NCBI RefSeq assembly: GCF_009674825.1
Contig: NZ_WKJH01000002.1
Span: 310,001 to 374,000, forward strand
Source of the DNA: Maribacter luteus
GTDB taxonomy: Bacteria > Bacteroidota > Bacteroidia > Flavobacteriales > Flavobacteriaceae
Length of the DNA stretch: 64,000 nt
Direction of reading: 5' to 3'
Within the stretch, counting starts at the first letter, position 1; each line of letters starts with the position of its first letter. Below the pieces are notes generated by a model. It saw only the letters and a program-made list of their open reading frames with translations. It was not told the origin of the DNA and did not search any database. Below, piece by piece: positions 1 to 64,000 of the stretch. Made by a program: the position numbers and the translations under genes.

Positions 1-950
1 CCGACCGTCTCTAAATGCGACGGATTGGGGGCAATGTTCATTTTTATCTTATTACCATTATCAGATTTTCTGTCTGAGGTCCATCCTAAATGGTATTTAA
101 CATCACCGTCAAAAATCTCCTGTTCGTAATCCTTTCCATCAAATTCACTGAATATGGCCTTAGCGGATTTTCCGAAAATATTCGTAAGAACATTGAGTCT
201 TCCCCTGTGCGCCATACCCATAACAAACTGCTCAACTCCCATTTCCGCCGCCCTTTCAACAATGGCGTCCAAAGCAGGGATCAACGATTCGTTTCCTTCT
301 AAGGAAAAACGTTTCTGGCCCACATATTTTGTATGAAGAAAGCTTTCAAATGAAACAGCTTGGTTCAATTTTTTAAGAATATGTTTTTTTTGGTCGCTAT
401 TGAAATCTGGATGGTTATCGTTCACGTTTATCCAATCCTGAATCCAATTCACGAATTCGGGCTTGCGAATATAAATGTACTCTACACCAATAGCATCACA
501 ATAAATACGCTGTAAATGCCCTACTATTTCACGAAGTGTGTTAGGACCAAGACCTATTACCTCACCGGCAGTGAATACCGTATCCAAATCACCATCACTT
601 AGACCAAAATTCTCAAGATCCAATGTTGGAACATAAGTTCTACGTTTACGTACCGGATTGGTCTTTGTAAAAAGATGGCCCCTTGTTCGGTAGCCATTGA
701 TCAAACGAACCACTTTAAACTCTTTCTGCATATGCTCTGGCACTTGGCCATCCGCAACCAAAGTAGATGACACTGCTTCTTGTTCCGAAGAAACATATGG
801 CCCGTCCGTTGAACTTTCTACCCCAAAATCAAAACCTTGAAAAAATGCCCTCCAACTTGGCTCAACACTATCGGGATCTGTTAAATATTTGTCGTATACC
901 TCAGCAAAATATGAAGTATGCGCCGCATTTAAAAAGGAATATTTATCCAT
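1..950 (-). CDS. sucA: 2-oxoglutarate dehydrogenase E1 component, N-terminal part (3' end beyond window)
   Basis: This is the E1 (decarboxylating, thiamine diphosphate-dependent) subunit of the 2-oxoglutarate dehydrogenase complex, a TCA-cycle enzyme of the cytoplasm. Only about 316 codons are inside the window; the family is normally 900 residues or more. The start ATG is at 950 on the minus strand and opens with MDKYSFLNAAHTSYFAEV, followed by the typical DPxSVEPSWRAFF region and later the conserved MAHRGRLNVL segment and the NPSHLE region close to the window edge. The frame is open to base 1, so the missing C-terminal part is a window effect and not a truncation. The upstream intergenic region of about 220 bp separates it from a divergent outer-membrane protein gene. 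Confidence 0.95.
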   Translation of the reverse strand, partial: MDKYSFLNAAHTSYFAEVYDKYLTDPDSVEPSWRAFFQGFDFGVESSTDGPYVSSEQEAVSSTLVADGQVPEHMQKEFKVVRLINGYRTRGHLFTKTNPVRKRRTYVPTLDLENFGLSDGDLDTVFTAGEVIGLGPNTLREIVGHLQRIYCDAIGVEYIYIRKPEFVNWIQDWINVNDNHPDFNSDQKKHILKKLNQAVSFESFLHTKYVGQKRFSLEGNESLIPALDAIVERAAEMGVEQFVMGMAHRGRLNVLTNIFGKSAKAIFSEFDGKDYEQEIFDGDVKYHLGWTSDRKSDNGNKIKMNIAPNPSHLETV

Positions 951-1168
951 GAATATGCTCTATCTTATTATAAGAAACAAATCCCGTCATAGGACGAGAT
1001 CAATTCTATTTTATTTTGTTTGAAAAAAATAATCAGTAATTTTCAAATAAAGTTTCAATAACAAAAACTGGTCAAAAATACAATATTTCACATATCTAGG
1101 CGTATCTTCATTAGTAATATTGACCAAAAATCAAGATCTGTTTATATAAAACACAAAATCTACACAAA

Positions 1169-1669
1169 ATGAAACATTACATATTTACACTTCTATTACT
1201 TATTGGCATTTCTTGTTTTGGCCAAGGTTCTTCCAATAATTTTTGGGGCAATGTACGTTTTGGAGGTGGTATCGGAATCGGGTTCACCAACGGTAGTTTT
1301 AACGGGTCTATTTCACCTAGTGCAATTTATCAGGTAAATGAGCAGTTCGCGACAGGGACCAGCTTAAACTTCAATTATGCCAAATTCAACGACGACAAAC
1401 TTTTCGCTTATGGCGGAAGCATATTAACTTTATACAATCCTATCCCCAATATTCAATTATCCGCAGAATTGGAGCAATTGAGAATAAACAGGACATACGC
1501 CCTTGATGGGGGAAACAGGGAAGACAATTATTGGTCCCCTGCCCTTTTCCTTGGCTTGGGATATAGTAACCAAAACGTTACGTTCGGACTTCGGTACGAT
1601 GTGCTCTACGACGACGACAAAAGTATATATGCCAATGCTTTAATGCCTTTTGTAAGAGTGTACTTTTAA
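1169..1669 (+). CDS. small predicted outer-membrane beta-barrel protein next to sucA
   Basis: This is a 166-residue secreted protein of unknown role. It starts with a clear signal peptide (about residues 1-18, ending ISCFGQG) and continues with alternating short glycine- and aromatic-rich strands. It ends in VRVYF, an aromatic C-terminus typical of outer-membrane barrels. Homologues beside flavobacterial sucA genes are often labelled alpha-ketoglutarate decarboxylase, but nothing in the sequence supports an enzymatic function; that name probably leaked from the neighbour. It is divergent from sucA, and its stop codon overlaps by a few bases the stop of the convergent gene at 1666-2022. Confidence 0.75.
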   Translation: MKHYIFTLLLLIGISCFGQGSSNNFWGNVRFGGGIGIGFTNGSFNGSISPSAIYQVNEQFATGTSLNFNYAKFNDDKLFAYGGSILTLYNPIPNIQLSAELEQLRINRTYALDGGNREDNYWSPALFLGLGYSNQNVTFGLRYDVLYDDDKSIYANALMPFVRVYF

Positions 1670-2022
1670 GAGGAATATTTTTTTTTCAACCATACCTTTT
1701 GAAACTCCCTCTTCAAGACCAAAAAAGAAACTTGCTCGGCAACCTCAACAGCATCTGTCACTTGAATCTCTCTAAATGCCTTTTCAGGTACATCTATTAC
1801 ATATAGTAAGTTTAAATACTCAACGAATTTTTCCATGATCAAATAATATATCTTCTCATGAAGAAATATCCTCAAGTCTTCTGAGGAAACAGAATCGGCA
1901 AGATCTATTGGTATGTTGGCAAGCCCGAAATCTTTCTTGATCTGTTGCACCAGTTTACCATAAAGGTTTTCGGTTTTGACATTTGCTAAAAGCTCATTGC
2001 TATTGGGGAAGTCAAGTCTCAT
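1666..2022 (-). CDS. conserved hypothetical protein, 118 aa
   Basis: This is a soluble, mostly helical 118-residue protein without signal peptide or membrane segment. I do not recognise a named domain. The sequence is leucine-, valine- and charge-rich and ends with a basic tail (KVWLKKKYSS). It is transcribed on the minus strand from an ATG at 2022. It meets the outer-membrane protein gene tail to tail, the two stop codons overlapping within 1666-1669. It lies about 130 bp downstream of galE and could be on the same transcript or be separately transcribed. Its composition resembles the neighbouring genes, so I regard it as a real gene of unknown function. Confidence 0.65.
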   Translation of the reverse strand: MRLDFPNSNELLANVKTENLYGKLVQQIKKDFGLANIPIDLADSVSSEDLRIFLHEKIYYLIMEKFVEYLNLLYVIDVPEKAFREIQVTDAVEVAEQVSFLVLKREFQKVWLKKKYSS

Positions 2023-2149
2023 AAATTACATACGTAGGTTGATGGGTTTTTGGTTTACAACGCTATCTATGCCATGTACTGGAGCGATCTTGATTCTTCC
2101 GTTTAAAAAAATGCCTGCCAATTATCCAGTTGTCAATACAAAGATAAAA

Positions 2150-3166
2150 TCAGCTTCTTATTTTTTGCTCCCAATCCCATGCCGATTTCATGGCCTGATC
2201 CAAAGTATATTGCGCTTTCCAACCAAGTTCCTTATTTGCAATGGTCGTATCGGCATAGGCCGAAGTAATATCCCCAGGTCTCCGATCTACAATTTTGTAG
2301 TTGAGTTTTCTGCCGGATACCTTTTCAAAACTCTTGATAACTTCAAGAACCGTACTACCTTTACCGGTACCTACGTTGAACACCTCATAGTTATCCTTGT
2401 TCTTACCGCCCAATAAGCGTTGAAGGGCTACAACATGGGCCTTTGCCAAATCTACCACATAGATGTAATCCCGAACACAAGTACCATCAGATGTTGGATA
2501 ATCATCCCCGAACACTGATAGTTGCTCCCGTAGACCCACACCTGTTTGGGTAATAAAAGGAACCAGATTTTGTGGCACACCAATAGGCAACTCCCCTATC
2601 TCGCTACTTGGATGGGCTCCCATTGGATTAAAGTAACGCAGGGCAATCGCATTTAAACCCGGGGTTACCTTGCATGTATCGCGAATAATCTCTTCCCCTA
2701 TCTGTTTGGTATTGCCATAAGGGGATTCCGCCGGCTTTACCGGGGCATTTTCGGTTATTGGCATGGTATCGGCCTGACCGTAAACCGTGCAACTAGAACT
2801 GAATATGAAACTGGCCGAATTCTTCTTGGACAATTCCTTCAACATATAAACGAGTGTTCCAATATTGTTCTCATAATACAATAATGGTTTTTCTACACTC
2901 TCTCCCACCGCTTTGGATGCCGCGAAGTGTATAACCCCTTCGATATCTTGATGTCTTTTAAAGAACTCTTCAACTTTGGATCTTTCCTTTAAATCGATTT
3001 TTTCGAATACAGGCTTTTTACCCGTGATGGCCGTAATCCCATCAAGCACCTTTTCATCAGCATTTGAACAATCATCTATAATAACGACCTCATAGCCTTC
3101 ATTCTGAAGTTCAACCACGGTATGTGAACCTATAAATCCCAATCCGCCAGTAACCAATATTTTCAT
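2150..3166 (-). CDS. galE: UDP-glucose 4-epimerase
   Basis: GalE interconverts UDP-glucose and UDP-galactose with tightly bound NAD in the cytoplasm, supplying galactose for surface polysaccharides and the Leloir pathway. The 338-residue length is normal for the family. The Rossmann motif TGGLGFIGS is at residues 6-14, the catalytic Ser in SSSCTVYG at about 124, and the Tyr-x3-Lys pair is Y150/K154 in SPYGNTK. The ribose-phosphate-binding region (NVGTGKGSTV) is present toward the C-terminus. It lies 38 bp downstream of the aminotransferase gene on the same strand, so the two are probably co-transcribed for nucleotide-sugar metabolism. Confidence 0.95.
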   Translation of the reverse strand: MKILVTGGLGFIGSHTVVELQNEGYEVVIIDDCSNADEKVLDGITAITGKKPVFEKIDLKERSKVEEFFKRHQDIEGVIHFAASKAVGESVEKPLLYYENNIGTLVYMLKELSKKNSASFIFSSSCTVYGQADTMPITENAPVKPAESPYGNTKQIGEEIIRDTCKVTPGLNAIALRYFNPMGAHPSSEIGELPIGVPQNLVPFITQTGVGLREQLSVFGDDYPTSDGTCVRDYIYVVDLAKAHVVALQRLLGGKNKDNYEVFNVGTGKGSTVLEVIKSFEKVSGRKLNYKIVDRRPGDITSAYADTTIANKELGWKAQYTLDQAMKSAWDWEQKIRS

Positions 3167-3204
3167 CTAAACCTTAATTTAATTCAAATTATAATAAATG
3201 ATCA

Positions 3205-4359
3205 TTAGCCATTAACAAAACCAATAACCGTTTCGGTTATAAAATCTATCTGCTCCGCATCCAACTCCGTATGCATGGGTAATGAGACAACCTCTTTCAC
3301 CAGTTGATTGGTTACAGGAAAATCGGACTCCCGGTACCTCTCATCCGCATACGCTTTTTGGCTATGCAAAGGAATGGGATAATAAACCCCACAAGGAATT
3401 TGCTTCTCGGCCAAATGTGCTACCAAGGCATCCCTTTTCCCATTGGTTATCCTTAAAGTGTACTGATGAAAAACATGACTATCACAAGTATCGCAAATCT
3501 CCCCGCAATTATTTACAGTTACGGGAACAATAATGTTTTCTTGACCTTCAAAGGCTTTTGTATAGGCCCGTGCCGCTTTTCTACGCGCATCACAATAACT
3601 ATCCAACAAAGGAAGTTTTGCCCTAAGAACCGCAGCCTGAATGGAATCTAATCGAGAATTGACACCAACCACATCGTGATGGTACCTTTCGTACATACCA
3701 TGGTTCACCATACCCCTTATAGTATGTGCCAAATCATCGTCATTGGTGAAAATCGCACCTCCATCACCATAACATCCCAAGTTTTTGGAAGGAAAGAATG
3801 AGGTGGCACCTACATCGCCTATAGTACCGGCTTTTTGTTTAGAACCATCGGACCACTTGTAGTTGGCACCAATAGCCTGTGCATTATCTTCTATAACGAA
3901 CAAATCGTGTTTTTTGGCCAATGCCATTATAGCATCCATATTGGCACATTGCCCAAAAAGATGAACTGGGACAATAGCCCTAGTCTTTGGGGTAATGGCT
4001 CGCTCAAGGGCCGCAATATCGATATTGAAGGTTTCAACATCAACATCGACCAAAACAGGTGTCAATTGAAGAAGGGCTATAACTTCTACGGTAGCCGCAA
4101 AAGTAAAATCAACGGTGATTACTTCGTCACCAGGTTGCAATCCTAAACCCATCATGGCAATCTGCAATGCATCCGTACCATTGGCACAGGGAATCACATG
4201 TTTCACCCCTAAATATTCTTCCAATTCCTTTTGAAAGGCATGTACCTCCGGACCATTGATATAGGCCGAAGTATCTAGAATATTCGCAATAGATGAGTTT
4301 ATCTGCTCTTTGATGGATTGGTATTGACCGTTAAGGTCTACCATTTGTATTTTTCGCAT
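3205..4359 (-). CDS. DegT/DnrJ/EryC1/StrS-family PLP-dependent sugar aminotransferase
   Basis: This is a 384-residue fold-type I aminotransferase of the family that transfers an amino group from glutamate to keto-nucleotide sugars for LPS or capsule. The PLP Schiff-base lysine is in FFPSKNLGCYGDGG (Lys192). NGTDAL binds the cofactor phosphate and VIEDNAQ carries the PLP-ring aspartate. I take the ATG at 4359 as the start because the longer frame begins with TTG at 4365. An unusual CxxxCxxC cluster (Cys285, 289, 292) sits just before the conserved HVFHQYTLR segment. galE follows 38 bp downstream. The exact substrate cannot be read from the sequence. Confidence 0.88.
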   Translation of the reverse strand: MRKIQMVDLNGQYQSIKEQINSSIANILDTSAYINGPEVHAFQKELEEYLGVKHVIPCANGTDALQIAMMGLGLQPGDEVITVDFTFAATVEVIALLQLTPVLVDVDVETFNIDIAALERAITPKTRAIVPVHLFGQCANMDAIMALAKKHDLFVIEDNAQAIGANYKWSDGSKQKAGTIGDVGATSFFPSKNLGCYGDGGAIFTNDDDLAHTIRGMVNHGMYERYHHDVVGVNSRLDSIQAAVLRAKLPLLDSYCDARRKAARAYTKAFEGQENIIVPVTVNNCGEICDTCDSHVFHQYTLRITNGKRDALVAHLAEKQIPCGVYYPIPLHSQKAYADERYRESDFPVTNQLVKEVVSLPMHTELDAEQIDFITETVIGFVNG

Positions 4360-4441
4360 CTGCAAGTTTTAGCATAGTATCGGTGCAAAAATAAGGAACA
4401 ATTCTGGAAAGAACCGTATTTTAGCGACAAACCATAACCTA

Positions 4442-5677
4442 GTGATCTACATCTACAATACCATTGCATATTTTTCATGGTTTCTGTTAAAATCAGTGGC
4501 TTTTTTTCAGCCAAAAATCAAGCTTTTCGTCAAAGGAAGAAAAGAAACTTTTTCCATTTTAAGGAAATCCATTCAAAAAGATGATCCCGTTATTTGGGTA
4601 CACGTTGCTTCATTAGGGGAATTTGAGCAAGGACTGCCCGTGATAGAGAAGCTCAAGGCCCAATATCCTTTATACAAAATAGTAATAAGCTTTTTCTCCC
4701 CTTCGGGCTATGAGGTAAAAAAGAACTCGGCCGTAGCCGATGCCATTGTTTATCTACCGATCGACACAATCGGGAACGCCAAACGTTTTATAAATACCAT
4801 AAATCCCAAAGTAGCGATATTCGTGAAATATGAGATTTGGCCCAATTACCTAAAAGTACTGGCAGAGAATAATATACCGACTATTTTAATCTCGGCCATT
4901 TTCAGAAAAGACCAAGTATTCTTTAAATGGTACGGTGGTCTTATGCGCAAGGCTTTGCAAACCTTCACCCATTTCTTTGTTCAAGATGAAAAATCGATAG
5001 AATTATTGAAAGGTATTGATTTGAAAAATTCAACCTTAAGCGGTGACACACGTTTTGACAGGGTTTCCGAAATTCTACAACAGGATAATCAGCTTTCGTT
5101 TATGGACCATTTCAAGGAAGGTTCCTTATGTTTCGTTGCAGGAAGCACTTGGCCAGATGATGAAGCCATTATGCTACCATTCATCAATGAAACCGAAAAA
5201 AACCTAAAGTTCGTTCTTGCCCCGCACAATATTAAACCGGAACACATTGTTTCCCTAAAAAAATCAATCTCAAAAACTACTCTATTATACTCCGAATTAG
5301 AGCAACATGACCCCTCTAATTTTGATGTATTGATCATTGACACCATTGGCCTACTTACAAAAATTTACAGTTATGCGAACATCGGCTATGTGGGAGGGGC
5401 TTTCGGCACTGGCCTTCACAACACCCTTGAACCCGCCGTTCATGGCATCCCCGTAATAATAGGCCCTGATTATTCTGGTTTTAAAGAAGCTGAAACCCTG
5501 GTTAGGAAAGAAGGCATTATAGTCGTTCAAAACAGTCTACAATTCAACGATACAATGACCCGATTACTGGAAAATCCAGAATTCGCCGCCAAAACCGGTA
5601 AGGTGAACTCCGACTATGTCACAGCGAATAAAGGTGCAAGCGTCCAAATCATATCATACCTACGTACATTACTATGA
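4442..5677 (+). CDS. waaA: 3-deoxy-D-manno-octulosonic acid (KDO) transferase
   Basis: WaaA/KdtA adds KDO from CMP-KDO to lipid A precursors at the inner face of the cytoplasmic membrane, an essential step of LPS synthesis. The 411-residue protein has an N-terminal membrane anchor (about residues 5-22), the catalytic-base region VHVASLGEFEQG with Glu60, and a GT-B C-terminal domain ending in the nucleotide-binding stretch GTGLHNTLEPAVHG. The start is a GTG at 4442; there is no in-frame ATG before the conserved anchor, so the unusual start seems real. It is divergent from the sugar aminotransferase, consistent with a small envelope-polysaccharide neighbourhood. Confidence 0.92.
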   Translation: MIYIYNTIAYFSWFLLKSVAFFQPKIKLFVKGRKETFSILRKSIQKDDPVIWVHVASLGEFEQGLPVIEKLKAQYPLYKIVISFFSPSGYEVKKNSAVADAIVYLPIDTIGNAKRFINTINPKVAIFVKYEIWPNYLKVLAENNIPTILISAIFRKDQVFFKWYGGLMRKALQTFTHFFVQDEKSIELLKGIDLKNSTLSGDTRFDRVSEILQQDNQLSFMDHFKEGSLCFVAGSTWPDDEAIMLPFINETEKNLKFVLAPHNIKPEHIVSLKKSISKTTLLYSELEQHDPSNFDVLIIDTIGLLTKIYSYANIGYVGGAFGTGLHNTLEPAVHGIPVIIGPDYSGFKEAETLVRKEGIIVVQNSLQFNDTMTRLLENPEFAAKTGKVNSDYVTANKGASVQIISYLRTLL

Positions 5678-5695
5678 TACGATTAGAGAACCAAT

Positions 5696-5959
5696 ATGAG
5701 AATTCCCCAAATTTTTATACTTATGGTATTGTTCAGCGTACTTCTTACTTCATGTAAAGAAATACACACCAAATACGATGATACCGAAAATCAGGAGAAA
5801 AGAACTCCGTCTATAGAAGAACACCAAAATTCAAGATCAACCCCTAAGGAGGATTATCAAGTTCCTAACAAAAGTTCCCGCGACAGCATTTCCAAAAAAC
5901 GTAAAAAATCAAAAGATCTGGATACGTTGAAACCCAAGATGGCCCTGCTTAATAACTAA
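5696..5959 (+). CDS. small hypothetical lipoprotein, 87 aa
   Basis: The protein starts with a lipoprotein signal peptide: a hydrophobic stretch, then LLTSC as lipobox with the modified Cys at about residue 20. The rest is hydrophilic and very rich in Lys, Asp, Glu, Ser and Thr, probably disordered. The gene follows waaA by only 18 bp and is likely co-transcribed. I recognise no domain and assign no function. Confidence 0.6.
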   Translation: MRIPQIFILMVLFSVLLTSCKEIHTKYDDTENQEKRTPSIEEHQNSRSTPKEDYQVPNKSSRDSISKKRKKSKDLDTLKPKMALLNN

Positions 5960-6173
5960 GCACTTTATAGTTGGGGATAAAACTCATTGGAAGCGCTTAA
6001 CGGTAAACTCAAAGGAAATAAAAAAGGCTCTCTTTTCATCTTATGCCACTCATCGAATTTTTGGGTAATACATCCGATAAACATACTAAGCGACAGACAC
6101 TTAGTCGAAATAACTTAGAAATTCGGGCAAATTCAGGTGACAAATGCTTATATTGTAGTAAATAATAAAAATC

Positions 6174-6302
6174 ATGGAGCACGAAATTACATTTGGCAAT
6201 AAAATACTCAACGTTTTTCTGGGTATTATGATTGTGGTTTTGATTGCGATTTTGCTTTCCGTAGTCGGCGGACTTTTATTAGCTGCCGTTGGGATACTTT
6301 AA
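6174..6302 (+). CDS. 42-aa single-span membrane protein
   Basis: A short ORF beginning MEHEITFGNKILNV is followed by about 25 strongly hydrophobic residues (Leu, Ile, Val, Gly, Ala) and ends VGIL before TAA. A single transmembrane helix is the only feature. Support comes from the coding-like composition, from its isolation in an otherwise empty stretch, and from a strong rho-independent terminator 56 bp downstream on the same strand. The function is unknown. Confidence 0.45.
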   Translation: MEHEITFGNKILNVFLGIMIVVLIAILLSVVGGLLLAAVGIL

Positions 6303-6357
6303 ATGCGATTGAATTTAGATTTCCTCAAATATTACCTCCTATTTTTCAAGAAATAAC

Positions 6358-6386
6358 AAGTCCATTTTTATGAAATGGACTTTTTT
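6358..6386 (+). terminator. rho-independent terminator
   Basis: A perfect 10-bp stem, AAGTCCATTT at 6358-6367 and AAATGGACTT at 6373-6382, encloses a 5-base loop. A run of T at 6381-6386 follows on the plus strand. It would end transcription from waaA, the small lipoprotein or the 42-aa ORF. Confidence 0.85.
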
Positions 6387-6514
6387 GATTCACACACCAT
6401 CACTTCTTCTTTAAAGCCATTACTTAACCAATTAATGAACCCAACCAATCAATCCCATAATTTTTAACCATTGATTCATAGGTTACCGTATTCTTATCCT
6501 ATACATTGAATGAC

Positions 6515-6637
6515 CTATTTTACATGAAACACAGATTCCAATCTAATATCATCTGATGCCGCCCCTACCTTTACTTTAAATTCGCCCGGCTCAACCATTT
6601 CTCTATTACATACCAATTCCCGACCAAAAACACAGCG
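6515..6637 (-). pseudogene. C-terminal remnant of a glycoside hydrolase family 3 gene
   Basis: Read on the minus strand, about 40 codons ending at a TAG at 6515-6517 encode VEPGEFKVKVGAASDDIRL followed by ESVFHVK. This is the typical last strand region of the fibronectin III-like domain that closes GH3 beta-glucosidases and xylosidases. Nothing upstream continues the domain: the reading frame runs into the tRNA-derived repeat at 6642. It is therefore a decayed fragment. It lies just outside the left boundary of the island, suggesting that an earlier carbohydrate-active gene occupied the same locus. Confidence 0.6.
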
Positions 6638-6641
6638 TATA

Positions 6642-6731
6642 AAAAAAGCCGACTCCTAAAAGTCGGCTTTTCTCTTGTTGTACGGGCGGAGAGACTCGAA
6701 CTCTCACACCTCGCGGCACTAGATCCTAAGT
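6642..6731 (-). repeat. att-like direct repeat: 3' half of tRNA-Leu(UAG) plus terminator
   Basis: It is identical over 90 bp to 24564-24653. On the minus strand it contains the anticodon TAG, the 3' anticodon arm, variable and T arms, the 3' acceptor strand and the hairpin terminator (AGCCGACT / AGTCGGCT). The identity stops exactly in the anticodon loop, after which the sequence is unrelated. It cannot make a tRNA and is interpreted as the distal attachment site of the island. Confidence 0.85.
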
Positions 6732-7196
6732 TTGGCTTTTTAACCATTTTAATACATATAATTGATTTTGTGCGTCTTGTAGTTTAACTTAAGCTCATTT
6801 AAATCGATTTGAAACCATAAAATGTGTTACCAACATTTGCCAGGTTGTTTATCATTATAAAAACTAGATCAAATAACACTACCTTAAAAATAGTTTTTCC
6901 CACCAAAACCAACATAAAGGGAAACAAGGATAACAGATTAGCTATGCGGCTCCCTGAAATCGAAAACGAAATTATTGCTATATAGGTATAATACAGACCC
7001 TAAATCCCCCAGGATGAGCAAGCAGAAAAAGTAAAATCTTCCCATTCAAGACATAAACAACCGAATGGGTCGATTAGAAAGAAATATGACGAGAGGAAAA
7101 GCATTAACAGACTGAAATCGAAATAGCTTTATTCTTCTTATGCAATTTTTAAATATGAAAAGTCCTTTCTAGATAATTCAATAGGCACTTAAGGAT
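6732..7196. other. 465-bp region without a recognisable gene, just inside the island
   Basis: This stretch lies between the att-like repeat and the stop of the sulfatase gene, where an integrase gene or its tail might be expected. I read both strands and found only short open frames without recognisable motifs and no tyrosine-recombinase signature. It may hold decayed sequence. Confidence 0.4.
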
Positions 7197-8813
7197 TCAT
7201 GAATTTTGATTTTTGTTAATTTCGTTGACTTCACTTCCCCACCAATCGTCATTGGGCTGCCAATCAGGACTCAACATTTCCCTTCTTTGCTTTTCCAAGC
7301 GTGGCATGAGTTTCGTTTTATGGCTTTCCAGTCTTTTAATACGGGCAGCTTCATCCCATTCGGGGTCTTCCTTTGCATATTGGGTATTCATGGATTCCAA
7401 CCAATCCATTAATTGTGTGTATAAGGTTTCCGCTATCGCTTTGTTTTTCCCAGACAAATCGTTACCCTCCTTTAGGTCTGTATTTAAATCATACAATTCA
7501 TTGTGACCGTCTTCCCAGTAATGAATCAGTTTCCAATTGTCCTTTCTAATAATGGAAACCGGCTCCCCCCCTTGATTTCCGTAATGCGGATAATGCCAAA
7601 AAAGTGGTCTATCATCAATTTCTTCCCCGTTTAAAAGTGGCTTTAAACTAATACCATCGGCATGTGCTTCGGGTTTTAAAGGGATATTCGCCAAGTCTAA
7701 CAATGTCGGGTACAGATCTGCGCCGGAAACCGGGGTTTCTATCATACCTCCATTTTGCTTTAACCATGGTACATAAATAAAATAAGGCACCCGTAAACCG
7801 CCTTCCCATTGGTACCCTTTTCCTCCCCTTAACATCAATTGATCGGTCGAGAAGTTGTCTCCGGAAGTAACCCCCCCATTATCCGAAGTGAACACGACGA
7901 TGGTATTTTTATCCAAACCATTATCTTTCAAAGTCTTAAGGACACTTCCGACAGCCTCATCCACTTGTTCGATCAAACCGGCATACACTGGGTTATCTTG
8001 GTATTTTCGGGCAGGTAAAATACGTTCCATTTCAAAGCCGTTTTCTGCAATGCCCATTTGTTCGGCTTTGTCCCTATACCTTTTCCATTTGTCTTTGGTG
8101 GTCTGTATAGGGGCATGTACCGCATAAAAAGAGAGGTATGCCAAAAATGTGGTGTCTTTGTTTTTCTCAATGAATCCTGAAGTTTCTTTGGCCAATTTCA
8201 TGGAAAGCGACATTCCTTTTTCTTCCTCCTGGTCTTCCATTTGCGGATTGTTGAAGGGAGAGAAATAACCTCCGCTGTAGGGGCCACCTTTTTCATACCC
8301 CCCTTGATTGATATCGAATCCATGATCGGTCGGTAAGGAGTGATCCGCTGCGCCTCCTAAATGCCATTTTCCCGCAAAAAAGGTTCGGTATCCGTTCTCT
8401 TTCAATACTTCAGGCAAAGTCACATCATCATGATCCAAATGATGCTTATACTCGGGCGGTAAAAGCTTTGTGTATCGGTTCTTTTTTTTCCACTCCGATC
8501 CCGATGGCGCACCAACAAACTGTGTAATCCCATGCCTTGCGGTAAACTGTCCGTTCAACAAACTTGCTCGCGAAGGGCTACAAACGGAACACGTTGCATA
8601 GCCATTGGTGAAAACATTCCCCGATTTTGCCACGGCATCGATATTCGGGGTTTCATAATATTCGCTGCCCATAACACTTAAATCGGCATACCCCAAATCG
8701 TCTACCACGATAAAAAGGATGTTAGGTTTATTGGAATCAGAAAGATGATCTTCATTTTTGCATGATGCCGATAAAAGGGTCATCAGCGCCAGGAAATATA
8801 TTGGTCTTTTCAT
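7197..8813 (-). CDS. S1-family sulfatase, lipoprotein
   Basis: This is a formylglycine-dependent sulfatase of 538 residues that removes sulfate esters from carbohydrates. The active-site motif CSPSR is at residues 78-82, with Cys78 the residue converted to formylglycine; NILFIVVDDLG near residue 31 and FTSDNGG carry metal-binding aspartates. A signal peptide with lipobox LSASC (Cys18) places it on a membrane, probably facing the periplasm or the cell surface. It is 8 bp downstream of the GH97 gene, so the two form an operon, probably acting on a sulfated alpha-linked glycan. I cannot assign the sulfatase subfamily or substrate. The required maturase is not in this window. Confidence 0.9.
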   Translation of the reverse strand: MKRPIYFLALMTLLSASCKNEDHLSDSNKPNILFIVVDDLGYADLSVMGSEYYETPNIDAVAKSGNVFTNGYATCSVCSPSRASLLNGQFTARHGITQFVGAPSGSEWKKKNRYTKLLPPEYKHHLDHDDVTLPEVLKENGYRTFFAGKWHLGGAADHSLPTDHGFDINQGGYEKGGPYSGGYFSPFNNPQMEDQEEEKGMSLSMKLAKETSGFIEKNKDTTFLAYLSFYAVHAPIQTTKDKWKRYRDKAEQMGIAENGFEMERILPARKYQDNPVYAGLIEQVDEAVGSVLKTLKDNGLDKNTIVVFTSDNGGVTSGDNFSTDQLMLRGGKGYQWEGGLRVPYFIYVPWLKQNGGMIETPVSGADLYPTLLDLANIPLKPEAHADGISLKPLLNGEEIDDRPLFWHYPHYGNQGGEPVSIIRKDNWKLIHYWEDGHNELYDLNTDLKEGNDLSGKNKAIAETLYTQLMDWLESMNTQYAKEDPEWDEAARIKRLESHKTKLMPRLEKQRREMLSPDWQPNDDWWGSEVNEINKNQNS

Positions 8814-8821
8814 GGGCGATC

Positions 8822-10729
8822 TTATTTCTTCGATTCAGGCCTTATCCACATGCAATGGCCACCACCGGAAACCATCTTGGCCTGTACAACAGCGTCCTTC
8901 ATTACGGTTGCGGTTCGTACTTGATAAGCTTCCGGATTCGTAGTGCTGTCGGTTTCTTCGGTATCTTCATAAAAGGTAATGGTATATTCTTGGTCATCAT
9001 TCAAAAAGTCCAATGTTATATCAAGCGTACCGCCTTCGTTGTGCACCGAACCGATAAACCACTCCTCTCCATGCCGTCTTGCCGTGGAAATATACCCATC
9101 CATTTTGGCGTGCAATATTTTTGTTTCATCCCATTTTCCTACGGGCATTTCTTTAATGAATTCAAACAAATCCTGTTTTTCGGCATAAGCCTCGGGTGCA
9201 TCAGGGATACACACCAATCCGCTGAATACGATAAGGGTTCTGGCGGCTTCCGCAGTGACCGTTGTACGTAATGAATTCAGTTTTTTAGGTCCTTTTTCCC
9301 TTTCGCCTGCATTAACACTTGTAATATCGAAAACACCATTGTTCATATCCAAGGGGCCTTGTATCGCGTTGATCAATGCCATCCTAATAAAGGCTTTAGG
9401 CGTGAAAGCCCGTCTGGAATCTTGTTGTGCATGACAAAATTCCCTAGTAATGGCATTGGGGTAGGTTCTCGTTACCCCAGTGAACGGCACGGGTCCATCG
9501 TGAAAATCAATCAATAAATTACTTTCGGCACTCATACGAATGGCGTCTCTGGTAAAGGGCACGTTTGCCCCCATAAAACCGTATTTGATACCTTTGACCC
9601 CAAGGGATTTGTAATACGGGAACAAGGCATCATCACCATAATTCCCTTGTCGCCTGTCATAGTACAGAATTAGGGACACCCCTTTTTCTTTGGCATACGC
9701 CGCTACTTTATCCAAATCCAATTTATCGGACATTGTTATTTCCCCTGGTTCCACATGGGTGTACCAGGCATCGTCAATAAGGAAATATTCAATCCCATTT
9801 TTTGATGCAAAATCGATAAATCGGAAATAACTTTCGTTATCGATCCCATACGTAAATCCGTCCTTGGCTTGCAAACCATGAACCCTCCAATCCCAAAGGG
9901 TTTTTCCTGGTTTAATCCATGATGTGTTTTCAATTTGATTAGGGGCCGCCACATTCAGTGGCACCGTATTGGTAAGTAAATCACCCATTCGGTCTTCCAA
10001 AAGAATTACCCGCCAAGGTGTTGTTAAGCTCCTCTCATCGGACTCAAATCCGTTTTTTGAAACCAATTTGTTTCTTTGGTCATCATAATTGAAGTTTATG
10101 AGATCAAAACCCGGCGCACTGATCAAATCCGATTCCAAAAGCGATAAAAATTTACTTTCTTGATGCGCTACGACCAAGGGCATTTTTATTTTTTGTTTTT
10201 TGCCATTGGGCTGGGTTTTCCCCAAGTCGGCCAAAGCCACAGGTCCAAAGGGCTGCCCTTCTCCCGCCGGTGAATATAGGTTACTTGTATCGGGCAAACC
10301 GTATTCGATAAAAAAAGAAGGCTTGGCCCCTGCTGGAATTTCATCGGCCTTAAAACGAAAAGCAACACCATCATTGTAGGTTCTTACCAAAAGTGTAACA
10401 GGGACACCTTCGTAATTCAGCGATACTTCCAACTCTTTGTAATGGTCTTCAATTTCACTGAACTGCCCCCAAACGGGATTCCATGTTTTACGTACTTCAT
10501 TGATTTCAGTATCCAAAACTTCAACTTGCAAGTCGGGTAAAATGGAGATTCCTGAATTTAAAATGATGTCTTTGCCACCATCATAAAGGTTGTAGCCCAA
10601 ACCCTTATCCGTTTGATCCAATACAACTTCAATTAGGCCATCGGGGGATGTAATCGATAACTGTTTGGGTTTTTTACAATTAAAGAAAATGAGTGCAAGA
10701 CCCATTGTAACCTTTACTATTCCTTTCAT
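8822..10729 (-). CDS. GH97 glycoside hydrolase (alpha-glucosidase/alpha-galactosidase type), lipoprotein
   Basis: This 635-residue GH97 enzyme has the N-terminal beta-sandwich (ITSPDGLIEVVL at about 26-37), the TIM barrel (from about 275, LIDDAWY at 317-323), and a C-terminal beta domain. The N-terminus carries a hydrophobic stretch ending in Cys18, so it is probably a lipoprotein. GH97 contains retaining members with an Asp nucleophile and inverting SusB-like members with Gly at that place. Here the motif reads GIKYGF with Gly384, and a Glu is present at 430 (PNAITRE), which points to the inverting mechanism. It precedes the sulfatase by 8 bp in the same operon and is shorter than SusB of B. 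thetaiotaomicron. Confidence 0.88.
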   Translation of the reverse strand: MKGIVKVTMGLALIFFNCKKPKQLSITSPDGLIEVVLDQTDKGLGYNLYDGGKDIILNSGISILPDLQVEVLDTEINEVRKTWNPVWGQFSEIEDHYKELEVSLNYEGVPVTLLVRTYNDGVAFRFKADEIPAGAKPSFFIEYGLPDTSNLYSPAGEGQPFGPVALADLGKTQPNGKKQKIKMPLVVAHQESKFLSLLESDLISAPGFDLINFNYDDQRNKLVSKNGFESDERSLTTPWRVILLEDRMGDLLTNTVPLNVAAPNQIENTSWIKPGKTLWDWRVHGLQAKDGFTYGIDNESYFRFIDFASKNGIEYFLIDDAWYTHVEPGEITMSDKLDLDKVAAYAKEKGVSLILYYDRRQGNYGDDALFPYYKSLGVKGIKYGFMGANVPFTRDAIRMSAESNLLIDFHDGPVPFTGVTRTYPNAITREFCHAQQDSRRAFTPKAFIRMALINAIQGPLDMNNGVFDITSVNAGEREKGPKKLNSLRTTVTAEAARTLIVFSGLVCIPDAPEAYAEKQDLFEFIKEMPVGKWDETKILHAKMDGYISTARRHGEEWFIGSVHNEGGTLDITLDFLNDDQEYTITFYEDTEETDSTTNPEAYQVRTATVMKDAVVQAKMVSGGGHCMWIRPESKK

Positions 10730-10742
10730 CTTTTCTATTTTA

Positions 10743-10750
10743 AAACGTTT
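10743..10750. promoter_or_regulatory. possible LacI-type operator core before GH97
   Basis: The 8-bp palindrome AAACGTTT lies 13 bp upstream of the GH97 start codon. This is the core of many LacI/PurR-family operators. A single short palindrome is weak evidence, and no LacI-family gene is in the window. Confidence 0.2.
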
Positions 10751-11002
10751 CCTTTATTTAGGCTACCTTACAGCTTCCTTGAACATTGGTTTTTTGGCCT
10801 AGGAAGCCCTCTTACCATCTGCCCCACTACCTTGTACCATTCCATCATGACCTGTTTCCTTTCCGTTTGGCACGCATTGACAGAACGAACCATAAACCAC
10901 GCGCTACCGAAAAATCATTGGACAGCCTTGGCAATTCGGGGTATAACCATGGTCATGTTTCGCATGGCCTTTGATTGTTTTTTCAGCAATCCCTTATCGT
11001 CT
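10751..11002. other. non-coding or decayed stretch between GH97 and the symporter pseudogene
   Basis: No complete gene is visible. One minus-strand frame of roughly 48 codons, with a short stretch reading MEWYKVVGQMVRGLP, looks coding-like but has no start and no recognisable family. It may be another gene relic. Confidence 0.3.
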
Positions 11003-11350
11003 TTACCGGAACAAACAATATAAAACAGCAATAACAACACAAAGAACAAAAGACCCGATATTGAACAAAGGGGATGTTTCGAATAGTTTTTTAGACAAGA
11101 TTATTCCTTTAGCGTCATCTTTCCCTTTGGTCTCAAGATGGCTTACCCCCATAATGATCATTATGGTTAAAATGCCGTCAATCCCATTTGGTGCATCCAA
11201 GGTTCCAAAGCCGAAATGGGAATATATTTCAACAACAAAGCAATCGGTATTGATAAAAAAGCACCCCAAATCGCCCCGTTATTGGTGGTTTTTTTCCAAA
11301 AAAAACCTAATACAAACACCGCTGAAATACCCGGACTTACTACCCCTGAG
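11003..11350 (-). pseudogene. sodium:solute symporter (SSS family) gene, 3' remnant with frameshift
   Basis: The minus strand encodes the last part of an SSS-type transporter: SPGISAVFVLGFFWKKTTNN, then a membrane segment ending ALEPWMHQMGL, then after a one-base frameshift near 11180 TIMIIMGVSHLE and the C-terminal helix FNIGSFVLCVVIAVLYCLF. Without the frameshift the two halves would join. The 5' part of the gene is missing: homology stops at the inverted repeat of the IS element at 11351, so the gene was cut by the insertion or an associated deletion. It probably once supplied sugar uptake for the neighbouring sulfatase-GH97 operon. Confidence 0.7.
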
Positions 11351-11385
11351 TCGTCCTAAAATAGGTTGACAGTTTTTAAATTATT

Positions 11386-11425
11386 AATATTAAACCAGAG
11401 AAGCTAGCTTCTCTGGTTTAATATT
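11386..11425 (-). terminator. 40-bp perfect palindrome containing the end of the transposase gene
   Basis: The sequence is a perfect inverted repeat centred on AGCT, built from AATATTAAACCAGAGAAG and its complement. The last codons and the stop of the transposase frame are inside it. It probably acts as a terminator or as protection against read-through at the end of the IS element. Confidence 0.65.
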
Positions 11426-12091
11426 ATGTATAAAGTTAGGTGTTTTATATTTTAAACTCAAGTGCGGTCTTTTGTTATTATACGTTGTTATTGATTCTGC
11501 TATAAGCTTTTTCAACTCTTTGCCACTGTTCCATTTATATATCAAGAATTTTCCTTTCAATATACCGTTCATTCGTTCTGCCATTGCACTTTGGTAGCAA
11601 TCATACCCATCTGTCATTGATGGGGTTATATTGCATTGCTGTAGTTCTTTTTGATATATGGCCGAGCAATACTGCAATCCCCTATCGGAATGATGAATTA
11701 GATGTTTGCTCGTTAATCTATTGTTGTTCACCATTTTTACAGCCTTTACCACATTCTCTGCACTCATATCATCACTAAGATGGTACCCCATTATTTTTCT
11801 ACTATAGGCATCGGTTACCAAGGATAGGTAATGTGTCCGCTCCCTACTTTTAATGTATGTAATGTCACTGACGAAGAACTCCTCCGGTCTGCAAACTTTG
11901 ATTTCTTTCATCAGATTAGGATGTTTTCTAAGCCAAACCAAAACGGTACTTCTACCTTGAAAACCATAAGCCTTTTGCGCCTGCTTATATGTCATCTCGC
12001 CTTTTTCGACCTGATGGACAATACTTAATTTAAAGCCCAGATCTTAATCGCGTTGGGTTCGCTTGTTCACCGTAATAATTGAATGTTTCAT
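11390..12091 (-). pseudogene. IS3-family transposase, OrfA/OrfB fused by deletion, with internal stop
   Basis: From the ATG at 12091 the frame reads as the start of OrfA (MKHSIITVNKRTQRD), then hits TAA at 12046-12044. It continues in frame through the OrfA helix-turn-helix region (KAYGFQGRSTVLVWLRKH) and then jumps directly into the rve integrase core of OrfB (EEFFVSDITYI). The C-terminal part of OrfA and the N-terminal part of OrfB are missing. The DDE residues remain: Asp in SDITYI, Asp in HHSDRGLQY and Glu in AERMNGILK. From the internal ATG at 11995 a 201-residue protein could be made, but with a partial DNA-binding region it is probably inactive. Confidence 0.8.
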
Positions 12092-12145
12092 AAATAAGTC
12101 GATTTTATGTCAACTTATTTCAGGACGAGACACTAAAAATAAAAA

Positions 12146-12169
12146 AAGCCCTTCATTTCTGAAGGGCTT
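12146..12169 (-). terminator. terminator of the degenerate tRNA-Leu
   Basis: The stem AAGCCCTTC / GAAGGGCTT has a 6-base loop and is followed on the minus strand by a T run (12139-12147). Its sequence differs from the terminator of the intact tRNA-Leu, although it occupies the same position. Confidence 0.75.
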
Positions 12170-12176
12170 ATCGAAG

Positions 12177-12258
12177 TACGGGCGGAGAAACTTGAACTCT
12201 CACACCTCACGGCACTAGATCCTATGTCTAACGTGTCTACCAATTCCACAACGCCCAC
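12177..12258 (-). pseudogene. degenerate full-length tRNA-Leu(UAG)
   Basis: This 82-nt sequence aligns end to end with the intact tRNA-Leu at 24603-24684. The cloverleaf can still fold, but changes are spread over it. The acceptor has two G-U type pairs at its end, the D-arm junction is changed, and the anticodon loop reads C-A-TAG-G-A, so the nearly universal U33 is A. Similarity continues about 35 bp into the upstream flank (to about 12294), but the TATATTTG promoter element present before the intact gene is lost. It is probably a decayed duplicate left by an older insertion at this locus. It could still be transcribed. Confidence 0.7.
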
Positions 12259-12536
12259 ATTCTTGATCCAAAAAACTATTTGATTATTGGGACTTATTAT
12301 TATATATATAACGTTATCTCAAAAATCAACTTTGAGGGAACATTAAGAAGTCAAACCAATTTTCTAAGAGGTCTTTATTAATTATTATCCTGCTGATTTT
12401 TCATATAATTACCCCTTATAAGGATATAAATTTTTAAGTACTGGTTTTATTATAACATAGCCTATTGTAAAATCTTGTCAACACAAAAACCAATAACTTT
12501 TTTTTAGCAAGGATTTAAACTAAACAACCCGATAGG

Positions 12537-13424
12537 TCAAGGATTCATAAACTTTGCGATTTCCTGCATGCTCAATTTGGGATTAGCGCCATCGCTTTTA
12601 GCAACCAAGGCTCCTACAGCACAACCAAAATCGATAGCCTCTTGTGGCCCTTCCCCATTTAGCAATTTGTAGATTACTGAAGCCAAAAATGAATCACCGG
12701 AGCCTACGGTATCCAAAACCTTAATTCTATATCCACTATTATAATAAAATACATTCTGGTGATACAATACAGCACCATACGCCCCTTTAGTTACACAAAT
12801 GGTTTCAATCTGAATCTGTTCGGCCAAAAACACAATCGTCTGCTCCATGGAGTTATATTTGGAACCAAGGTATTCAGCCACTTCATACAATTCGTCATCA
12901 TTGAATTTGACAAAATCGGCTTGCTGTATCAATTCCAAAAGCAGCTCCTTCGAATAATATGGTGCTCTTAAATTTACATCGAAAACCTTGTAAGGTGCTA
13001 TTTGCAATAAGCCTATCAAGGTAGTCCTTGATGTGCTATCCCTGCAGACAAGACTGCCATAAATAAAAACATCACTTTCTTTCAATTGTTTTTCATAACT
13101 ACTTCTTGATGTTATTTTATCCCAAGCAACGGGATAGGAGATATCATAGGTTGCCACCCCACTACTATTTAAATTAACTTTCACTTGACCTGTACGATAA
13201 AGTGGACTAATCTGAATCCCATCGGTATTGACCCCACGATTATTCAGAAAGTCAAGTATCCTATTTCCATATTTACCATCGCCTACACTACTTATCATAC
13301 TTACGTCTACATCAAATGACCTTAGTCGTAAAGAAACATTCAAGGGAGCTCCGCCGATCTTTGAGTGTGTTGGGAAATTATCGAATAAAACCTCACCAAA
13401 ACAAATCACATTTAATTTTTTCAT
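12537..13424 (-). CDS. PfkB-family carbohydrate kinase, probable fructokinase
   Basis: This is a cytoplasmic ribokinase-family sugar kinase of 295 residues. The N-terminal motif CFGEVLFDNFP with the GGAPLNV glycine pair binds sugar, and DTVGSGDSF near the C-terminus carries the catalytic Asp base and the anion hole. I place the start at the ATG at 13424; the longer frame adds 12 residues without family similarity. It is the last gene of the fructan operon, 78 bp after susD on the minus strand, and the expected role is phosphorylation of fructose that enters through the MFS protein. The specificity is inferred from context with GH32. Confidence 0.88.
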   Translation of the reverse strand: MKKLNVICFGEVLFDNFPTHSKIGGAPLNVSLRLRSFDVDVSMISSVGDGKYGNRILDFLNNRGVNTDGIQISPLYRTGQVKVNLNSSGVATYDISYPVAWDKITSRSSYEKQLKESDVFIYGSLVCRDSTSRTTLIGLLQIAPYKVFDVNLRAPYYSKELLLELIQQADFVKFNDDELYEVAEYLGSKYNSMEQTIVFLAEQIQIETICVTKGAYGAVLYHQNVFYYNSGYRIKVLDTVGSGDSFLASVIYKLLNGEGPQEAIDFGCAVGALVAKSDGANPKLSMQEIAKFMNP

Positions 13425-13502
13425 AAACCAAACTTTAAATAAAAGGCACGAAGAAACCACTCTCCGTGCCTAATAAACTAACTCAAACAATTTCGTCTTA
13501 TA

Positions 13503-15245
13503 TTAATATCCCGGGTTTTGCTTATAAAGACCTCCTGTAAAGTCTATTTCCCTTTGTGGAATTGGATAGTACTCATCCCTTCCGGCAGTAAATTCTGCAT
13601 TTGACAAGAAATCCCTTTTGGTTTTTTCCTCGGTTAGATAAGCATTCAATACTTCTGCAGCCTCTCCCCATCTTACCAAATCAAAGAAACGAGGTCCTTC
13701 CATCCCAAATTCCAACCTTCTTTCAAATTTTAATGCTTTCCAAGCATATTCCTTATTTGGAAAAGAAAGATATTCCTGTACATTATAAATATCCGTAGCA
13801 CCGGCATCGATTTGACGTTGGGTACTTGCAGCTGCACGTGCCCTAACCTGATTGACCAAGGGCAAAGCCTCATCCCAACGATCCAATTGTATCAAGGCCT
13901 CTGCCTTAAAAAGTAAGATATCGGCATATCGAATAAAATCAACATTCTTTGAAGTACCCACAAACGGCCCTTCCTTCACGTAACAGGAGCAATCCGGTGC
14001 TTGTTGTTCCTTCATATTCCCAAAATAACCATAAACCCCTGGATCCCTGGCCCAAGTAAAGTTATAAACCATATCACCTGTAGTATTCACTGTATTCCTA
14101 TATTTAAAAGGCCTTCCCGGGACTCCTACCGTATGATCCAACCTAGGGTCAACCGTTAATCCTGTAGCTGGCGTTACGATTCCATCCTCATTAACAGCAG
14201 TGAGTATATCCGTATCGTTAAAACTATCCAATAAAGGTAGTCCAGCTTCATCGGTTCTAAACGCGTTTACCATGTTCTGACTAGCCAAATGAAACCCACA
14301 ACAACCATATAACGCAGATCCATGTGGGGAATTAAGTCCTGTAACAAAACTCACCCTACTAACCTTGGTACCATCATTTATAGAAAATTGGGCGGCCCAA
14401 ATAGATTCAGGACCATTATCAAAACCATCTAAAAAGTTGTTGCCATAATCTGCCTCAAGACCTGCCACAACCTCATCAGCATAAACAATTACCTCTTGAA
14501 GTCGCTCAGGGTTGATCGCAGTGACCTGATGTTGCTCGTTTTGCTCATAAGCTTGGTAAAGCCTAAGTTTGGCCATATATGCCGCGGCTGCATTTTTATC
14601 TGCCCTACCAACCTCATCTTGTGATAAGGGAAGATTGTTATAGGCAAAAATGAAATCTTCCGCTATGGTATTCCACAACTCATCGTTCGGCACATCATTG
14701 GAAACCGCCGCTATTTCTTCTTGGGTCAGACCTTCCTTGATATAGGGTATTTTCTTGAACAACAGCTTCAACATAAAATGGGAATGTGCTCTCAAAAATC
14801 TAAGTTCAGCTTGTCTCAAGGTCTTGTTTTCATATTCTGCATCGGGAATATCGTTAATTACGGTCAAAGCAAAATTAGCCCTTGAAATGGCCTTGTAGTA
14901 ATTGGTCCATGTTCTTGGTGTCATCCAGTCGCCATAATCAGGAATCGTTAAATTATATTGCTCATAGCGATCTACCACATCAACATCACCACGGCCTCCA
15001 CCTCCTTTATATGCATCATCGGAACGCACACTTCCATACACCCATTGATGGGTCAAAGGCCCTATCATCTCATCATTGGCAATCCCTGCATAAGCTGCTA
15101 CCACCAATGCTTCCGCATTTTCCGCAGTTGCTACGTTCTCATTTGATAGCACGCCCTCTGGTTCATATTCTAAAAAATCCTTGTCACAAGAAACCAGAAA
15201 TAATGTAACCAGCATTCCTAATATTAAAAATTTATTTTTTTTCAT
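13503..15245 (-). CDS. SusD/RagB-family outer-membrane glycan-binding lipoprotein
   Basis: This is the surface lipoprotein that captures glycans and acts as lid of the SusC channel. It has 580 residues, a lipoprotein signal ending FLVSC (Cys20) followed by the acidic stretch DKDFLEYEPEG typical of surface-exported lipoproteins, TPR-like helices in the N-terminal half and the conserved C-terminal region with VNQVRARA, ERRLEFGMEG and RFFDLVRWG. It lies 12 bp downstream of the susC homologue and is in the same transcript. The fructan specificity is inferred from the GH32 and kinase genes around it. Confidence 0.95.
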   Translation of the reverse strand: MKKNKFLILGMLVTLFLVSCDKDFLEYEPEGVLSNENVATAENAEALVVAAYAGIANDEMIGPLTHQWVYGSVRSDDAYKGGGGRGDVDVVDRYEQYNLTIPDYGDWMTPRTWTNYYKAISRANFALTVINDIPDAEYENKTLRQAELRFLRAHSHFMLKLLFKKIPYIKEGLTQEEIAAVSNDVPNDELWNTIAEDFIFAYNNLPLSQDEVGRADKNAAAAYMAKLRLYQAYEQNEQHQVTAINPERLQEVIVYADEVVAGLEADYGNNFLDGFDNGPESIWAAQFSINDGTKVSRVSFVTGLNSPHGSALYGCCGFHLASQNMVNAFRTDEAGLPLLDSFNDTDILTAVNEDGIVTPATGLTVDPRLDHTVGVPGRPFKYRNTVNTTGDMVYNFTWARDPGVYGYFGNMKEQQAPDCSCYVKEGPFVGTSKNVDFIRYADILLFKAEALIQLDRWDEALPLVNQVRARAAASTQRQIDAGATDIYNVQEYLSFPNKEYAWKALKFERRLEFGMEGPRFFDLVRWGEAAEVLNAYLTEEKTKRDFLSNAEFTAGRDEYYPIPQREIDFTGGLYKQNPGY

Positions 15246-15257
15246 GATTTTCTTTTA

Positions 15258-18200
15258 TTAAAAATTCACATTAAGTCCTAAAGAAAGTACTGTGGGAACC
15301 GGAATATTATCTACCGTGGTACGTTCTGGATCAGAGCCTATATAATCTTTCGGAGTAAACCAGAATAGGTTTTCCCCTTGAAAATAAATGCGTAAACCGG
15401 TCATTCCCCCTAATTTTCCAATTAAATCCTCGGGCAAGGAGTACCCCAATTGTAAATTCCTTATTTTGAAATACGAATTCTTCCTATATAAATAATCAGA
15501 AGTTCTAAGATCATTAAAGGCTAGTGAGAGTGATGGAATATCAGAATCGGTATTAGTTGGGGTCCATGCATCAAGAACACCAAGCCCGGCATTCTCCCGA
15601 CCCTGTGTGAAATTGTTCCATAAGATATATGGATCCTGTCCTATTCTACCCGCAACACCTGATCCAAAAACAGAGAAATCAAAATTACGGTATGCCAAAT
15701 CTACACGAATACCATATTCCAGATCTGGCAATGTATTTCCTATAAAATCACGATCATCGGAATCAATAACGTTATCTCCGTTAAGGTCTTGGAATTTTAA
15801 GCCTCCAGGTCGCGCACCTACTTGTGCCGGACTACTATCTATATCATCTTGACTTTGGAAAAGACCATCTGTTTTATATCCAAAGATCGAAAACTGGGAA
15901 TGACCTAATATTGAATTTTCCGCGGTACCTGGAAAACCAGCCCTAACTTCTTCTGGTAAAAACGTAATCTCATCTTTGAAAGCACCGAAGTTTGTGGATA
16001 CGCCTAATGTAAATCCACTTTCCCATGCCTTGGAATACGCAACTGAAAGCTCCCATCCTTTTGTTTCGGTAGTTGCTCCGTTTAAAACCCGCTGTTGGCC
16101 TTCACCAATTACAGAGGCAATAGGTGGAGTAATAAGTATATCACTGGTCTTTCTTGTAAAATAGTCAAACGTACCTACAACAGCATTTTGAAAAAGTCCA
16201 AAATCAATACCATAGTTAAATTCTTTGGTAGTTTCCCACTTTAAAGAAGGGTTCGCCGCTTGAATGGAAACAAAGCCTGATGGTAATGTTCCACTATTGT
16301 TACCCCCTAGATCATAAGCAGTCCCAACATTATAATACTGGTTAAAGAAATCTGGCACATATTGATCTTGATTAGGCCCATATCTTGATTCGTACAAACC
16401 AAATCTTGCCAAATCACCAATAGACTGGTTACCTACCTCACCATAACCTGCCCTTAGTTTTAAATCAGAAACAACACCTTCATCATTAAAGAAATCTTCC
16501 CTACTAATTCTCCAACCAATTGTTGCCGCAGGGAAAACACCGTATCTGTTATCTTCCCCAAATCTAGAAGAACCATCCCTACGTACTGTAACTGAAGCCA
16601 AATATTTATCTGCAAATGCATAATTGAGTTTTGCGAACTGAGATAACAAACTACTGCCACTAGAGCTTCCTGTATTGGTTTTTGCCCCTGTTGCCGCATC
16701 CAAGACAAAATAGGACTCTGTTTCTACCGCAAAACCATCAGCAATAGCCGTTACCGAATCAAAATCATTCTTTATCGATTCAGCACCAACCAATACGCCA
16801 AGCCTATGCTCTCCCAGTTCAAGGTTATAATTCAAGGTATTGGTAAAAACAACGCTGGTAAATTTATTGGTATCCAAGATCAACCTATTATTGCTTCGGT
16901 TAACAAAACCATTGGATACCGTAGGTTCAATGTCCTTACTTTTAAAATCATTATAATCCAGACCAATGCTAGTCCTAAAAGTTAAATTGTCTATTATTTG
17001 GAGTTCGGCAAATACATTTCCAAAAATATTTGTCCTTTCCGTGTTGTCCCATCTATTCAAATACTGCATCAAAACAGGGTTGTTACGGTCCGAATACCCT
17101 GCCCCCAATGGCCCACCATAATTACCATTACTATCGAACAAAGGAATGGTTGGTGCCAAGCTAATTGCCAATGATGGTGTTGGGGCACTACCTATATCTG
17201 TAGATCCCAATGTTTCATCCGAAGTGGTAAAAACCGTATTGACCCCAACCTTTAATTTATCATTGAACAATTTGAAATTGGAATTCAATTTGCCTGAAAA
17301 CCTTTCGTAACCCGTATACTTTAAAATGCCTGTATTCTTAAGGTGCCCCAAATTAATGAGATGAAACGATTTATCAGTGCCCCCCGAAATGGATACTTCA
17401 TTATTGAAAGTATAACCTGTTTCATACGCTTCATTCTGCCAATCCGTATCTCCCACCGGCACGCTGACATCACCACCAACATAAGGCTGGAGCGTTACAC
17501 TGTTCAGCACTGGATTATTAAAATCGCCATTCCAATCAAAATTATAAATCTCGCCATATCCACCGGTCGGATCAGCACCATCATTGACAGACGCCCTCCA
17601 TAAAGCTTCTCCTCGCTGAATGGAATTCAACATATCGTATCGCTGTTTTTTTTCAGACTGCACAGAAATATTCGAATTTATAGTTACCCTGTACTTTTCA
17701 TCTCCTCCTGATTTAGAACTATTTTTGGTGGTTACGATAATTACCCCATTACCTGCCCTTGATCCGTAAATGGAAGAGGCTGAAGCATCTTTCAACACTT
17801 GAACTGATTCTATGGTACTGGGATTAAGACCTGAAAAAACTTCTTGCCTAACCGTTGGAACCCCATCAATAACATAAAGAGGATCGTTATTTCCCAAGGT
17901 GGTGACACCCCGAATCAAAATTCGACTACTGGTACCGTTCGGGTTACCTGATTTTTCAACAAAAAGTCCAGGCACCCTACCTTGTAAGGCCTGCATGGCA
18001 TTACCCGAACTTAAACTTTGACCTTCCACAGGACCAAGCTCTACAACTGTAACAGCTCCTGTTAAATCGGCTTTTCTTTCAGTTGTATAACCGGTTAGCA
18101 CTATCTCATCTAACAATTGCGCATCTGCCTGTAAAACAATATTAAAAGAAGTTTGACCATTTACCTGGACCTCAACTTTTAAAAAGCCAACATAACTTAC

Positions 18201-18410
18201 CGAGAGTGTCGCATCCGCAGGTACTTTATCAAGTGTGAAGTTCCCGTCAAAATCCGTCGTTGTACCAATGGTCGTCCCAGATACAACCACAGAGGCACCT
18301 GGCAGTGGCATACCATCATCCTGGGAGGTCACCGTACCATTTATCCGTTCTTGGGCCAATAACCCCAAGGGAACAAATGTCATTAGTAATAAAAAGAGTT
18401 TTAGTTTCAT
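15258..18410 (-). CDS. SusC/RagA-family TonB-dependent outer-membrane transporter
   Basis: This 1050-residue protein imports oligosaccharides across the outer membrane with energy from TonB. It has a signal peptide (residues 1-19), a carboxypeptidase-D-like regulatory domain (about 20-105, INGTVTSQDDGMPLPGASV), the plug domain with LVIDGVPT-like (LYVIDGVPT) and GNGVIIVTTK motifs (about 110-230), and a long beta-barrel ending in LSLGLNVNF. It is paired with the SusD gene 12 bp downstream and preceded by GH32 with a 13-bp gap, so the operon is tightly packed. Confidence 0.95.
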   Translation of the reverse strand: MKLKLFLLLMTFVPLGLLAQERINGTVTSQDDGMPLPGASVVVSGTTIGTTTDFDGNFTLDKVPADATLSVSYVGFLKVEVQVNGQTSFNIVLQADAQLLDEIVLTGYTTERKADLTGAVTVVELGPVEGQSLSSGNAMQALQGRVPGLFVEKSGNPNGTSSRILIRGVTTLGNNDPLYVIDGVPTVRQEVFSGLNPSTIESVQVLKDASASSIYGSRAGNGVIIVTTKNSSKSGGDEKYRVTINSNISVQSEKKQRYDMLNSIQRGEALWRASVNDGADPTGGYGEIYNFDWNGDFNNPVLNSVTLQPYVGGDVSVPVGDTDWQNEAYETGYTFNNEVSISGGTDKSFHLINLGHLKNTGILKYTGYERFSGKLNSNFKLFNDKLKVGVNTVFTTSDETLGSTDIGSAPTPSLAISLAPTIPLFDSNGNYGGPLGAGYSDRNNPVLMQYLNRWDNTERTNIFGNVFAELQIIDNLTFRTSIGLDYNDFKSKDIEPTVSNGFVNRSNNRLILDTNKFTSVVFTNTLNYNLELGEHRLGVLVGAESIKNDFDSVTAIADGFAVETESYFVLDAATGAKTNTGSSSGSSLLSQFAKLNYAFADKYLASVTVRRDGSSRFGEDNRYGVFPAATIGWRISREDFFNDEGVVSDLKLRAGYGEVGNQSIGDLARFGLYESRYGPNQDQYVPDFFNQYYNVGTAYDLGGNNSGTLPSGFVSIQAANPSLKWETTKEFNYGIDFGLFQNAVVGTFDYFTRKTSDILITPPIASVIGEGQQRVLNGATTETKGWELSVAYSKAWESGFTLGVSTNFGAFKDEITFLPEEVRAGFPGTAENSILGHSQFSIFGYKTDGLFQSQDDIDSSPAQVGARPGGLKFQDLNGDNVIDSDDRDFIGNTLPDLEYGIRVDLAYRNFDFSVFGSGVAGRIGQDPYILWNNFTQGRENAGLGVLDAWTPTNTDSDIPSLSLAFNDLRTSDYLYRKNSYFKIRNLQLGYSLPEDLIGKLGGMTGLRIYFQGENLFWFTPKDYIGSDPERTTVDNIPVPTVLSLGLNVNF

Positions 18411-18423
18411 AATTGAGTTTTAT

Positions 18424-20049
18424 TTAGTTAATATTCAGTTCATTTACTTCTAAAAAATCAAGAACAAAGTCTTCGCTTGCCGACTCTATTGAAAGTGTCT
18501 CGAATGGCGCATTGGGAAAGAAAATCTCAGTCATTACCGTAGACCCTTCATCAAAAAACAATTCTATTGATGTCTTATCAAGGAGGATTGTCCCGGACAA
18601 CATTCCATTGTCGGAAAATCGTTTGGCTTTGCTGACCTTATTCGAAAACCTATCGGAAAACCCTGTTTTACCGGAGGTATCACGATCAATGAAAAAACTA
18701 TTATCCCCCCCATTGTATCCAAAGGATAATTCGTCTCCTTGTTTATTGGAAAGTTTAAAAGTGAAACTATCTTTCTTTACATCTGAAATACTGAAACTTA
18801 TTGCAGTTCGTGAGAGATTTACCTTTTCTGAATCAAGAAGTGCCGACAGCCCATTCACGGCAATTCTTTCTTTCTTATACTTTACACCTTTATAAGCGTC
18901 TAATTCATCAACCGGGTCAAATGCCAACCTATAGGTTTCCGCATCCTTGATCAATTTCACTTCCCTTGCCACGGTCATTGCACTGCGCCAAGTCTCTGTT
19001 GGGACTTCATTGGCATATTCCCAATTGGACATCCAGCCCATATAAAATTTTCCACCGTTCTTAGAGATGATGTTGGAAAAGGTGACCCCGGCATAATTGT
19101 CCTTTCCAAAATCTATCCAAAATTTCTGCCCTTTGTTCAGGACAGTTTCAAACCCCTTATCAATGGTGAATTTTCGACCATCAAAGTCACCAATAAAATA
19201 TTGCGTAGCACTACCTCCATTGGGACCACCAGGATTTACACTAACATAAAGCACCCATTTGGTTTCATTTGTACCCGCTACAGGCATCTGGAAAAGATCC
19301 GGACATTCCCAAACACCACCATGTGTTCCGAGATCCTTTTTCATATCCCCTCCAAAATCCGACATCAGTTCCCATTTTTTAAGATCCTTTGAACCATAAA
19401 ACATCACTTTGTCATGGGCAGCCAAAACCATAACCCATTTTTCATGTTCCTCGTCCCAGGATACCTTGGGGTCCCTGAAATCCCTAATTCCGGGATTTTC
19501 AATAACCGGATTCCCTTCATATTTTGTCCAAGTAAGCCCTTCATCCAAGGAATAGGCTATTGCCTGTGACTCGACATCGATCCCTTCAGCTTTTTCAATT
19601 TCCATATTATGATAAGTGAACATGGCGATTATCGGTACTTGGCCTTCTTTCCCAAAGCCCGAGGAATTTTGTAAATCAACTACCGCACTTCCAGAAAAAA
19701 TATATCCCATATCATCAGGGTATAATGCAATAGGCTGCTCTTTCCATTTTACCATATCGGTACTTACTGCATGACCCCAATGCATGGGCCCCCATTTATT
19801 ACCGTCTGGATAATGTTGAAAATACAAATGGTAATACCCATTGTAATGGAACATCCCATTGGGATCGTTCATCCATCCTACCTTAGGTGTAAAATGGTAA
19901 TTTGGGCGATACAGCTCTTCTTCGGCATCTAAAGGACTTTCTTGTTGTACAACAACACCCTTGTTTTCTTTTTCCCGATGTTCCTTGCATGCAAAAATCA
20001 TACACAGGCCGGCAATGGCAAGTACTAATTTTAATCTATGTTTTTTCAT
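18424..20049 (-). CDS. GH32 fructan hydrolase (levanase/inulinase/fructosidase type), lipoprotein
   Basis: This 541-residue glycoside hydrolase family 32 enzyme releases fructose from beta-fructans or sucrose-type linkages. All three catalytic motifs are intact: WMNDPNG (59-65) with nucleophile Asp62, FRDPK (191-195) with transition-state stabiliser Asp193, and WECPD with acid/base Glu248. A five-bladed propeller is followed by a C-terminal beta-sandwich (from about 390). A lipobox at Cys21 indicates membrane anchoring, facing the periplasm or outside. It is second in the operon, 38 bp after the MFS gene. Whether levan, inulin or short fructans are the substrate cannot be decided from sequence. 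Confidence 0.93.
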   Translation of the reverse strand: MKKHRLKLVLAIAGLCMIFACKEHREKENKGVVVQQESPLDAEEELYRPNYHFTPKVGWMNDPNGMFHYNGYYHLYFQHYPDGNKWGPMHWGHAVSTDMVKWKEQPIALYPDDMGYIFSGSAVVDLQNSSGFGKEGQVPIIAMFTYHNMEIEKAEGIDVESQAIAYSLDEGLTWTKYEGNPVIENPGIRDFRDPKVSWDEEHEKWVMVLAAHDKVMFYGSKDLKKWELMSDFGGDMKKDLGTHGGVWECPDLFQMPVAGTNETKWVLYVSVNPGGPNGGSATQYFIGDFDGRKFTIDKGFETVLNKGQKFWIDFGKDNYAGVTFSNIISKNGGKFYMGWMSNWEYANEVPTETWRSAMTVAREVKLIKDAETYRLAFDPVDELDAYKGVKYKKERIAVNGLSALLDSEKVNLSRTAISFSISDVKKDSFTFKLSNKQGDELSFGYNGGDNSFFIDRDTSGKTGFSDRFSNKVSKAKRFSDNGMLSGTILLDKTSIELFFDEGSTVMTEIFFPNAPFETLSIESASEDFVLDFLEVNELNIN

Positions 20050-20087
20050 ACTCTAAATAAATTGGGTTTAAATCTTACACATTTACA

Positions 20088-21440
20088 CTATTCAATCACA
20101 TTGCCTTTTTTAGTATTTGCACCTTCTGATTTACTTAAGGATTTGCTCAAAGCCTCCAAGGAAACCCCCTTTGTTTCTGGCATAACAAAGGCTACAAAGA
20201 GCAATTGCAAAAACATCATAAAGGCAAAAAAGGCAAATACGGTTCCTGCACCGATCGATGAGAACAACACAGGGATCAATGAGGGGATCACTGCCGCCAA
20301 TACCCAATGAACCGAGCTTCCGAAGGATTGACCGGAGCCTCTTAAGTGATTGGGGAAAATTTCGGAAATGAACACCCAGATTACAGTACCCTGCCCTACG
20401 GCATGTGCGGCAATGAAAAGGAACAGGAATATGGCTACGGACATTCCTTCCCAACCAAAGAAGAAAGCGCAAGACACCAAGGTGAGCGACACTATATATC
20501 CAAAAGAGCCTATATACATTAGTTGTTTGCGACCGAACCTATCAATTAGAAATATACCCACAAGGGTAAAAAGTAGGTTGGTGACACCTATTCCAATACT
20601 GCTCAATAAAGCCGTACTTTCTCCCAGACCGGCCTCTTCCAATATTCTAGGGGCGTAGTATAAAAAAGCATTTATACCAGATGCTTGATTAAAAAAGGCC
20701 ATACAAAAAGCAAGAATCAGTGCAAAACGGTATTTCTTCATGAAAATATTATCTCCCGGTGCCTTATTTTCGTTCTCCTGATTAATTTCCATCATCATTT
20801 CCTCCGCATTCTGATCAGGGTTTATCACATTAAGCACATTAAGAGCTTCTTCGGTTCGAAGCTTTGTCAAAAGCCAACGAGGGCTCTGTGGCACGGTGGT
20901 GACAAATAGTGTATAAATTACAGCAGGAATGGCCTCTACCCCAACCATCCATCGCCAAGCATTTTCCCCAATACCACTTAACAGGTAATTGGATAAAAAG
21001 GCCACCAATATTCCAAAAACGATATTGAATTGGTACAGACCTACTAGTTTCCCCCTATCCTTGGCGGGTGAAATTTCAGAAATATATGCGGGAGCGGCTA
21101 TTGTGGATGTCCCTACACCCAACCCTCCCAAAAACCTAAAGAAAGCAAAGGTTATAGGGTCATTTGCAAATGCAGAACCTAAAGCGGAAACGGTATATAA
21201 AACCCCGATCCAAAAAAGCGTTTTTTTTCTACCGAGCCTATTGGTTGGTATTCCCCCTAATAATGCACCTACTACCGTACCCCATAAAGCCATGGCCATA
21301 ACCACGGTTCCGTGGAACACATCTGAAGTTCCCCATAACATCTGTAATTTTTTGTCCGCTCCAGAAATCACTACGGTATCAAAACCAAATAAAAATCCTG
21401 CCAAAGCCGCAGTAATAGACCAAACCAATATCTTCCTCAT
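20088..21440 (-). CDS. MFS sugar transporter (sugar porter family), probable fructose importer
   Basis: This is a 450-residue inner-membrane proton symporter with twelve predicted helices. Sugar-porter signatures are present: GGIPTNRLGRKK after helix 2, PQSPRWLL before the central loop, IDRFGRKQ in the second half and VMPETKG at the end of helix 12. It is the first gene of the fructan operon after the 231-bp regulatory region. The natural substrate is the monosaccharide freed by GH32, which the PfkB kinase then traps. It resembles xylose, glucose and fructose porters, so the fructose assignment rests on context. Confidence 0.88.
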   Translation of the reverse strand: MRKILVWSITAALAGFLFGFDTVVISGADKKLQMLWGTSDVFHGTVVMAMALWGTVVGALLGGIPTNRLGRKKTLFWIGVLYTVSALGSAFANDPITFAFFRFLGGLGVGTSTIAAPAYISEISPAKDRGKLVGLYQFNIVFGILVAFLSNYLLSGIGENAWRWMVGVEAIPAVIYTLFVTTVPQSPRWLLTKLRTEEALNVLNVINPDQNAEEMMMEINQENENKAPGDNIFMKKYRFALILAFCMAFFNQASGINAFLYYAPRILEEAGLGESTALLSSIGIGVTNLLFTLVGIFLIDRFGRKQLMYIGSFGYIVSLTLVSCAFFFGWEGMSVAIFLFLFIAAHAVGQGTVIWVFISEIFPNHLRGSGQSFGSSVHWVLAAVIPSLIPVLFSSIGAGTVFAFFAFMMFLQLLFVAFVMPETKGVSLEALSKSLSKSEGANTKKGNVIE

Positions 21441-21671
21441 ATCACAATTATTAAATACGAAGACTATATTATTACAAATTATTTAAGAGTTATTTTACCA
21501 ATGTTACAGTTTATTATGATTTCGTTCACATTTCCACAAACAATATTAACCTACTGAATATCAGTATACTAACACAAACACCTTAACAAAGAAGAATTAA
21601 TAGGTTACACTTTTGTAACACGTAAGTTTAAAATTGATACATGATTTAAAGAGCGGAAAGATTAAAATGCC
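21441..21671 (-). promoter_or_regulatory. promoter/operator region of the fructan operon
   Basis: This 231-bp gap between the sensor gene and the first operon gene must hold the operon promoter. It contains a perfect inverted repeat GTTACA-N4-TGTAAC (21604-21619) and one more GTTACA at 21503-21508, which are candidate sites for the AraC-type domain of the hybrid regulator. I do not see a clean TAnnTTTG element near the MFS start. Confidence 0.35.
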
Positions 21672-24416
21672 CTAAAATGATTTTTTATAGGCCCCTGGAG
21701 TAACACCATATTTACTTTTAAAGGCGGTAGAAAAATAATTCGGGGAAGAAAAACCTGTACTATACCCTATTTCAGCAATGGATTTGTCGGTCGTTTCTAG
21801 CATAGATTTCGCATTTTCCAATCTAAAATTGGAAATGTAATCGCTAACACTGATACCCAACATAGCTTTGACCTTTCTGTACAATTGAACCCTGGAGATA
21901 TTCAGTGCATCGGCCAGGTTCTCAACTGAAAAACCTGCATTGTCCAAATTGTCCTTTATTTGTTTATTCAATTCGCGAACGAATAATTGTTCCGGGTTTC
22001 TAAAAGATTGCACCTGGTCTATTTTATGAATATTATTGGTATAATAATACCTTAATTTTTCCCGATTATAAAGGAGCGACTTAATAGATTGCGTTAAGAT
22101 CGAATAGTTAAACGGCTTGGTCAAATATAAATCGGCCCCACTTTGAAGCCCTTTTATAAAAGATTCCTTATTCCCCAAGGCGGTCAATATGATTACTGGA
22201 ATATGTGAGGTACGCAAATCGTTTTTTAATATTTCGCAAATCTCAAAACCATTCTTAACGGGAAGGTTCACATCACATAAAATAACATCGGGAACATGCT
22301 CGAACGCCAACTCGGTACCATCCGTTCCATCAGACAAAACGATATCATATTCGACACTAAGCTTGTTCTTAAGAAAGAAACTCAAGTCCCTATTATCCTC
22401 TATCAAAAGAATGCAATACCTCTCTTCCCCAGTATTGGTGTCCAATTTAATATGGGTATCATCCATTGTAATATCTTCCGAAAAATTGATCAAAGTCGAA
22501 TCGACTATCTCCGGGTCCACTACAATTTGATCTTCATTGAAATGGGTGTTCCCTTTAAACAAGGTAACAATGAATTCAGTTCCATTATGGGATTTTACCT
22601 CGATTTTCCCTAGATGAAGCTCAACAAACTGCTTACTTAAATGCAAACCTACCCCTGAACTGTTTTTCCTATTATTCGATCCCTTAAAAAAAGGGGTGAA
22701 TACATTTTTCAATTCATTTTCCGGTATTCCTATTCCGTTGTCCTTAAAATGGATGCTGATACTGCTTTCTTCAAAATTATCATGGATTTCAATATCTATT
22801 CTACCATTATCCGGTGTAAATTTAAAGGCATTGGACAATAGGTTAAAATAAACCTTATCCATTAAATTTCTATCGATAAACAAATCCAACTCCTCATTAT
22901 TGGAACTAATATTGAAATTAATGCCCCTCTTTTTCGCTTCTCCTTTGAATTCTTTATAAATATTATTGGAAAACTTATAAATATTGGTTTTTGAGGCCCT
23001 TACATTAAACTTTTGATCCTCGACTTTTCTGAAATCCAACAAACTATTGATCAACCGAAGAAGGCGATTTGAATTATTCTGAATCAGTTCAATTTCAAAG
23101 CCGGTTTTATTCCCCTTTTTTTTGTCCCATTCCCTTAACGACTCAATTGAACTCATAATTAATGTAATGGGAGTTTTGAACTCGTGGGATAGTCCAGTAA
23201 AAAAATTCATTTTTGCCTCATTACTTTCCTTGACCTCATTAGCGATCTTTTCGATTTGATTTCTTTGGACCGTGATTTTCCTATTGGTAATTTCTAACTG
23301 CCTATTTTTCCTGACAATAGCGATTTTTGAATATATACTATAAATGGCCAAGCTTAGAATAATCAAAGAAAAACCAAGAATAATCTTCAAGATATTACTT
23401 TGTGAGTAGTACAGTTGTTCTTGTCTTTTTATAGCTGATACCTGTGATTCAAGGAGTGTCTGATGTTCATTTATTTTATTCAATTGGTTTTGCATTATTT
23501 CAGCATTGAACCGATCTATTACAGTAGTATTAAGGATTATGTTCTTAGGCACATCCTCATTGTTCAATAGTCCCAAGGCCGTTTTTATGGCCTCATCGCC
23601 CCCGGTAGGATATAATATCGTAGCTGCAAGCATGCCGTCTTTGACTAATTGTATTCCACCATTTGGGCCATTTAATCCGTCAACCCCAATAATCTTGATA
23701 TTATTTTCTATACCTAAGTTTCTTGCGACCTCCCAAGCACCCTTTGCCATTCTGTCGTTATGGGCGAAAACATAGTCGACAGGTCCGGTACGTAATAACA
23801 TTTCCCGAAAACTTTCAGTAACGGATTCCTTCTCCCAATCACCTTCAATAGCTCCACAAAACTCAATATTGCCAAACTTATCAATTACCTGATGAAAACC
23901 AAGACTTCTTTCCTTGGCCGGGGAAGACCCTTTAAGTCCCTTTATCTCTATTACCCTTAAAGAATCACGAATATTGGAAACAATGATTTTAGCTGCATTG
24001 CGGCCAACCTCAATATTATCGGCACCAACATAAACGGTATATTTTTCGTTATCCGTTTTTCTATCGACCAATACCACAGGAATTCCGGAATTCATCGCTT
24101 CTTCCACGATAGGGGTAATAGGCTTTGATTGAATTGGGGAAACGATAATAATATCCACACTATCAGCAATGAACTTCCTTAACTGTGTTATCTGTCGCTG
24201 AACATCATAATTGGCATTTGATATGTCTAAAGTGATATTAGGATATAAGGATGCCCGTAATTGCATGGCATTATTCATAGATTGCCTCCATTCATCATCT
24301 ACCATCGCTTGGGAGAATCCAATACGTATCCCATCTTTTTCATTCCGTGAAGAACACGAGAAAAGAAGAAAAATCAGAAATAAAAATAAAATTGGGTTGA
24401 TTCTTTTGGGACTCAT
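21672..24416 (-). CDS. hybrid two-component system sensor/regulator with periplasmic sugar-binding domain
   Basis: This 914-residue one-protein signalling system has a signal or lipoprotein-like N-terminus (Cys21), a periplasmic LacI/RbsB-type sugar-binding domain (about 28-310), one transmembrane helix (about 341-362), a HisKA domain with phospho-His411 in GLSHEFKTP, an HATPase domain (DNGIGIP, GVGLHLSK), a receiver domain with Asp715 (ILCDVNLP), and an AraC-type helix-turn-helix domain at the C-terminus. Fructan loci of Bacteroides use this same architecture, where the sensor binds free fructose (BT1754). It is upstream of the operon in the same direction and probably activates it. Confidence 0.93.
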   Translation of the reverse strand: MSPKRINPILFLFLIFLLFSCSSRNEKDGIRIGFSQAMVDDEWRQSMNNAMQLRASLYPNITLDISNANYDVQRQITQLRKFIADSVDIIIVSPIQSKPITPIVEEAMNSGIPVVLVDRKTDNEKYTVYVGADNIEVGRNAAKIIVSNIRDSLRVIEIKGLKGSSPAKERSLGFHQVIDKFGNIEFCGAIEGDWEKESVTESFREMLLRTGPVDYVFAHNDRMAKGAWEVARNLGIENNIKIIGVDGLNGPNGGIQLVKDGMLAATILYPTGGDEAIKTALGLLNNEDVPKNIILNTTVIDRFNAEIMQNQLNKINEHQTLLESQVSAIKRQEQLYYSQSNILKIILGFSLIILSLAIYSIYSKIAIVRKNRQLEITNRKITVQRNQIEKIANEVKESNEAKMNFFTGLSHEFKTPITLIMSSIESLREWDKKKGNKTGFEIELIQNNSNRLLRLINSLLDFRKVEDQKFNVRASKTNIYKFSNNIYKEFKGEAKKRGINFNISSNNEELDLFIDRNLMDKVYFNLLSNAFKFTPDNGRIDIEIHDNFEESSISIHFKDNGIGIPENELKNVFTPFFKGSNNRKNSSGVGLHLSKQFVELHLGKIEVKSHNGTEFIVTLFKGNTHFNEDQIVVDPEIVDSTLINFSEDITMDDTHIKLDTNTGEERYCILLIEDNRDLSFFLKNKLSVEYDIVLSDGTDGTELAFEHVPDVILCDVNLPVKNGFEICEILKNDLRTSHIPVIILTALGNKESFIKGLQSGADLYLTKPFNYSILTQSIKSLLYNREKLRYYYTNNIHKIDQVQSFRNPEQLFVRELNKQIKDNLDNAGFSVENLADALNISRVQLYRKVKAMLGISVSDYISNFRLENAKSMLETTDKSIAEIGYSTGFSSPNYFSTAFKSKYGVTPGAYKKSF

Positions 24417-24566
24417 GAAAATTGAGTTTATCCTGTAAATTTAAAGAAATTGAGAATACCCTTAAAACCTTGAATACTTTAATTCTAATCGAATATGCAA
24501 TTGATTTACAAAGTACATACAACAAGCATCTAATAACCGATGCTACCCAAGTTTACCAAAAACAAA

Positions 24567-24592
24567 AAAGCCGACTCCTAAAAGTCGGCTTT
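24567..24592 (-). terminator. terminator of tRNA-Leu
   Basis: The stem AAAGCCGACT / AGTCGGCTTT lies just after the 3' end of the tRNA and is followed by T residues on the minus strand. The same hairpin is duplicated at the left end of the island. Confidence 0.8.
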
Positions 24593-24602
24593 TCTCTTGT
24601 TG

Positions 24603-24684
24603 TACGGGCGGAGAGACTCGAACTCTCACACCTCGCGGCACTAGATCCTAAGTCTAGCGTGTCTACCAATTCCACCACGCCCGC
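24603..24684 (-). tRNA. tRNA-Leu (anticodon UAG)
   Basis: This 82-nt class II tRNA has acceptor GCGGGCG paired with CGCCCGT (first pair G-U), D arm GTGGAATTGGTAGACAC, anticodon arm CTAGA-CTTAGGA-TCTAG with anticodon TAG and a normal U33, a long variable arm, and T arm GAGAG-TTCGAGT-CTCTC. CCA is not encoded. It is the intact tRNA at the right boundary of the island and is transcribed toward the island. Confidence 0.95.
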
Positions 24685-24720
24685 ATACTTGTTCCAATAA
24701 CCTATTTGATTATCGGGATG

Positions 24721-24728
24721 CAAATATA
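24721..24728 (-). promoter_or_regulatory. -7 element of the tRNA-Leu promoter
   Basis: On the minus strand the sequence reads TATATTTG, a perfect match to the Bacteroidota TAnnTTTG element, 36 bp before the tRNA 5' end. The equivalent position before the degenerate tRNA copy lacks it. Confidence 0.55.
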
Positions 24729-24776
24729 AAGCAAAATTTGAATTTACGATACTCTCTTTTTAAAAAGTTCTTTTTG

Positions 24777-24784
24777 TATTTTTG
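24777..24784 (+). promoter_or_regulatory. -7 promoter element before the M20 peptidase
   Basis: TATTTTTG matches the TAnnTTTG consensus. With the start ATG at 24807 it would give a leader of about 15-17 nt. Confidence 0.45.
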
Positions 24785-24806
24785 AATTTATATCCAAACA
24801 AGAAAC

Positions 24807-26201
24807 ATGCAAAGTAGCAAAGAGTACGTAGAACAACATAAAAATCGCTTTTTAAACGAGCTCATTGAGCTGCTAAAAATACCATCGGTCAGTGCGGATT
24901 CGGCCTTTTCGCAAGACGTGATCAATACGGCCGAAGTAGTGGAAAAAGCTTTGGTCAATGCCGGATGCGACCTTGTTGAGCTCTGCGAAACCGATGGCTA
25001 CCCCATTGTTTACGGAGAGAAAATCATAGATCCTTCGTTACCGACGGTCTTGGTCTATGGCCATTATGACGTACAACCACCCGACCCGGTAGAGCTTTGG
25101 GACTCACCTCCATTCGAACCTGTGATCAAAGAAACCGAAGAACACCCTGAGGGGGCTATCTTCGCAAGAGGTGCCAGTGATGACAAAGGTCAGATGTACA
25201 TGCATGTAAAGGCTTTGGAATTCATGGTCAAAACCGATCAATTGCCCTGTAACGTAAAATTCATGATCGAAGGGGAAGAAGAGGTCGGCAGCGTAAATAT
25301 TGCTACCTATGTCGCCAACAATAAAGAAAAACTTAAAAATGATGTGATCTTGATTTCCGATACCGGTATGATCAGCAAGGAATTTCCTTCCATTACCACC
25401 GGATTGCGGGGATTGAGCTATGTTGAAGTAGAGGTTACCGGACCCAATCGCGACCTGCATTCGGGATTATACGGCGGGGCTGTGGCGAACCCCATCAATA
25501 TCTTAACCAAAATGATCGCCTCATTACACGATGGGGACAACCATATTACCATTCCCGGATTTTATGACAAGGTAGAGGAGCTATCCTCCGAAGAAAGGGC
25601 CGAAATGGCCAAAGCCCCTTTTGACATCAATACCTATCAAAATGCATTGGAAATTGAAAGTGTATACGGAGAAAAAGGGTATACGACAAACGAACGTAAT
25701 TCCATAAGACCCACATTGGATGTCAATGGAATATGGGGCGGCTACACAGGTGAAGGTGCAAAGACCGTTATTCCCAGTAAGGCCTATGCCAAAATATCCA
25801 TGCGTTTGGTTCCCCACCAAGATTGGAAAGAAATTACCGAATTGTTCGTAAAACATTTTAACGAAATCGCACCTAAAGGGGCAAAAGTGAAAGTAACCCC
25901 CCATCATGGCGGACAAGGTTATGTTACCCCAATAGACACCATCGCATACCAAGCGGCTTCCAAAGCCTATGAAACCACTTTCGGGAAAACCCCTATTCCA
26001 CAACGTAGCGGAGGTAGTATTCCCATAGTTTCCCTTTTTGAAGAAGAACTGGGCAGCAAGACCATCTTAATGGGCTTCGGATTGGATAGTAATGCCATAC
26101 ACTCCCCCAACGAACATTACGGACTCTGGTACTATTATAAAGGCATAGAAACCATTCCCTATTTCTTTAAGTATTTCACTGAAATGATGGCCTCGAAATA
26201 A
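24807..26201 (+). CDS. M20-family metallopeptidase/dipeptidase
   Basis: This is a 464-residue cytoplasmic zinc peptidase of the M20 group close to carnosinase and cytosolic dipeptidases. Metal ligands and catalytic residues are visible: YGHYDVQ with His86, GASDDKGQ with Asp126, and EGEEEVGS with the Glu pair 158-159. The dimerisation (lid) domain is inserted at about 200-360, and the last ligand region is NAIHSPNEH. There is no signal peptide. It stands alone on the plus strand, just outside the island, and was probably the original neighbour of the tRNA-Leu gene. Confidence 0.9.
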   Translation: MQSSKEYVEQHKNRFLNELIELLKIPSVSADSAFSQDVINTAEVVEKALVNAGCDLVELCETDGYPIVYGEKIIDPSLPTVLVYGHYDVQPPDPVELWDSPPFEPVIKETEEHPEGAIFARGASDDKGQMYMHVKALEFMVKTDQLPCNVKFMIEGEEEVGSVNIATYVANNKEKLKNDVILISDTGMISKEFPSITTGLRGLSYVEVEVTGPNRDLHSGLYGGAVANPINILTKMIASLHDGDNHITIPGFYDKVEELSSEERAEMAKAPFDINTYQNALEIESVYGEKGYTTNERNSIRPTLDVNGIWGGYTGEGAKTVIPSKAYAKISMRLVPHQDWKEITELFVKHFNEIAPKGAKVKVTPHHGGQGYVTPIDTIAYQAASKAYETTFGKTPIPQRSGGSIPIVSLFEEELGSKTILMGFGLDSNAIHSPNEHYGLWYYYKGIETIPYFFKYFTEMMASK

Positions 26202-26266
26202 TTAGAATCGATACCCCATTTTTACGTTTCGGGGATAAAGTCCAACCCTTTGCCCTTTGTTTATTT

Positions 26267-26350
26267 GGGCGTTACCCAAGGGTCGGGCTATTCGCTACAA
26301 GTCTTCACTGTAAATACAGTTCAGAGCTTTCCGCTACTATCCCTAACGCA
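26267..26350. repeat. structured intergenic repeat-like element
   Basis: This stretch has nested symmetry. An outer pair GCGTTA (26269-26274) / TAACGC (26344-26349) encloses two hairpins, ACCC-AA-GGGT (26274-26283) and ACTGTA-AA-TACAGT (26307-26320). Between them GGGCTATTCGCT and TTCCGCTACTATCCC look like related halves. From memory, similar GGGCGTT...CTATCCCTAACGC elements recur between genes in flavobacterial genomes. There is no coding potential. Confidence 0.5.
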
Positions 26351-26416
26351 AAACCTTGTTTTTAATGTAGATTCTTGCCGTTATAATGCCTGTCTCTACG
26401 ATTTGGTTTTTAAACC

Positions 26417-26995
26417 CTAGATCTTTTTAACGTACTTCGTGATGATAACGATTTGCTGTGCACCTACCTTGCCCTCAATATATTCGGCATTTTCCCTATC
26501 CAAGGAAATACGTCGCACCGCCGTACCCTGTTTGGCCACCATACTGGACCCTTTTACTTTCAAATCTTTGATAAGGACCACACTATCCCCATTTTCCAAA
26601 ATAACACCGTTCACATCCCTATGAACTACCTTCTCCGATTCGTCCTGACCTTCACCGGTTGCTTTGGCCCAGTTCAACAGTTCATCATCCAAATACATCA
26701 TATCTAGAAGATCCTGTGGCCAACCTTCTGACTTCAATCTTGAAAGCATGCGCCAAGCGACAACCTGCACCGCACCATGCTCACTCCACATACTATCATT
26801 TAAACAACGCCAATGGTTGGGATCCATGGTTTCGGGAGCCTCAATCTGACCAAGGCAAGTATCGCACCCTAAAAGGCTGCCATCGATACCACCCGTCGAT
26901 ACTGGGGGCACTTCGTAGATTTTTAAATTTTCGGTCGCTCCACATAGTTCACATTTAGAGCCGCTTCTTGCTTGTAAGTCTTCCAATAATGCCAT
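26417..26995 (-). CDS. PhnA-domain protein with zinc-ribbon
   Basis: This 192-residue cytoplasmic protein has an N-terminal CxxC zinc-ribbon (KCELCGA) with a second cysteine pair in LLGCDTCLG. Its C-terminal PhnA domain has the SH3-like strand pattern (LENGDSVVLIKDLKVKGSS, AKQGTAVRRI). PhnA proteins were named from phosphonate loci, but most, including this one, are not beside phosphonate genes and have no agreed function. I choose the ATG at 26995 (MALLEDLQARSG) because the 8 residues before it lack similarity to the family. Confidence 0.8.
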   Translation of the reverse strand: MALLEDLQARSGSKCELCGATENLKIYEVPPVSTGGIDGSLLGCDTCLGQIEAPETMDPNHWRCLNDSMWSEHGAVQVVAWRMLSRLKSEGWPQDLLDMMYLDDELLNWAKATGEGQDESEKVVHRDVNGVILENGDSVVLIKDLKVKGSSMVAKQGTAVRRISLDRENAEYIEGKVGAQQIVIITKYVKKI

Positions 26996-27336
26996 TCTGA
27001 TAGTTTTTAAGAGCTGCAAAGCTACATATATTTAGGACAAATGGAATTTGGATCCACTTAAAATTATGACCAATCATTTTACCCTTTCTGAAAATGGAAC
27101 GTTTTAAGAATAGAAAAATAATCTTCAGTGTTCTAAAACGGTTTGAAAAGCGATGACATTTATACAAATCTTTATGTTTTATCTTAAATTTTGCCCAAAT
27201 TCTTCGATTTAGTAGGCTTTTCTGTAACAAAACATCATAGATGACGTTCTAATTATCTATATGAATCATCAATCAATATTGGAATTCCCTCCCAAGAACA
27301 ATTCGAGGGTGGTTTCAATAATTAAATCGGAACACT
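26996..27336. other. 341-bp intergenic region, no gene seen
   Basis: This AT-rich stretch lies between the divergent PhnA-like and DUF4407 genes and presumably holds both promoters. I see only a loose CCCTC...GAGGG pair near 27290-27315 and no convincing reading frame. Confidence 0.4.
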
Positions 27337-28437
27337 ATGTTACAACGTTTTTTTATCCTCTGCTCAGGGGCAGATGCTTCTTTGCTTTCTACATGCTCCC
27401 AAGGTGAACAGAATAAATATGCCGGCATCGGAGCTACTGTCTTTTTCACCGCGGTTATGGCATTTTTAGCCAGCGCTTACGCCCTTTTCACCGTTTTTGA
27501 CACTATTTACGCTGCCATCTTTTTTGGACTCATTTGGGGATTATTGATCTTTAACCTTGATCGTTTTATCGTTTCTACCATTAAAAAACGAAATAGTTTT
27601 GGTAATGAACTATTACAGGCTACACCACGGATCATTTTGGCGGTGATCATTGCCGTGGTCATTTCAAAACCCCTTGAAATGAAGATTTTCGAAAAGGAAA
27701 TCAATCAAGTGCTTTTAGAACAAAAGAACGAACTCACTTTGGCCAATAAAGACCAAATTGCATTACAATACAATCCTTTGATCGATAAATTGAATCAAGA
27801 TATTATCGCATTGAAAGGTGAGGTAAACTCCAAAGAAGCAGAAACGAACGCTCTTTATGATACCTATATTTCAGAGGCCGAAGGTACCGCCGGAACCGGA
27901 CTTTTAGGAAAAGGCCCCGTTTATGCCGAAAAGCGGGAGAAACACGATGCCGCCTTGGCAGAATTACAACAGTTGAAAGTTGCCAACACGGAAAAAATTA
28001 CTGGTTTGGAATCCCAAATCGCCAATTTAAATGCCGAATATAATACGGCCGTAAATACTTCCCAGCCTATCATCGATGGGTTCGACGGACTCATGGCACG
28101 TATCAACGCCCTAGGTGAATTACCTTGGTTTCCTTCTTTCTTTATTTTTCTTTTATTCCTTGCGATAGAGACTTCCCCCATTATAGCCAAGTTATTGGCC
28201 CCTAAAGGAGAATATGACATTAAGCAAGAAGAAGAGGAAAGCATACTCAAGACATGGGTTACCCAAAAGGTAAAACAACGCGAACAGATTTTGTCAACCG
28301 ATATGGCCCTGAACAATAAAATCTACAGTGAGATCGAAGAGGAAGAAGCCGTCTATGCCCATAAAAAGAAAAAAGCCGAAGAGCTTCTAAAACTCCAAGC
28401 CGATGCTTTTCATGATCTACAGGTGAAAGGCCTATGA
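27337..28437 (+). CDS. DUF4407 membrane protein
   Basis: This 366-residue inner-membrane protein belongs to the DUF4407 family. The conserved start RFFILCSGADASLL is followed by two adjacent helices (about 28-75, with the conserved LIFNLDRFIVSTIKK after them), a third helix (about 88-107), a long coiled-coil region (about 115-250, rich in Glu, Lys, Asn and Gln) and a final helix (about 258-280). A charged C-terminal tail follows. The family has no established function; its layout suggests a membrane-anchored scaffold. It stands alone, with no clear operon partner. Confidence 0.85.
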   Translation: MLQRFFILCSGADASLLSTCSQGEQNKYAGIGATVFFTAVMAFLASAYALFTVFDTIYAAIFFGLIWGLLIFNLDRFIVSTIKKRNSFGNELLQATPRIILAVIIAVVISKPLEMKIFEKEINQVLLEQKNELTLANKDQIALQYNPLIDKLNQDIIALKGEVNSKEAETNALYDTYISEAEGTAGTGLLGKGPVYAEKREKHDAALAELQQLKVANTEKITGLESQIANLNAEYNTAVNTSQPIIDGFDGLMARINALGELPWFPSFFIFLLFLAIETSPIIAKLLAPKGEYDIKQEEEESILKTWVTQKVKQREQILSTDMALNNKIYSEIEEEEAVYAHKKKKAEELLKLQADAFHDLQVKGL

Positions 28438-28614
28438 ATTTAATTTGGAATCCAGACTTTGAGATACAAGACCGTTGTGCTTTTAGAACCAATACTTTCG
28501 ATAAGGGATAATCCACAAAAAGTCCGGTCTATTGATTCTTCTTTTAGTTCGCTCTCCGTATTTGGAATTTGGGATTTGGAGTTTGTCTAACATATCACGA
28601 CTTGGATCTTGCTT

Positions 28615-30387
28615 CTATCTAACTATCTCCATCTTTTTGAGTAAAAAGGAAGCATTCATATTCTGGCAAACACCCTTTTTAAGCGTATAGTCAAAATGAA
28701 GTTCATTGTTGATTATCTCGGCGTCGAAATAGAAATTCCGTACTTGGGGCATATCATCCGCTGCCTCACACAAACTAAGATCATGGGTAGCAATGATCCC
28801 CGTTGATTTGGAAGCGACCAGTTTTTCAACGAATTTTCTGGAACCAATAGCCTTGTCGGTACTATTTGTGCCTTTTAAGATTTCATCCAATATGATGAAA
28901 TAACGGTCTTTTTGAATTTCATCCACTATGAACTTCAAGCGCTTCAGTTCAGAGAAAAAGTATGATTCATCATCTGCCAGGGAATCGGAAGTTCGCATAC
29001 TGGTAATCAGCTTTATCGGGGAGTACTCCGAATGGGTGGCACATATCGGCAAACCTACATTGGCCATTACAATCTGTAGGGATACTGTTCTTAAAAATGT
29101 ACTTTTCCCCGCCATATTGGCCCCGGTAATGATAAAGAACTGTTCTTTATCTATCTGAAAATCGTTCAAAACACTTTTATTCGGATCTAACAAAGGATGG
29201 CCCGCCTTGGTCGGTTTTAAAACCACGTCCCCGTTTGTAATCTTAGGATAACAATAGTTCGGATGGTTAAAGGCACAATTGCCCAAACTATTATATGCAT
29301 CAAAAAATGCGACCACGTTGAACCAAGATTCCACTTCATTACCATGACCTTCTATCCATTTTTCCAATCTAAAGGACTGTCGTAGATCCCACAGCAAAAA
29401 TGCATTTCCCAAAAACCCGAAAATCATATTGTTCCGCTGGTCGAACGCATTCAAAATTTTTGAGAATTCCCCTAAAATCTTCGATGTTGAGACTTTATCA
29501 TGCAAAATCACGGCCCGCTTCTCTTTCAATAAATCGGCCTTGAATTCAGTGTTTTCCAATTGCATTATCAATTTTTGATACTGATGGAAGGTACTTTGAA
29601 CCTTTGAAGTGTCTGAGGAGAGTTTGTTTATTTTTTTTAAATAGCCCCCGGTAATACCCAAACCAAGGAACATCCAAAACACCAGTCCCCAACCATTAAG
29701 CAGGTCAATAAAATACAGGGAAATCAGAACGATTGAAGCCAATGAAAAAACAGTGGGCAAAAAGGACATGTATTTAGGCACAAACACCTGGTACCCTTTC
29801 AGCCATTTAACGATGAGATTAAAAGGTGTCTCCGTTTTTACGAGGCTTGCCACGGCAGAAAACCCTTGTCTCCATTTGGGCATTTGCCCCAACTCCTTGA
29901 TAGCTTCTTGTTTGGCCTTAATATTCTCGATATCATTAGACAACAAGAGAGATGATAAATACCCGCTCCCTTCTTTCAATGATGTTCGATTGGCATATTG
30001 ATAAAATGAACCTCTCCCAAATAGGTCTATATCCTTACAAAAATAATGGTCGTCCCTATCAAATTCCTTACCATCTGGCAAATCATGGAACTTTCTTCGC
30101 AACACTTCAATCTCCGTAGTGTTAATTCGTAGCAATGCCTTTATCCTATCCCGTTTGTATTGCAAATCGGTATGTCTTGAAACCAAAAAAATGAAAAGAA
30201 CAATCGTAACAATGACTATCCCCGCCACTAGTTTGCCATTCCCAAAGGCAAAATAAACACCAAAAGCCGATAGGCAAAAAATGGCCAAGCGTAACATACT
30301 AGAGGCGTACAATCGCTTTTTTACTTGGGACAACTGAATTTTATATTCTGAAATCTGTTCGTTATAGAACTTTAAGGGTTCTTGCAT
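28615..30387 (-). CDS. membrane-bound MutS-like ATPase
   Basis: This 590-residue protein has the C-terminal ATPase domain of MutS but not the mismatch-recognition domain. Walker A is GANMAGKSTF with Lys428, and Walker B is FIILDEILKGT with Asp501-Glu502, followed by IIATHDLSLCE. Four predicted helices occur in two hairpins (about 30-70 and 208-248). These features fit the MutS-related family seen in many Bacteroidota rather than canonical MutS or MutS2, so a role in mismatch repair should not be assumed. The gene is 43 bp downstream of the DinB-like gene on the same strand. Confidence 0.85.
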   Translation of the reverse strand: MQEPLKFYNEQISEYKIQLSQVKKRLYASSMLRLAIFCLSAFGVYFAFGNGKLVAGIVIVTIVLFIFLVSRHTDLQYKRDRIKALLRINTTEIEVLRRKFHDLPDGKEFDRDDHYFCKDIDLFGRGSFYQYANRTSLKEGSGYLSSLLLSNDIENIKAKQEAIKELGQMPKWRQGFSAVASLVKTETPFNLIVKWLKGYQVFVPKYMSFLPTVFSLASIVLISLYFIDLLNGWGLVFWMFLGLGITGGYLKKINKLSSDTSKVQSTFHQYQKLIMQLENTEFKADLLKEKRAVILHDKVSTSKILGEFSKILNAFDQRNNMIFGFLGNAFLLWDLRQSFRLEKWIEGHGNEVESWFNVVAFFDAYNSLGNCAFNHPNYCYPKITNGDVVLKPTKAGHPLLDPNKSVLNDFQIDKEQFFIITGANMAGKSTFLRTVSLQIVMANVGLPICATHSEYSPIKLITSMRTSDSLADDESYFFSELKRLKFIVDEIQKDRYFIILDEILKGTNSTDKAIGSRKFVEKLVASKSTGIIATHDLSLCEAADDMPQVRNFYFDAEIINNELHFDYTLKKGVCQNMNASFLLKKMEIVR

Positions 30388-30430
30388 TGGGGCAGTAACT
30401 TATTTAGTATGTAAAGATAAGTAAACCTAC

Positions 30431-30904
30431 CTAGCTTTTGGCCATGGAATTCAGCATTGCTATCTGACCCAAATGATAAATATCGTGTTGATGCAGGCTT
30501 CTTAAAATAGGTCCGAATTTATACTTTTTACCGGGTACCGTTTCATTGAGTAAATTATCATCGCACTTGGCCAAATGCTTTAGGATTTTCTCCTGGTTGT
30601 TCCGAATCATATTCAACAGCGCTTGCCATTCCTGCTCTTTATTGACCGTGGTCACGGTCCAATCATTCAGTTGATCTATAATGATATCATAAGCGACATC
30701 TCCCTCTAATTTCTTGAGGACGAAAATTCGCCAGTTGATCATATGCTGCAATAAAACGGCAATGGTCTTTTCACCATAAACCTTGTCATTCACGACCCGC
30801 CAATCAATGCCATCCAATTTTTTCATGACCGAATCGCCATACCATGGTTTGCCATCAAAACATTCCTTTAAATCCTCTATTATGTATTCTAAATTCGTTC
30901 GCAT
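30431..30904 (-). CDS. DinB-family four-helix protein
   Basis: This 157-residue cytoplasmic protein has the DinB/YfiT-type metal-dependent helical bundle. The presumed metal-binding triad is His54 (LLQHMINW) and His140/His144 (HQHDIYHLGQ). Members include thiol-dependent S-transferases and detoxification enzymes; the substrate here is unknown. It lies 3 bp after the MmcQ-like gene and 43 bp before the MutS-like gene, in a chain of minus-strand genes from 32.6 to 28.6 kb. Confidence 0.82.
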   Translation of the reverse strand: MRTNLEYIIEDLKECFDGKPWYGDSVMKKLDGIDWRVVNDKVYGEKTIAVLLQHMINWRIFVLKKLEGDVAYDIIIDQLNDWTVTTVNKEQEWQALLNMIRNNQEKILKHLAKCDDNLLNETVPGKKYKFGPILRSLHQHDIYHLGQIAMLNSMAKS

Positions 30905-30907
30905 AAC

Positions 30908-31267
30908 TTATTCCAAACCATCAAATTCGGTTTTAAGCTTTCTGGTAAATTTTGAGACCACCAATACGTAGGAATGGTCAATCAAATCCATTATCAACTT
31001 CTTCGGTAGATTTTCCAGCATAATGGTATTCCAATGCACTTTGCTCATATGATAGCCCGGTAAAATATCGCCGTCAAACTCTTCCCTAAGGGCAATGGCC
31101 CTTTCCGGGTCACACTTTAGATTAACTTGGGAGGGAAACCTTTCCAAAGTAACCAAAGCGAACATCTTACCCATAACCTTGAAAACCAGGGTATGCTCAT
31201 CAAAAGGAAATTCCTCTGTTATTCCTTTTTTGGCTATACAATATTCCCTGAACTCCTCTATGTTCAT
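30908..31267 (-). CDS. MmcQ/YjbR-family protein
   Basis: This 119-residue protein shows the double-wing fold family signature: MNIEEFREYCIAKKG at the start, then EFPFDEHTLVFKVMGKMFAL, the region LKCDPERAIALREEF, and the HMSKVHWNT segment. I start at the ATG at 31267; the longer frame adds 17 residues that overlap the preceding gene and do not fit the family. Proteins of this family may bind DNA, but the function is not settled. Confidence 0.8.
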   Translation of the reverse strand: MNIEEFREYCIAKKGITEEFPFDEHTLVFKVMGKMFALVTLERFPSQVNLKCDPERAIALREEFDGDILPGYHMSKVHWNTIMLENLPKKLIMDLIDHSYVLVVSKFTRKLKTEFDGLE

Positions 31268-31278
31268 AATACAAATAC

Positions 31279-31671
31279 CTAAATTCCCTTGGAATCGTAA
31301 ACAATGACCTTTGACCAAAGGTGACCCACTTCCTCTATGAATAATTTATGTGGGGCTTCGTCTTGATATTTTTGTTGGGCTTCCGCAGATTCGAAAGTAA
31401 CGATCAACGAATACGTAAAAGAACCGTCGACAACATCCCTACTCGCCTTTGGGGGCCTTCCTATGTATTTGGTCTTTGCATATGCCGAATTATCCATGAA
31501 TTTCTGTAAGGAAGTCTCAAAAGCATCACGGTCTGCTTGGCTCTCCGGATGCTGTAACCAAAAATAAACCGTATGTGCAAAATTCGTGTCAAAATCCCTC
31601 ATAGTGTCATTTTTTTGGCCATATGCGACTATACCAAAGATTAAAAAAAATACCGTCATCAAAGTTTTCAT
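31279..31671 (-). CDS. secreted Dabb-type stress-responsive alpha/beta-barrel protein
   Basis: This 130-residue protein has a signal peptide (about 1-18, ending AYGQ) and one Dabb domain: HTVYFWL near residue 36, FMDNSAYAKTKYIGRPP, and YSLIVTFESAEAQQKYQ. Dabb proteins are small dimeric ferredoxin-like folds often induced by stress; an exported one is less common. Its start overlaps the stop of the DUF4230 gene by 4 bp (ATGA), indicating translational coupling. Confidence 0.78.
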   Translation of the reverse strand: MKTLMTVFFLIFGIVAYGQKNDTMRDFDTNFAHTVYFWLQHPESQADRDAFETSLQKFMDNSAYAKTKYIGRPPKASRDVVDGSFTYSLIVTFESAEAQQKYQDEAPHKLFIEEVGHLWSKVIVYDSKGI

Positions 31672-32291
31672 AAATCCAATAATTTCTTCTGTTTCCCCTC
31701 AATTTTCAAGGCCGAATAATCCAATTTCCAACCTATGGTCTCAACAATCTTCTCAATCAAAAGTACCGCCTCCAAAGCTTCCCGTTTTGCGGTTTCCATA
31801 AGTCCACTTTCCGGTATTTTTTCCATGATATGCTTTCTGGCCTCTTTATTCAATGATGTCAAGTCATTTGGGGTAAAGGTATTGAAGAGTCCGTTTTGTA
31901 TGTCATAGAATTCCAGTTCGGGTTCTATTGAAATGACTTCAGGTTCCGGAAAATTCGTGAGAATGATTTTCTTTTTGTCATTATCGGCATGCATCAATAT
32001 CTTCTGAAGATCATACCCGATCAAAGCCTTGGCATTAATGACAATAAGGGCCTTCTTTTTACTGCTCACCAAACTTAGGAAGCGCTCCTTGGTGTTTTCG
32101 TACTTATAAATTTCGGCAAAATCCCCTTCCACCGAAATAAGTTTACAAACACTTCTTATTTTCTCCAAAAGCACGGTTGATTGGTGCTCTGTCAGTTCCT
32201 TGCTTTTCTTTTTCCTGAACATGGAAAACATCCAATACATAAGGATGGCCCCTAAAATAAGTCCAAGAAATATCTCTAATATACTATCCAT
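31668..32291 (-). CDS. DUF4230 membrane-anchored protein
   Basis: This 207-residue protein has one N-terminal transmembrane helix (about 5-22) followed by basic residues (RKKKSKE) and a DUF4230 domain (about 38-200), with recognisable stretches ISVEGDFAEIYKYEN, KKALIVINAKALIGYDL and IILTNFPEPEVISIEPEL. The function is unknown. Its start overlaps the end of the DUF4260 gene by 8 bp, and its stop overlaps the Dabb gene start, so the three are coupled. Confidence 0.82.
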   Translation of the reverse strand: MDSILEIFLGLILGAILMYWMFSMFRKKKSKELTEHQSTVLLEKIRSVCKLISVEGDFAEIYKYENTKERFLSLVSSKKKALIVINAKALIGYDLQKILMHADNDKKKIILTNFPEPEVISIEPELEFYDIQNGLFNTFTPNDLTSLNKEARKHIMEKIPESGLMETAKREALEAVLLIEKIVETIGWKLDYSALKIEGKQKKLLDL

Positions 32292-32643
32292 TTTTATTCC
32301 CGATTTCCCCTAAATGGGTATACTTAAATCCTTTATTATATTTTAGGCCATAACCCAATGCCCTATCCAAGGAGGCATGCGAAAATAATATTATCCCTGC
32401 CAACTGAATGATGGGTGACGAAAAAAACATTCCGGCAAAGTATAAAAATATGGCCAAACCTTTATGATGAAAAAGATTATAGGTAAATGCCCCGATCTTC
32501 TTACCGAACAAATACCCTGCCATTCCTATATCGGGAACTAAAATCAAAACCAAGAACCACCACCATTGGTAACCCAACAACCCGAACATGAATATTCCAA
32601 GAATAAACATCATCAACTCTTCCAATTTAATCAATGTCTTCAT
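32284..32643 (-). CDS. DUF4260 membrane protein
   Basis: This 119-residue inner-membrane protein has about four hydrophobic segments. The DUF4260 hallmarks are LVPDIGMAGYLFGKKIGA, YNLFHHKG and the C-terminal HASLDRALGYGLKY. It is the first gene of an overlapping set (DUF4260, DUF4230, Dabb, MmcQ-like, DinB). Nothing is known of its biochemical role. Confidence 0.82.
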   Translation of the reverse strand: MKTLIKLEELMMFILGIFMFGLLGYQWWWFLVLILVPDIGMAGYLFGKKIGAFTYNLFHHKGLAIFLYFAGMFFSSPIIQLAGIILFSHASLDRALGYGLKYNKGFKYTHLGEIGNKNG

Positions 32644-32730
32644 CTACTTACTTTTTAAGTTATCGGGATCTAAGCCTTGATCAGGTAACCGAGGCATCTC
32701 CAACGTCGTGAAGGCTTCGCCCCCACCTTT

Positions 32731-33483
32731 TCACTGTTCTATATTCCTGTACAACACTGGTCTACTTGGTGACGCATCGTTCTCAAAAGGTGCTACCTGT
32801 AAATTAAGGAAATAGGTACCATCCTCAATACTATTGGGCACAAAAATAAACTCTGTGATCGTTGCCTGCTTTCTCATTTTACCATCAAAATCCCAAAATG
32901 CCCTATGGGCCAGTAACTCACCGCCGTCCCTTTCCTTATCTATTGAAGGAAGGTCGATCAACAAATGTTCAATGCCCTTATCAACCAAAAACCTGGCAGC
33001 TTCCTCGGTTACATATGGGGGATTTGTTTTTGAGTACTGCTTGGAGAATTTATCCCTAAGATTGGGTAATGTTCGAATGATAATCGCATCCCTTTTTTTA
33101 TTCCCAAAGGCATATTGCAGCTGTTTTTTCGAAATTATAAAATCATCATTGAACTTTTCCGGGGCAATAGTAACCACCTCAGCATAAAAGAAATACTGAT
33201 TCAGATTTTTGTTGACCGAATGGAATTCCTCGGTAATATGCCCTACACATTCGGTATGCGTGACATGTGAATGCGGGTTGAACCAAATATCATTGAAATT
33301 AACAGCGGCCCCTTTGGAAACGGCACCGATAAAATCCCCTTCGGTATGCGGTTCTATACGGGGATGTTCAATATACCATGCATTTACATCGGATGCTTCC
33401 CCTTTCATAGGTATTGAAATATCAATGGGTTTCGAAAGATCTATCGTATGGTTCCTGTTATTGACCTTAACTGTTGCAATCAT
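32731..33483 (-). CDS. cyclase-family hydrolase (kynurenine formamidase-like)
   Basis: This 250-residue soluble enzyme belongs to the metal-dependent cyclase family. The metal-binding region reads PHSHVTHTECVGHI, a variant of the usual HxGTHxDxPxH pattern, and the second conserved region is HLLIDLPSIDKERDGGEL followed by HRAFWD. Family members hydrolyse formylkynurenine or other amides and cyclic substrates; the substrate is not evident here. Its start codon lies directly against the T-tract of the hemW terminator, so little untranslated leader remains. Confidence 0.8.
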   Translation of the reverse strand: MIATVKVNNRNHTIDLSKPIDISIPMKGEASDVNAWYIEHPRIEPHTEGDFIGAVSKGAAVNFNDIWFNPHSHVTHTECVGHITEEFHSVNKNLNQYFFYAEVVTIAPEKFNDDFIISKKQLQYAFGNKKRDAIIIRTLPNLRDKFSKQYSKTNPPYVTEEAARFLVDKGIEHLLIDLPSIDKERDGGELLAHRAFWDFDGKMRKQATITEFIFVPNSIEDGTYFLNLQVAPFENDASPSRPVLYRNIEQ

Positions 33484-33484
33484 A

Positions 33485-33514
33485 AAAAAATGCCTCGCCG
33501 AGTGAAATCGAGGC
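33485..33514 (-). terminator. terminator after hemW
   Basis: The stem GCCTCG (33492-33497) / CGAGGC (33509-33514) is followed on the minus strand by seven T residues (33484-33490). It lies between hemW and the cyclase gene and touches the cyclase start codon. Confidence 0.6.
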
Positions 33515-33607
33515 CTTGGAGTTTAAGGGTTTTGGTTATCGACCCCACTCGAACCGACGAAAACCGAATCTTTATGTTTTACCGACATCACATCAAAAAC
33601 ACTTTTG

Positions 33608-34741
33608 TCATCCTAAGTTAACCATAAACAAATCACTGGCAATCCCATCGACCAAGAACTTTCCTTTTTTGGTGGCTACCAGTTGTCCTTTCGCTATGGT
33701 CAACAAGTCCCTATCTACATATTTTTTTATCTGTTCGGTAATATATACAAGGTATTTCTCACCAAATTCAAGCTTTATCCTATCCAGAGAAACACCCCAA
33801 CTTGTACGCAGACCGGTCATTACATATTCATTGTACTTATCGGTTCGGGAAAGTTCCTCACTGGTCATGGGCAATTCACCTAGATCAATGGCCTTTAAAT
33901 ATGTTGGATTATTGCTGATATTCCAACTTCTACGCTCCCCGTCATAGGAATGTGCCGACGGACCTATGCCCATATACTTCTTACCTAGCCAATAGGAGGT
34001 GTTGTTTTTTGAATAATACCCTGGTTTACCAAAGTTGGATACCTCATAACAATCATAGCCTTGATCGGTCAACGTTTCATATAGTATTTGAAAATGCCGT
34101 TGCGCCAAGGCATCATCGACAGGAGGTATCAATCCTTTTTTAATAAAACTGGCCAAAGCGGTCTTAGGCTCAACTGTCAAAGCATAGGAAGAGATATGGG
34201 GTATACCGAAAGAAAGGGCCTTTTCTATGTTCTGTCGCCATCGCTCATTGGACATTCCCGGGATTCCATAAATAAGGTCTATGGAAATATTATCGAAAAA
34301 CTTTACCGCTTCCGCTATACATTGCTCCGCTTCTATTGCATTGTGTGCTCGGTTCATCATCTTCAGGTCTTCCTCGAAAAATGATTGAATCCCAATACTT
34401 AAACGATTGACCTCACTTTGGGACAATTGCACTATTTTCCCATTTGACAAATCATCAGGATTGGCCTCAAGGGTTATTTCCGGGTTTTCAGCAACCTTAT
34501 AATGCGATTGTACAGTAATTATCAAATCGTTGATTTCGTTCGTATCTAAAACCGATGGGGTACCACCACCAAAATAAATGGTCCCTACCTCTTCATCCTT
34601 GAATTCGTCCTTACGCAAAAACAACTCCTTTTTTAAGGCCTCGAGCATCGAATCCTTCTTCGCCATACTGGTCGAAAAATGGAAATCACAATAGTGACAG
34701 GCTTGTTTGCAAAAGGGAATGTGGATGTATATGCCGGACAT
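33608..34741 (-). CDS. hemW: radical SAM heme chaperone HemW
   Basis: HemW is a HemN-like radical SAM protein that carries heme to target proteins; it is often misnamed coproporphyrinogen III oxidase. The 377-residue length fits. The cluster motif CKQACHYCDF gives Cys11, Cys15 and Cys18, followed by the SAM-binding GGGTPS and the typical LEANPDDL and SIGIQSF segments. It lacks the N-terminal extension of true HemN. It is in a minus-strand series with ruvC upstream, separated by 190 bp in which I see no gene. Confidence 0.9.
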   Translation of the reverse strand: MSGIYIHIPFCKQACHYCDFHFSTSMAKKDSMLEALKKELFLRKDEFKDEEVGTIYFGGGTPSVLDTNEINDLIITVQSHYKVAENPEITLEANPDDLSNGKIVQLSQSEVNRLSIGIQSFFEEDLKMMNRAHNAIEAEQCIAEAVKFFDNISIDLIYGIPGMSNERWRQNIEKALSFGIPHISSYALTVEPKTALASFIKKGLIPPVDDALAQRHFQILYETLTDQGYDCYEVSNFGKPGYYSKNNTSYWLGKKYMGIGPSAHSYDGERRSWNISNNPTYLKAIDLGELPMTSEELSRTDKYNEYVMTGLRTSWGVSLDRIKLEFGEKYLVYITEQIKKYVDRDLLTIAKGQLVATKKGKFLVDGIASDLFMVNLG

Positions 34742-34931
34742 AATTCAGTTTTCAATTAGCAATTTTTAGCCTTTGCTTATTCTTGTAGTTTTCAGAAAAG
34801 AACACCATAATTTTCAAGGCAAACTCATATGATTTATCCATTGGGTGATGGTTCCTCAATCTAATTGTTTATTGTCAATTCTTATTGTTTACTCCCAACT
34901 ATTTATTGTTCACCACCAACTGTTGGCTTAT

Positions 34932-35534
34932 TCAACTCTTCTTTTTACGCAGATTTACAATTGGTGTATTTCCAACTCCCCCTTTGGGGGTCGGGGGGCT
35001 GTTCTGCTTTACAAAGGCATCCCAACCTGAATAGCTTTTTCCGATGTCTATTTTACCCTCGTTGTAAAAATGGCAAACGGCAGCTGCCAGTCCGTCGGTG
35101 CTATCCAGATTTTTGGGTAAGGATTTTAAACCAAGAGTACTTTGAAGCATTCGTGCCACTTGCTCCTTACTCGCATTTCCGTTACCGGTAATGGCCATTT
35201 TTATTTTCTTGGGCAGGTATTCGGTAATGGGGATTTGCCGCGATAACCCTGCGGCCATTGCTACCCCTTGTGCGCGCCCCAACTTCAACATCGATTGTAC
35301 GTTTTTTCCGAAAAACGGGGCCTCAATGGCTATTTCATCAGGATGGTACGTATCGATCAGCTCAATGGTACGCTCAAAGATGAGTTTTAATTTGGTATAA
35401 GGGTCTTTATATTTTTGAAGTAATAATTCGTTCATCTGAACGAATTTCATTTGCTTGTTTTCTACTTTTATAAGTCCAAAACCCATAATCGTGGTTCCTG
35501 GATCTATTCCCAAAATGATTTTTTCGTTGGACAA
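34932..35534 (-). CDS. ruvC: crossover junction endodeoxyribonuclease RuvC with repeat-derived C-terminus
   Basis: RuvC cuts Holliday junctions together with RuvAB. Catalytic acidic residues are present: Asp11 in LGIDPGTT, Glu in IAIEAPFFG and Asp in LDSTDGLAAAVCHF. The start is a TTG at 35534; an in-frame stop lies just upstream and no ATG precedes the essential Asp, so the rare start appears genuine. After the normal end (GWDAFVKQN) the frame runs into an extra tail of about 20 residues containing PPTPKGGVGN, encoded by a GC-rich hairpin repeat at 34976-35000. The core is complete, so activity is probably kept. Confidence 0.9.
   Translation of the reverse strand: MSNEKIILGIDPGTTIMGFGLIKVENKQMKFVQMNELLLQKYKDPYTKLKLIFERTIELIDTYHPDEIAIEAPFFGKNVQSMLKLGRAQGVAMAAGLSRQIPITEYLPKKIKMAITGNGNASKEQVARMLQSTLGLKSLPKNLDSTDGLAAAVCHFYNEGKIDIGKSYSGWDAFVKQNSPPTPKGGVGNTPIVNLRKKKS
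34976..35000. repeat. GC-rich hairpin repeat inside the 3' end of ruvC
   Basis: A CCCCC-TTT-GGGGG hairpin (34978-34990) is followed by TCGGGGGGCT. This class of element, coding for PPTPKGG when read in frame, is scattered through Bacteroidetes genomes as far as I know. Here it has been recruited as the end of ruvC. Its base composition contrasts sharply with the AT-rich surroundings. Confidence 0.6.
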
Positions 35535-35594
35535 ATTTTATACTATTAATTGTTAGAAAATTACGTTGGCAAACTTACACCGGAATTATTGAAA

Positions 35595-36071
35595 TTAATC
35601 CGCACTGAGAACAATAGGTATCCTAAATTTTGCCTTTACCGGGATACCTCTCTTCAATGCTGGTGCCAAGGGCGGTAAATTCTTCAGGCTTTGCGAAATA
35701 ATACCATCGAATTCGGGCATAAAATCATTGATGGTCCTATCCTTTGCAATATTGAGTACGGTCATTTTACCCTCTTGATCCACTAAAAAATCTACCTGAA
35801 CTATTGTATCCATATCAGGACCAATAACAAATTCATACCCATTTAAGGTAGCTGCCATATGATTGAGTAATTCCGTTTCAAAACACTCTTTTTGAAATGC
35901 TTTTGAGGTTGATTCATCACAATTTTCAAATAACGGATAATTGTCTACATCGTTCCAATCTATGGCCTGCATTTCCTTATTGACCAATTTTTGGGTCTTT
36001 GCCTCCTTCGATTCGAACAAATCACAGGAAAGGCAAGAGCATAAAAGTAGTATGGTGAAAAACTTTCTCAT
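35595..36071 (-). CDS. lipoprotein with TonB C-terminal-like domain
   Basis: This 158-residue protein has a lipoprotein signal (MRKFFTILLLCSCLSCD, lipobox Cys about 16). Its C-terminal domain (about 70-155) has the TonB-C-like pattern VQVDFLVDQEGKMTVLNIAKD, LPPLAPALKRGIPV and a final hydrophobic strand. I use the ATG at 36071 since the 29 upstream residues lack similarity and would hide the signal peptide. It lacks the proline-rich linker of true TonB, so an envelope role other than energy transduction is likely. Confidence 0.72.
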   Translation of the reverse strand: MRKFFTILLLCSCLSCDLFESKEAKTQKLVNKEMQAIDWNDVDNYPLFENCDESTSKAFQKECFETELLNHMAATLNGYEFVIGPDMDTIVQVDFLVDQEGKMTVLNIAKDRTINDFMPEFDGIISQSLKNLPPLAPALKRGIPVKAKFRIPIVLSAD

Positions 36072-36195
36072 GAACCCAATTTCAAGGGGGAAATTACGAT
36101 TTTTTTGGGGAAATTTATCTTGACGAACCCCCAATAAATAAAATAAGACATGTAACAATTACCCCTTATCTTCGTCAAACGATAAATACTATTAC

Positions 36196-36711
36196 ATGGA
36201 TATTGCTTTACTGATTTTCGGATTTATTTTTATGTTGATCGGGATTCTTGGGAGTTTTCTTCCCGTTTTGCCCGGTCCGCCTATTAGTTGGATCGGACTT
36301 CTACTATTATACCTGACCAAAGCCATACCTGATGACTGGGTCTTCTTGGGCATTACCCTCGTAATTGCACTTGTTGTATTTGCGCTGGATTATATTATTC
36401 CCGCCGTTGGGACCAAAAAATTCGGAGGCACAAAAGCTGGAATGCTCGGAACGACCATAGGGTTGTTGGTTGCCTTAATTTTTCCGGTTTTAGGACCTTT
36501 CGGTATCATCATATGGCCCTTTATCGGAGCATTGGTGGGGGAACTTCTTAACAAAGCGGATAAAAAAACGGCCACAAAGGCCGCTTTTGGTTCTTTTATA
36601 GGATTTTTGACCGGAACCTTTCTAAAATTCATGGTCACCATCGTGTATCTAGGTCTTTTTATCGCAACTGCATGGGAATATAAAGGAACATTGTTTCCTT
36701 ACTTCAATTAA
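36196..36711 (+). CDS. DUF456 membrane protein
   Basis: This 171-residue inner-membrane protein has about five hydrophobic segments. The DUF456 signature is LGSFLPVLPGPPISWIGLL near the N-terminus, then DYIIPAVGTKKFGGTKAG, and glycine-rich loops (FIGALVGELL, FGSFIGFLTGTFLK). No function is known for the family. It converges with the nitroreductase gene, with only 12 bp between the stops. Confidence 0.87.
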   Translation: MDIALLIFGFIFMLIGILGSFLPVLPGPPISWIGLLLLYLTKAIPDDWVFLGITLVIALVVFALDYIIPAVGTKKFGGTKAGMLGTTIGLLVALIFPVLGPFGIIIWPFIGALVGELLNKADKKTATKAAFGSFIGFLTGTFLKFMVTIVYLGLFIATAWEYKGTLFPYFN

Positions 36712-36723
36712 ATATTCCCAGAA

Positions 36724-37278
36724 CTATTCGAGCCAAACGACTTTCTCACTTATTGGTTTTCTTGTGCCTCTCGAGAGTTCTTCCTCATAATAACCCATGT
36801 ATAAAAATCCGAGGCACTTCTCCCCTTCGGCCAAATCAAAAAATTCATCCATGAAATCAATAAGTGGTGGAGAACTCCAATAGCAACCTATACCCATTTC
36901 AGTACAGGTTAGCCACATATTCTGAACGGCCATGGCAACGGCAGCCACTTCTTCCCATTCGGGTACGGATTCCTTGGGGTCCCTTTGCATACATATCGCA
37001 ATCACGGCAGCGGATTTAACGGGATACGTGCCTAACTTTTTAATCTTTACCTGTTGAGGGCGTTCCGCAATTTGCTGATACTTTTCAGATAAGAACTTAC
37101 CCAATTTTACCTTTGCCCCACCTTGAAGGACCTTAAATCTCCATGGCTCTGTGTTTTTATGGTTAGGGGCCCAATTCGCGGCCTCTAAAATCTGGTCCAA
37201 ATTCTTTTTCGGAATGGCCATATCTATATACTGTGGAGGAAAGACCGAACGTCTGTCCTTGATCAAGTCTTGAATCAT
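36724..37278 (-). CDS. nitroreductase-family FMN oxidoreductase
   Basis: This 184-residue flavoprotein is of the YdjA-type nitroreductase group. FMN-binding features are the RRSVFPPQY start, WAPNHKNTEPWRF, and the C-terminal loop EKCLGFLYMGY. Enzymes of this type reduce nitro compounds, quinones or enones with NAD(P)H. No partner gene indicates a substrate; the next gene on the same strand is the LysR regulator, 40 bp upstream, so the two may share a transcript. Confidence 0.85.
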   Translation of the reverse strand: MIQDLIKDRRSVFPPQYIDMAIPKKNLDQILEAANWAPNHKNTEPWRFKVLQGGAKVKLGKFLSEKYQQIAERPQQVKIKKLGTYPVKSAAVIAICMQRDPKESVPEWEEVAAVAMAVQNMWLTCTEMGIGCYWSSPPLIDFMDEFFDLAEGEKCLGFLYMGYYEEELSRGTRKPISEKVVWLE

Positions 37279-37318
37279 GTTTTTTTATTTAGGTTCTAAA
37301 ACTACTATTTTCCATGGC

Positions 37319-38203
37319 TTACTTCAAAAGTAAATCCACACAATTTTTTAAAACTGGATTGGGGTTGTCCTTTTTCCATATTACGGATAACAATGCCCGT
37401 TGGTCAATTTGTTTCAATTCAATGAATTTTACCCGCATTCGAAAACCTGATTGCAAGGCAGTGGGTACAATGGCTATACCAAGATTATTCTCTACCAACT
37501 TAAATATGGTATGGGCATGTACTGTTTTGTGCGAAACCTTGGGCACGAAACCGGCATCGGAACAAATACTCATGATCGTCTCATAATAAAACGGACTGTA
37601 CTCCTTGCTGAACAAAATGAAATTATCATGGGCAAATTGATGCATTCCCTCATAATTACGGGTCAGCATGGGATAGCTCTCCGGTAACACCAATGAAAAC
37701 GTATCCTCATAGACCGTTGTCATTTGCAATGCCGCCGGAACCCTTGACAACCGTACAAACCCCAAGTCCAATTCATCCTTTAAAACAGCCTCGACTTGAT
37801 CCGTATTGGGCAGTTCCTCCAATGAAGTTTTTATTTTGGGGAATTTGTCTTTCAAATCCAACAGTAGGTTAGGGATTACATTATGCATCGCAGAACCCAA
37901 AAACCCGATTCGAATTTCTCCAGAGTCCCCTTCGCCGATCAACTGCAATTGCCTTTTCATCTCTTTTATCTGATGGAAAATATCCTCCGTCTTATTCTTT
38001 AGATAATGGCCAGCAGGAGTAAGTACTACTTTTTTCTTATCGCGTATAAAAAGCTGAACTTCAAGAATTTCCTCCATTTGTTTAATCTGCCTACTTAATC
38101 CCGGTTGTGAAATAAACAACTTCTCAGCAGCTTTTCTAAAATGGAGTTCCTCTGCCACTGCTAAAAAATAAGTAAAATGTCGAAGTTCTAATTGATAACC
38201 CAT
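37319..38203 (-). CDS. LysR-family transcriptional regulator, candidate hut regulator
   Basis: This 294-residue LysR-type regulator has an N-terminal winged helix-turn-helix (ELRHFTYFLAVAEELHFRKAAEKL, here residues about 5-65, with SQPGLSRQIKQME) and a LysR substrate-binding domain (about 92-290). I start at the ATG at 38203; 17 extra upstream residues do not fit the family. It is divergent from hutH with 77 bp between the starts, so it probably controls the histidine degradation operon, perhaps with urocanate as signal. This is inference from position. Confidence 0.88.
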   Translation of the reverse strand: MGYQLELRHFTYFLAVAEELHFRKAAEKLFISQPGLSRQIKQMEEILEVQLFIRDKKKVVLTPAGHYLKNKTEDIFHQIKEMKRQLQLIGEGDSGEIRIGFLGSAMHNVIPNLLLDLKDKFPKIKTSLEELPNTDQVEAVLKDELDLGFVRLSRVPAALQMTTVYEDTFSLVLPESYPMLTRNYEGMHQFAHDNFILFSKEYSPFYYETIMSICSDAGFVPKVSHKTVHAHTIFKLVENNLGIAIVPTALQSGFRMRVKFIELKQIDQRALLSVIWKKDNPNPVLKNCVDLLLK

Positions 38204-38219
38204 AATTATTATAACGTGA

Positions 38220-38227
38220 TATTTTTG
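38220..38227 (+). promoter_or_regulatory. -7 promoter element of the hut operon
   Basis: TATTTTTG matches TAnnTTTG and lies 53 bp before the hutH ATG in the divergent LysR-hut gap. Confidence 0.45.
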
Positions 38228-38260
38228 GTATTGGCAATTATCAAACTTAATCAATAAATT

Positions 38261-38277
38261 TATAGTATAAAACTATA
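38261..38277. promoter_or_regulatory. inverted repeat directly before hutH
   Basis: TATAGT-N5-ACTATA is a perfect 6-bp inverted repeat ending three bases before the hutH start. It could be an operator or an mRNA hairpin affecting ribosome access. It does not have the classical LysR T-N11-A spacing. Confidence 0.3.
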
Positions 38278-38280
38278 CCA

Positions 38281-39861
38281 ATGGTTTCATTACCAAAATC
38301 GTTCGCCTTAGGGGAAGATTGGCTAACGGCCAGTGCGGCTATTGCCATTGCAAATGGCGATTTGCAATTGACCCTATCCAAAAAAACACGTACAAAGGTT
38401 TCTGAAAGTTGGGAAATCGTCCGGAACATTGTTGAAAAAGGCCAACCGGTCTATGGCATAAATACGGGTTTCGGACCACTTTGTACTACCAAGATATCGA
38501 AAGCGGAAACGAAAATCCTCCAAAACAACATATTGCAAAGCCATAGTGTGGGCGTGGGTGAACCTATTGACAAGGAAATTGCAAAACTTATGCTCATTTT
38601 AAAGGCACATTCCCTTGCTAAAGGTTTTTCAGGAATTTCAGAGACCACGTTAGAGCGCATTATCTGGCATATTGAGCATAATGCCATTCCCTTAGTACCT
38701 TCCCAAGGTTCTGTAGGTGCTTCCGGGGATTTGGCTCCACTTTCCCATTTATTCCTTCCTTTAATTGGCTTGGGAAGATTGGAATACAAAGGTGAAATAC
38801 TTACTACTGATGAACTCTTCGAGAAAACAGATTTGCAGCCCTTGGAATTAGGGCCAAAAGAAGGACTTGCCCTAATCAATGGCACCCAATTTATAGCGGC
38901 ACATGCCATTAAGGTAGTTGAAAAAATGCACAGCTGCCTATCACAGGCAGATATCATCGGTGCTATGATGATTGAAGGACTACAAGGTTCCATAAAACCT
39001 TTCTACAATGAACTACATGCCTTAAGACCCTATAAAGGCAATGTGCACGTAGCGAAGAGAATAAAACGCTTATTAAAAGGCTCTGAAATCATGGAGGCCC
39101 ATGCTTTTTGTGAACGGGTTCAAGATCCTTATTCTTTACGTTGCATTCCCCAAGTACACGGAGCTTCCCGAAATGCTTGGTTGCATCTGAAGGAATTATT
39201 GGAGATTGAATTGAATTCGGTTACCGATAATCCCATAATCATTGACGACGAGCTCACCATTAGTGGTGGAAGTTTTCACGGTCAGCCTTTGGCCATGGCC
39301 TTGGATTATGCCTGTCTCGCTGCCTCGGAAATAGGGAACATCTCAGACCGAAGAATCTACCTTGCTTTGGAAGGCAATAGTCCCGGGGTGCCTAAATTAC
39401 TGATGCAGGATACCGGGATCAATTCCGGTTATATGATCCTGCAATATACAACTGCAGCATTGGCCAGTGAAAACAAGGGTTTATGTTATCCTTCAAGTGC
39501 GGACAGCATTCCTACTTCGTTGGGACAAGAAGACCATGTGAGCATGGGTTCGATCAGCGGACGAAAAGCCTTGCAAGTACTTGAAAATGTTGAGAAGATC
39601 TTAGCCATTGAACTTTTGACCGCAGCACAGGCCTTTGAGTTCAGGAAACCCTTAAAATCGGGTATTTTATTGGATGAAGTTCATAAGGCAGTTCGCGAAA
39701 AAGTACCTTTTGCAGCTAAGGACAGGGTATTTGCCGATGACATAGCGATTGGCATAGAAATGATAAAGGACAAGACCATCATCAAAACCATCGAGAAAAC
39801 GAAAAAGGAGAAAAAGATTTCATTCAAGACTCCGTTTTCCAATGAATTTGAAGTATTTTAA
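38281..39861 (+). CDS. hutH: histidine ammonia-lyase
   Basis: HutH deaminates histidine to urocanate, the first step of histidine degradation, in the cytoplasm. The 526-residue enzyme has the self-forming MIO cofactor triad Ala147-Ser148-Gly149 in GSVGASGDLAPLSH and further conserved regions GINTGFGPLC, NGTQFIAAHA and SGGSFHGQPLAMALD. It is the first gene of the hut operon; hutI begins right after its stop. Confidence 0.95.
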   Translation: MVSLPKSFALGEDWLTASAAIAIANGDLQLTLSKKTRTKVSESWEIVRNIVEKGQPVYGINTGFGPLCTTKISKAETKILQNNILQSHSVGVGEPIDKEIAKLMLILKAHSLAKGFSGISETTLERIIWHIEHNAIPLVPSQGSVGASGDLAPLSHLFLPLIGLGRLEYKGEILTTDELFEKTDLQPLELGPKEGLALINGTQFIAAHAIKVVEKMHSCLSQADIIGAMMIEGLQGSIKPFYNELHALRPYKGNVHVAKRIKRLLKGSEIMEAHAFCERVQDPYSLRCIPQVHGASRNAWLHLKELLEIELNSVTDNPIIIDDELTISGGSFHGQPLAMALDYACLAASEIGNISDRRIYLALEGNSPGVPKLLMQDTGINSGYMILQYTTAALASENKGLCYPSSADSIPTSLGQEDHVSMGSISGRKALQVLENVEKILAIELLTAAQAFEFRKPLKSGILLDEVHKAVREKVPFAAKDRVFADDIAIGIEMIKDKTIIKTIEKTKKEKKISFKTPFSNEFEVF

Positions 39862-39921
39862 ATGTTGCTTTCTATAATTCCCGCTTTAGCGGAAAAGTAT
39901 TTTACATCAAAACCCAAAAAC

Positions 39922-41169
39922 ATGAAACTCATAGGCCCATTTAAACAAATAATCCCGATGACAGGGCTCCCCACAAAAGGGGCTATCACCGACAATCAAT
40001 TGGAAATTGTGGCAGATGGCGGTATTCTTGTTGAAGGGGACCGCATTAAAACAATCGGAAAATTCGACGATTTAGTTAAAGTAACATCACTGAATGATAC
40101 CGAGATACACGAACTTAAAGGAGACCATACCTGCCTTCCTGGATTCATAGATGCGCATACCCATATCTGTTTTTCGGGATCCAGGGCCAATGATTATGCC
40201 ATGCGGAATTCCGGCAAAACGTATATGGAAATCTCCAAAGCCGGTGGTGGCATTTGGGACACGGTTACCCAAACCCGAAAAGCATCGCAAGAAACCTTGA
40301 CGAAGGGCATCGTTAAAAGAGCCAAAAGACATTTGGCAAATGGGGTGACCACCATTGAGGTCAAAAGTGGTTATGGACTATCCGTGGCCGAAGAACTTAA
40401 AATGCTCTACGCCATCAAAGATGCCGATGAACTGCTTCCTGTTGATTTGGTCTCGACCTGTTTGGCGGCACATATGGTCCCAAGGGATTTTGAAGGGAGT
40501 CCTGCTGAATATCTAGAACAAATCACACGTGAATTACTCCCTACACTTAAAGCCGAAAAACTTACAAATAGAATCGATGCTTTTATAGAAGAGGGCGCAT
40601 TTTATCCCTTACTTATTGAACCCTATTTCAACAAGGCAAAGGAACTTGGTTTCGACATTACCGTACACGCCGACCAATTCTCTACCGGCGGCAGTGAAGT
40701 CGCCATTAGATACAATGCCATAAGCGCGGATCATTTAGAAGCCAGTACGGATATAGAAATAAAGCTTTTGGCAAAGAGCAATGTTATCGCAACAGCACTC
40801 CCTGGGGCTTCAATCGGATTGGGTTGTAATTTCACCCCAGCACGTAAAATCCTGGATGCCGGTGGTGCTTTGGCCATAGCAAGTGATCACAATCCGGGTT
40901 CTGCCCCAATGGGCGATTTATTGACCCAAGCCGCCATTTTGGGCACATTTCAAAAATTGAGTAACGCTGAAGTTTTGGCGGGTATTACAACTCGGGCTGC
41001 TGCAGCTCTGAACTTAACGGATAGAGGACGATTATCATCGGGATGTTTGGCCGACCTCAGCATTTTCCACACTGCTGATTATAAAGAGATTTTATACAAT
41101 CAAGGAAACTTTAAACCATGCATGGTATGGAAAAAAGGAGCGTTGGCCTATAATAAACATAAGCACTGA
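39922..41169 (+). CDS. hutI: imidazolonepropionase
   Basis: HutI opens the imidazolone ring to give N-formimidoyl-glutamate, using a metal centre in the amidohydrolase fold. The 415-residue protein has the metal motif DAHTHICFSGSRANDY, HADQF, and SDHNPGSAPM at the C-terminal end of the barrel. I start at the ATG at 39922 (MKLIGPFKQIIPM) and reject the in-frame ATG at 39862, which adds 20 residues unlike the family. It is the second gene of hutHIUG. Confidence 0.94.
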   Translation: MKLIGPFKQIIPMTGLPTKGAITDNQLEIVADGGILVEGDRIKTIGKFDDLVKVTSLNDTEIHELKGDHTCLPGFIDAHTHICFSGSRANDYAMRNSGKTYMEISKAGGGIWDTVTQTRKASQETLTKGIVKRAKRHLANGVTTIEVKSGYGLSVAEELKMLYAIKDADELLPVDLVSTCLAAHMVPRDFEGSPAEYLEQITRELLPTLKAEKLTNRIDAFIEEGAFYPLLIEPYFNKAKELGFDITVHADQFSTGGSEVAIRYNAISADHLEASTDIEIKLLAKSNVIATALPGASIGLGCNFTPARKILDAGGALAIASDHNPGSAPMGDLLTQAAILGTFQKLSNAEVLAGITTRAAAALNLTDRGRLSSGCLADLSIFHTADYKEILYNQGNFKPCMVWKKGALAYNKHKH

Positions 41170-41174
41170 TCAAC

Positions 41175-43199
41175 ATGCAATCAAATAGCTTTTCCACAGA
41201 TTTCAAATCGCAAATACTGCAAGGTATTCCTTCTGAATTACCTTTGAAAAGGGAACGGAGTTCCACAATCAGTCACGCCCCAAAACGCAAGGACATCCTT
41301 TCTATTGAGGAAAAAAAATTGGCTATCGAGAATGCGCTCCGGTATTTCCCCAAAACCTGGCACGCCGAATTGGCCAAGGAGTTTGCCAGTGAATTGAGCA
41401 TGTACGGCAGAATATATATGTATCGTTTTATTCCGGAATATGAAATGTTCGCAAGGGCCATTTCCGAGTATCCTGCCCAAACCCCTCAAGCAGCCGCCAT
41501 CATGTTAATGATCCAGAACAATCTGGATCCCGCTGTAGCACAACATCCCGAAGAACTAATTACCTACGGTGGTAATGGCTCCGTGTTCCAGAATTGGGCA
41601 CAATACCTGTTGGCTATGCAGTATTTGGCTTCGATGACCGAAGAACAGACTTTGCACATCTATTCGGGGCACCCCATGGGCCTTTTTCCCTCATCAAAAG
41701 ATGCACCAAGGGTCGTCGTAACCAATGGCATGATGATCCCTAACTACTCCAAACCCGACGACTGGGAAAAATACAATGCGCTCGGTGTAACCCAATACGG
41801 ACAAATGACGGCCGGTTCCTATATGTACATCGGCCCTCAGGGCATTGTCCATGGCACGGCAATTACGGTCATGAACGCCTTTAGAAAAGTATTGAAGAAG
41901 AACGAATCTCCCAAAGGAAAAATCTTCTTAACAGCCGGATTAGGGGGAATGAGCGGTGCACAACCAAAAGCAGGAAACATTGCCGGATGCATCACCATTT
42001 GTGCAGAAGTGAATCCTGCCGCGGCAAAAAAACGACATAAGCAGGGTTGGGTCGATGAGTTGATTGATGATATGAACCAGTTGGTGGCCAGGACCCTTAA
42101 GGCCATTGAGAACAATGAAGTAGTTTCTTTGGCATTTATCGGTAACGTGGTAGATGTTTGGGAGAAATTTGACAGTGAGAATATCTTCGTGCATTTGGGG
42201 TCGGACCAAACGTCTTTGCACAACCCTTGGTCGGGCGGATATTATCCTGTCGGAATGACTTTTGAAGCATCCAACGATATGATGGCGAATAACCCTGGCG
42301 CCTTTAAGGCACAAGTACAAAAATCATTACGAAGACAGGTTACTGCAATCAATAAACACGCCGCTAAAGGAACCTATTTTTTTGATTACGGCAATGCCTT
42401 CTTGTTGGAAGCCTCCCGTGCAGGAGCGGATATTATGGCCGAAAACAACATCGATTTCAGATACCCCTCCTATGTTCAGGATATTTTGGGGCCACTTTGT
42501 TTCGACTATGGTTTTGGTCCCTTTCGATGGGTCTGTACCTCAGGAAAGCCTGAAGACCTTCAAAAGACCGATACTATCGCCTTGAATGTCATGAAAGGGA
42601 TAAAAGAAGCTGCTCCGGAAGAAATTCAACAACAACTACAGGACAACATTACTTGGATCCAAGAAGCCGAGCAGAACAAATTGGTGGTTGGATCCCAAGC
42701 ACGTATTTTATATGCGGATGCCGAAGGCAGGGCAAAAATCGCGGAAGCCTTTAACAAAGCGATTAAGAATAAGGTGATTACCGCTCCCATAGTTTTGGGG
42801 CGGGACCATCATGATGTTAGTGGTACGGATTCCCCTTTTAGGGAAACCAGTAATATTTATGATGGTAGTAAATTCACGGCAGATATGGCCATACACAATG
42901 TAATCGGGGACAGTTTTAGAGGTGCCACCTGGGTTTCTATCCACAATGGTGGTGGTGTTGGCTGGGGCGAGGTAATCAATGGCGGATTCGGAATGGTCTT
43001 GGACGGGTCAGATGATGCCTCCAAACGTTTAAAGAACATGTTGTTCTATGATGTGAACAACGGAATTTCGAGGAGAAGTTGGGCCAGAAACGAAGAAGCC
43101 CTATTTGCTATAAAAAGGGAAATGGACCGCACCCCAGAACTTAAGGTCACGCTACCTAATTTAGTGGAAGAAAGAATGTTGGATAATTTATTCGATTGA
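41175..43199 (+). CDS. hutU: urocanate hydratase
   Basis: HutU uses tightly bound NAD as an electrophile to hydrate urocanate to imidazolonepropionate. This 674-residue protein is about 115 residues longer than Pseudomonas or Bacillus HutU and closer in size to the eukaryotic enzyme. Conserved regions include TYGGNGSVFQNW, MTAGSYMYIGPQGIVHGT, AGLGGMSGAQPKAGN and, near the C-terminus, HNGGGVGWGEVINGG. It follows hutI by 5 bp. Confidence 0.95.
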   Translation: MQSNSFSTDFKSQILQGIPSELPLKRERSSTISHAPKRKDILSIEEKKLAIENALRYFPKTWHAELAKEFASELSMYGRIYMYRFIPEYEMFARAISEYPAQTPQAAAIMLMIQNNLDPAVAQHPEELITYGGNGSVFQNWAQYLLAMQYLASMTEEQTLHIYSGHPMGLFPSSKDAPRVVVTNGMMIPNYSKPDDWEKYNALGVTQYGQMTAGSYMYIGPQGIVHGTAITVMNAFRKVLKKNESPKGKIFLTAGLGGMSGAQPKAGNIAGCITICAEVNPAAAKKRHKQGWVDELIDDMNQLVARTLKAIENNEVVSLAFIGNVVDVWEKFDSENIFVHLGSDQTSLHNPWSGGYYPVGMTFEASNDMMANNPGAFKAQVQKSLRRQVTAINKHAAKGTYFFDYGNAFLLEASRAGADIMAENNIDFRYPSYVQDILGPLCFDYGFGPFRWVCTSGKPEDLQKTDTIALNVMKGIKEAAPEEIQQQLQDNITWIQEAEQNKLVVGSQARILYADAEGRAKIAEAFNKAIKNKVITAPIVLGRDHHDVSGTDSPFRETSNIYDGSKFTADMAIHNVIGDSFRGATWVSIHNGGGVGWGEVINGGFGMVLDGSDDASKRLKNMLFYDVNNGISRRSWARNEEALFAIKREMDRTPELKVTLPNLVEERMLDNLFD

Positions 43200-43201
43200 T
43201 T

Positions 43202-44152
43202 ATGGCTATTTACAAAAAAGCAAATCCCAAAATCTGGTCGGGCAGAACCTCTGACCAACGACTTTATATGCATGAAAAGATAAAATGCGGCCCTATTGAG
43301 TCTATTTCACCGCATTCCATTGCCCTATTGGGTTATGAATGTGATGAGGGCGTAAAACGCAACCAAGGTAGGGTCGGGGCTGTTGACGGTCCGAATGCCA
43401 TCAGAGCACAACTAGGAAAAATGCCCAATCATCTGGATTCAAAAACAGAGGTTTACGACTGTGGTACTATCCAATGTATCAAAGGGGATATGGAAGTTAC
43501 CCAAAACAAATTGTCCCAAATGGTGAGTAAATCGCTTACCAAAAACGCCCTCCCGATAATCTTGGGTGGCGGACATGATATCGCATACGGACATTACAAT
43601 GGTTTGGCCGATCATATCGGAAAAAGGAAAACTATCGGCATTATTAATTTTGATGCCCATTTTGATTTACGATCAGTTGAAAACGGCCCTAATTCAGGAA
43701 CTCCTTTTTACCAAATCGCGCAGGATTGCAATGCCAACGGAACTCCCTTCAAATATCTGTGTTTGGGCATACGCCCGGATTCCAATGATAAAAACCTATT
43801 TGAAACCGCCATAGACTTAGAGGTTGAATTCTTAAGGAATACCGAATTCAATATACAGAAGTTGAAAACCGTATCAAGGGTCATTAAAAAATTTATTAGT
43901 GGAGTAAACCATGTGTACGTGACCATTGATTTAGACGGATTTTCTTCCGCCTATGCCCCTGGGGTAAGTGCGGCATCACCCATGGGTTTTTCGCCTGATA
44001 TCGTGTTACGATCTTTAGGGACGATCATCAAATCCAAGAAATTACTGGGAATGGATATTGCCGAGATGAACCCAACCTATGACATTGACGATCAAACGGC
44101 GAAACTTGCAGCATCATTGATACATTTTGTGATACACAGAATTTCGGAATGA
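43202..44152 (+). CDS. hutG: formimidoylglutamase
   Basis: HutG hydrolyses N-formimidoyl-glutamate to glutamate and formamide. It is an arginase-family enzyme of about 316 residues with a binuclear manganese site: GGGHDIAYG, NFDAHFDLR and TIDLDGF carry the ligands. I choose the ATG at 43202 instead of the overlapping TTG at 43196. It closes the four-gene pathway, so glutamate is formed without a formylglutamate step. Confidence 0.92.
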   Translation: MAIYKKANPKIWSGRTSDQRLYMHEKIKCGPIESISPHSIALLGYECDEGVKRNQGRVGAVDGPNAIRAQLGKMPNHLDSKTEVYDCGTIQCIKGDMEVTQNKLSQMVSKSLTKNALPIILGGGHDIAYGHYNGLADHIGKRKTIGIINFDAHFDLRSVENGPNSGTPFYQIAQDCNANGTPFKYLCLGIRPDSNDKNLFETAIDLEVEFLRNTEFNIQKLKTVSRVIKKFISGVNHVYVTIDLDGFSSAYAPGVSAASPMGFSPDIVLRSLGTIIKSKKLLGMDIAEMNPTYDIDDQTAKLAASLIHFVIHRISE

Positions 44153-44284
44153 CCCTATAAAAATATACTTTAGTCCAAATAATGCAGCTATGGGCATTTT
44201 CTATATATCTCATTTAAACTTAAATACTTATTTTTAATATGGACAAGTGGCAATAAACCTAATTTCCCGTTAAACCATATCACT

Positions 44285-44701
44285 TTGAAAACTAGGACCA
44301 AACTTAAAATAATCGGATTTCTACTAGTTCTTACCTCAAGTATTTCCTGCTCGGAATCTGACCAGCCTATAGGAAAATGGGATGACAATATTAAACTCTC
44401 ACAAAAAGAAGTCCAACTCTGTGTTGACAATGATTCCATCGTTATCATAACGGAAGGATCCTGGTGGTGGATTGATGGCATCTACTTGAACGGCTCTTCA
44501 AGTTTCGACAGAAATGAAATCGACACTACTGCCGAGAATTTTATCATAGACGAAATCGAATATAGAATCGAAAGGAAAAATGCAACCGAAATATATATCG
44601 AAATGGCCAAAAACGAAACAGGTATCGAAAGGAAACTTATGATCGCATTACAAGCCGGAAATTATTTCGATAGCATAACAGTCTCACAATCTAGTAATTG
44701 A
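44285..44701 (+). CDS. hypothetical lipoprotein, 138 aa
   Basis: It has a lipoprotein signal (hydrophobic stretch then SISC) and a beta-rich mature part with WWWIDGIYLNGSS and repeated strand-like segments. The likely start is the TTG at 44285, since no ATG precedes the signal peptide. The stop TGA overlaps the next gene's ATG by one base, so the two lipoproteins are translationally coupled. I know no function. A preceding stretch of about 130 bp after hutG has no gene. Confidence 0.55.
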   Translation: MKTRTKLKIIGFLLVLTSSISCSESDQPIGKWDDNIKLSQKEVQLCVDNDSIVIITEGSWWWIDGIYLNGSSSFDRNEIDTTAENFIIDEIEYRIERKNATEIYIEMAKNETGIERKLMIALQAGNYFDSITVSQSSN

Positions 44702-45261
44702 TGATGTCAGTGAAAAACATGTTTTTTATACTTTTTGCCTTCTGCCTACTTACAGGGTGTAAGGAAAAGGCATTATCCCATCGTGAATCTGTATATAAAT
44801 ACTATAACGCCAGGAACACAGGTAACTATAAGGAACTAAAAACACTTATACACGATAGTATAACACTCATTTCAGGAGATTATGTTATGCCTTATAACCT
44901 TGATAGTTTTTATGGACAATTTAAATGGGACTCCATTTTCAGATCGTCTTATGAAGTAATCGATATAGAGGAAAACGACAATCAGATTATCGTTACCATA
45001 GCCCAGAATAATATGCGTAATACGTTTTTAAAAAATAACCCTTTGGTGTACCTTCAAAAAATCTCTTTTACTTCAGGGAAAATCTCAAAAATTGAAGAAT
45101 TGGAATCCATAGGTGCCAATTGGAACATCTGGAACAAGGAGAAAGATGCTTTAGTGGATTGGATTAAAAACAACCATCCCGAACTCGATGGTTTCAGTAA
45201 TGATATGACCATGAACGGAGCGATAAATTATCTAAAGGCGATTAGGTTATATAGAAACTGA
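44701..45261 (+). CDS. hypothetical lipoprotein with NTF2-like features
   Basis: This 186-residue protein has lipobox LTGC (Cys about 20). The mature part begins with HRESVYKYYNARNTGNYKEL and continues with mixed alpha/beta segments, which resembles SnoaL/NTF2-like folds, but I could not confirm catalytic residues. It overlaps the upstream lipoprotein by one base (TGATG); the pair is probably an operon. The function is unknown. Confidence 0.6.
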   Translation: MMSVKNMFFILFAFCLLTGCKEKALSHRESVYKYYNARNTGNYKELKTLIHDSITLISGDYVMPYNLDSFYGQFKWDSIFRSSYEVIDIEENDNQIIVTIAQNNMRNTFLKNNPLVYLQKISFTSGKISKIEELESIGANWNIWNKEKDALVDWIKNNHPELDGFSNDMTMNGAINYLKAIRLYRN

Positions 45262-45367
45262 TAAAAACACCCATGATTAAGCAAAAGTAAACCCAGACTC
45301 ATTGCTTCAATAGACAGTTTACATTAGCACTATCATAGCTAAGCCTTAGCCATCCATAATTCAATAA

Positions 45368-45598
45368 AAAAAGAAGAGCTCCGAAAACTTGGAATCCAAA
45401 TTGAAAACCATCTAAACGGGTACAGGAATTCTAATCGGAATAATAATTTTATGGTTTGCAGCAACTATTTACGTCTTTATTTCTAAAGAAGGAAAAACAA
45501 TCTTTATTGCACTTAAGGAATTTTCAAAAGTTTCTTTAAGGCTTCAATCTAGCTTATCTGTTGCCTTCAAAGACCTTATTGTTCAGTTGCAAAAATAA
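45368..45598 (+). pseudogene. decayed small redox-/stress-type membrane protein gene
   Basis: One frame reads SSENLESKLKTI, then stop (45413-45415), then TGTGILIGIIILWFAATIYV and further hydrophobic and basic residues to a TAA at 45596-45598. The two parts together resemble a small flavobacterial membrane protein family with an N-terminal helix and two membrane spans. There is no start codon and an internal stop, so it is regarded as a pseudogene. The remaining part of this 360-bp gap holds no other gene. Confidence 0.45.
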
Positions 45599-45606
45599 TT
45601 TAACCA

Positions 45607-45614
45607 TATATTTG
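45607..45614 (+). promoter_or_regulatory. -7 promoter element of the YgiQ gene
   Basis: TATATTTG is a perfect TAnnTTTG match. The start ATG lies only 7 bases after it (45622), so the transcript would be nearly leaderless. A TTG at 45587-45589 is placed at about the right distance for a -33 element. Confidence 0.5.
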
Positions 45615-45621
45615 CAGATAT

Positions 45622-47574
45622 ATGCAAATCAATAAACTTTCAGATTGGCTGCCGACAACGAACAAAGAAGTTAAAATTCGAGGTTGGGAAGAATTGGATG
45701 TGATTCTATTTAGCGGGGACGCTTATGTAGATCATCCTTCCTTTGGACCTGCAGTTATTGGTCGTATTTTAGAAAGTTATGGATTAAAAGTGGCCATTGT
45801 TCCGCAACCCAATGTTAACGATGATCTTCAGGATTTTACAAAATTAGGAACGCCAAAATTATTTTTCGGTGTTACCGGTGGCTGTATGGACCCCATGGTG
45901 AGTAATTATACGGCGAGTAAAAAACGCAGGGATAAAGATGCCTATACACCAAATGGCGATAAAGGATTTAGACCGGATTACGCCACAACGGTGTATACAA
46001 ATATTTTAAAGGATAAATTTCCAGATGTCCCGGTTTTAATAGGGGGTATAGAAGCTTCACTGCGTCGTGTAACACATTACGATTATTGGAGTGACAAACT
46101 AATGCCAAGTATCCTAGAAACCTCAAGAGCAGATCTATTGGTTTATGGTATGGGGGAACAACCTTTGAGGGAGGTTGTTAAACTACTTCAAAAGGGGGTG
46201 CCTTTTTCAAGCTTAAAAACCGTAAAACAAACCGCTTTTTTAGTACGTAAGGATGAGACCATTCCGAAGAACAAAAACTGGGACGATGTTGAGATACATT
46301 CGCATGATGTTTGCTTGGAGAATAAGAAAAAGTTCGCCTCCAATTTTAAAATCATTGAGCAAGAATCCAATAAACTAAAAGCAAGACGGATTTTTCAAGG
46401 GATAAAAGACAGAACATTGGTGATAAACCCCCCATTTCCTACGATGTTGGAAAAGGAAATTGATGCATCTTTCGATTTGCCCTACACCCGATTACCTCAT
46501 CCAAAATACAATAAACGCGGCCCGATTCCTGCGTTTGAAATGATCAAGTTTTCCATAAACATCCATCGTGGTTGTTTTGGAGGATGTAGTTTTTGTACAA
46601 TTTCGGCACATCAAGGAAAATTTATCGCAAGTCGTAGTGAAGAATCTGTATTAAGGGAAGTTGATAAAGTGGCCAACATGCCAGATTTCAAAGGCTATCT
46701 ATCAGATATTGGAGGTCCTTCAGCCAATATGTACAAGATGAAAGGGAAGATACAATCCATATGCGACAAATGTGTTGCACCTTCTTGTATTTCGCCTGTA
46801 ATATGTAGCAACTTGGATACGTCGCATAAACCATTGACCAAACTATACCAAGCAGTAGACAAGCACCCGAAGGTAAAAAAATCATTTATCGGCAGTGGCA
46901 TTCGCCATGATATGTTGGTGCCGGAATTCAATAAGAATGCCGACCCTAAAGAATTAGATGATTACACGGAAGAGGTGATGACCAAACATATTTCCGGGCG
47001 TTTAAAAGTAGCTCCAGAACACACCTCCGATCCTGTTTTGAAATTGATGCGCAAACCATCTTTCGAATATTTTCACAAGTTCAAAGAGCGTTTTGATAAA
47101 ATCAACGTAAAGAAGAACCTGAAGCTTCAGTTGATTCCATATTTTATTTCGAACCATCCTGCTTGCGAAGTGGAAGATATGGCGAATCTAGCGGCTGAAA
47201 CTAAGGATATGGGGTTTCAGTTAGAGCAAGTACAAGGCTTCACTCCCACCCCTATGACCGTTGCAACGGTTATTTACTATAGTGGTTACCATCCCTATAC
47301 TTTAAAGCCTACAAAAACACCAAAATCCAAAAAAGAAAAAGACGAACAGCATCGTTTCTTCTTTTGGTATAAAAAAAGTAATAAAGATTGGATTCGAAAC
47401 ACCTTGAATAAATTGGGCAGAAAAGACCTGGTCGATGTTTTAGTGCCTGAAAAAGAAAATAAGTCATGGAAAAGCATTAAGCCTACCAGCGTTAAAAACA
47501 CTTTTGATAATGCTATTCCCGCAATTCATTCCCGTCGAAAAAGAAAACACAAATCGAAAAAGAAGAGAAGCTAA
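45622..47574 (+). CDS. YgiQ-family radical SAM protein
   Basis: This 650-residue cytoplasmic radical SAM protein of the YgiQ/UPF0313 family has an N-terminal B12-binding-like domain and the cluster motif HRGCFGGCSFC with Cys318, Cys322 and Cys325. The family-specific FKGYLSDIGGPSANMY follows. The C-terminus is strongly basic (RRKRKHKSKKKRS), suggesting nucleic-acid binding. No reaction is established for the family. The predicted transcript is close to leaderless. Confidence 0.9.
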   Translation: MQINKLSDWLPTTNKEVKIRGWEELDVILFSGDAYVDHPSFGPAVIGRILESYGLKVAIVPQPNVNDDLQDFTKLGTPKLFFGVTGGCMDPMVSNYTASKKRRDKDAYTPNGDKGFRPDYATTVYTNILKDKFPDVPVLIGGIEASLRRVTHYDYWSDKLMPSILETSRADLLVYGMGEQPLREVVKLLQKGVPFSSLKTVKQTAFLVRKDETIPKNKNWDDVEIHSHDVCLENKKKFASNFKIIEQESNKLKARRIFQGIKDRTLVINPPFPTMLEKEIDASFDLPYTRLPHPKYNKRGPIPAFEMIKFSINIHRGCFGGCSFCTISAHQGKFIASRSEESVLREVDKVANMPDFKGYLSDIGGPSANMYKMKGKIQSICDKCVAPSCISPVICSNLDTSHKPLTKLYQAVDKHPKVKKSFIGSGIRHDMLVPEFNKNADPKELDDYTEEVMTKHISGRLKVAPEHTSDPVLKLMRKPSFEYFHKFKERFDKINVKKNLKLQLIPYFISNHPACEVEDMANLAAETKDMGFQLEQVQGFTPTPMTVATVIYYSGYHPYTLKPTKTPKSKKEKDEQHRFFFWYKKSNKDWIRNTLNKLGRKDLVDVLVPEKENKSWKSIKPTSVKNTFDNAIPAIHSRRKRKHKSKKKRS

Positions 47575-47683
47575 TGTGTAGACCAATCTTAATTTCAAGT
47601 AATCAAAACCTCACCAACCCGATCTCACCTTAAAGTCTTGAATGTAATTACACTATTTTGAAATTTGAAAAGGGAAATTGCAA

Positions 47684-48352
47684 ATGCCACAGCTTGAAGT
47701 CATACATGAAAACAACGATTATATTGTCGTAAACAAAGCTGCCGGTCTTATAAGTGAAAAAAGTCCTTACGAAACCGTTACGGTTGAGACCCAAGTTTTC
47801 AATCACCTTCTAAAACAAAAGCGGAAACCTTATATCGGCATAATACATAGATTGGATCGCGTAACAAGTGGCGTATTGATTCTGGCAAAGAAAAAAAGCA
47901 TCCTGGTAGATTTCAACAACCTTTTCAGTAGCCGTAAAGTCCAAAAAACTTATTTAGCGATTGTTAAAAACAAGCCAGCAAAAAACAAGGGGAACCTTGT
48001 GGACTTTCTTGTAAAAAACACCAAAGAAAAAAGAGCGAAAATCGTGCGAACAAAATCAAAAGACTCCTTAAGCTGTATGCTTTCCTATCAAGTAATGGGC
48101 AAAAATGATTTTGGTTATCTTTTAGAAATAAAACCAAAAACCGGTCGATTCCATCAAATAAGGGCCCAATTAGCGAATATTGGTCTGCCTATCATCGGAG
48201 ATGCAAAATATGGTTCAGATCAAGAATACTTACCCTTATCTATTTGTCTTCATGCATGGAAATTAACTTATGAAGTCTCTGGCTCCAAAGAATCCCATAC
48301 CTTCGAAGCTCAAGTACCCAAAAACGTTTTTTGGGCATTTAAATGCATCTAA
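47684..48352 (+). CDS. RluA-family pseudouridine synthase
   Basis: This 222-residue RNA pseudouridine synthase has the catalytic Asp58 in HRLDRVTSGVLIL. The S4 domain of larger RluC/RluD proteins is absent, so it resembles the short RluA/TruC-like group. Further motifs are TYLAIV and KTGRFHQIRAQLA. I take the ATG at 47684 in place of the TTG at 47678. The target RNA cannot be deduced. The roughly 220 bp that follow hold no gene that I can support. Confidence 0.88.
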   Translation: MPQLEVIHENNDYIVVNKAAGLISEKSPYETVTVETQVFNHLLKQKRKPYIGIIHRLDRVTSGVLILAKKKSILVDFNNLFSSRKVQKTYLAIVKNKPAKNKGNLVDFLVKNTKEKRAKIVRTKSKDSLSCMLSYQVMGKNDFGYLLEIKPKTGRFHQIRAQLANIGLPIIGDAKYGSDQEYLPLSICLHAWKLTYEVSGSKESHTFEAQVPKNVFWAFKCI

Positions 48353-48573
48353 GCTAATCGGCTATTTTTAATAAGCTCTATTGCCCGGATGAACTCTATT
48401 CAAAGGTAAAGCCTTCCTTATTTTTATTTCAACCCTTAAATCAAAATCATTATCTTTATTAAGATGTGAAAAAGTACAACGATCATCAACTTGGTCTGTT
48501 AACAAACACATCATAAATATTGAGACCCATTGGGACTTCGGATTAGGAGTATGAACAGTAAAAAATGTGATGG

Positions 48574-48795
48574 ATGGAAAATTTCGGGTTCATTATAGCC
48601 ATATTGGTTTTTATAACTACTAATTTTCTGATTTGGAAAACTACTCGTGGCTACTTCAAAAAAGAATATGGAAAGAAGATGTGGAAAAATTGGACCGCAA
48701 GAACCTATTATTGGCAAGGCGCGATTTATCTCAGTACCGGTATTACCTTTGTACTCCTATTAGTTTTAAAATGGTTGGATGTCCTTACTTTTTAA
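48574..48795 (+). CDS. small two-span membrane protein, 73 aa
   Basis: A hydrophobic N-terminal helix (about 4-20), a basic middle part (KKEYGKKMWKNW), and a second hydrophobic helix (about 48-70) suggest a small inner-membrane protein. I recognise no family. Coding probability is supported by the even spacing of hydrophobic blocks and the clean start. Confidence 0.5.
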   Translation: MENFGFIIAILVFITTNFLIWKTTRGYFKKEYGKKMWKNWTARTYYWQGAIYLSTGITFVLLLVLKWLDVLTF

Positions 48796-49098
48796 CCATA
48801 TAACAAGCACCTAATATAACATTCCCTTGAAAAAACCAGAACGTAATTTTCCAATCACTATCCAAGGTTTTTATTTAAATAATAAATCGGAATTTATCGT
48901 ATTTGGAATTCCTTTTTAATCCACCCTCTTTTCTGTTTTGACCCCGTCCTTTTCTTTCTGACCATTAAGAACATCAAAACAGCGACAATTCTATCAATAG
49001 AAGGAACATACTACCCATATTAAAAGAAGTAGTTACGATCAATGATATAAAGTGACTTATTATCAGCAAAAACCCTTCTTTGATTAATAAGACCCATA
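48796..49098. other. 303-bp intergenic region, nothing recognised
   Basis: The region lies between converging genes. It is AT-rich with short homopolymer tracts. I found no gene, no RNA and no clear terminator. Confidence 0.4.
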
Positions 49099-50514
49099 TC
49101 AGAAGTTGTTCTCTACTTCAGCAGCCTCTAACATTAAATAATGCAAGTCCGTATTCTTAATAAATGGTTTCAATAAATCACTTCCGGGACCGAACATTGC
49201 AAGCTCTACATAATCGGCAGAATGGTTCATACTGATCCAACCAACGGAATTGTGTTGTTTTTGAATTTGCGCCAATTCATGAAATGGCAGTTGCTTGGGG
49301 TTATATAATCCTTTTTCAGTATTAATGCTGTTGTAATAGCTTAAAAGAACATTGGCTTCTTCAGTCGTTAGGGCAATGTTATTGGCGTATTCAATTCTTT
49401 GTTTTATCTGGGATACCGAGGTCTCCTTTCCAAAGCCATTTAAAATCCACTCATTAGTGTGTTTATATTCCTGTATACTGTCAAATTGCTTGTTGGCCTT
49501 TTTACCATAGATAACACCAGGATTTGCATTTCCGTGGTCGGTTGTAATTATAACCAGTGTATTCTCATCTTTTTCAGCAAAATCTATCGCCACCTTCACG
49601 GCTTCGTCATGTGCAGTTTGGTCATATATTAGACCAGCAATATCATTACCGTGTGCCGCCCAATCCACTTTACCTGCCTCTACCTGAAGTACAAAACCTT
49701 CTTCATGGTTTTTCATGCGGTCAATGGCTTTTTGGGTCATTTCGGCCAAAGTCGGAATTTTTTCAGTCAATTCCTTATTATTATTTCTATCAATGGTATA
49801 GGGAAGTCCATCATTATTAAAAACACCTAAAATCGGTTTGTCTAAGGTTGCTTTCAACATCTCGCTCCTATTTTTGACCACCTGATAGCCTTGTGCCTCA
49901 AATTTTTGGTACATATCTACCTTATCCTTTCGATACTCTGAAGAAAAATAATTATTTCCCCCACCCATCATAATGTCGAATTTCAGCCTTAAATACTTTT
50001 CGGCAATTCCCTCTTGATCGTTCCTGCTTTTGCTGTTTACACAAAATCCGGCAGGTGTTGCATGGGTAATAGGTACGGTGGTAACGCAACCTGCCATTTT
50101 ACCGGCCTTTTTGAATTTTTGCCAAATTGGAACGTAAGCTTCGCCTTTGGTGCCGATATTGAGTCCACCATTGTTTATCCTGAAACCACTTCCCCAAGAA
50201 GAACTGGCAGCGGCTGAATCGGTTACGATGGAACTTGCGGAAGCCATATCCATCAAGGCCCGGTTAACCCTGTTATCTTTATATAATTGAAGCCAATTAC
50301 TTCCCTTTCCCGTTTTTCTTGAAAGGTATAAATCGGCCATGTTCAAAGTTCCGTTACTCATACCGTCACTCACCAAAACAATTATATTCTTTGCTTTTTT
50401 GTTCCTGTTTATAGTATCAGGATCCAAGGTCGTTGCCTTTAGATCAAAAGGACTAAGTAAGGAGGAGCCAAGTGCAAAAAGAGATCCGTTCCTGAAAAAT
50501 TTTCTTCTATTCAT
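49099..50514 (-). CDS. PhoA-type alkaline phosphatase, exported
   Basis: This is a 471-residue alkaline phosphatase superfamily enzyme that hydrolyses phosphomonoesters outside the cytoplasm. The first metal site is LVSDGMSNG (about 48-56), the nucleophile Ser100 is in VTDSAAASSS, and metal ligands recur in VDWAAHGND, IITTDHGNANPG and WISMNHSADY. The N-terminus MNRRKFFRNGSLFALGSS has a twin-arginine-like motif followed by a hydrophobic stretch, so Tat export is likely. The gene stands alone. Confidence 0.9.
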   Translation of the reverse strand: MNRRKFFRNGSLFALGSSLLSPFDLKATTLDPDTINRNKKAKNIIVLVSDGMSNGTLNMADLYLSRKTGKGSNWLQLYKDNRVNRALMDMASASSIVTDSAAASSSWGSGFRINNGGLNIGTKGEAYVPIWQKFKKAGKMAGCVTTVPITHATPAGFCVNSKSRNDQEGIAEKYLRLKFDIMMGGGNNYFSSEYRKDKVDMYQKFEAQGYQVVKNRSEMLKATLDKPILGVFNNDGLPYTIDRNNNKELTEKIPTLAEMTQKAIDRMKNHEEGFVLQVEAGKVDWAAHGNDIAGLIYDQTAHDEAVKVAIDFAEKDENTLVIITTDHGNANPGVIYGKKANKQFDSIQEYKHTNEWILNGFGKETSVSQIKQRIEYANNIALTTEEANVLLSYYNSINTEKGLYNPKQLPFHELAQIQKQHNSVGWISMNHSADYVELAMFGPGSDLLKPFIKNTDLHYLMLEAAEVENNF

Positions 50515-51027
50515 AATGTACTATTTTATGTAATAATAGTTTTGAATGCACCTCATTTAAAAAGAACCGAACGAATAAGCCACCAAAAGATTTGGGCCGC
50601 TTACTGAAAGCCCTTTTATTTAATACCGTCAATATGCAAATGAAGTAATACCCAAAACAGGTAGATACAGGAAGGCCGGGACAATTTCAAATCAGAAATA
50701 TGGCAACAAAAAACAAAGATTTAAAGCCTAATCAATCAGAACGGCGGATCCTTGATTTTTTTTCAAAAAAAATGAAATGCATTGACCATTTTTCCATATT
50801 TAATCCAAGAAAACAAACCTTTCCGGTAATCATAAACACAATCAGAACAATCGTGAAAACCCTTAATTCGATTATTGGATTAAAGGTACGAAAACCCAAT
50901 CGCCCAGGGTGCAAAAGCCCCACTAAAGTTTATAGCAATTTTTAACCGAACAATACCTTAGCTGACCATTCTAGATCTTTACAAAATCAAAACCAAAAGC
51001 CGTAAAATGTCCTGGCTTGGCAATTGC
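50515..51027. other. 513-bp intergenic region with one doubtful small ORF
   Basis: An 81-codon plus-strand frame at 50700-50945 has a basic composition and no recognisable domain; the opposite strand is also open for 63 codons there. I do not accept either as a gene. No RNA gene or clear repeat was seen. Confidence 0.35.
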
Positions 51028-53100
51028 TCAACCCAACAATTCGGGACTATTCAGAATCAATTCGATTTTCTTTATAATAACGGTGATTTGGCTCATTTGA
51101 GTTTCTATATTCCTAAAATAAAGGCTAATATCCCTATTGACCCAACTTTCGGAAATTACCCTTGCCCCTAGACTGATCCTTAATACGGCACTTTCGATAT
51201 CATTGCCATATTTTACATTAACCGCTTGTCCTATATGGCATTTTTGACCGGCAAGCCTAATAGTTTCCAAAGAAGAATCTTGAAATTGATCAGATAAATC
51301 AGAATTCAACAGGGTATATAGTTTCTTTACTTTATCAACAGATAACACCTCGTTGTCCTTAAGAATGAAAAAGGGGAAAATGGTACGGATATTCCGAATC
51401 CCGAATTCTTCACTATTATAACTATTCGTTTTTGCCTCATTCCCATAAATTGGTTCTAAAAAGCTGGCGTCATTTATTGAATCCTCAACGAAATTACAGA
51501 ACATCTCTACACCCATATTTCGATAAAGGATCGGTGTTCTATAGTATCTGTCCATTTCAACCATGGCAGCATTCCAACGCATATAGGAGCCATAATTATA
51601 TCCTCCCGGAAGGTCATTGGAACAGAACCACGAAGTTGGCCAATCAGAATGATTATAATATTCGGTTAAACCTTCAGGTAATTTATTCTTAACCGATTGC
51701 ACTAACTCACCTACACTTTTAGGCAATATCAATGCTCCGGAATAAGGAGGGCCTGTAAAATACTTACTACCCGTAATGGTTACTATATAGCCCTTTTTCA
51801 AATAATTTTTAACGTCTTTGGGATCTAACCGAAGCTGTGAACCATCAACGATTATCTGCATGGACAATTTTTTAAGCTTATTCAGTTTTTGGATCAATTC
51901 ATCACTTGGGGACTGATAACCCAACTTAGATTGATCCATGGTATGCAATACAACATGCCGGCCTAGGTCATTTGTTTTGGAAATGGCATTGAAAACCTCG
52001 TCGTCTAATTGTTTGGTCGATTTCAACGCTCCTTTTTCATCCCTGAAAGTGATCTTAATTACATCAACATCCCTAAAGCCTTCGATCTTATCGCCTTTTT
52101 TAACCGGATGGTTCAAAGCAGTGGTATTCTCAAAATGGCATCCTTTCAATGCTGCCGGCACACCACTTCCCGTTTCATCGGAAGCAACCAAAACGTGGGT
52201 AATATCATTTTGGGAAACAATTTGGGTAATGGCAGCAATCTGCAATGCGGAATCAGTGCCTGATGGCGAGAAAATAATTTCGCACCCATCATATAATTTA
52301 AATACTTTCCTAAGATTGTTTTTCAATAATTCGGAAAACTCGATGGTGGTTTTTTCAAACCCATTTCTTAGACTGTTCCTAATAAGTATACTCCTAACCT
52401 TGTCCGTTTTATCAAAAGCATAATTTGAAACGCTCGTTGCCGTAGAAGAGGCAAATGTAAACGCTTCTGGTCTTGGAAAGGGTCTACAACCATATTTGTT
52501 CAAAAGATCGATTTCGTCTATATTCAACCGAAGGTCTCCCCCATCCATCAATAAATACTCAGTCGGCTTTGCTAAATTTTCGATTATAGGCTTCCAAGAG
52601 TCCTTAAATTTATTGTTCGGGTTCTTTAAGCCATGAAAAGCCTGTAATGCTTCGTTCTTTAATATTTCTTCAGCATCATAACCTTGTTCACTTTTTATAA
52701 GATCGATTAAAAAATAATCAAGGGATTTTAGTTTTTCCTTGTCATCTTTTGGTAATAGCCTATAGAATATCTTAGTAACCTCCAACGCAGCCACATCACA
52801 CAAAACAGTATCCTGTTTTTCCCCACTTAAGGCCTTGTACCAAAGTTGCCACTCTATACCATATCGTAAATAAACCAATGCAAGAACTGGCTTTTCCAAA
52901 AACAAGGAACCAATGACAATAGACTTATTGGGTACGATCTTAAATACATTTGGCTCACGGGTAGAGGTAATGATATTAATATTATTTATTTTGGGTACCG
53001 TATTGAATCTTTTTAAAACGCGAACCAGATAATTCACATTCTCTTTTTCAAATAAACTTGTCCGGTTATATTGATTTTCAATAAGTATATTATTCGTCAT
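51028..53100 (-). CDS. large PLP-dependent (fold type I) protein with unassigned N-terminal domain
   Basis: This 690-residue cytoplasmic protein shows a fold-type I PLP core in its second half (about 245-600). FSPSGTDSALQIA fits the phosphate-binding loop, SDETGSGVPAAL lies between, IIVDGSQLRLD carries the PLP-ring Asp, and VTITGSKYFTGPPYSG has the probable Schiff-base Lys446. The N-terminal 240 residues (with SIVIGSLFLEKPVLALVYLRY and LMDGGDLRLN) do not match a family I know. The C-terminus has a further small domain. Such a size is unusual, as aminotransferases are usually 380-450 residues. It is followed downstream by 513 bp without a gene, and upstream lies hmgA with a 338-bp gap. The reaction is unknown; decarboxylase, lyase and aminotransferase are all possible. 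Confidence 0.7.
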   Translation of the reverse strand: MTNNILIENQYNRTSLFEKENVNYLVRVLKRFNTVPKINNINIITSTREPNVFKIVPNKSIVIGSLFLEKPVLALVYLRYGIEWQLWYKALSGEKQDTVLCDVAALEVTKIFYRLLPKDDKEKLKSLDYFLIDLIKSEQGYDAEEILKNEALQAFHGLKNPNNKFKDSWKPIIENLAKPTEYLLMDGGDLRLNIDEIDLLNKYGCRPFPRPEAFTFASSTATSVSNYAFDKTDKVRSILIRNSLRNGFEKTTIEFSELLKNNLRKVFKLYDGCEIIFSPSGTDSALQIAAITQIVSQNDITHVLVASDETGSGVPAALKGCHFENTTALNHPVKKGDKIEGFRDVDVIKITFRDEKGALKSTKQLDDEVFNAISKTNDLGRHVVLHTMDQSKLGYQSPSDELIQKLNKLKKLSMQIIVDGSQLRLDPKDVKNYLKKGYIVTITGSKYFTGPPYSGALILPKSVGELVQSVKNKLPEGLTEYYNHSDWPTSWFCSNDLPGGYNYGSYMRWNAAMVEMDRYYRTPILYRNMGVEMFCNFVEDSINDASFLEPIYGNEAKTNSYNSEEFGIRNIRTIFPFFILKDNEVLSVDKVKKLYTLLNSDLSDQFQDSSLETIRLAGQKCHIGQAVNVKYGNDIESAVLRISLGARVISESWVNRDISLYFRNIETQMSQITVIIKKIELILNSPELLG

Positions 53101-53438
53101 TGGTGTTTTAATTTAAACCGTTCATCTGAACGAAATTCTAGAAAGGGAATGTATCCCTACAGCTTTTACAACTATAAATTTTATGCAACTTACTTTACAG
53201 TGCAACATTAAATATTCACAAAAAAATTTCACTCGAAAAATAAATGCAAAACCAAAATGACAAAGATAATTGGTTTTTAAACAATTCTTACCTTGTAAAA
53301 AGTAAGATTTGAATAAGTTTTAACCAAAATCACAAATAGTCGAAAAAAATAGAATAATTGTACTCGTAAAGCTCCGATAAACCTCAAAATCCCAATGGTT
53401 TACTTATTTACCCCAAAAAACAACCGATGGTTTAGACC
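53101..53438. other. 338-bp intergenic region with an inverted repeat
   Basis: The region contains the inverted repeat CGTTCA-TC-TGAACG (53119-53132), 18 bases upstream of the PLP-protein start. It may be an operator. The rest is AT-rich and holds no gene. Confidence 0.4.
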
Positions 53439-54596
53439 TTACTCCATCCAGGACCTATAGTACTTTCCATCATCAATATCCAATGCGGCCTGTGTAAGCT
53501 GTAAGGGCTTAAAGGTATCTATCATAACAGCCAATTCTTCCGTTTTGGCCTTACCGATACTTGCTTCATAAGTGCCCGGGTGTGGGCCATGGGGAATGCC
53601 GGCCGGATGTAACGATATATATCCTTTATCAATATTTTTCCTACTCATAAAGTCCCCATCAACATAGTACAGAACCTCATCAGAATCTATGTTGGAATGA
53701 TTGTAAGGGGCCGGAATGGCTTTTGGATGATAGTCATACAAACGCGGTACAAAGGAACAGACCACAAAGGCATTTGTTTCAAAAGTCTGATGCACCGGTG
53801 GCGGTTGGTGAACCCTTCCTGTAATCGGTTCAAAATTATGGATTGAAAAACCGTATGGGAAATTATAACCATCCCAACCAACAACATCAAAAGGATGGGA
53901 AGCATATACAAGCTCATGTAAATGCCCCTGCTTTTTTATTTTCATTACAAACTCACCTTTTTTATCATGGGTCTGTAAATTTTGGGGCAATTTAAAATCG
54001 CGTTCACAATATGGTGAGTGCTCTAAATGCTGCCCAAACCAATTTCGATATCTCTTCGGGGTATAAATGGGACTGTACGACTCGGCCACCAATAACCTGT
54101 TGTCTTCCGAATCAAATTCCACCTGATAGATCATTCCCCTTGGAATCAGTAGATAATCACCATATTCAAATTTTATCTCACCTAGAAATGTCTTTAAAGT
54201 ACCGGAACCTTGATGAACGAACAACAGTTCATCCGCATCTGCATTTTTATAAAAATAATCGGTCATCGATTTCTTAGGTGCGGCCAGGGCAACATTCACA
54301 TCGGAATTGAAAAGTACTATCTTTCTACTTTCCAGGTAATCTTCTTCAGGACTAACTTGGAACCCTTTCAACAATCTCGACTTTATATTATGTGTCACTG
54401 CCGCTTTTGGGGAGACATCCTTCGCGGATTTAACTTCTTTGACCATTGTTGGGCGGTACAAATGATAGAGCAGTGACGACATGCCATCGAACCCAATAGT
54501 GCCGAAGAGCTGCTCATAATGCAAAGAACCATCGGCCTTTTTAAAAATGGTATGTCGCTTTGGCGGTATTTTTCCCAATTTATGGTATAAAGGCAT
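53439..54596 (-). CDS. hmgA: homogentisate 1,2-dioxygenase
   Basis: This ferrous iron ring-cleaving dioxygenase converts homogentisate to maleylacetoacetate in tyrosine degradation. The 385-residue protein is shorter than the roughly 430-residue Pseudomonas or human enzymes but keeps the cupin core: HQGSGTLKTFLGEIKFEYGD, GRVHQPPPVHQTFET, SDEVLYYVDGDF (Glu ligand) and HPAGIPHGPHPG (His ligand). The partner genes for the pathway (hppD, fumarylacetoacetase) are not in the window, and no operon is apparent. Confidence 0.92.
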   Translation of the reverse strand: MPLYHKLGKIPPKRHTIFKKADGSLHYEQLFGTIGFDGMSSLLYHLYRPTMVKEVKSAKDVSPKAAVTHNIKSRLLKGFQVSPEEDYLESRKIVLFNSDVNVALAAPKKSMTDYFYKNADADELLFVHQGSGTLKTFLGEIKFEYGDYLLIPRGMIYQVEFDSEDNRLLVAESYSPIYTPKRYRNWFGQHLEHSPYCERDFKLPQNLQTHDKKGEFVMKIKKQGHLHELVYASHPFDVVGWDGYNFPYGFSIHNFEPITGRVHQPPPVHQTFETNAFVVCSFVPRLYDYHPKAIPAPYNHSNIDSDEVLYYVDGDFMSRKNIDKGYISLHPAGIPHGPHPGTYEASIGKAKTEELAVMIDTFKPLQLTQAALDIDDGKYYRSWME

Positions 54597-54723
54597 AGTT
54601 ACACGATTTAATTGTACCTCTTAAAAATACGATAATAGATCTTGTGAAGAAAATACGATGGCAATTTTTCAAGTATGACACCCAATATACAAAAGGACTT
54701 TATTATTCACATTAGGGCATAAA

Positions 54724-54751
54724 AAAAGCCTCCCAGTATAGGAAAGCCTTT
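54724..54751 (-). terminator. terminator after the NDH-2 gene
   Basis: On the minus strand AAAGGCTTTCC and GGGAGGCTTT pair with several G-U pairs around the loop TATACT and are followed by a T-run (54721-54727). It lies 120 bp downstream of the NADH dehydrogenase stop. Confidence 0.55.
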
Positions 54752-54872
54752 CATTGGTTTATGCCAAAAGGCATTTTCACCATAGCCCCGACCAAAATCG
54801 AAGCTCAACACAACATGGCAAATATACAAAGGTTTTTCAAATTCCTCTTACAGAAGCAGACAATTCGATAAG

Positions 54873-56150
54873 CTATTCTTTTGGCGTAAATGGTCTAACG
54901 ATCAAACGGGCAGCTTTATCAAAATTAATGTAATTGTACATCCAGTTGAAAAAAACGATTACCCTATTTCGGAAGCCGACCAGTGCCATTAAATGGACGA
55001 ACATCCAAATATACCAAGCCAAGAACCCACCGAATTTCGCCTTTTTCAAATCCACCACCGCCTTATTCCTACCTACCGTGGCCATTGTACCCTTGTCATA
55101 ATAGTTAAATGGTTTCATTTTATTGCCCGTAAGAAGGCCCCTAAGGTTTTTGGCCAAAAGTTCTCCTTGTTGAATGGCAGGTTGTGCAACTTGCGGATGT
55201 CCTTTGGGATATTCCTTTGTTTGCATCAATGCTATATCACCTATGGCGAAAATATTCGTATACCCTTCAACTTGGTTGAATTCATTTACCTTATACCTAT
55301 TCACGCGATCGACAAGTGCGTCATTCCCGAATCCTTCGATTGCGGCACCTGTAACCCCTGCGGTCCAAATACAGTTCTTGGTTGCTATGGTTTCTTTGTT
55401 GTTCAAGGTTAAGGTTTCACCATCATAATCTTGAACAATGGTATTCAAATGCACATTTACCCCCAACTTTTGTAAAAACCGTAATGCTTTATCAGAAGCT
55501 TTAGAGCTCATGGGAGGCAAAACGCGTCCACCGCCTTCATATAAATGAATTTGCATTTCTGCCATGTTCAAATGTCGATAATCCTTAGGAAAAACATTAT
55601 TCTTAAGTTCGGCAAAAGCCCCAGCAAGCTCCACACCTGTGGGACCGGCCCCTATAATACAAAAATTCAATAACGCCTTACGCTCCTCACTATCGGTGCA
55701 ATCATCTGCCTTTTCAAAATTCTGGAGCATTAGACTACGAATATTCAGTGCCTGCGGAATATTCTTCATGGGCATGGCATATTTCTCAATATCGGCATTG
55801 CCAAAATAATTGGTCTTAGTACCGGTTGCCATAACCAAATAATCATAGGAAAGGCTTCCTTTTGTGGTAAAAACTATCTGCTTCTTTGGATCAACATGGG
55901 TTACCGTAGCCCACCTGAAGTAAAAATTTTTCAGCTTTTTCAGCACCTTACGCAAGGGATAGGCAATTGAATCCGGTTCTAAACCACTAGTGGACACTTG
56001 ATACAACAAAGGTTGGAAAGTGTGGTAGTTCTGTTTATCGATAAGCACCAATTGAACATCGAGATCCTTTAATCGTTTGGCCAATGAAATTCCGGCAAAA
56101 CCACCTCCGATCACCACTACCCTTTTCTTCTCTGTCTTAGGAATATTCAT
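54873..56150 (-). CDS. ndh: type II NADH:quinone dehydrogenase (NDH-2)
   Basis: This 425-residue FAD protein oxidises NADH and reduces quinone without pumping protons, at the inner membrane. The FAD-binding GGGFAGI (about 15-21), the LIDKQNYHTFQPLLYQ region, a second Rossmann motif (IIGAGPTGVELAGA) and IFAIGDIA are clear. The C-terminal hydrophobic segment (about 375-410) would anchor it to the membrane. A gene for a small two-span membrane protein is divergent upstream. Its proximity to the cbb3 cluster fits a respiratory neighbourhood. Confidence 0.9.
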   Translation of the reverse strand: MNIPKTEKKRVVVIGGGFAGISLAKRLKDLDVQLVLIDKQNYHTFQPLLYQVSTSGLEPDSIAYPLRKVLKKLKNFYFRWATVTHVDPKKQIVFTTKGSLSYDYLVMATGTKTNYFGNADIEKYAMPMKNIPQALNIRSLMLQNFEKADDCTDSEERKALLNFCIIGAGPTGVELAGAFAELKNNVFPKDYRHLNMAEMQIHLYEGGGRVLPPMSSKASDKALRFLQKLGVNVHLNTIVQDYDGETLTLNNKETIATKNCIWTAGVTGAAIEGFGNDALVDRVNRYKVNEFNQVEGYTNIFAIGDIALMQTKEYPKGHPQVAQPAIQQGELLAKNLRGLLTGNKMKPFNYYDKGTMATVGRNKAVVDLKKAKFGGFLAWYIWMFVHLMALVGFRNRVIVFFNWMYNYINFDKAARLIVRPFTPKE

Positions 56151-56344
56151 GCTTTTTTATACAAAATTAAGCATTCCTAATCGAGAATAATACCCGTGGT
56201 TAATTCATTTACAAAATCTGTCAGAAATATGAAATTTTATGGATAATATATAAACCTACAACCAAATAAAAGATATAAAAGACCTCTTTTTAGTTTTTCT
56301 TAACCCAAACCAAAACCCTTTTTTCGTATTTTGTAAATAAAAAC

Positions 56345-56569
56345 ATGAAAAATTCGGCAATGTTCTGGGTGGCCAACACCACCATTACCCTGGTCATCGT
56401 AACGATAATGGCCGCTATGAATTTCTCTTTCAATTGGGTTTTTTACGTTACCGTATTGGGCCAATCAATGGTCGTTTATATGGTTTATAAGGTTTTAACG
56501 GACAATTACACCACCAAAAAAACATTCAAGGATTTTTATGAGGACCACCCAATAGGTGAATCCAATTAA
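56345..56569 (+). CDS. small two-span membrane protein, 74 aa
   Basis: Two hydrophobic helices (about 6-26 and 30-48) are followed by a hydrophilic tail (KKTFKDFYEDHPIGESN). No family is recognised. The stop overlaps that of the convergent universal stress protein gene by 4 bp. It sits between NDH-2 and stress genes and may be related to respiration, but this is only context. Confidence 0.62.
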   Translation: MKNSAMFWVANTTITLVIVTIMAAMNFSFNWVFYVTVLGQSMVVYMVYKVLTDNYTTKKTFKDFYEDHPIGESN

Positions 56570-57465
56570 TCCATTACTGCATTTTTTCTGTTCATTGAAG
56601 ATTTTGCAGGCATGTTCATTCCTAGTTCCGGAATAACCAATAAAGGTATCTGCGTATGGAAAGCCATGCGTTTCACAACCGCTTCGCGCGTCATCTTCTC
56701 CATATAACTATGCTGATAGTTAAGCATCGCCAATAAATGGATATCCAGTTCTTTGGTGAATACATCCAATGTTTTGGAAACCGAATTGAGCTCGGAAACC
56801 GTATGCACGTAATGCTCAACTTCATTAAGGTACTTTCGTAACATATTAAGATTGAACATCTGAATCTCGGTCAAAGCCTTAATCTCATACTGCACATGGA
56901 CAATGCGAATGACCGCTTTAAAAGCTTTGGCCAAATCTATTATCGGTTGCAGTTCTGAAAGGGAGTAAAACCTATTGAAATCGGTTGCAAAAGCGATTTC
57001 GGTAGGGCTGACATAATCGAAATATTGCGGAATCGCCAAAACCGGGCAATTCTTCACGGATTTTATGATACGAACGGTATTACTACCCATAAACACCTCA
57101 TCCAAACCAGAAGCTCCTTTGGTTCCCGTTATTATAATATCGATTCCCACGCTTTCAACTATATCCTTTATTTCATCAACCAAAAGGCTAAATGAGGATA
57201 TGGTTTTATAATTATGCTTTGGATAGTTATAGTGTTTTTTGATCATAGCCACCAATTCTTCCAATCCACGTTCCGAATTATCACGAACGGCACTTTCCTG
57301 AACATGCCCTACGTTGGTTGCCATGAATCTGCTACTTACAATAGCAGGTGTATATGTATTGAGCAAATGAAAAACACATTCCTCATCCTTGAACAATTCA
57401 ATAGCATACTTGGTAGCATTCCAAGCATTCTCTGAAAAGTCAGTGGGCAATAATACATTTCTCAT
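56566..57465 (-). CDS. universal stress protein (two tandem Usp domains)
   Basis: This 299-residue protein contains two UspA-like domains. The first opens MRNVLLPTDFSENAWNA and ends with ITGTKGASGLDEVFMGSNTVRI; the second, from about 150, is weaker and lacks the complete ATP-binding loop. Usp proteins respond to starvation, low oxygen or redox stress. A candidate Fnr-type site lies 53-64 bases upstream of the start, so oxygen control is plausible. Confidence 0.88.
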   Translation of the reverse strand: MRNVLLPTDFSENAWNATKYAIELFKDEECVFHLLNTYTPAIVSSRFMATNVGHVQESAVRDNSERGLEELVAMIKKHYNYPKHNYKTISSFSLLVDEIKDIVESVGIDIIITGTKGASGLDEVFMGSNTVRIIKSVKNCPVLAIPQYFDYVSPTEIAFATDFNRFYSLSELQPIIDLAKAFKAVIRIVHVQYEIKALTEIQMFNLNMLRKYLNEVEHYVHTVSELNSVSKTLDVFTKELDIHLLAMLNYQHSYMEKMTREAVVKRMAFHTQIPLLVIPELGMNMPAKSSMNRKNAVMD

Positions 57466-57486
57466 TCCATTCAGTTTTATAATGTG

Positions 57487-57529
57487 TAAAATTATCTGAA
57501 GGCGAGGGCGTAAACTATGATTTATATCA
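57487..57529 (-). promoter_or_regulatory. Fnr-like box and -7-like element before usp
   Basis: TGAT-TTAT-ATCA at 57518-57529 matches the Fnr half-site pair TGAT-N4-ATCA. On the minus strand TAATTTTA (57494-57487) agrees with TAnnTTTG in all defined positions except the last. The distance from box centre to the -7 element is 29.5 bases, the same as for the ccoI and ccoS sites. Confidence 0.5.
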
Positions 57530-57614
57530 GTTTTTACAAAATGCTGTAAACCCTTAAAAACAAAGGATTTATAATGGAATATTTACTTAATTATTATTGA
57601 GGAAAATGAAGAAA

Positions 57615-58316
57615 TCAGAAGCCTTCTATCAAATCTTGGAGCAGTTTCTCGTTCAGAACACCAATTTTTTTACCCGAAGTCCTGATCATTCCTTTTTTCT
57701 TAAATTCAGAAATGATCCTTATTGCAGATTCCGTGGCCGTACCTACGACATTGGCAATATCTTCCCTGGAAAGAGTAAGGACCAAGAAGCCTTGATCATC
57801 TTCCCCATAATTATTCTTTAAATATAGGAAAGCTTCAGCTATACGCTGTTTTACGGTTTTCTGGGACATATTTACGATTACATCATCGGCTTCTTTAAGG
57901 TCATGGGCCATATGACGTAAAATCTCAATGGCATAATCCGGGTTTCTGCTCAAGGTATGTACTATACTGTCCTTTGGTATGAAGCAAACTTCCATATCGC
58001 TCACGGCAACTGCACTTAAATTGGTATATTCCTCCGCAATTACAGATCTTTGCCCCATTACCTCACCTTTACTGGCAAGTTTCACGATCTGGTCTTTTCC
58101 GTTTGCACTTAATTTTGAAAGTTTGGAAATACCTTCCCTAACGCAGAAGACCCCATCTAGCTTATCCCCTTCTTCGAAAAGGGCTTCACCTTTCTTGACT
58201 TTTTTAGTGATTTTTGAGTCCGAAACCTTTTTCAATTCGGCCTTGCTCATGGCACGTAAAGAGTTGAACTGTCTAATAATACAGTTTTCACATCTGTTAT
58301 GATTTGCCTCCTCCAT
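57615..58316 (-). CDS. Crp/Fnr-family transcriptional regulator
   Basis: This 233-residue protein has an N-terminal cyclic-nucleotide-type sensor domain (GEALFEEGDKLDGVF, about 43-57), a dimerisation helix and a C-terminal winged helix (LSREDIANVVGTATESAIRI, with the recognition helix in the second half). The N-terminus holds CENC (Cys9, Cys12), and two further Cys are at 58 and 111, a set that could bind an iron-sulfur cluster as in Fnr, although the spacing differs from E. coli Fnr. It is divergent from ccoI. It is the best candidate for the three TGAY-N4-ATCA boxes in the region. Confidence 0.9.
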   Translation of the reverse strand: MEEANHNRCENCIIRQFNSLRAMSKAELKKVSDSKITKKVKKGEALFEEGDKLDGVFCVREGISKLSKLSANGKDQIVKLASKGEVMGQRSVIAEEYTNLSAVAVSDMEVCFIPKDSIVHTLSRNPDYAIEILRHMAHDLKEADDVIVNMSQKTVKQRIAEAFLYLKNNYGEDDQGFLVLTLSREDIANVVGTATESAIRIISEFKKKGMIRTSGKKIGVLNEKLLQDLIEGF

Positions 58317-58367
58317 AAATTACGCTCTTAGGACTTCTTTAAATATCGCATAAAAATATTGAAAAGA

Positions 58368-58410
58368 TGACAATTATCATGTATTATTTCAGGAAAGTTC
58401 AGGATATTTG
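58368..58410 (+). promoter_or_regulatory. Fnr-like box and -7-like element before ccoI
   Basis: TGAC-AATT-ATCA at 58368-58379 lies in the gap between the regulator gene and ccoI. GATATTTG at 58403-58410 matches the TAnnTTTG element except its first base. The centre-to-element distance is 29.5 bases, which would place the box near -42 from transcription start. Confidence 0.55.
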
Positions 58411-58432
58411 TTATAGGTATAAGCAAAAGTAA

Positions 58433-60808
58433 ATGGATAAGGTACATTGTTATCACTGTGGTGACGATTGTGGCAAGAATCCCGTTGTGTACGATGGGAA
58501 GAATTTTTGTTGCAATGGTTGCAAGACCGTTTACGAGATTTTCTCTAGCAACGACCTTTCCCATTATTACGATTTACAATCCTCCGCAGGGGCGACCCCC
58601 AATGTTGTAATCAGCAAATATGATTTTCTGGACGACCCCAAGATTATAGACAAGCTGTTGGAATTCAATGAGGACAACCTTCAAATCGTGAATCTTTATA
58701 TTCCCCATATCCATTGCAGTTCCTGTATTTGGATTTTGGAAAACCTGAACAAGCTGAACCCGGCAATCAGTAGCTCACAAGTAGATTTTCCCAAAAAAAC
58801 GGTTCGTATTGTTTTTAACCCGGAATCGATAGGGCTTAAAGACTTGGTGGTCTTATTGGCAAGAATAGGTTACGAACCTTACATATCATTGGAAGACTTT
58901 GGTAAAGGCAAAAAAAAGGTAGACCGTGGGCTTATCTACAAATTGGGAGTAGCGGGTTTCGCTTTTGGCAACGTTATGTTCTTGTCATTCCCTGAATATT
59001 TTGAGGTTCAGGAATTTTGGCTCGACCAATATAAAATCCTGTTCCGATGGTTAATGTTCGCATTTTCCCTTCCGGTAGTGTTTTATGCAGGTCAAGATTA
59101 CTTGATTTCGGCCTTTAAAGGTCTACGATCCAAAATATTGAATATTGATGTTCCCATTGCCTTGGGAATTTTAGTGTTGTTCCTACGAAGTACGGCAGAG
59201 ATCATCTTTGACTGGGGATCCGGTTTTTTCGACAGCTTAACGGGGTTGATTTTCTTTCTCTTGTTAGGAAAGTTCTTCCAACAGAAAACATATTCATTTC
59301 TATCTTTTGAGCGGGATTATAAATCTTACTTCCCCATTGCAGTTACAAAAATAGGCCAAAACAACAAGGAAGAAACCGTTCAAGTCTATGATATCAAGAA
59401 AGGAGACCGGTTACTTATCCGAAACGAAGAACTGATTCCCGTCGACGGTATATTGATCAATGGAAGGGCCCAAATTGATTATAGTTTTGTCACCGGTGAA
59501 TCCGAACCTGTTTTCAAAGAATCGGGCGACAAGATCTATGCAGGTGGCAAACAATTGGACGGTGCCATAGAAATGGACGTGCTTAAATCAGTTTCTCAAA
59601 GTTATCTGACCCAATTATGGAGCAGTACGGTCTTTAGTGAAGACAAGGAAAGCAAGTTCCAAACATTGACCGATAGTATCGGCAAACGTTTTACATGGGC
59701 CGTTTTGACCATCGCATTCGTAACTACGGGCTTTTGGCTTTTTTACGACAGCAGTAAGGCCATGAACGTTTTTACAGCGGTACTCATTATAGCCTGCCCC
59801 TGCGCCATAGCTTTAGCGGCCCCTTTTACCCTTGGGAATATGCTACGGATATTTGGGCGTAAGAAATTTTACCTGAAAAACACCCAGACCATAGAGCAAT
59901 TGGCCCAAATCGATACTGCGATTTTCGATAAGACAGGAACGATTACGACTACACAAAAAAGCAGTGCCACCTATGAAGGCATGCAATTGACATTGGCCGA
60001 AGAATCCTTATTAAAAAATACATTACGGGCCTCGAACCACCCATTGAGCAGAACATTGTACGACATGTTGGCCGAACATAATATTGTACCATTGGACGAC
60101 TACCAAGAACACTTGGGAAAAGGAATTGAAGGACAAAAGGATGAAGGCCACATAAAAGTAGGCTCCGCTGATTTTGTAGGGAATGCCACGGACCAAGACA
60201 TAGAAACAACCTCGGTTCACATAAGCACCAACAACACCTATAAAGGCCGTTTTGTTTTCCACAACCATTATCGCGACGGGGTTTCGGAAGTTTTCAAAGC
60301 TATGGGCGAACATCTGCACCTGGCGATATTATCCGGTGACAATGAAGGGGAAAAGGTTAGGCTAGAAAAAATACTGCCTCCGCTTACCCCAATGTATTTT
60401 AACCAAAAACCCAAGGACAAGCTCAATTTTATAAAATCACTTCAGGAACAAGGCAAAAAAGTAATGATGGTCGGCGACGGACTCAATGATGCCGGGGCAC
60501 TGGCGCAAAGTAATGTAGGAATCGCCATTTCTGAAAACGTGAACGTTTTTTCACCCGCATGTGACGGCATACTCGATGCTTCCAAATTCAAGGAACTGAA
60601 CCAATATATCATCGCATCAAAAAAAGCAATGAAAATCATTAAGCTAAGTTTTCTGTTATCACTTGTTTATAATGTTGTTGGTTTGTATTTTGCAGTAACC
60701 GGGCAATTAGAGCCGGTTATTGCGGCAATCCTAATGCCTTTGAGTTCTATTAGCGTGGTTGGTTTCACGACCTTGGCGACAAATTTTTTAGGGAAAAAAG
60801 TAAATTAA
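58433..60808 (+). CDS. ccoI: CcoI-type copper P-type ATPase for cbb3 oxidase assembly
   Basis: This 791-residue P1B-type ATPase moves copper across the inner membrane for assembly of cbb3 oxidase. The N-terminus has a Cys-rich domain (HCYHCGDDCG, CCNGC) and a heavy-metal-binding domain with Cys95/Cys98 (CSSC). Eight membrane helices follow, with CPC in helix 6 (455-457), the phosphorylation site DKTGT (Asp499), and GDGLNDAGAL. These features and the following ccoS and ccoNO genes identify it as CcoI/FixI rather than a copper detoxification pump. Confidence 0.93.
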   Translation: MDKVHCYHCGDDCGKNPVVYDGKNFCCNGCKTVYEIFSSNDLSHYYDLQSSAGATPNVVISKYDFLDDPKIIDKLLEFNEDNLQIVNLYIPHIHCSSCIWILENLNKLNPAISSSQVDFPKKTVRIVFNPESIGLKDLVVLLARIGYEPYISLEDFGKGKKKVDRGLIYKLGVAGFAFGNVMFLSFPEYFEVQEFWLDQYKILFRWLMFAFSLPVVFYAGQDYLISAFKGLRSKILNIDVPIALGILVLFLRSTAEIIFDWGSGFFDSLTGLIFFLLLGKFFQQKTYSFLSFERDYKSYFPIAVTKIGQNNKEETVQVYDIKKGDRLLIRNEELIPVDGILINGRAQIDYSFVTGESEPVFKESGDKIYAGGKQLDGAIEMDVLKSVSQSYLTQLWSSTVFSEDKESKFQTLTDSIGKRFTWAVLTIAFVTTGFWLFYDSSKAMNVFTAVLIIACPCAIALAAPFTLGNMLRIFGRKKFYLKNTQTIEQLAQIDTAIFDKTGTITTTQKSSATYEGMQLTLAEESLLKNTLRASNHPLSRTLYDMLAEHNIVPLDDYQEHLGKGIEGQKDEGHIKVGSADFVGNATDQDIETTSVHISTNNTYKGRFVFHNHYRDGVSEVFKAMGEHLHLAILSGDNEGEKVRLEKILPPLTPMYFNQKPKDKLNFIKSLQEQGKKVMMVGDGLNDAGALAQSNVGIAISENVNVFSPACDGILDASKFKELNQYIIASKKAMKIIKLSFLLSLVYNVVGLYFAVTGQLEPVIAAILMPLSSISVVGFTTLATNFLGKKVN

Positions 60809-60818
60809 TTTAAAAACC

Positions 60819-60861
60819 TGACATATATCATGTTTTACCTCATGGCAATTATATATGTTTG
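60819..60861 (+). promoter_or_regulatory. Fnr-like box and -7 element before ccoS-ccoNOQP
   Basis: TGAC-ATAT-ATCA at 60819-60830 and the perfect -7 element TATGTTTG at 60854-60861 stand in the 73-bp gap before ccoS. The spacing of 29.5 bases from box centre to element is identical to the other two sites, consistent with class II activation. Confidence 0.6.
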
Positions 60862-60881
60862 GGCCGAATTTCAGGTAAGGT

Positions 60882-61106
60882 ATGAGTGTTATTTATGTGT
60901 TATTGGCTATTAGCCTTGTTGTGGCTATAGTCTTTTTCACCATTTTTATTATTTCCGTTCGTAGCGGGCAGTACGATGATTCGTATACGCCATCCGTTCG
61001 TATGCTATTTGAAGATGAGATAGTAAAGGATACCTCGTCCGCAAAATCCACAAAAACAGAGAAGAAGAATAAATCAATCCAACTAAAACAAAGTCAAAAA
61101 CTGTAA
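60882..61106 (+). CDS. ccoS: cbb3 oxidase maturation protein CcoS
   Basis: CcoS is a small single-span membrane protein needed to insert cofactors into cbb3 oxidase. The 74-residue protein has one N-terminal helix (about 3-26) and a conserved region SGQYDDSYTPSVRMLFED, followed by a lysine-rich tail. It ends 2 bp before ccoNO. Confidence 0.88.
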   Translation: MSVIYVLLAISLVVAIVFFTIFIISVRSGQYDDSYTPSVRMLFEDEIVKDTSSAKSTKTEKKNKSIQLKQSQKL

Positions 61107-61108
61107 TT

Positions 61109-63307
61109 ATGGAAGTACAACAATTCTATTACGATAACAAAATCGTAAAAAATTTCCTCTATGCTACCATGTTCTGGGGAGTTGTGGGAATGTCCGTGGG
61201 GCTATTACTGGCCTTCATGTTTCTTTTCCCTAATGTAACCGATGGTATCCCATGGTTAAGTTTCGGTCGCCTTAGACCTTTACACACCAACGCGGTGATT
61301 TTTGCGTTTGTGGGCAACGCCATATTTGCCGGGGTCTATTATTCTACCCAGCGATTGTTGAAAGCCCGTATGTTCAGCGATTTCCTAAGTAAATTCAACT
61401 TTTGGGGATGGCAATTGATCATAGTGGCCGCAGCGATAACACTTCCATTAGGGTATACTTCAACCAAGGAATATGCAGAATTGGAATGGCCCATTGATAT
61501 TGCCATTGCAGTGGTATGGGTAGCCTTTGGGGTCAACCTGATCGGCACCATGTTCAAAAGGAGACAACGACACTTATATGTGGCTATTTGGTTTTATCTG
61601 GCCACTTTTGTTACCGTCGCCGTACTACATATATTCAATAGTTTGGAACTTCCTGTTAGTTTCATGAAAAGTTACTCGGTTTATGCCGGAGTTCAAGATG
61701 CCTTGGTACAATGGTGGTACGGTCACAATGCCGTTGCATTCTTCCTAACGACACCATTTTTGGGGCTTATGTACTATTTTGTTCCCAAAGCGGCCAACAG
61801 ACCTGTATATTCCTACAGATTATCGATAGTTCACTTTTGGTCCTTGATATTCATATATATCTGGGCAGGACCTCACCATTTATTATATTCGGCACTACCT
61901 GACTGGGCACAAAACTTAGGTGTAGCCTTTTCAGTAATGTTGATCGCTCCTTCTTGGGGTGGTATGATCAACGGTCTATTGACCTTACGTGGTGCTTGGG
62001 ACAAGGTTCGAGTAGATCCTACGCTTAAATTTATGGTTGTTGCGATTACAGGTTACGGTATGGCAACTTTCGAAGGCCCAATGCTTTCCCTTAAGAACGT
62101 TAATGCGATTGCCCACTTCAGTGATTGGATCATTGCCCACGTTCATGTTGGTGCTTTAGCATGGAACGGTTTCTTGACCTTTGGTATGATCTACTGGTTG
62201 GTACCTAAAATGTTCAAAACCAAATTACATTCCGTAGGTATGGCCAATTTCCACTTCTGGATCGGCACATTGGGTATTATTCTCTATGCATTGCCTATGT
62301 ACGTTGCCGGGTTCACACAAGCTTTAATGTGGAAAGACTTTAACCCTGACGGAACCTTGGCCTACGGTAACTTCTTGGAAACCGTACATGAAATAATTCC
62401 TATGTATTGGATGCGCGCCATAGGTGGTAGCCTTTACATTCTTGGTATGTTCACATTGGTCTACAACGTAATCGTTACCATAAGATCAGGTAGCAAAGTT
62501 GAAAATGAATTGGCCGAAGCTCCTGCCTTAGCCCGTGTATCCAGTAGAAGAACTGCAGGTGAGACCCTACACACCTGGTTAGAGCGTAAGCCTGTTCAAA
62601 TGACTATTTGGGCAACAGTGGCCATTTTAATTGGTGGTATGATCGAGATCGTACCTACTATTATGGTAAAATCCAACATACCTACCATATCAAGTGTAAA
62701 ACCATACACTCCTTTAGAGCTGGAAGGTAGAGATCTTTACATACGTGAAGGTTGTGTTAGTTGCCATTCGCAAATGGTTCGTCCTTTCCGAAGCGAAGTG
62801 GAACGTTACGGTGAATATGCAAAAGCTGGGGAATTCGTATACGACCATCCATTTCTTTGGGGAAGTAAACGTACCGGACCCGATTTGTTAAGGGTTGGTG
62901 GTAAATATTCCGATAGTTGGCACTTAAACCATATGTACGATCCTCAAAGTACATCATCAGGATCCATAATGCCCGCTTATCAATGGCTGGTACTTAGCGA
63001 ACACGACCGTAGCGACATACAGGACAAAATGGAAGCCATGGTAACCTTGGGCGTACCCTACACAGAAGAGGAAATCGCCAATGCTTTTGAGTCAATGGAT
63101 GCGCAAGCCACCAAAATAGAGAAAAACCTCTATTCCGATCCAGATTTCGTTAAATCGTATGAGGCCGATAAAACATATGCCCAAGAGAACGGATTGGATT
63201 TTGTTGAAATGAAGGATCGTGAGATCGTTTCCTTAATCGCTTACTTACAACGTTTGGGAACCGATATCAAAGTGAAGGAAACCGGAGAGATTTTAACTGA
63301 AAAATAG
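61109..63307 (+). CDS. ccoNO: fused cbb3 cytochrome c oxidase subunits I and II (CcoN-CcoO)
   Basis: This 732-residue protein combines the 12-helix heme-copper catalytic subunit (about residues 1-470) with the monoheme cytochrome subunit. The CcoN part has histidine-rich helices around RPLHTNAVIFAFVGN, WWYGHNAVAFFLT, GPHHLLYSALPDW and HVHVGALAWNG, which ligate heme b and the heme b-CuB site. A linker leads to a membrane anchor (about 505-525) and the CcoO domain, with heme c motif CVSCH (549-553) and the likely axial Met621 in SIMPAY. The fusion is typical for Bacteroidota; in Proteobacteria ccoN and ccoO are separate. Confidence 0.95.
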   Translation: MEVQQFYYDNKIVKNFLYATMFWGVVGMSVGLLLAFMFLFPNVTDGIPWLSFGRLRPLHTNAVIFAFVGNAIFAGVYYSTQRLLKARMFSDFLSKFNFWGWQLIIVAAAITLPLGYTSTKEYAELEWPIDIAIAVVWVAFGVNLIGTMFKRRQRHLYVAIWFYLATFVTVAVLHIFNSLELPVSFMKSYSVYAGVQDALVQWWYGHNAVAFFLTTPFLGLMYYFVPKAANRPVYSYRLSIVHFWSLIFIYIWAGPHHLLYSALPDWAQNLGVAFSVMLIAPSWGGMINGLLTLRGAWDKVRVDPTLKFMVVAITGYGMATFEGPMLSLKNVNAIAHFSDWIIAHVHVGALAWNGFLTFGMIYWLVPKMFKTKLHSVGMANFHFWIGTLGIILYALPMYVAGFTQALMWKDFNPDGTLAYGNFLETVHEIIPMYWMRAIGGSLYILGMFTLVYNVIVTIRSGSKVENELAEAPALARVSSRRTAGETLHTWLERKPVQMTIWATVAILIGGMIEIVPTIMVKSNIPTISSVKPYTPLELEGRDLYIREGCVSCHSQMVRPFRSEVERYGEYAKAGEFVYDHPFLWGSKRTGPDLLRVGGKYSDSWHLNHMYDPQSTSSGSIMPAYQWLVLSEHDRSDIQDKMEAMVTLGVPYTEEEIANAFESMDAQATKIEKNLYSDPDFVKSYEADKTYAQENGLDFVEMKDREIVSLIAYLQRLGTDIKVKETGEILTEK

Positions 63308-63313
63308 TAAACC

Positions 63314-63508
63314 ATGCTAAAATTCATAAAAGGTCACTTAGAAAGTATAGATGGGGTAACAACCTACCCCATGGTATCGTTAATTATATTCTTTGTCTTC
63401 TTTGCATTGCTTTTTTGGTGGGTTTTCACAGCACGTAAAGCATATATTGACGAAGTAAGCTCACTCCCATTAGAAGATAACAACCAAAACAATAAACAAG
63501 AATTATGA
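63314..63508 (+). CDS. ccoQ: cbb3 oxidase subunit CcoQ-like
   Basis: This 64-residue single-span protein lies between ccoNO and ccoP. It has one transmembrane helix (about 22-42) ending LFWWVFTARKAYIDEV, followed by a short acidic and Asn/Gln-rich tail. The size, position and the FWWVF motif fit CcoQ. Its stop overlaps the ccoP start (ATGA), so translation is probably coupled. Confidence 0.82.
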   Translation: MLKFIKGHLESIDGVTTYPMVSLIIFFVFFALLFWWVFTARKAYIDEVSSLPLEDNNQNNKQEL

Positions 63509-64000
63509 AAAATATGTCACCCTGGTGGATCAGGATCCCCGTAACCTTCTTCATCATTTTCGGATTGATGGAGTACTTTATAGACTCTGGAGAGCAATTG
63601 GCAATTTTTGCATACCCCATAACACAGTTTTTCATGTTAATGGTGTTATTGATCTTAATCGCCATGGAAGTGATTTTGAGGTCAATCGAAAGTGTAATGT
63701 TCCAAACACTTAGCGAAGAAGGCAAAGAACGATACCTGGCCGAAAAAGCAAAACAATGGGAATGGGCTTGGGGCAAAAAAGTATGGGCCAAGATGACGGC
63801 CAATAAACCTATAGAACAAGAAGGCGAGATTATTCTAGACCATAATTATGACGGTATTAAGGAATTGGACAACGATTTACCGCCTTGGTGGGTCTGGATG
63901 TTCTACGCAACAGCTGTATTTGCCGTTATTTATCTCGTACGTTTTGAGATTTACGGTGATTATGACCAAGAATTGGAATATGAACAGGAAGTTGCTGCCG
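63505..64000 (+). CDS. ccoP: cbb3 oxidase subunit III CcoP, N-terminal part (cut by window end)
   Basis: From the ATG at 63505 an open frame of about 165 codons runs to the window end. It begins MKNMSPWWIRIPVTFFI, has two N-terminal membrane helices (about 8-25 and 37-57), a charged middle region (KAKQWEWAWGKKVW, LDHNYDGIKELDNDLPPWW) and another membrane segment. The ELDNDLPPWW signature is characteristic of CcoP; the diheme cytochrome c domains must lie beyond the window. Confidence 0.88.
   Translation, partial: MKNMSPWWIRIPVTFFIIFGLMEYFIDSGEQLAIFAYPITQFFMLMVLLILIAMEVILRSIESVMFQTLSEEGKERYLAEKAKQWEWAWGKKVWAKMTANKPIEQEGEIILDHNYDGIKELDNDLPPWWVWMFYATAVFAVIYLVRFEIYGDYDQELEYEQEVAA

Follow-up and report, generated by a model that had tools for sequence, protein, structure and literature searches.

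A decayed, composite and probably tRNA-integrated island in Maribacter with a putative fructan utilization locus

Three copies of tRNA-Leu around two blocks of genes

The window, by which we mean the whole stretch of 64,000 nucleotides analysed here from the genome of Maribacter luteus (G000), contains an intact tRNA-Leu(UAG) gene on the minus strand (24602-24684; copy C), a displaced 3' half of this gene (fragment A) and a third, internal copy (B), and the region between A and C falls into two segments (Table 1). The A-B segment of 5.5 kb holds a sulfatase, a GH97 glycoside hydrolase and a transposase fragment, at the end of which 42 bases (11385-11426) are perfectly self-complementary. The B-C segment of 12.4 kb holds PfkB, SusD, SusC, GH32, an MFS transporter and an HTCS regulator. 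This is the full gene set of a fructan PUL, with the SusC/SusD pair, the hydrolase, the kinase, the sugar transporter and the regulator, and presumably the layout of a fructan utilization locus, a set that we take to mark fructan use; read from the GH32, its substrate is probably fructan.

Table 1. Features of the tRNA-Leu locus and its flanking genes, with positions in the window
Feature	Position	Strand	Basis
KDO transferase (Glycos_transf_N), left flanking core gene	4442..5677	+	family scan; match in 11/12 genus genomes, own included
Fragment A: displaced tRNA-Leu 3' half and terminator; attR	6642..6731	-	repeat identity, 3'-fragment comparison
attR arm; carries the GGTAACACATTT motif and resembles the G066 island at its integrase-proximal end	6732..6931	-	alignment, tile scan
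Sulfatase	7197..8813	-	family scan; dS 0.11 to G003
GH97 glycoside hydrolase	8822..10729	-	family scan; dS 0.105 to G003
Transposase fragment (rve), probable insertion-sequence relic	11390..11995	-	family scan
Copy B: full-length degenerate tRNA-Leu, internal boundary	12176..12258	-	tRNA call, repeat search, Rfam; counterpart in G003
PfkB sugar kinase, fructan PUL	12537..13460	-	family scan
SusD	13503..15245	-	family scan
SusC (TonB-dependent receptor)	15258..18410	-	family scan
GH32 (fructan/sucrose hydrolase family)	18424..20049	-	family scan
MFS sugar transporter	20088..21440	-	family scan
Hybrid two-component regulator (HTCS), periplasmic sugar-binding domain	21672..24416	-	family scan
Possible degenerate arm site, attL side	24541..24563	-	weak basis
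Copy C: intact tRNA-Leu(UAG) and terminator; attL	24564..24684	-	repeat, tRNA searches, locus comparison
M20 peptidase, right flanking core gene	24807..26201	+	family scan, genus search

The earlier note on this DNA had described a catabolic cargo without a visible integrase, and this description holds: family scans, a PF00589 search and a home-made profile found no tyrosine integrase in the island, no RteC or conjugation gene was among the island genes scanned, and no relics of an integrase, a relaxase, a primase or VapE were found in this island or in that of its congener G003, which counts against the reading as an island given below. Matches to integrase and mobilization genes in the gaps at 6300-7200 and 10730-12600 stayed at chance level (best E 0.013). 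An integrase elsewhere in the genome that would use the same att core, for which the earlier note had advised a search, was not found, the best matches to the integrase of a related island (G032, see below) reaching 26-27% identity. On contigs C6, C8, C23 and C24, four further integrase matches of the genome are no more than ~1.1 kb away from tRNA genes.

The repeat that links A and C is exact over 90 of 90 bases, as had been claimed (6642-6731 and 24564-24653; BLAST E ~1e-41 within the window). It spans tRNA positions 32-83 and the hairpin terminator, and its first base is the last of the 5' anticodon stem. A whole-genome search with the tRNA region gave three strong matches (E 1e-38 or better), all inside the window, and elsewhere three further partial matches of 30-35 bases each, so that the repeat is not the general multicopy element that the earlier note had allowed for. 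A phage origin of the tRNA region was rejected, as none of 352 phage records covers 80% of the tRNA query; among the 20 phage matches listed, many lie on annotated tRNA-Leu genes and some on unannotated or hypothetical features. Because the identity of A and C takes in a spacer between tRNA and terminator that is absent from the six congeners compared, it suggests that the repeat formed very recently or underwent gene conversion. The flank left of A also bears a weak likeness to the window's flank on the far side of C (score 38, the maximum of 200 shuffles being 37), which suggests the same, would also fit a larger duplication and counts against the reading as an island.

Copy B, on the same strand as the intact gene, is of full length and 90% identical to it over 117 bp (12176-12292). 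Its terminator differs from that of the intact copy, the upstream TTTG...TATATTTG box, which we take to be the Bacteroidetes promoter motif, is missing, and an A instead of a T stands directly 5' of the anticodon. ARAGORN classes B as a tRNA; the Rfam tRNA model gave no match to B reaching E 1 at the settings under which copy C scores 58.1 bits, and B is not among the results of the genome-wide tRNA search, in which 150 of 297 candidates in this genome were scored. Owing to this internal copy, what had been described as a single 18-kb unit bounded by two repeats must be read as two segments, and the single unit is also at odds with G003, which holds both blocks apart and has no fragment A. A full tRNA at this place is not predicted by one simple integration, and B is the weakest point of the reading as an island; with its leader, it may be the mark of recombination between tRNA copies. 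It might be supposed, as the earlier note had allowed, that homologous recombination between tRNA-Leu copies, or with a circular PUL segment carrying a tRNA copy, put the 12.4-kb PUL between B and C, and that A is a separate scar. This would account for a B that is full length, with part of the leader and in the same orientation, and for the counterpart of B that G003 has at the same PUL junction, matching its own C over tRNA and leader. However, it explains neither the arm DNA beside A, nor the loci with 3'-half fragments alone, nor the relatives with integrase and relaxase, all of which are described below, and we consider it unlikely. While the B of G003 matches its own C, that of the window is degenerate, which may reflect gene conversion.

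A recurrent insertion site between the KDO-transferase and M20 genes

Among the genus genomes, the window's own included, a search with the flanking proteins found the M20 peptidase in 12 of 12 and the KDO-transferase in 11 of 12, and the two lie on one contig in seven, namely G000 and the Maribacter congeners G001-G006. The gap between them is 1.7 kb in G001, 3.8 kb in G004, 18.7 kb in G006, 19.1 kb in the window, 26.5 kb in G005, 43.8 kb in G002 and 78.4 kb in G003. The empty site that the earlier note had suggested looking for in relatives is thus present at the level of genes in G001, whose 1.7 kb contain a single tRNA; at the nucleotide level, the score of the left flank against G001 is reached by 3 of 200 shuffles. 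Against G004, G006, G003 and G005 the score was reached by 141, 43, 91 and 88 of 200 shuffles, respectively; we found no clear alignment of the left flank of A to the empty site or to the other congeners, which counts against the reading as an island.

In G003 both cargo blocks are present beside this tRNA as well, the sulfatase-GH97 block with 97% nucleotide identity and B plus the fructan PUL with 91.6%, but ~19 kb apart and with ~42 kb of additional DNA on the left; no A-like fragment was found in G003 away from B, which is a further point against. Between the window and G003, dS (computed with our own script) is 1.04-2.66 and near saturation for the flanking genes (degT, KDO-transferase, M20 and YjdM), whereas in the cargo it is 0.105 for GH97, 0.11 for the sulfatase, 0.155 for PfkB, 0.16 for GH32, 0.24 for SusD and MFS, 0.43 for SusC and 0.60 for HTCS. 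Exchange of the cargo therefore postdates the split of the two species, and horizontal acquisition of the cargo is supported by this contrast as well as by the trees described below. Judging from these values, it probably arrived in pieces of different age. Along the PUL (12537-24416), dS to G003 varies about fourfold (0.155-0.60), in the manner of a mosaic.

Such unevenness, as in recombination mosaics, would be compatible with a long-standing variable region where cargo comes and goes through ordinary homologous recombination among strains, without any role for the tRNA. So would the 44-kb insert of G002, in which the four proteins scanned are not PUL genes. Across the islands, the family scan covered 10 of the 51 island proteins aligned. 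What bears against such a region is the position of the extra DNA across the family. From a search of 149 family genomes with the flanking proteins we picked by eye 24 additional ones, each of another genus, where the two genes share a contig and strand and are separated by at most ~110 kb; genomes that lacked a match, or had the genes on separate contigs, at a great distance or on opposite strands, were left out. Together with the seven Maribacter loci, the window among them, this gives 31 loci, and the following counts concern linked loci only. tRNA-Leu stands between KDO-transferase and M20 in all 31, in the same orientation and with its 3' end toward KDO-transferase. The gap ranges from 0.4 to 110 kb (below 5 kb in 10 loci, 7-110 kb in 21), and in 30 of 31 loci the extra DNA is mostly on the 3' side of the tRNA, which lies within ~1.1 kb of M20; in G152, the sole locus with more DNA on the other side, it is 2.6 kb away. 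In Flavobacteriaceae, as far as the linked loci examined show, this is a hotspot of recurrent insertion. The one-sided position of the DNA, the 3' fragments of the same register in five genomes and the arm DNA at A all speak against a variable region in which the tRNA plays no part, and we regard that explanation as very unlikely.

These fragments are same-strand tRNA 3' ends starting at position 29-32, found in the window, G006, G145 (two), G066 and G032, with one weak case in G118; six opposite-strand matches all lie beyond tRNA position 83, in the terminator region. G066 also carries a tRNA 5' piece (positions -23 to 48), which counts against simple integration. An island integrase is present in two of the 31 loci, G066 and G032 (home-made profile, with which PF00589 searches agree), ~0.2 kb inside the fragment in each case, and is followed by an RteC-family gene in G066 and by heavy-metal genes in G032; that none of this type was found in the other 29 counts against the reading as an island. 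The neighbourhood of the integrase includes a type I restriction system with the RteC gene in G066, and mercury/heavy-metal efflux genes in G032. A second class of repeat, comprising the tRNA-Leu end from position 51-67 and the following sequence, occurs in G002, G130, G087, G153, G113, G136 and G106, mostly ~80-130 bp downstream of the tRNA (1.2 kb in G153, with further copies in G002 and G106), and may represent scars of another integrase class.

The DNA just inside A resembles an arm of one of the integrase-bearing islands. The 200 bp inside A align to the 200 bp inside the fragment of G066, of another genus and at its integrase end, with a score of 100 (maximum of 300 shuffles, 46), and when 2,552 tiles of the window were scanned, the four best lay at A (up to 99), the next unrelated tile scoring 44. 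The two arms have in common the GGTAACACATTT motif, which is tandem in G066; behind the tRNA terminator, G066, G032 and G003 have tandem motifs that resemble it. Five other fragment ends were compared with A, and that of G066 alone is a clear match; for the others the score is reached by 36 (G032), 174 and 266 (G145) and 10 (G006) of 300 shuffles, which again counts against the reading as an island. Matches of the C-side arm are weak (reached by 12, 40, 58 and 236 of 300 shuffles for G066, G003, G032 and G002, respectively). Since its arm matches the integrase end of G066, we regard A as a true attR that no longer has its integrase beside it. One might read A as a tRNA 3' end that was copied recently within the genome, by duplication or gene conversion, and not as the displaced end of the host gene; the exact identity with its peculiar spacer, the weak likeness of the flanks beyond both copies and the lack of an A-like fragment in G003 are in keeping with this. 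A copy of this kind, however, would not be expected to have, directly inside it and in the expected place, DNA like the integrase-proximal end of another island, and we hold it to be quite unlikely. Site-specific integration into the tRNA 3' half, as the earlier note had argued, is instead well supported by G001, a relative that is empty at the level of genes, the 3'-side DNA in 30 of 31 loci, the 3' fragments in four other genomes, the arm DNA at A, and the integrase beside the fragment in G066 and G032.

The fructan locus beside tRNA genes of other genomes

A SusD with at least 75% identity is present in 21 genomes besides the window among 397 family genomes, which together with G003 gives 23 loci; outside these, eleven more SusD matches have 48-51% identity (ten further genomes and a second match in G125). 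A tRNA gene lies on the HTCS side within 7 kb in 14 of the 23 loci and within 2.7 kb in 10, both limits having been set after the distances were known. There is none in the fetched stretch at eight loci, and in G002 the tRNA is on the other side. Eight tRNA species are involved, namely Leu-UAG, Leu-CAA, Arg-CCT, Arg-TCG, initiator-type CAT, elongator-type CAT, His and Ala, some of the anticodons having been read by eye. The tRNA 3' end faces the PUL in 16 of 16 cases (copy B of two genomes left out), against 3 of 6 in control windows (by eye). In 40-kb windows a tRNA is present at 15 of 23 PUL loci and in 6 of 20 matched controls (p 0.033; 0.06 without G000 and G003), where the controls are 20 windows from 18 genomes hand-chosen among the SusD matches listed, and several of the 23 loci are related and hence not independent. 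An earlier control of 20-kb SusD-centred windows (20 windows, 0 tRNAs) was discarded as too narrow, as the HTCS-side tRNAs lie 10-17 kb from SusD. Because presence alone is modestly enriched, the link between PUL and tRNA rests on position, orientation and the anatomy of the elements.

Five of the 14 tRNA-adjacent loci end on the far side in a displaced 3' fragment (G000, G003, where it is B, G222, G255 and G360); in the other nine none was found within the fetched stretch. The one in G360 is an initiator-type Met fragment behind PfkB (E 1.6e-9). An integrase stands beside the PUL in three of 23 loci. In G255 the order is tRNA-Ala, VapE-like/DUF5906, DnaG-like primase, NikA-like, relaxase, Fic, PUL and integrase, behind which follows a displaced piece of tRNA-Ala that starts at position 33 (77% over 94 columns, E 8e-14). 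In G222 the order is tRNA-Arg(CCT), integrase, PUL, VapE-like, primase, relaxase and a tRNA-Arg 3' end (exact 24 bp, E 3e-5). In G183 the integrase is beside HTCS, and there is no tRNA.

The tree of five concatenated PUL proteins groups the window and G003 with G222 (100% SH-aLRT) and then with G246, and places the congener G002 elsewhere, whereas the M20 tree unites the three Maribacter (G000, G003 and G002); a single Maribacter clade in the PUL tree is rejected (p-AU 5e-5, in a quick tree and with the identities known beforehand). Among the genomes searched, the nearest PUL relative outside the genus is thus G222, where the PUL sits in an apparently intact integrative mobilizable element (IME) at tRNA-Arg, and G255 has a second apparently intact element with the same PUL at tRNA-Ala. 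Because this nearest relative sits in an NBU-like IME, the PUL of the window probably arrived on one as well.

Proposed history and relation to known elements

We suggest that one or more integrative elements inserted into the 3' half of tRNA-Leu(UAG), as the geometry of the repeats indicates, through recombination by a putative tyrosine integrase. Integration would have rebuilt the tRNA at C and pushed the old 3' half to A, with DNA of the element's arm staying just inside A, and integrase and transfer genes would have been lost later, leaving a remnant with attL and attR. Its cargo would be composite, with the sulfatase/GH97 block between A and B and the fructan PUL, which probably came on an NBU-like IME, between B and C. 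On balance, a decayed, composite, tRNA-integrated island with fructan genes of a kind that travels on NBU-like elements is probably the right description, although it leaves unexplained copy B, the exact 90-bp identity and the absent bounding fragments at nine of the 14 tRNA-adjacent fructan loci. More tentatively, and with slightly less than even confidence, we speculate that a single lineage of fructan PULs has travelled repeatedly on NBU-like mobilizable elements that target several different tRNA genes in Flavobacteriaceae, inserting with its regulator end toward the tRNA 3' end, and that one of its landings, now decayed, is seen at the tRNA-Leu locus of Maribacter, a widespread hotspot where such remnants stack. 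A specific feeding capability of marine Flavobacteriaceae, probably fructan use, would then be tied to a class of mobile elements of which apparently intact members exist in relatives, and turnover of catabolic gene sets at the KDO-transferase/M20 locus would help explain differences in glycan use between close species.

NBU elements carry a primase, and the elements of G255 and G222 resemble the NBU1-type IME of Bacteroides in having integrase, primase, relaxase and a VapE-like gene; the island in the window differs in lacking all of these genes, its own tyrosine integrase and relaxase or mobilization genes included, and in its fructan cargo. In the parts of the literature available to us, NBU1 is described as having a tyrosine integrase and a MobP relaxase and as inserting at the 3' end of a tRNA-Leu gene (PMC5704250, PMC10865867). 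Its core is said to overlap this 3' end but not to reach into the anticodon loop (PMC10865867), unlike the repeat in the window, which starts at the anticodon stem. A cis-mobilizable element that has lost integration and transfer genes but keeps attL and attR is termed a CIME, and accretion of several pieces at one site has been described for such elements, as far as the text seen goes (PMC5704250). The island, known here from its sequence, is alike in keeping both att sites without integrase and transfer genes, although its attL-side arm is weakly recognisable, and differs by the internal copy B.

RteC is linked to CTnDOT. A similarity to CTnDOT-like ICEs lies in the arm of A, which matches that of the G066 island, whose integrase precedes an RteC-family gene, whereas the island genes scanned in the window include no such gene. 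In gut Bacteroidetes, 47 PULs with SusC/SusD are reported on mobile elements, in the portion of the source seen (PMC6907783); here the hosts are marine Flavobacteriaceae, and one PUL family lies beside eight tRNA species. We found no description of a fructan PUL on tRNA-integrated elements of marine Flavobacteriaceae in titles and abstract openings, which covered the matching papers in part and few subscription ones. Riemerella belongs to the same order as Maribacter. Its 10K genomic island lies at tRNA-Arg, has an IntN1-like integrase and is reported both to integrate and to excise; it differs from the island in the window by its 53-bp repeat and its 10 kb, and the part of the source seen mentions no PUL (PMC6764341). 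The island at the Maribacter tRNA-Leu gene is of a known kind, with new members.
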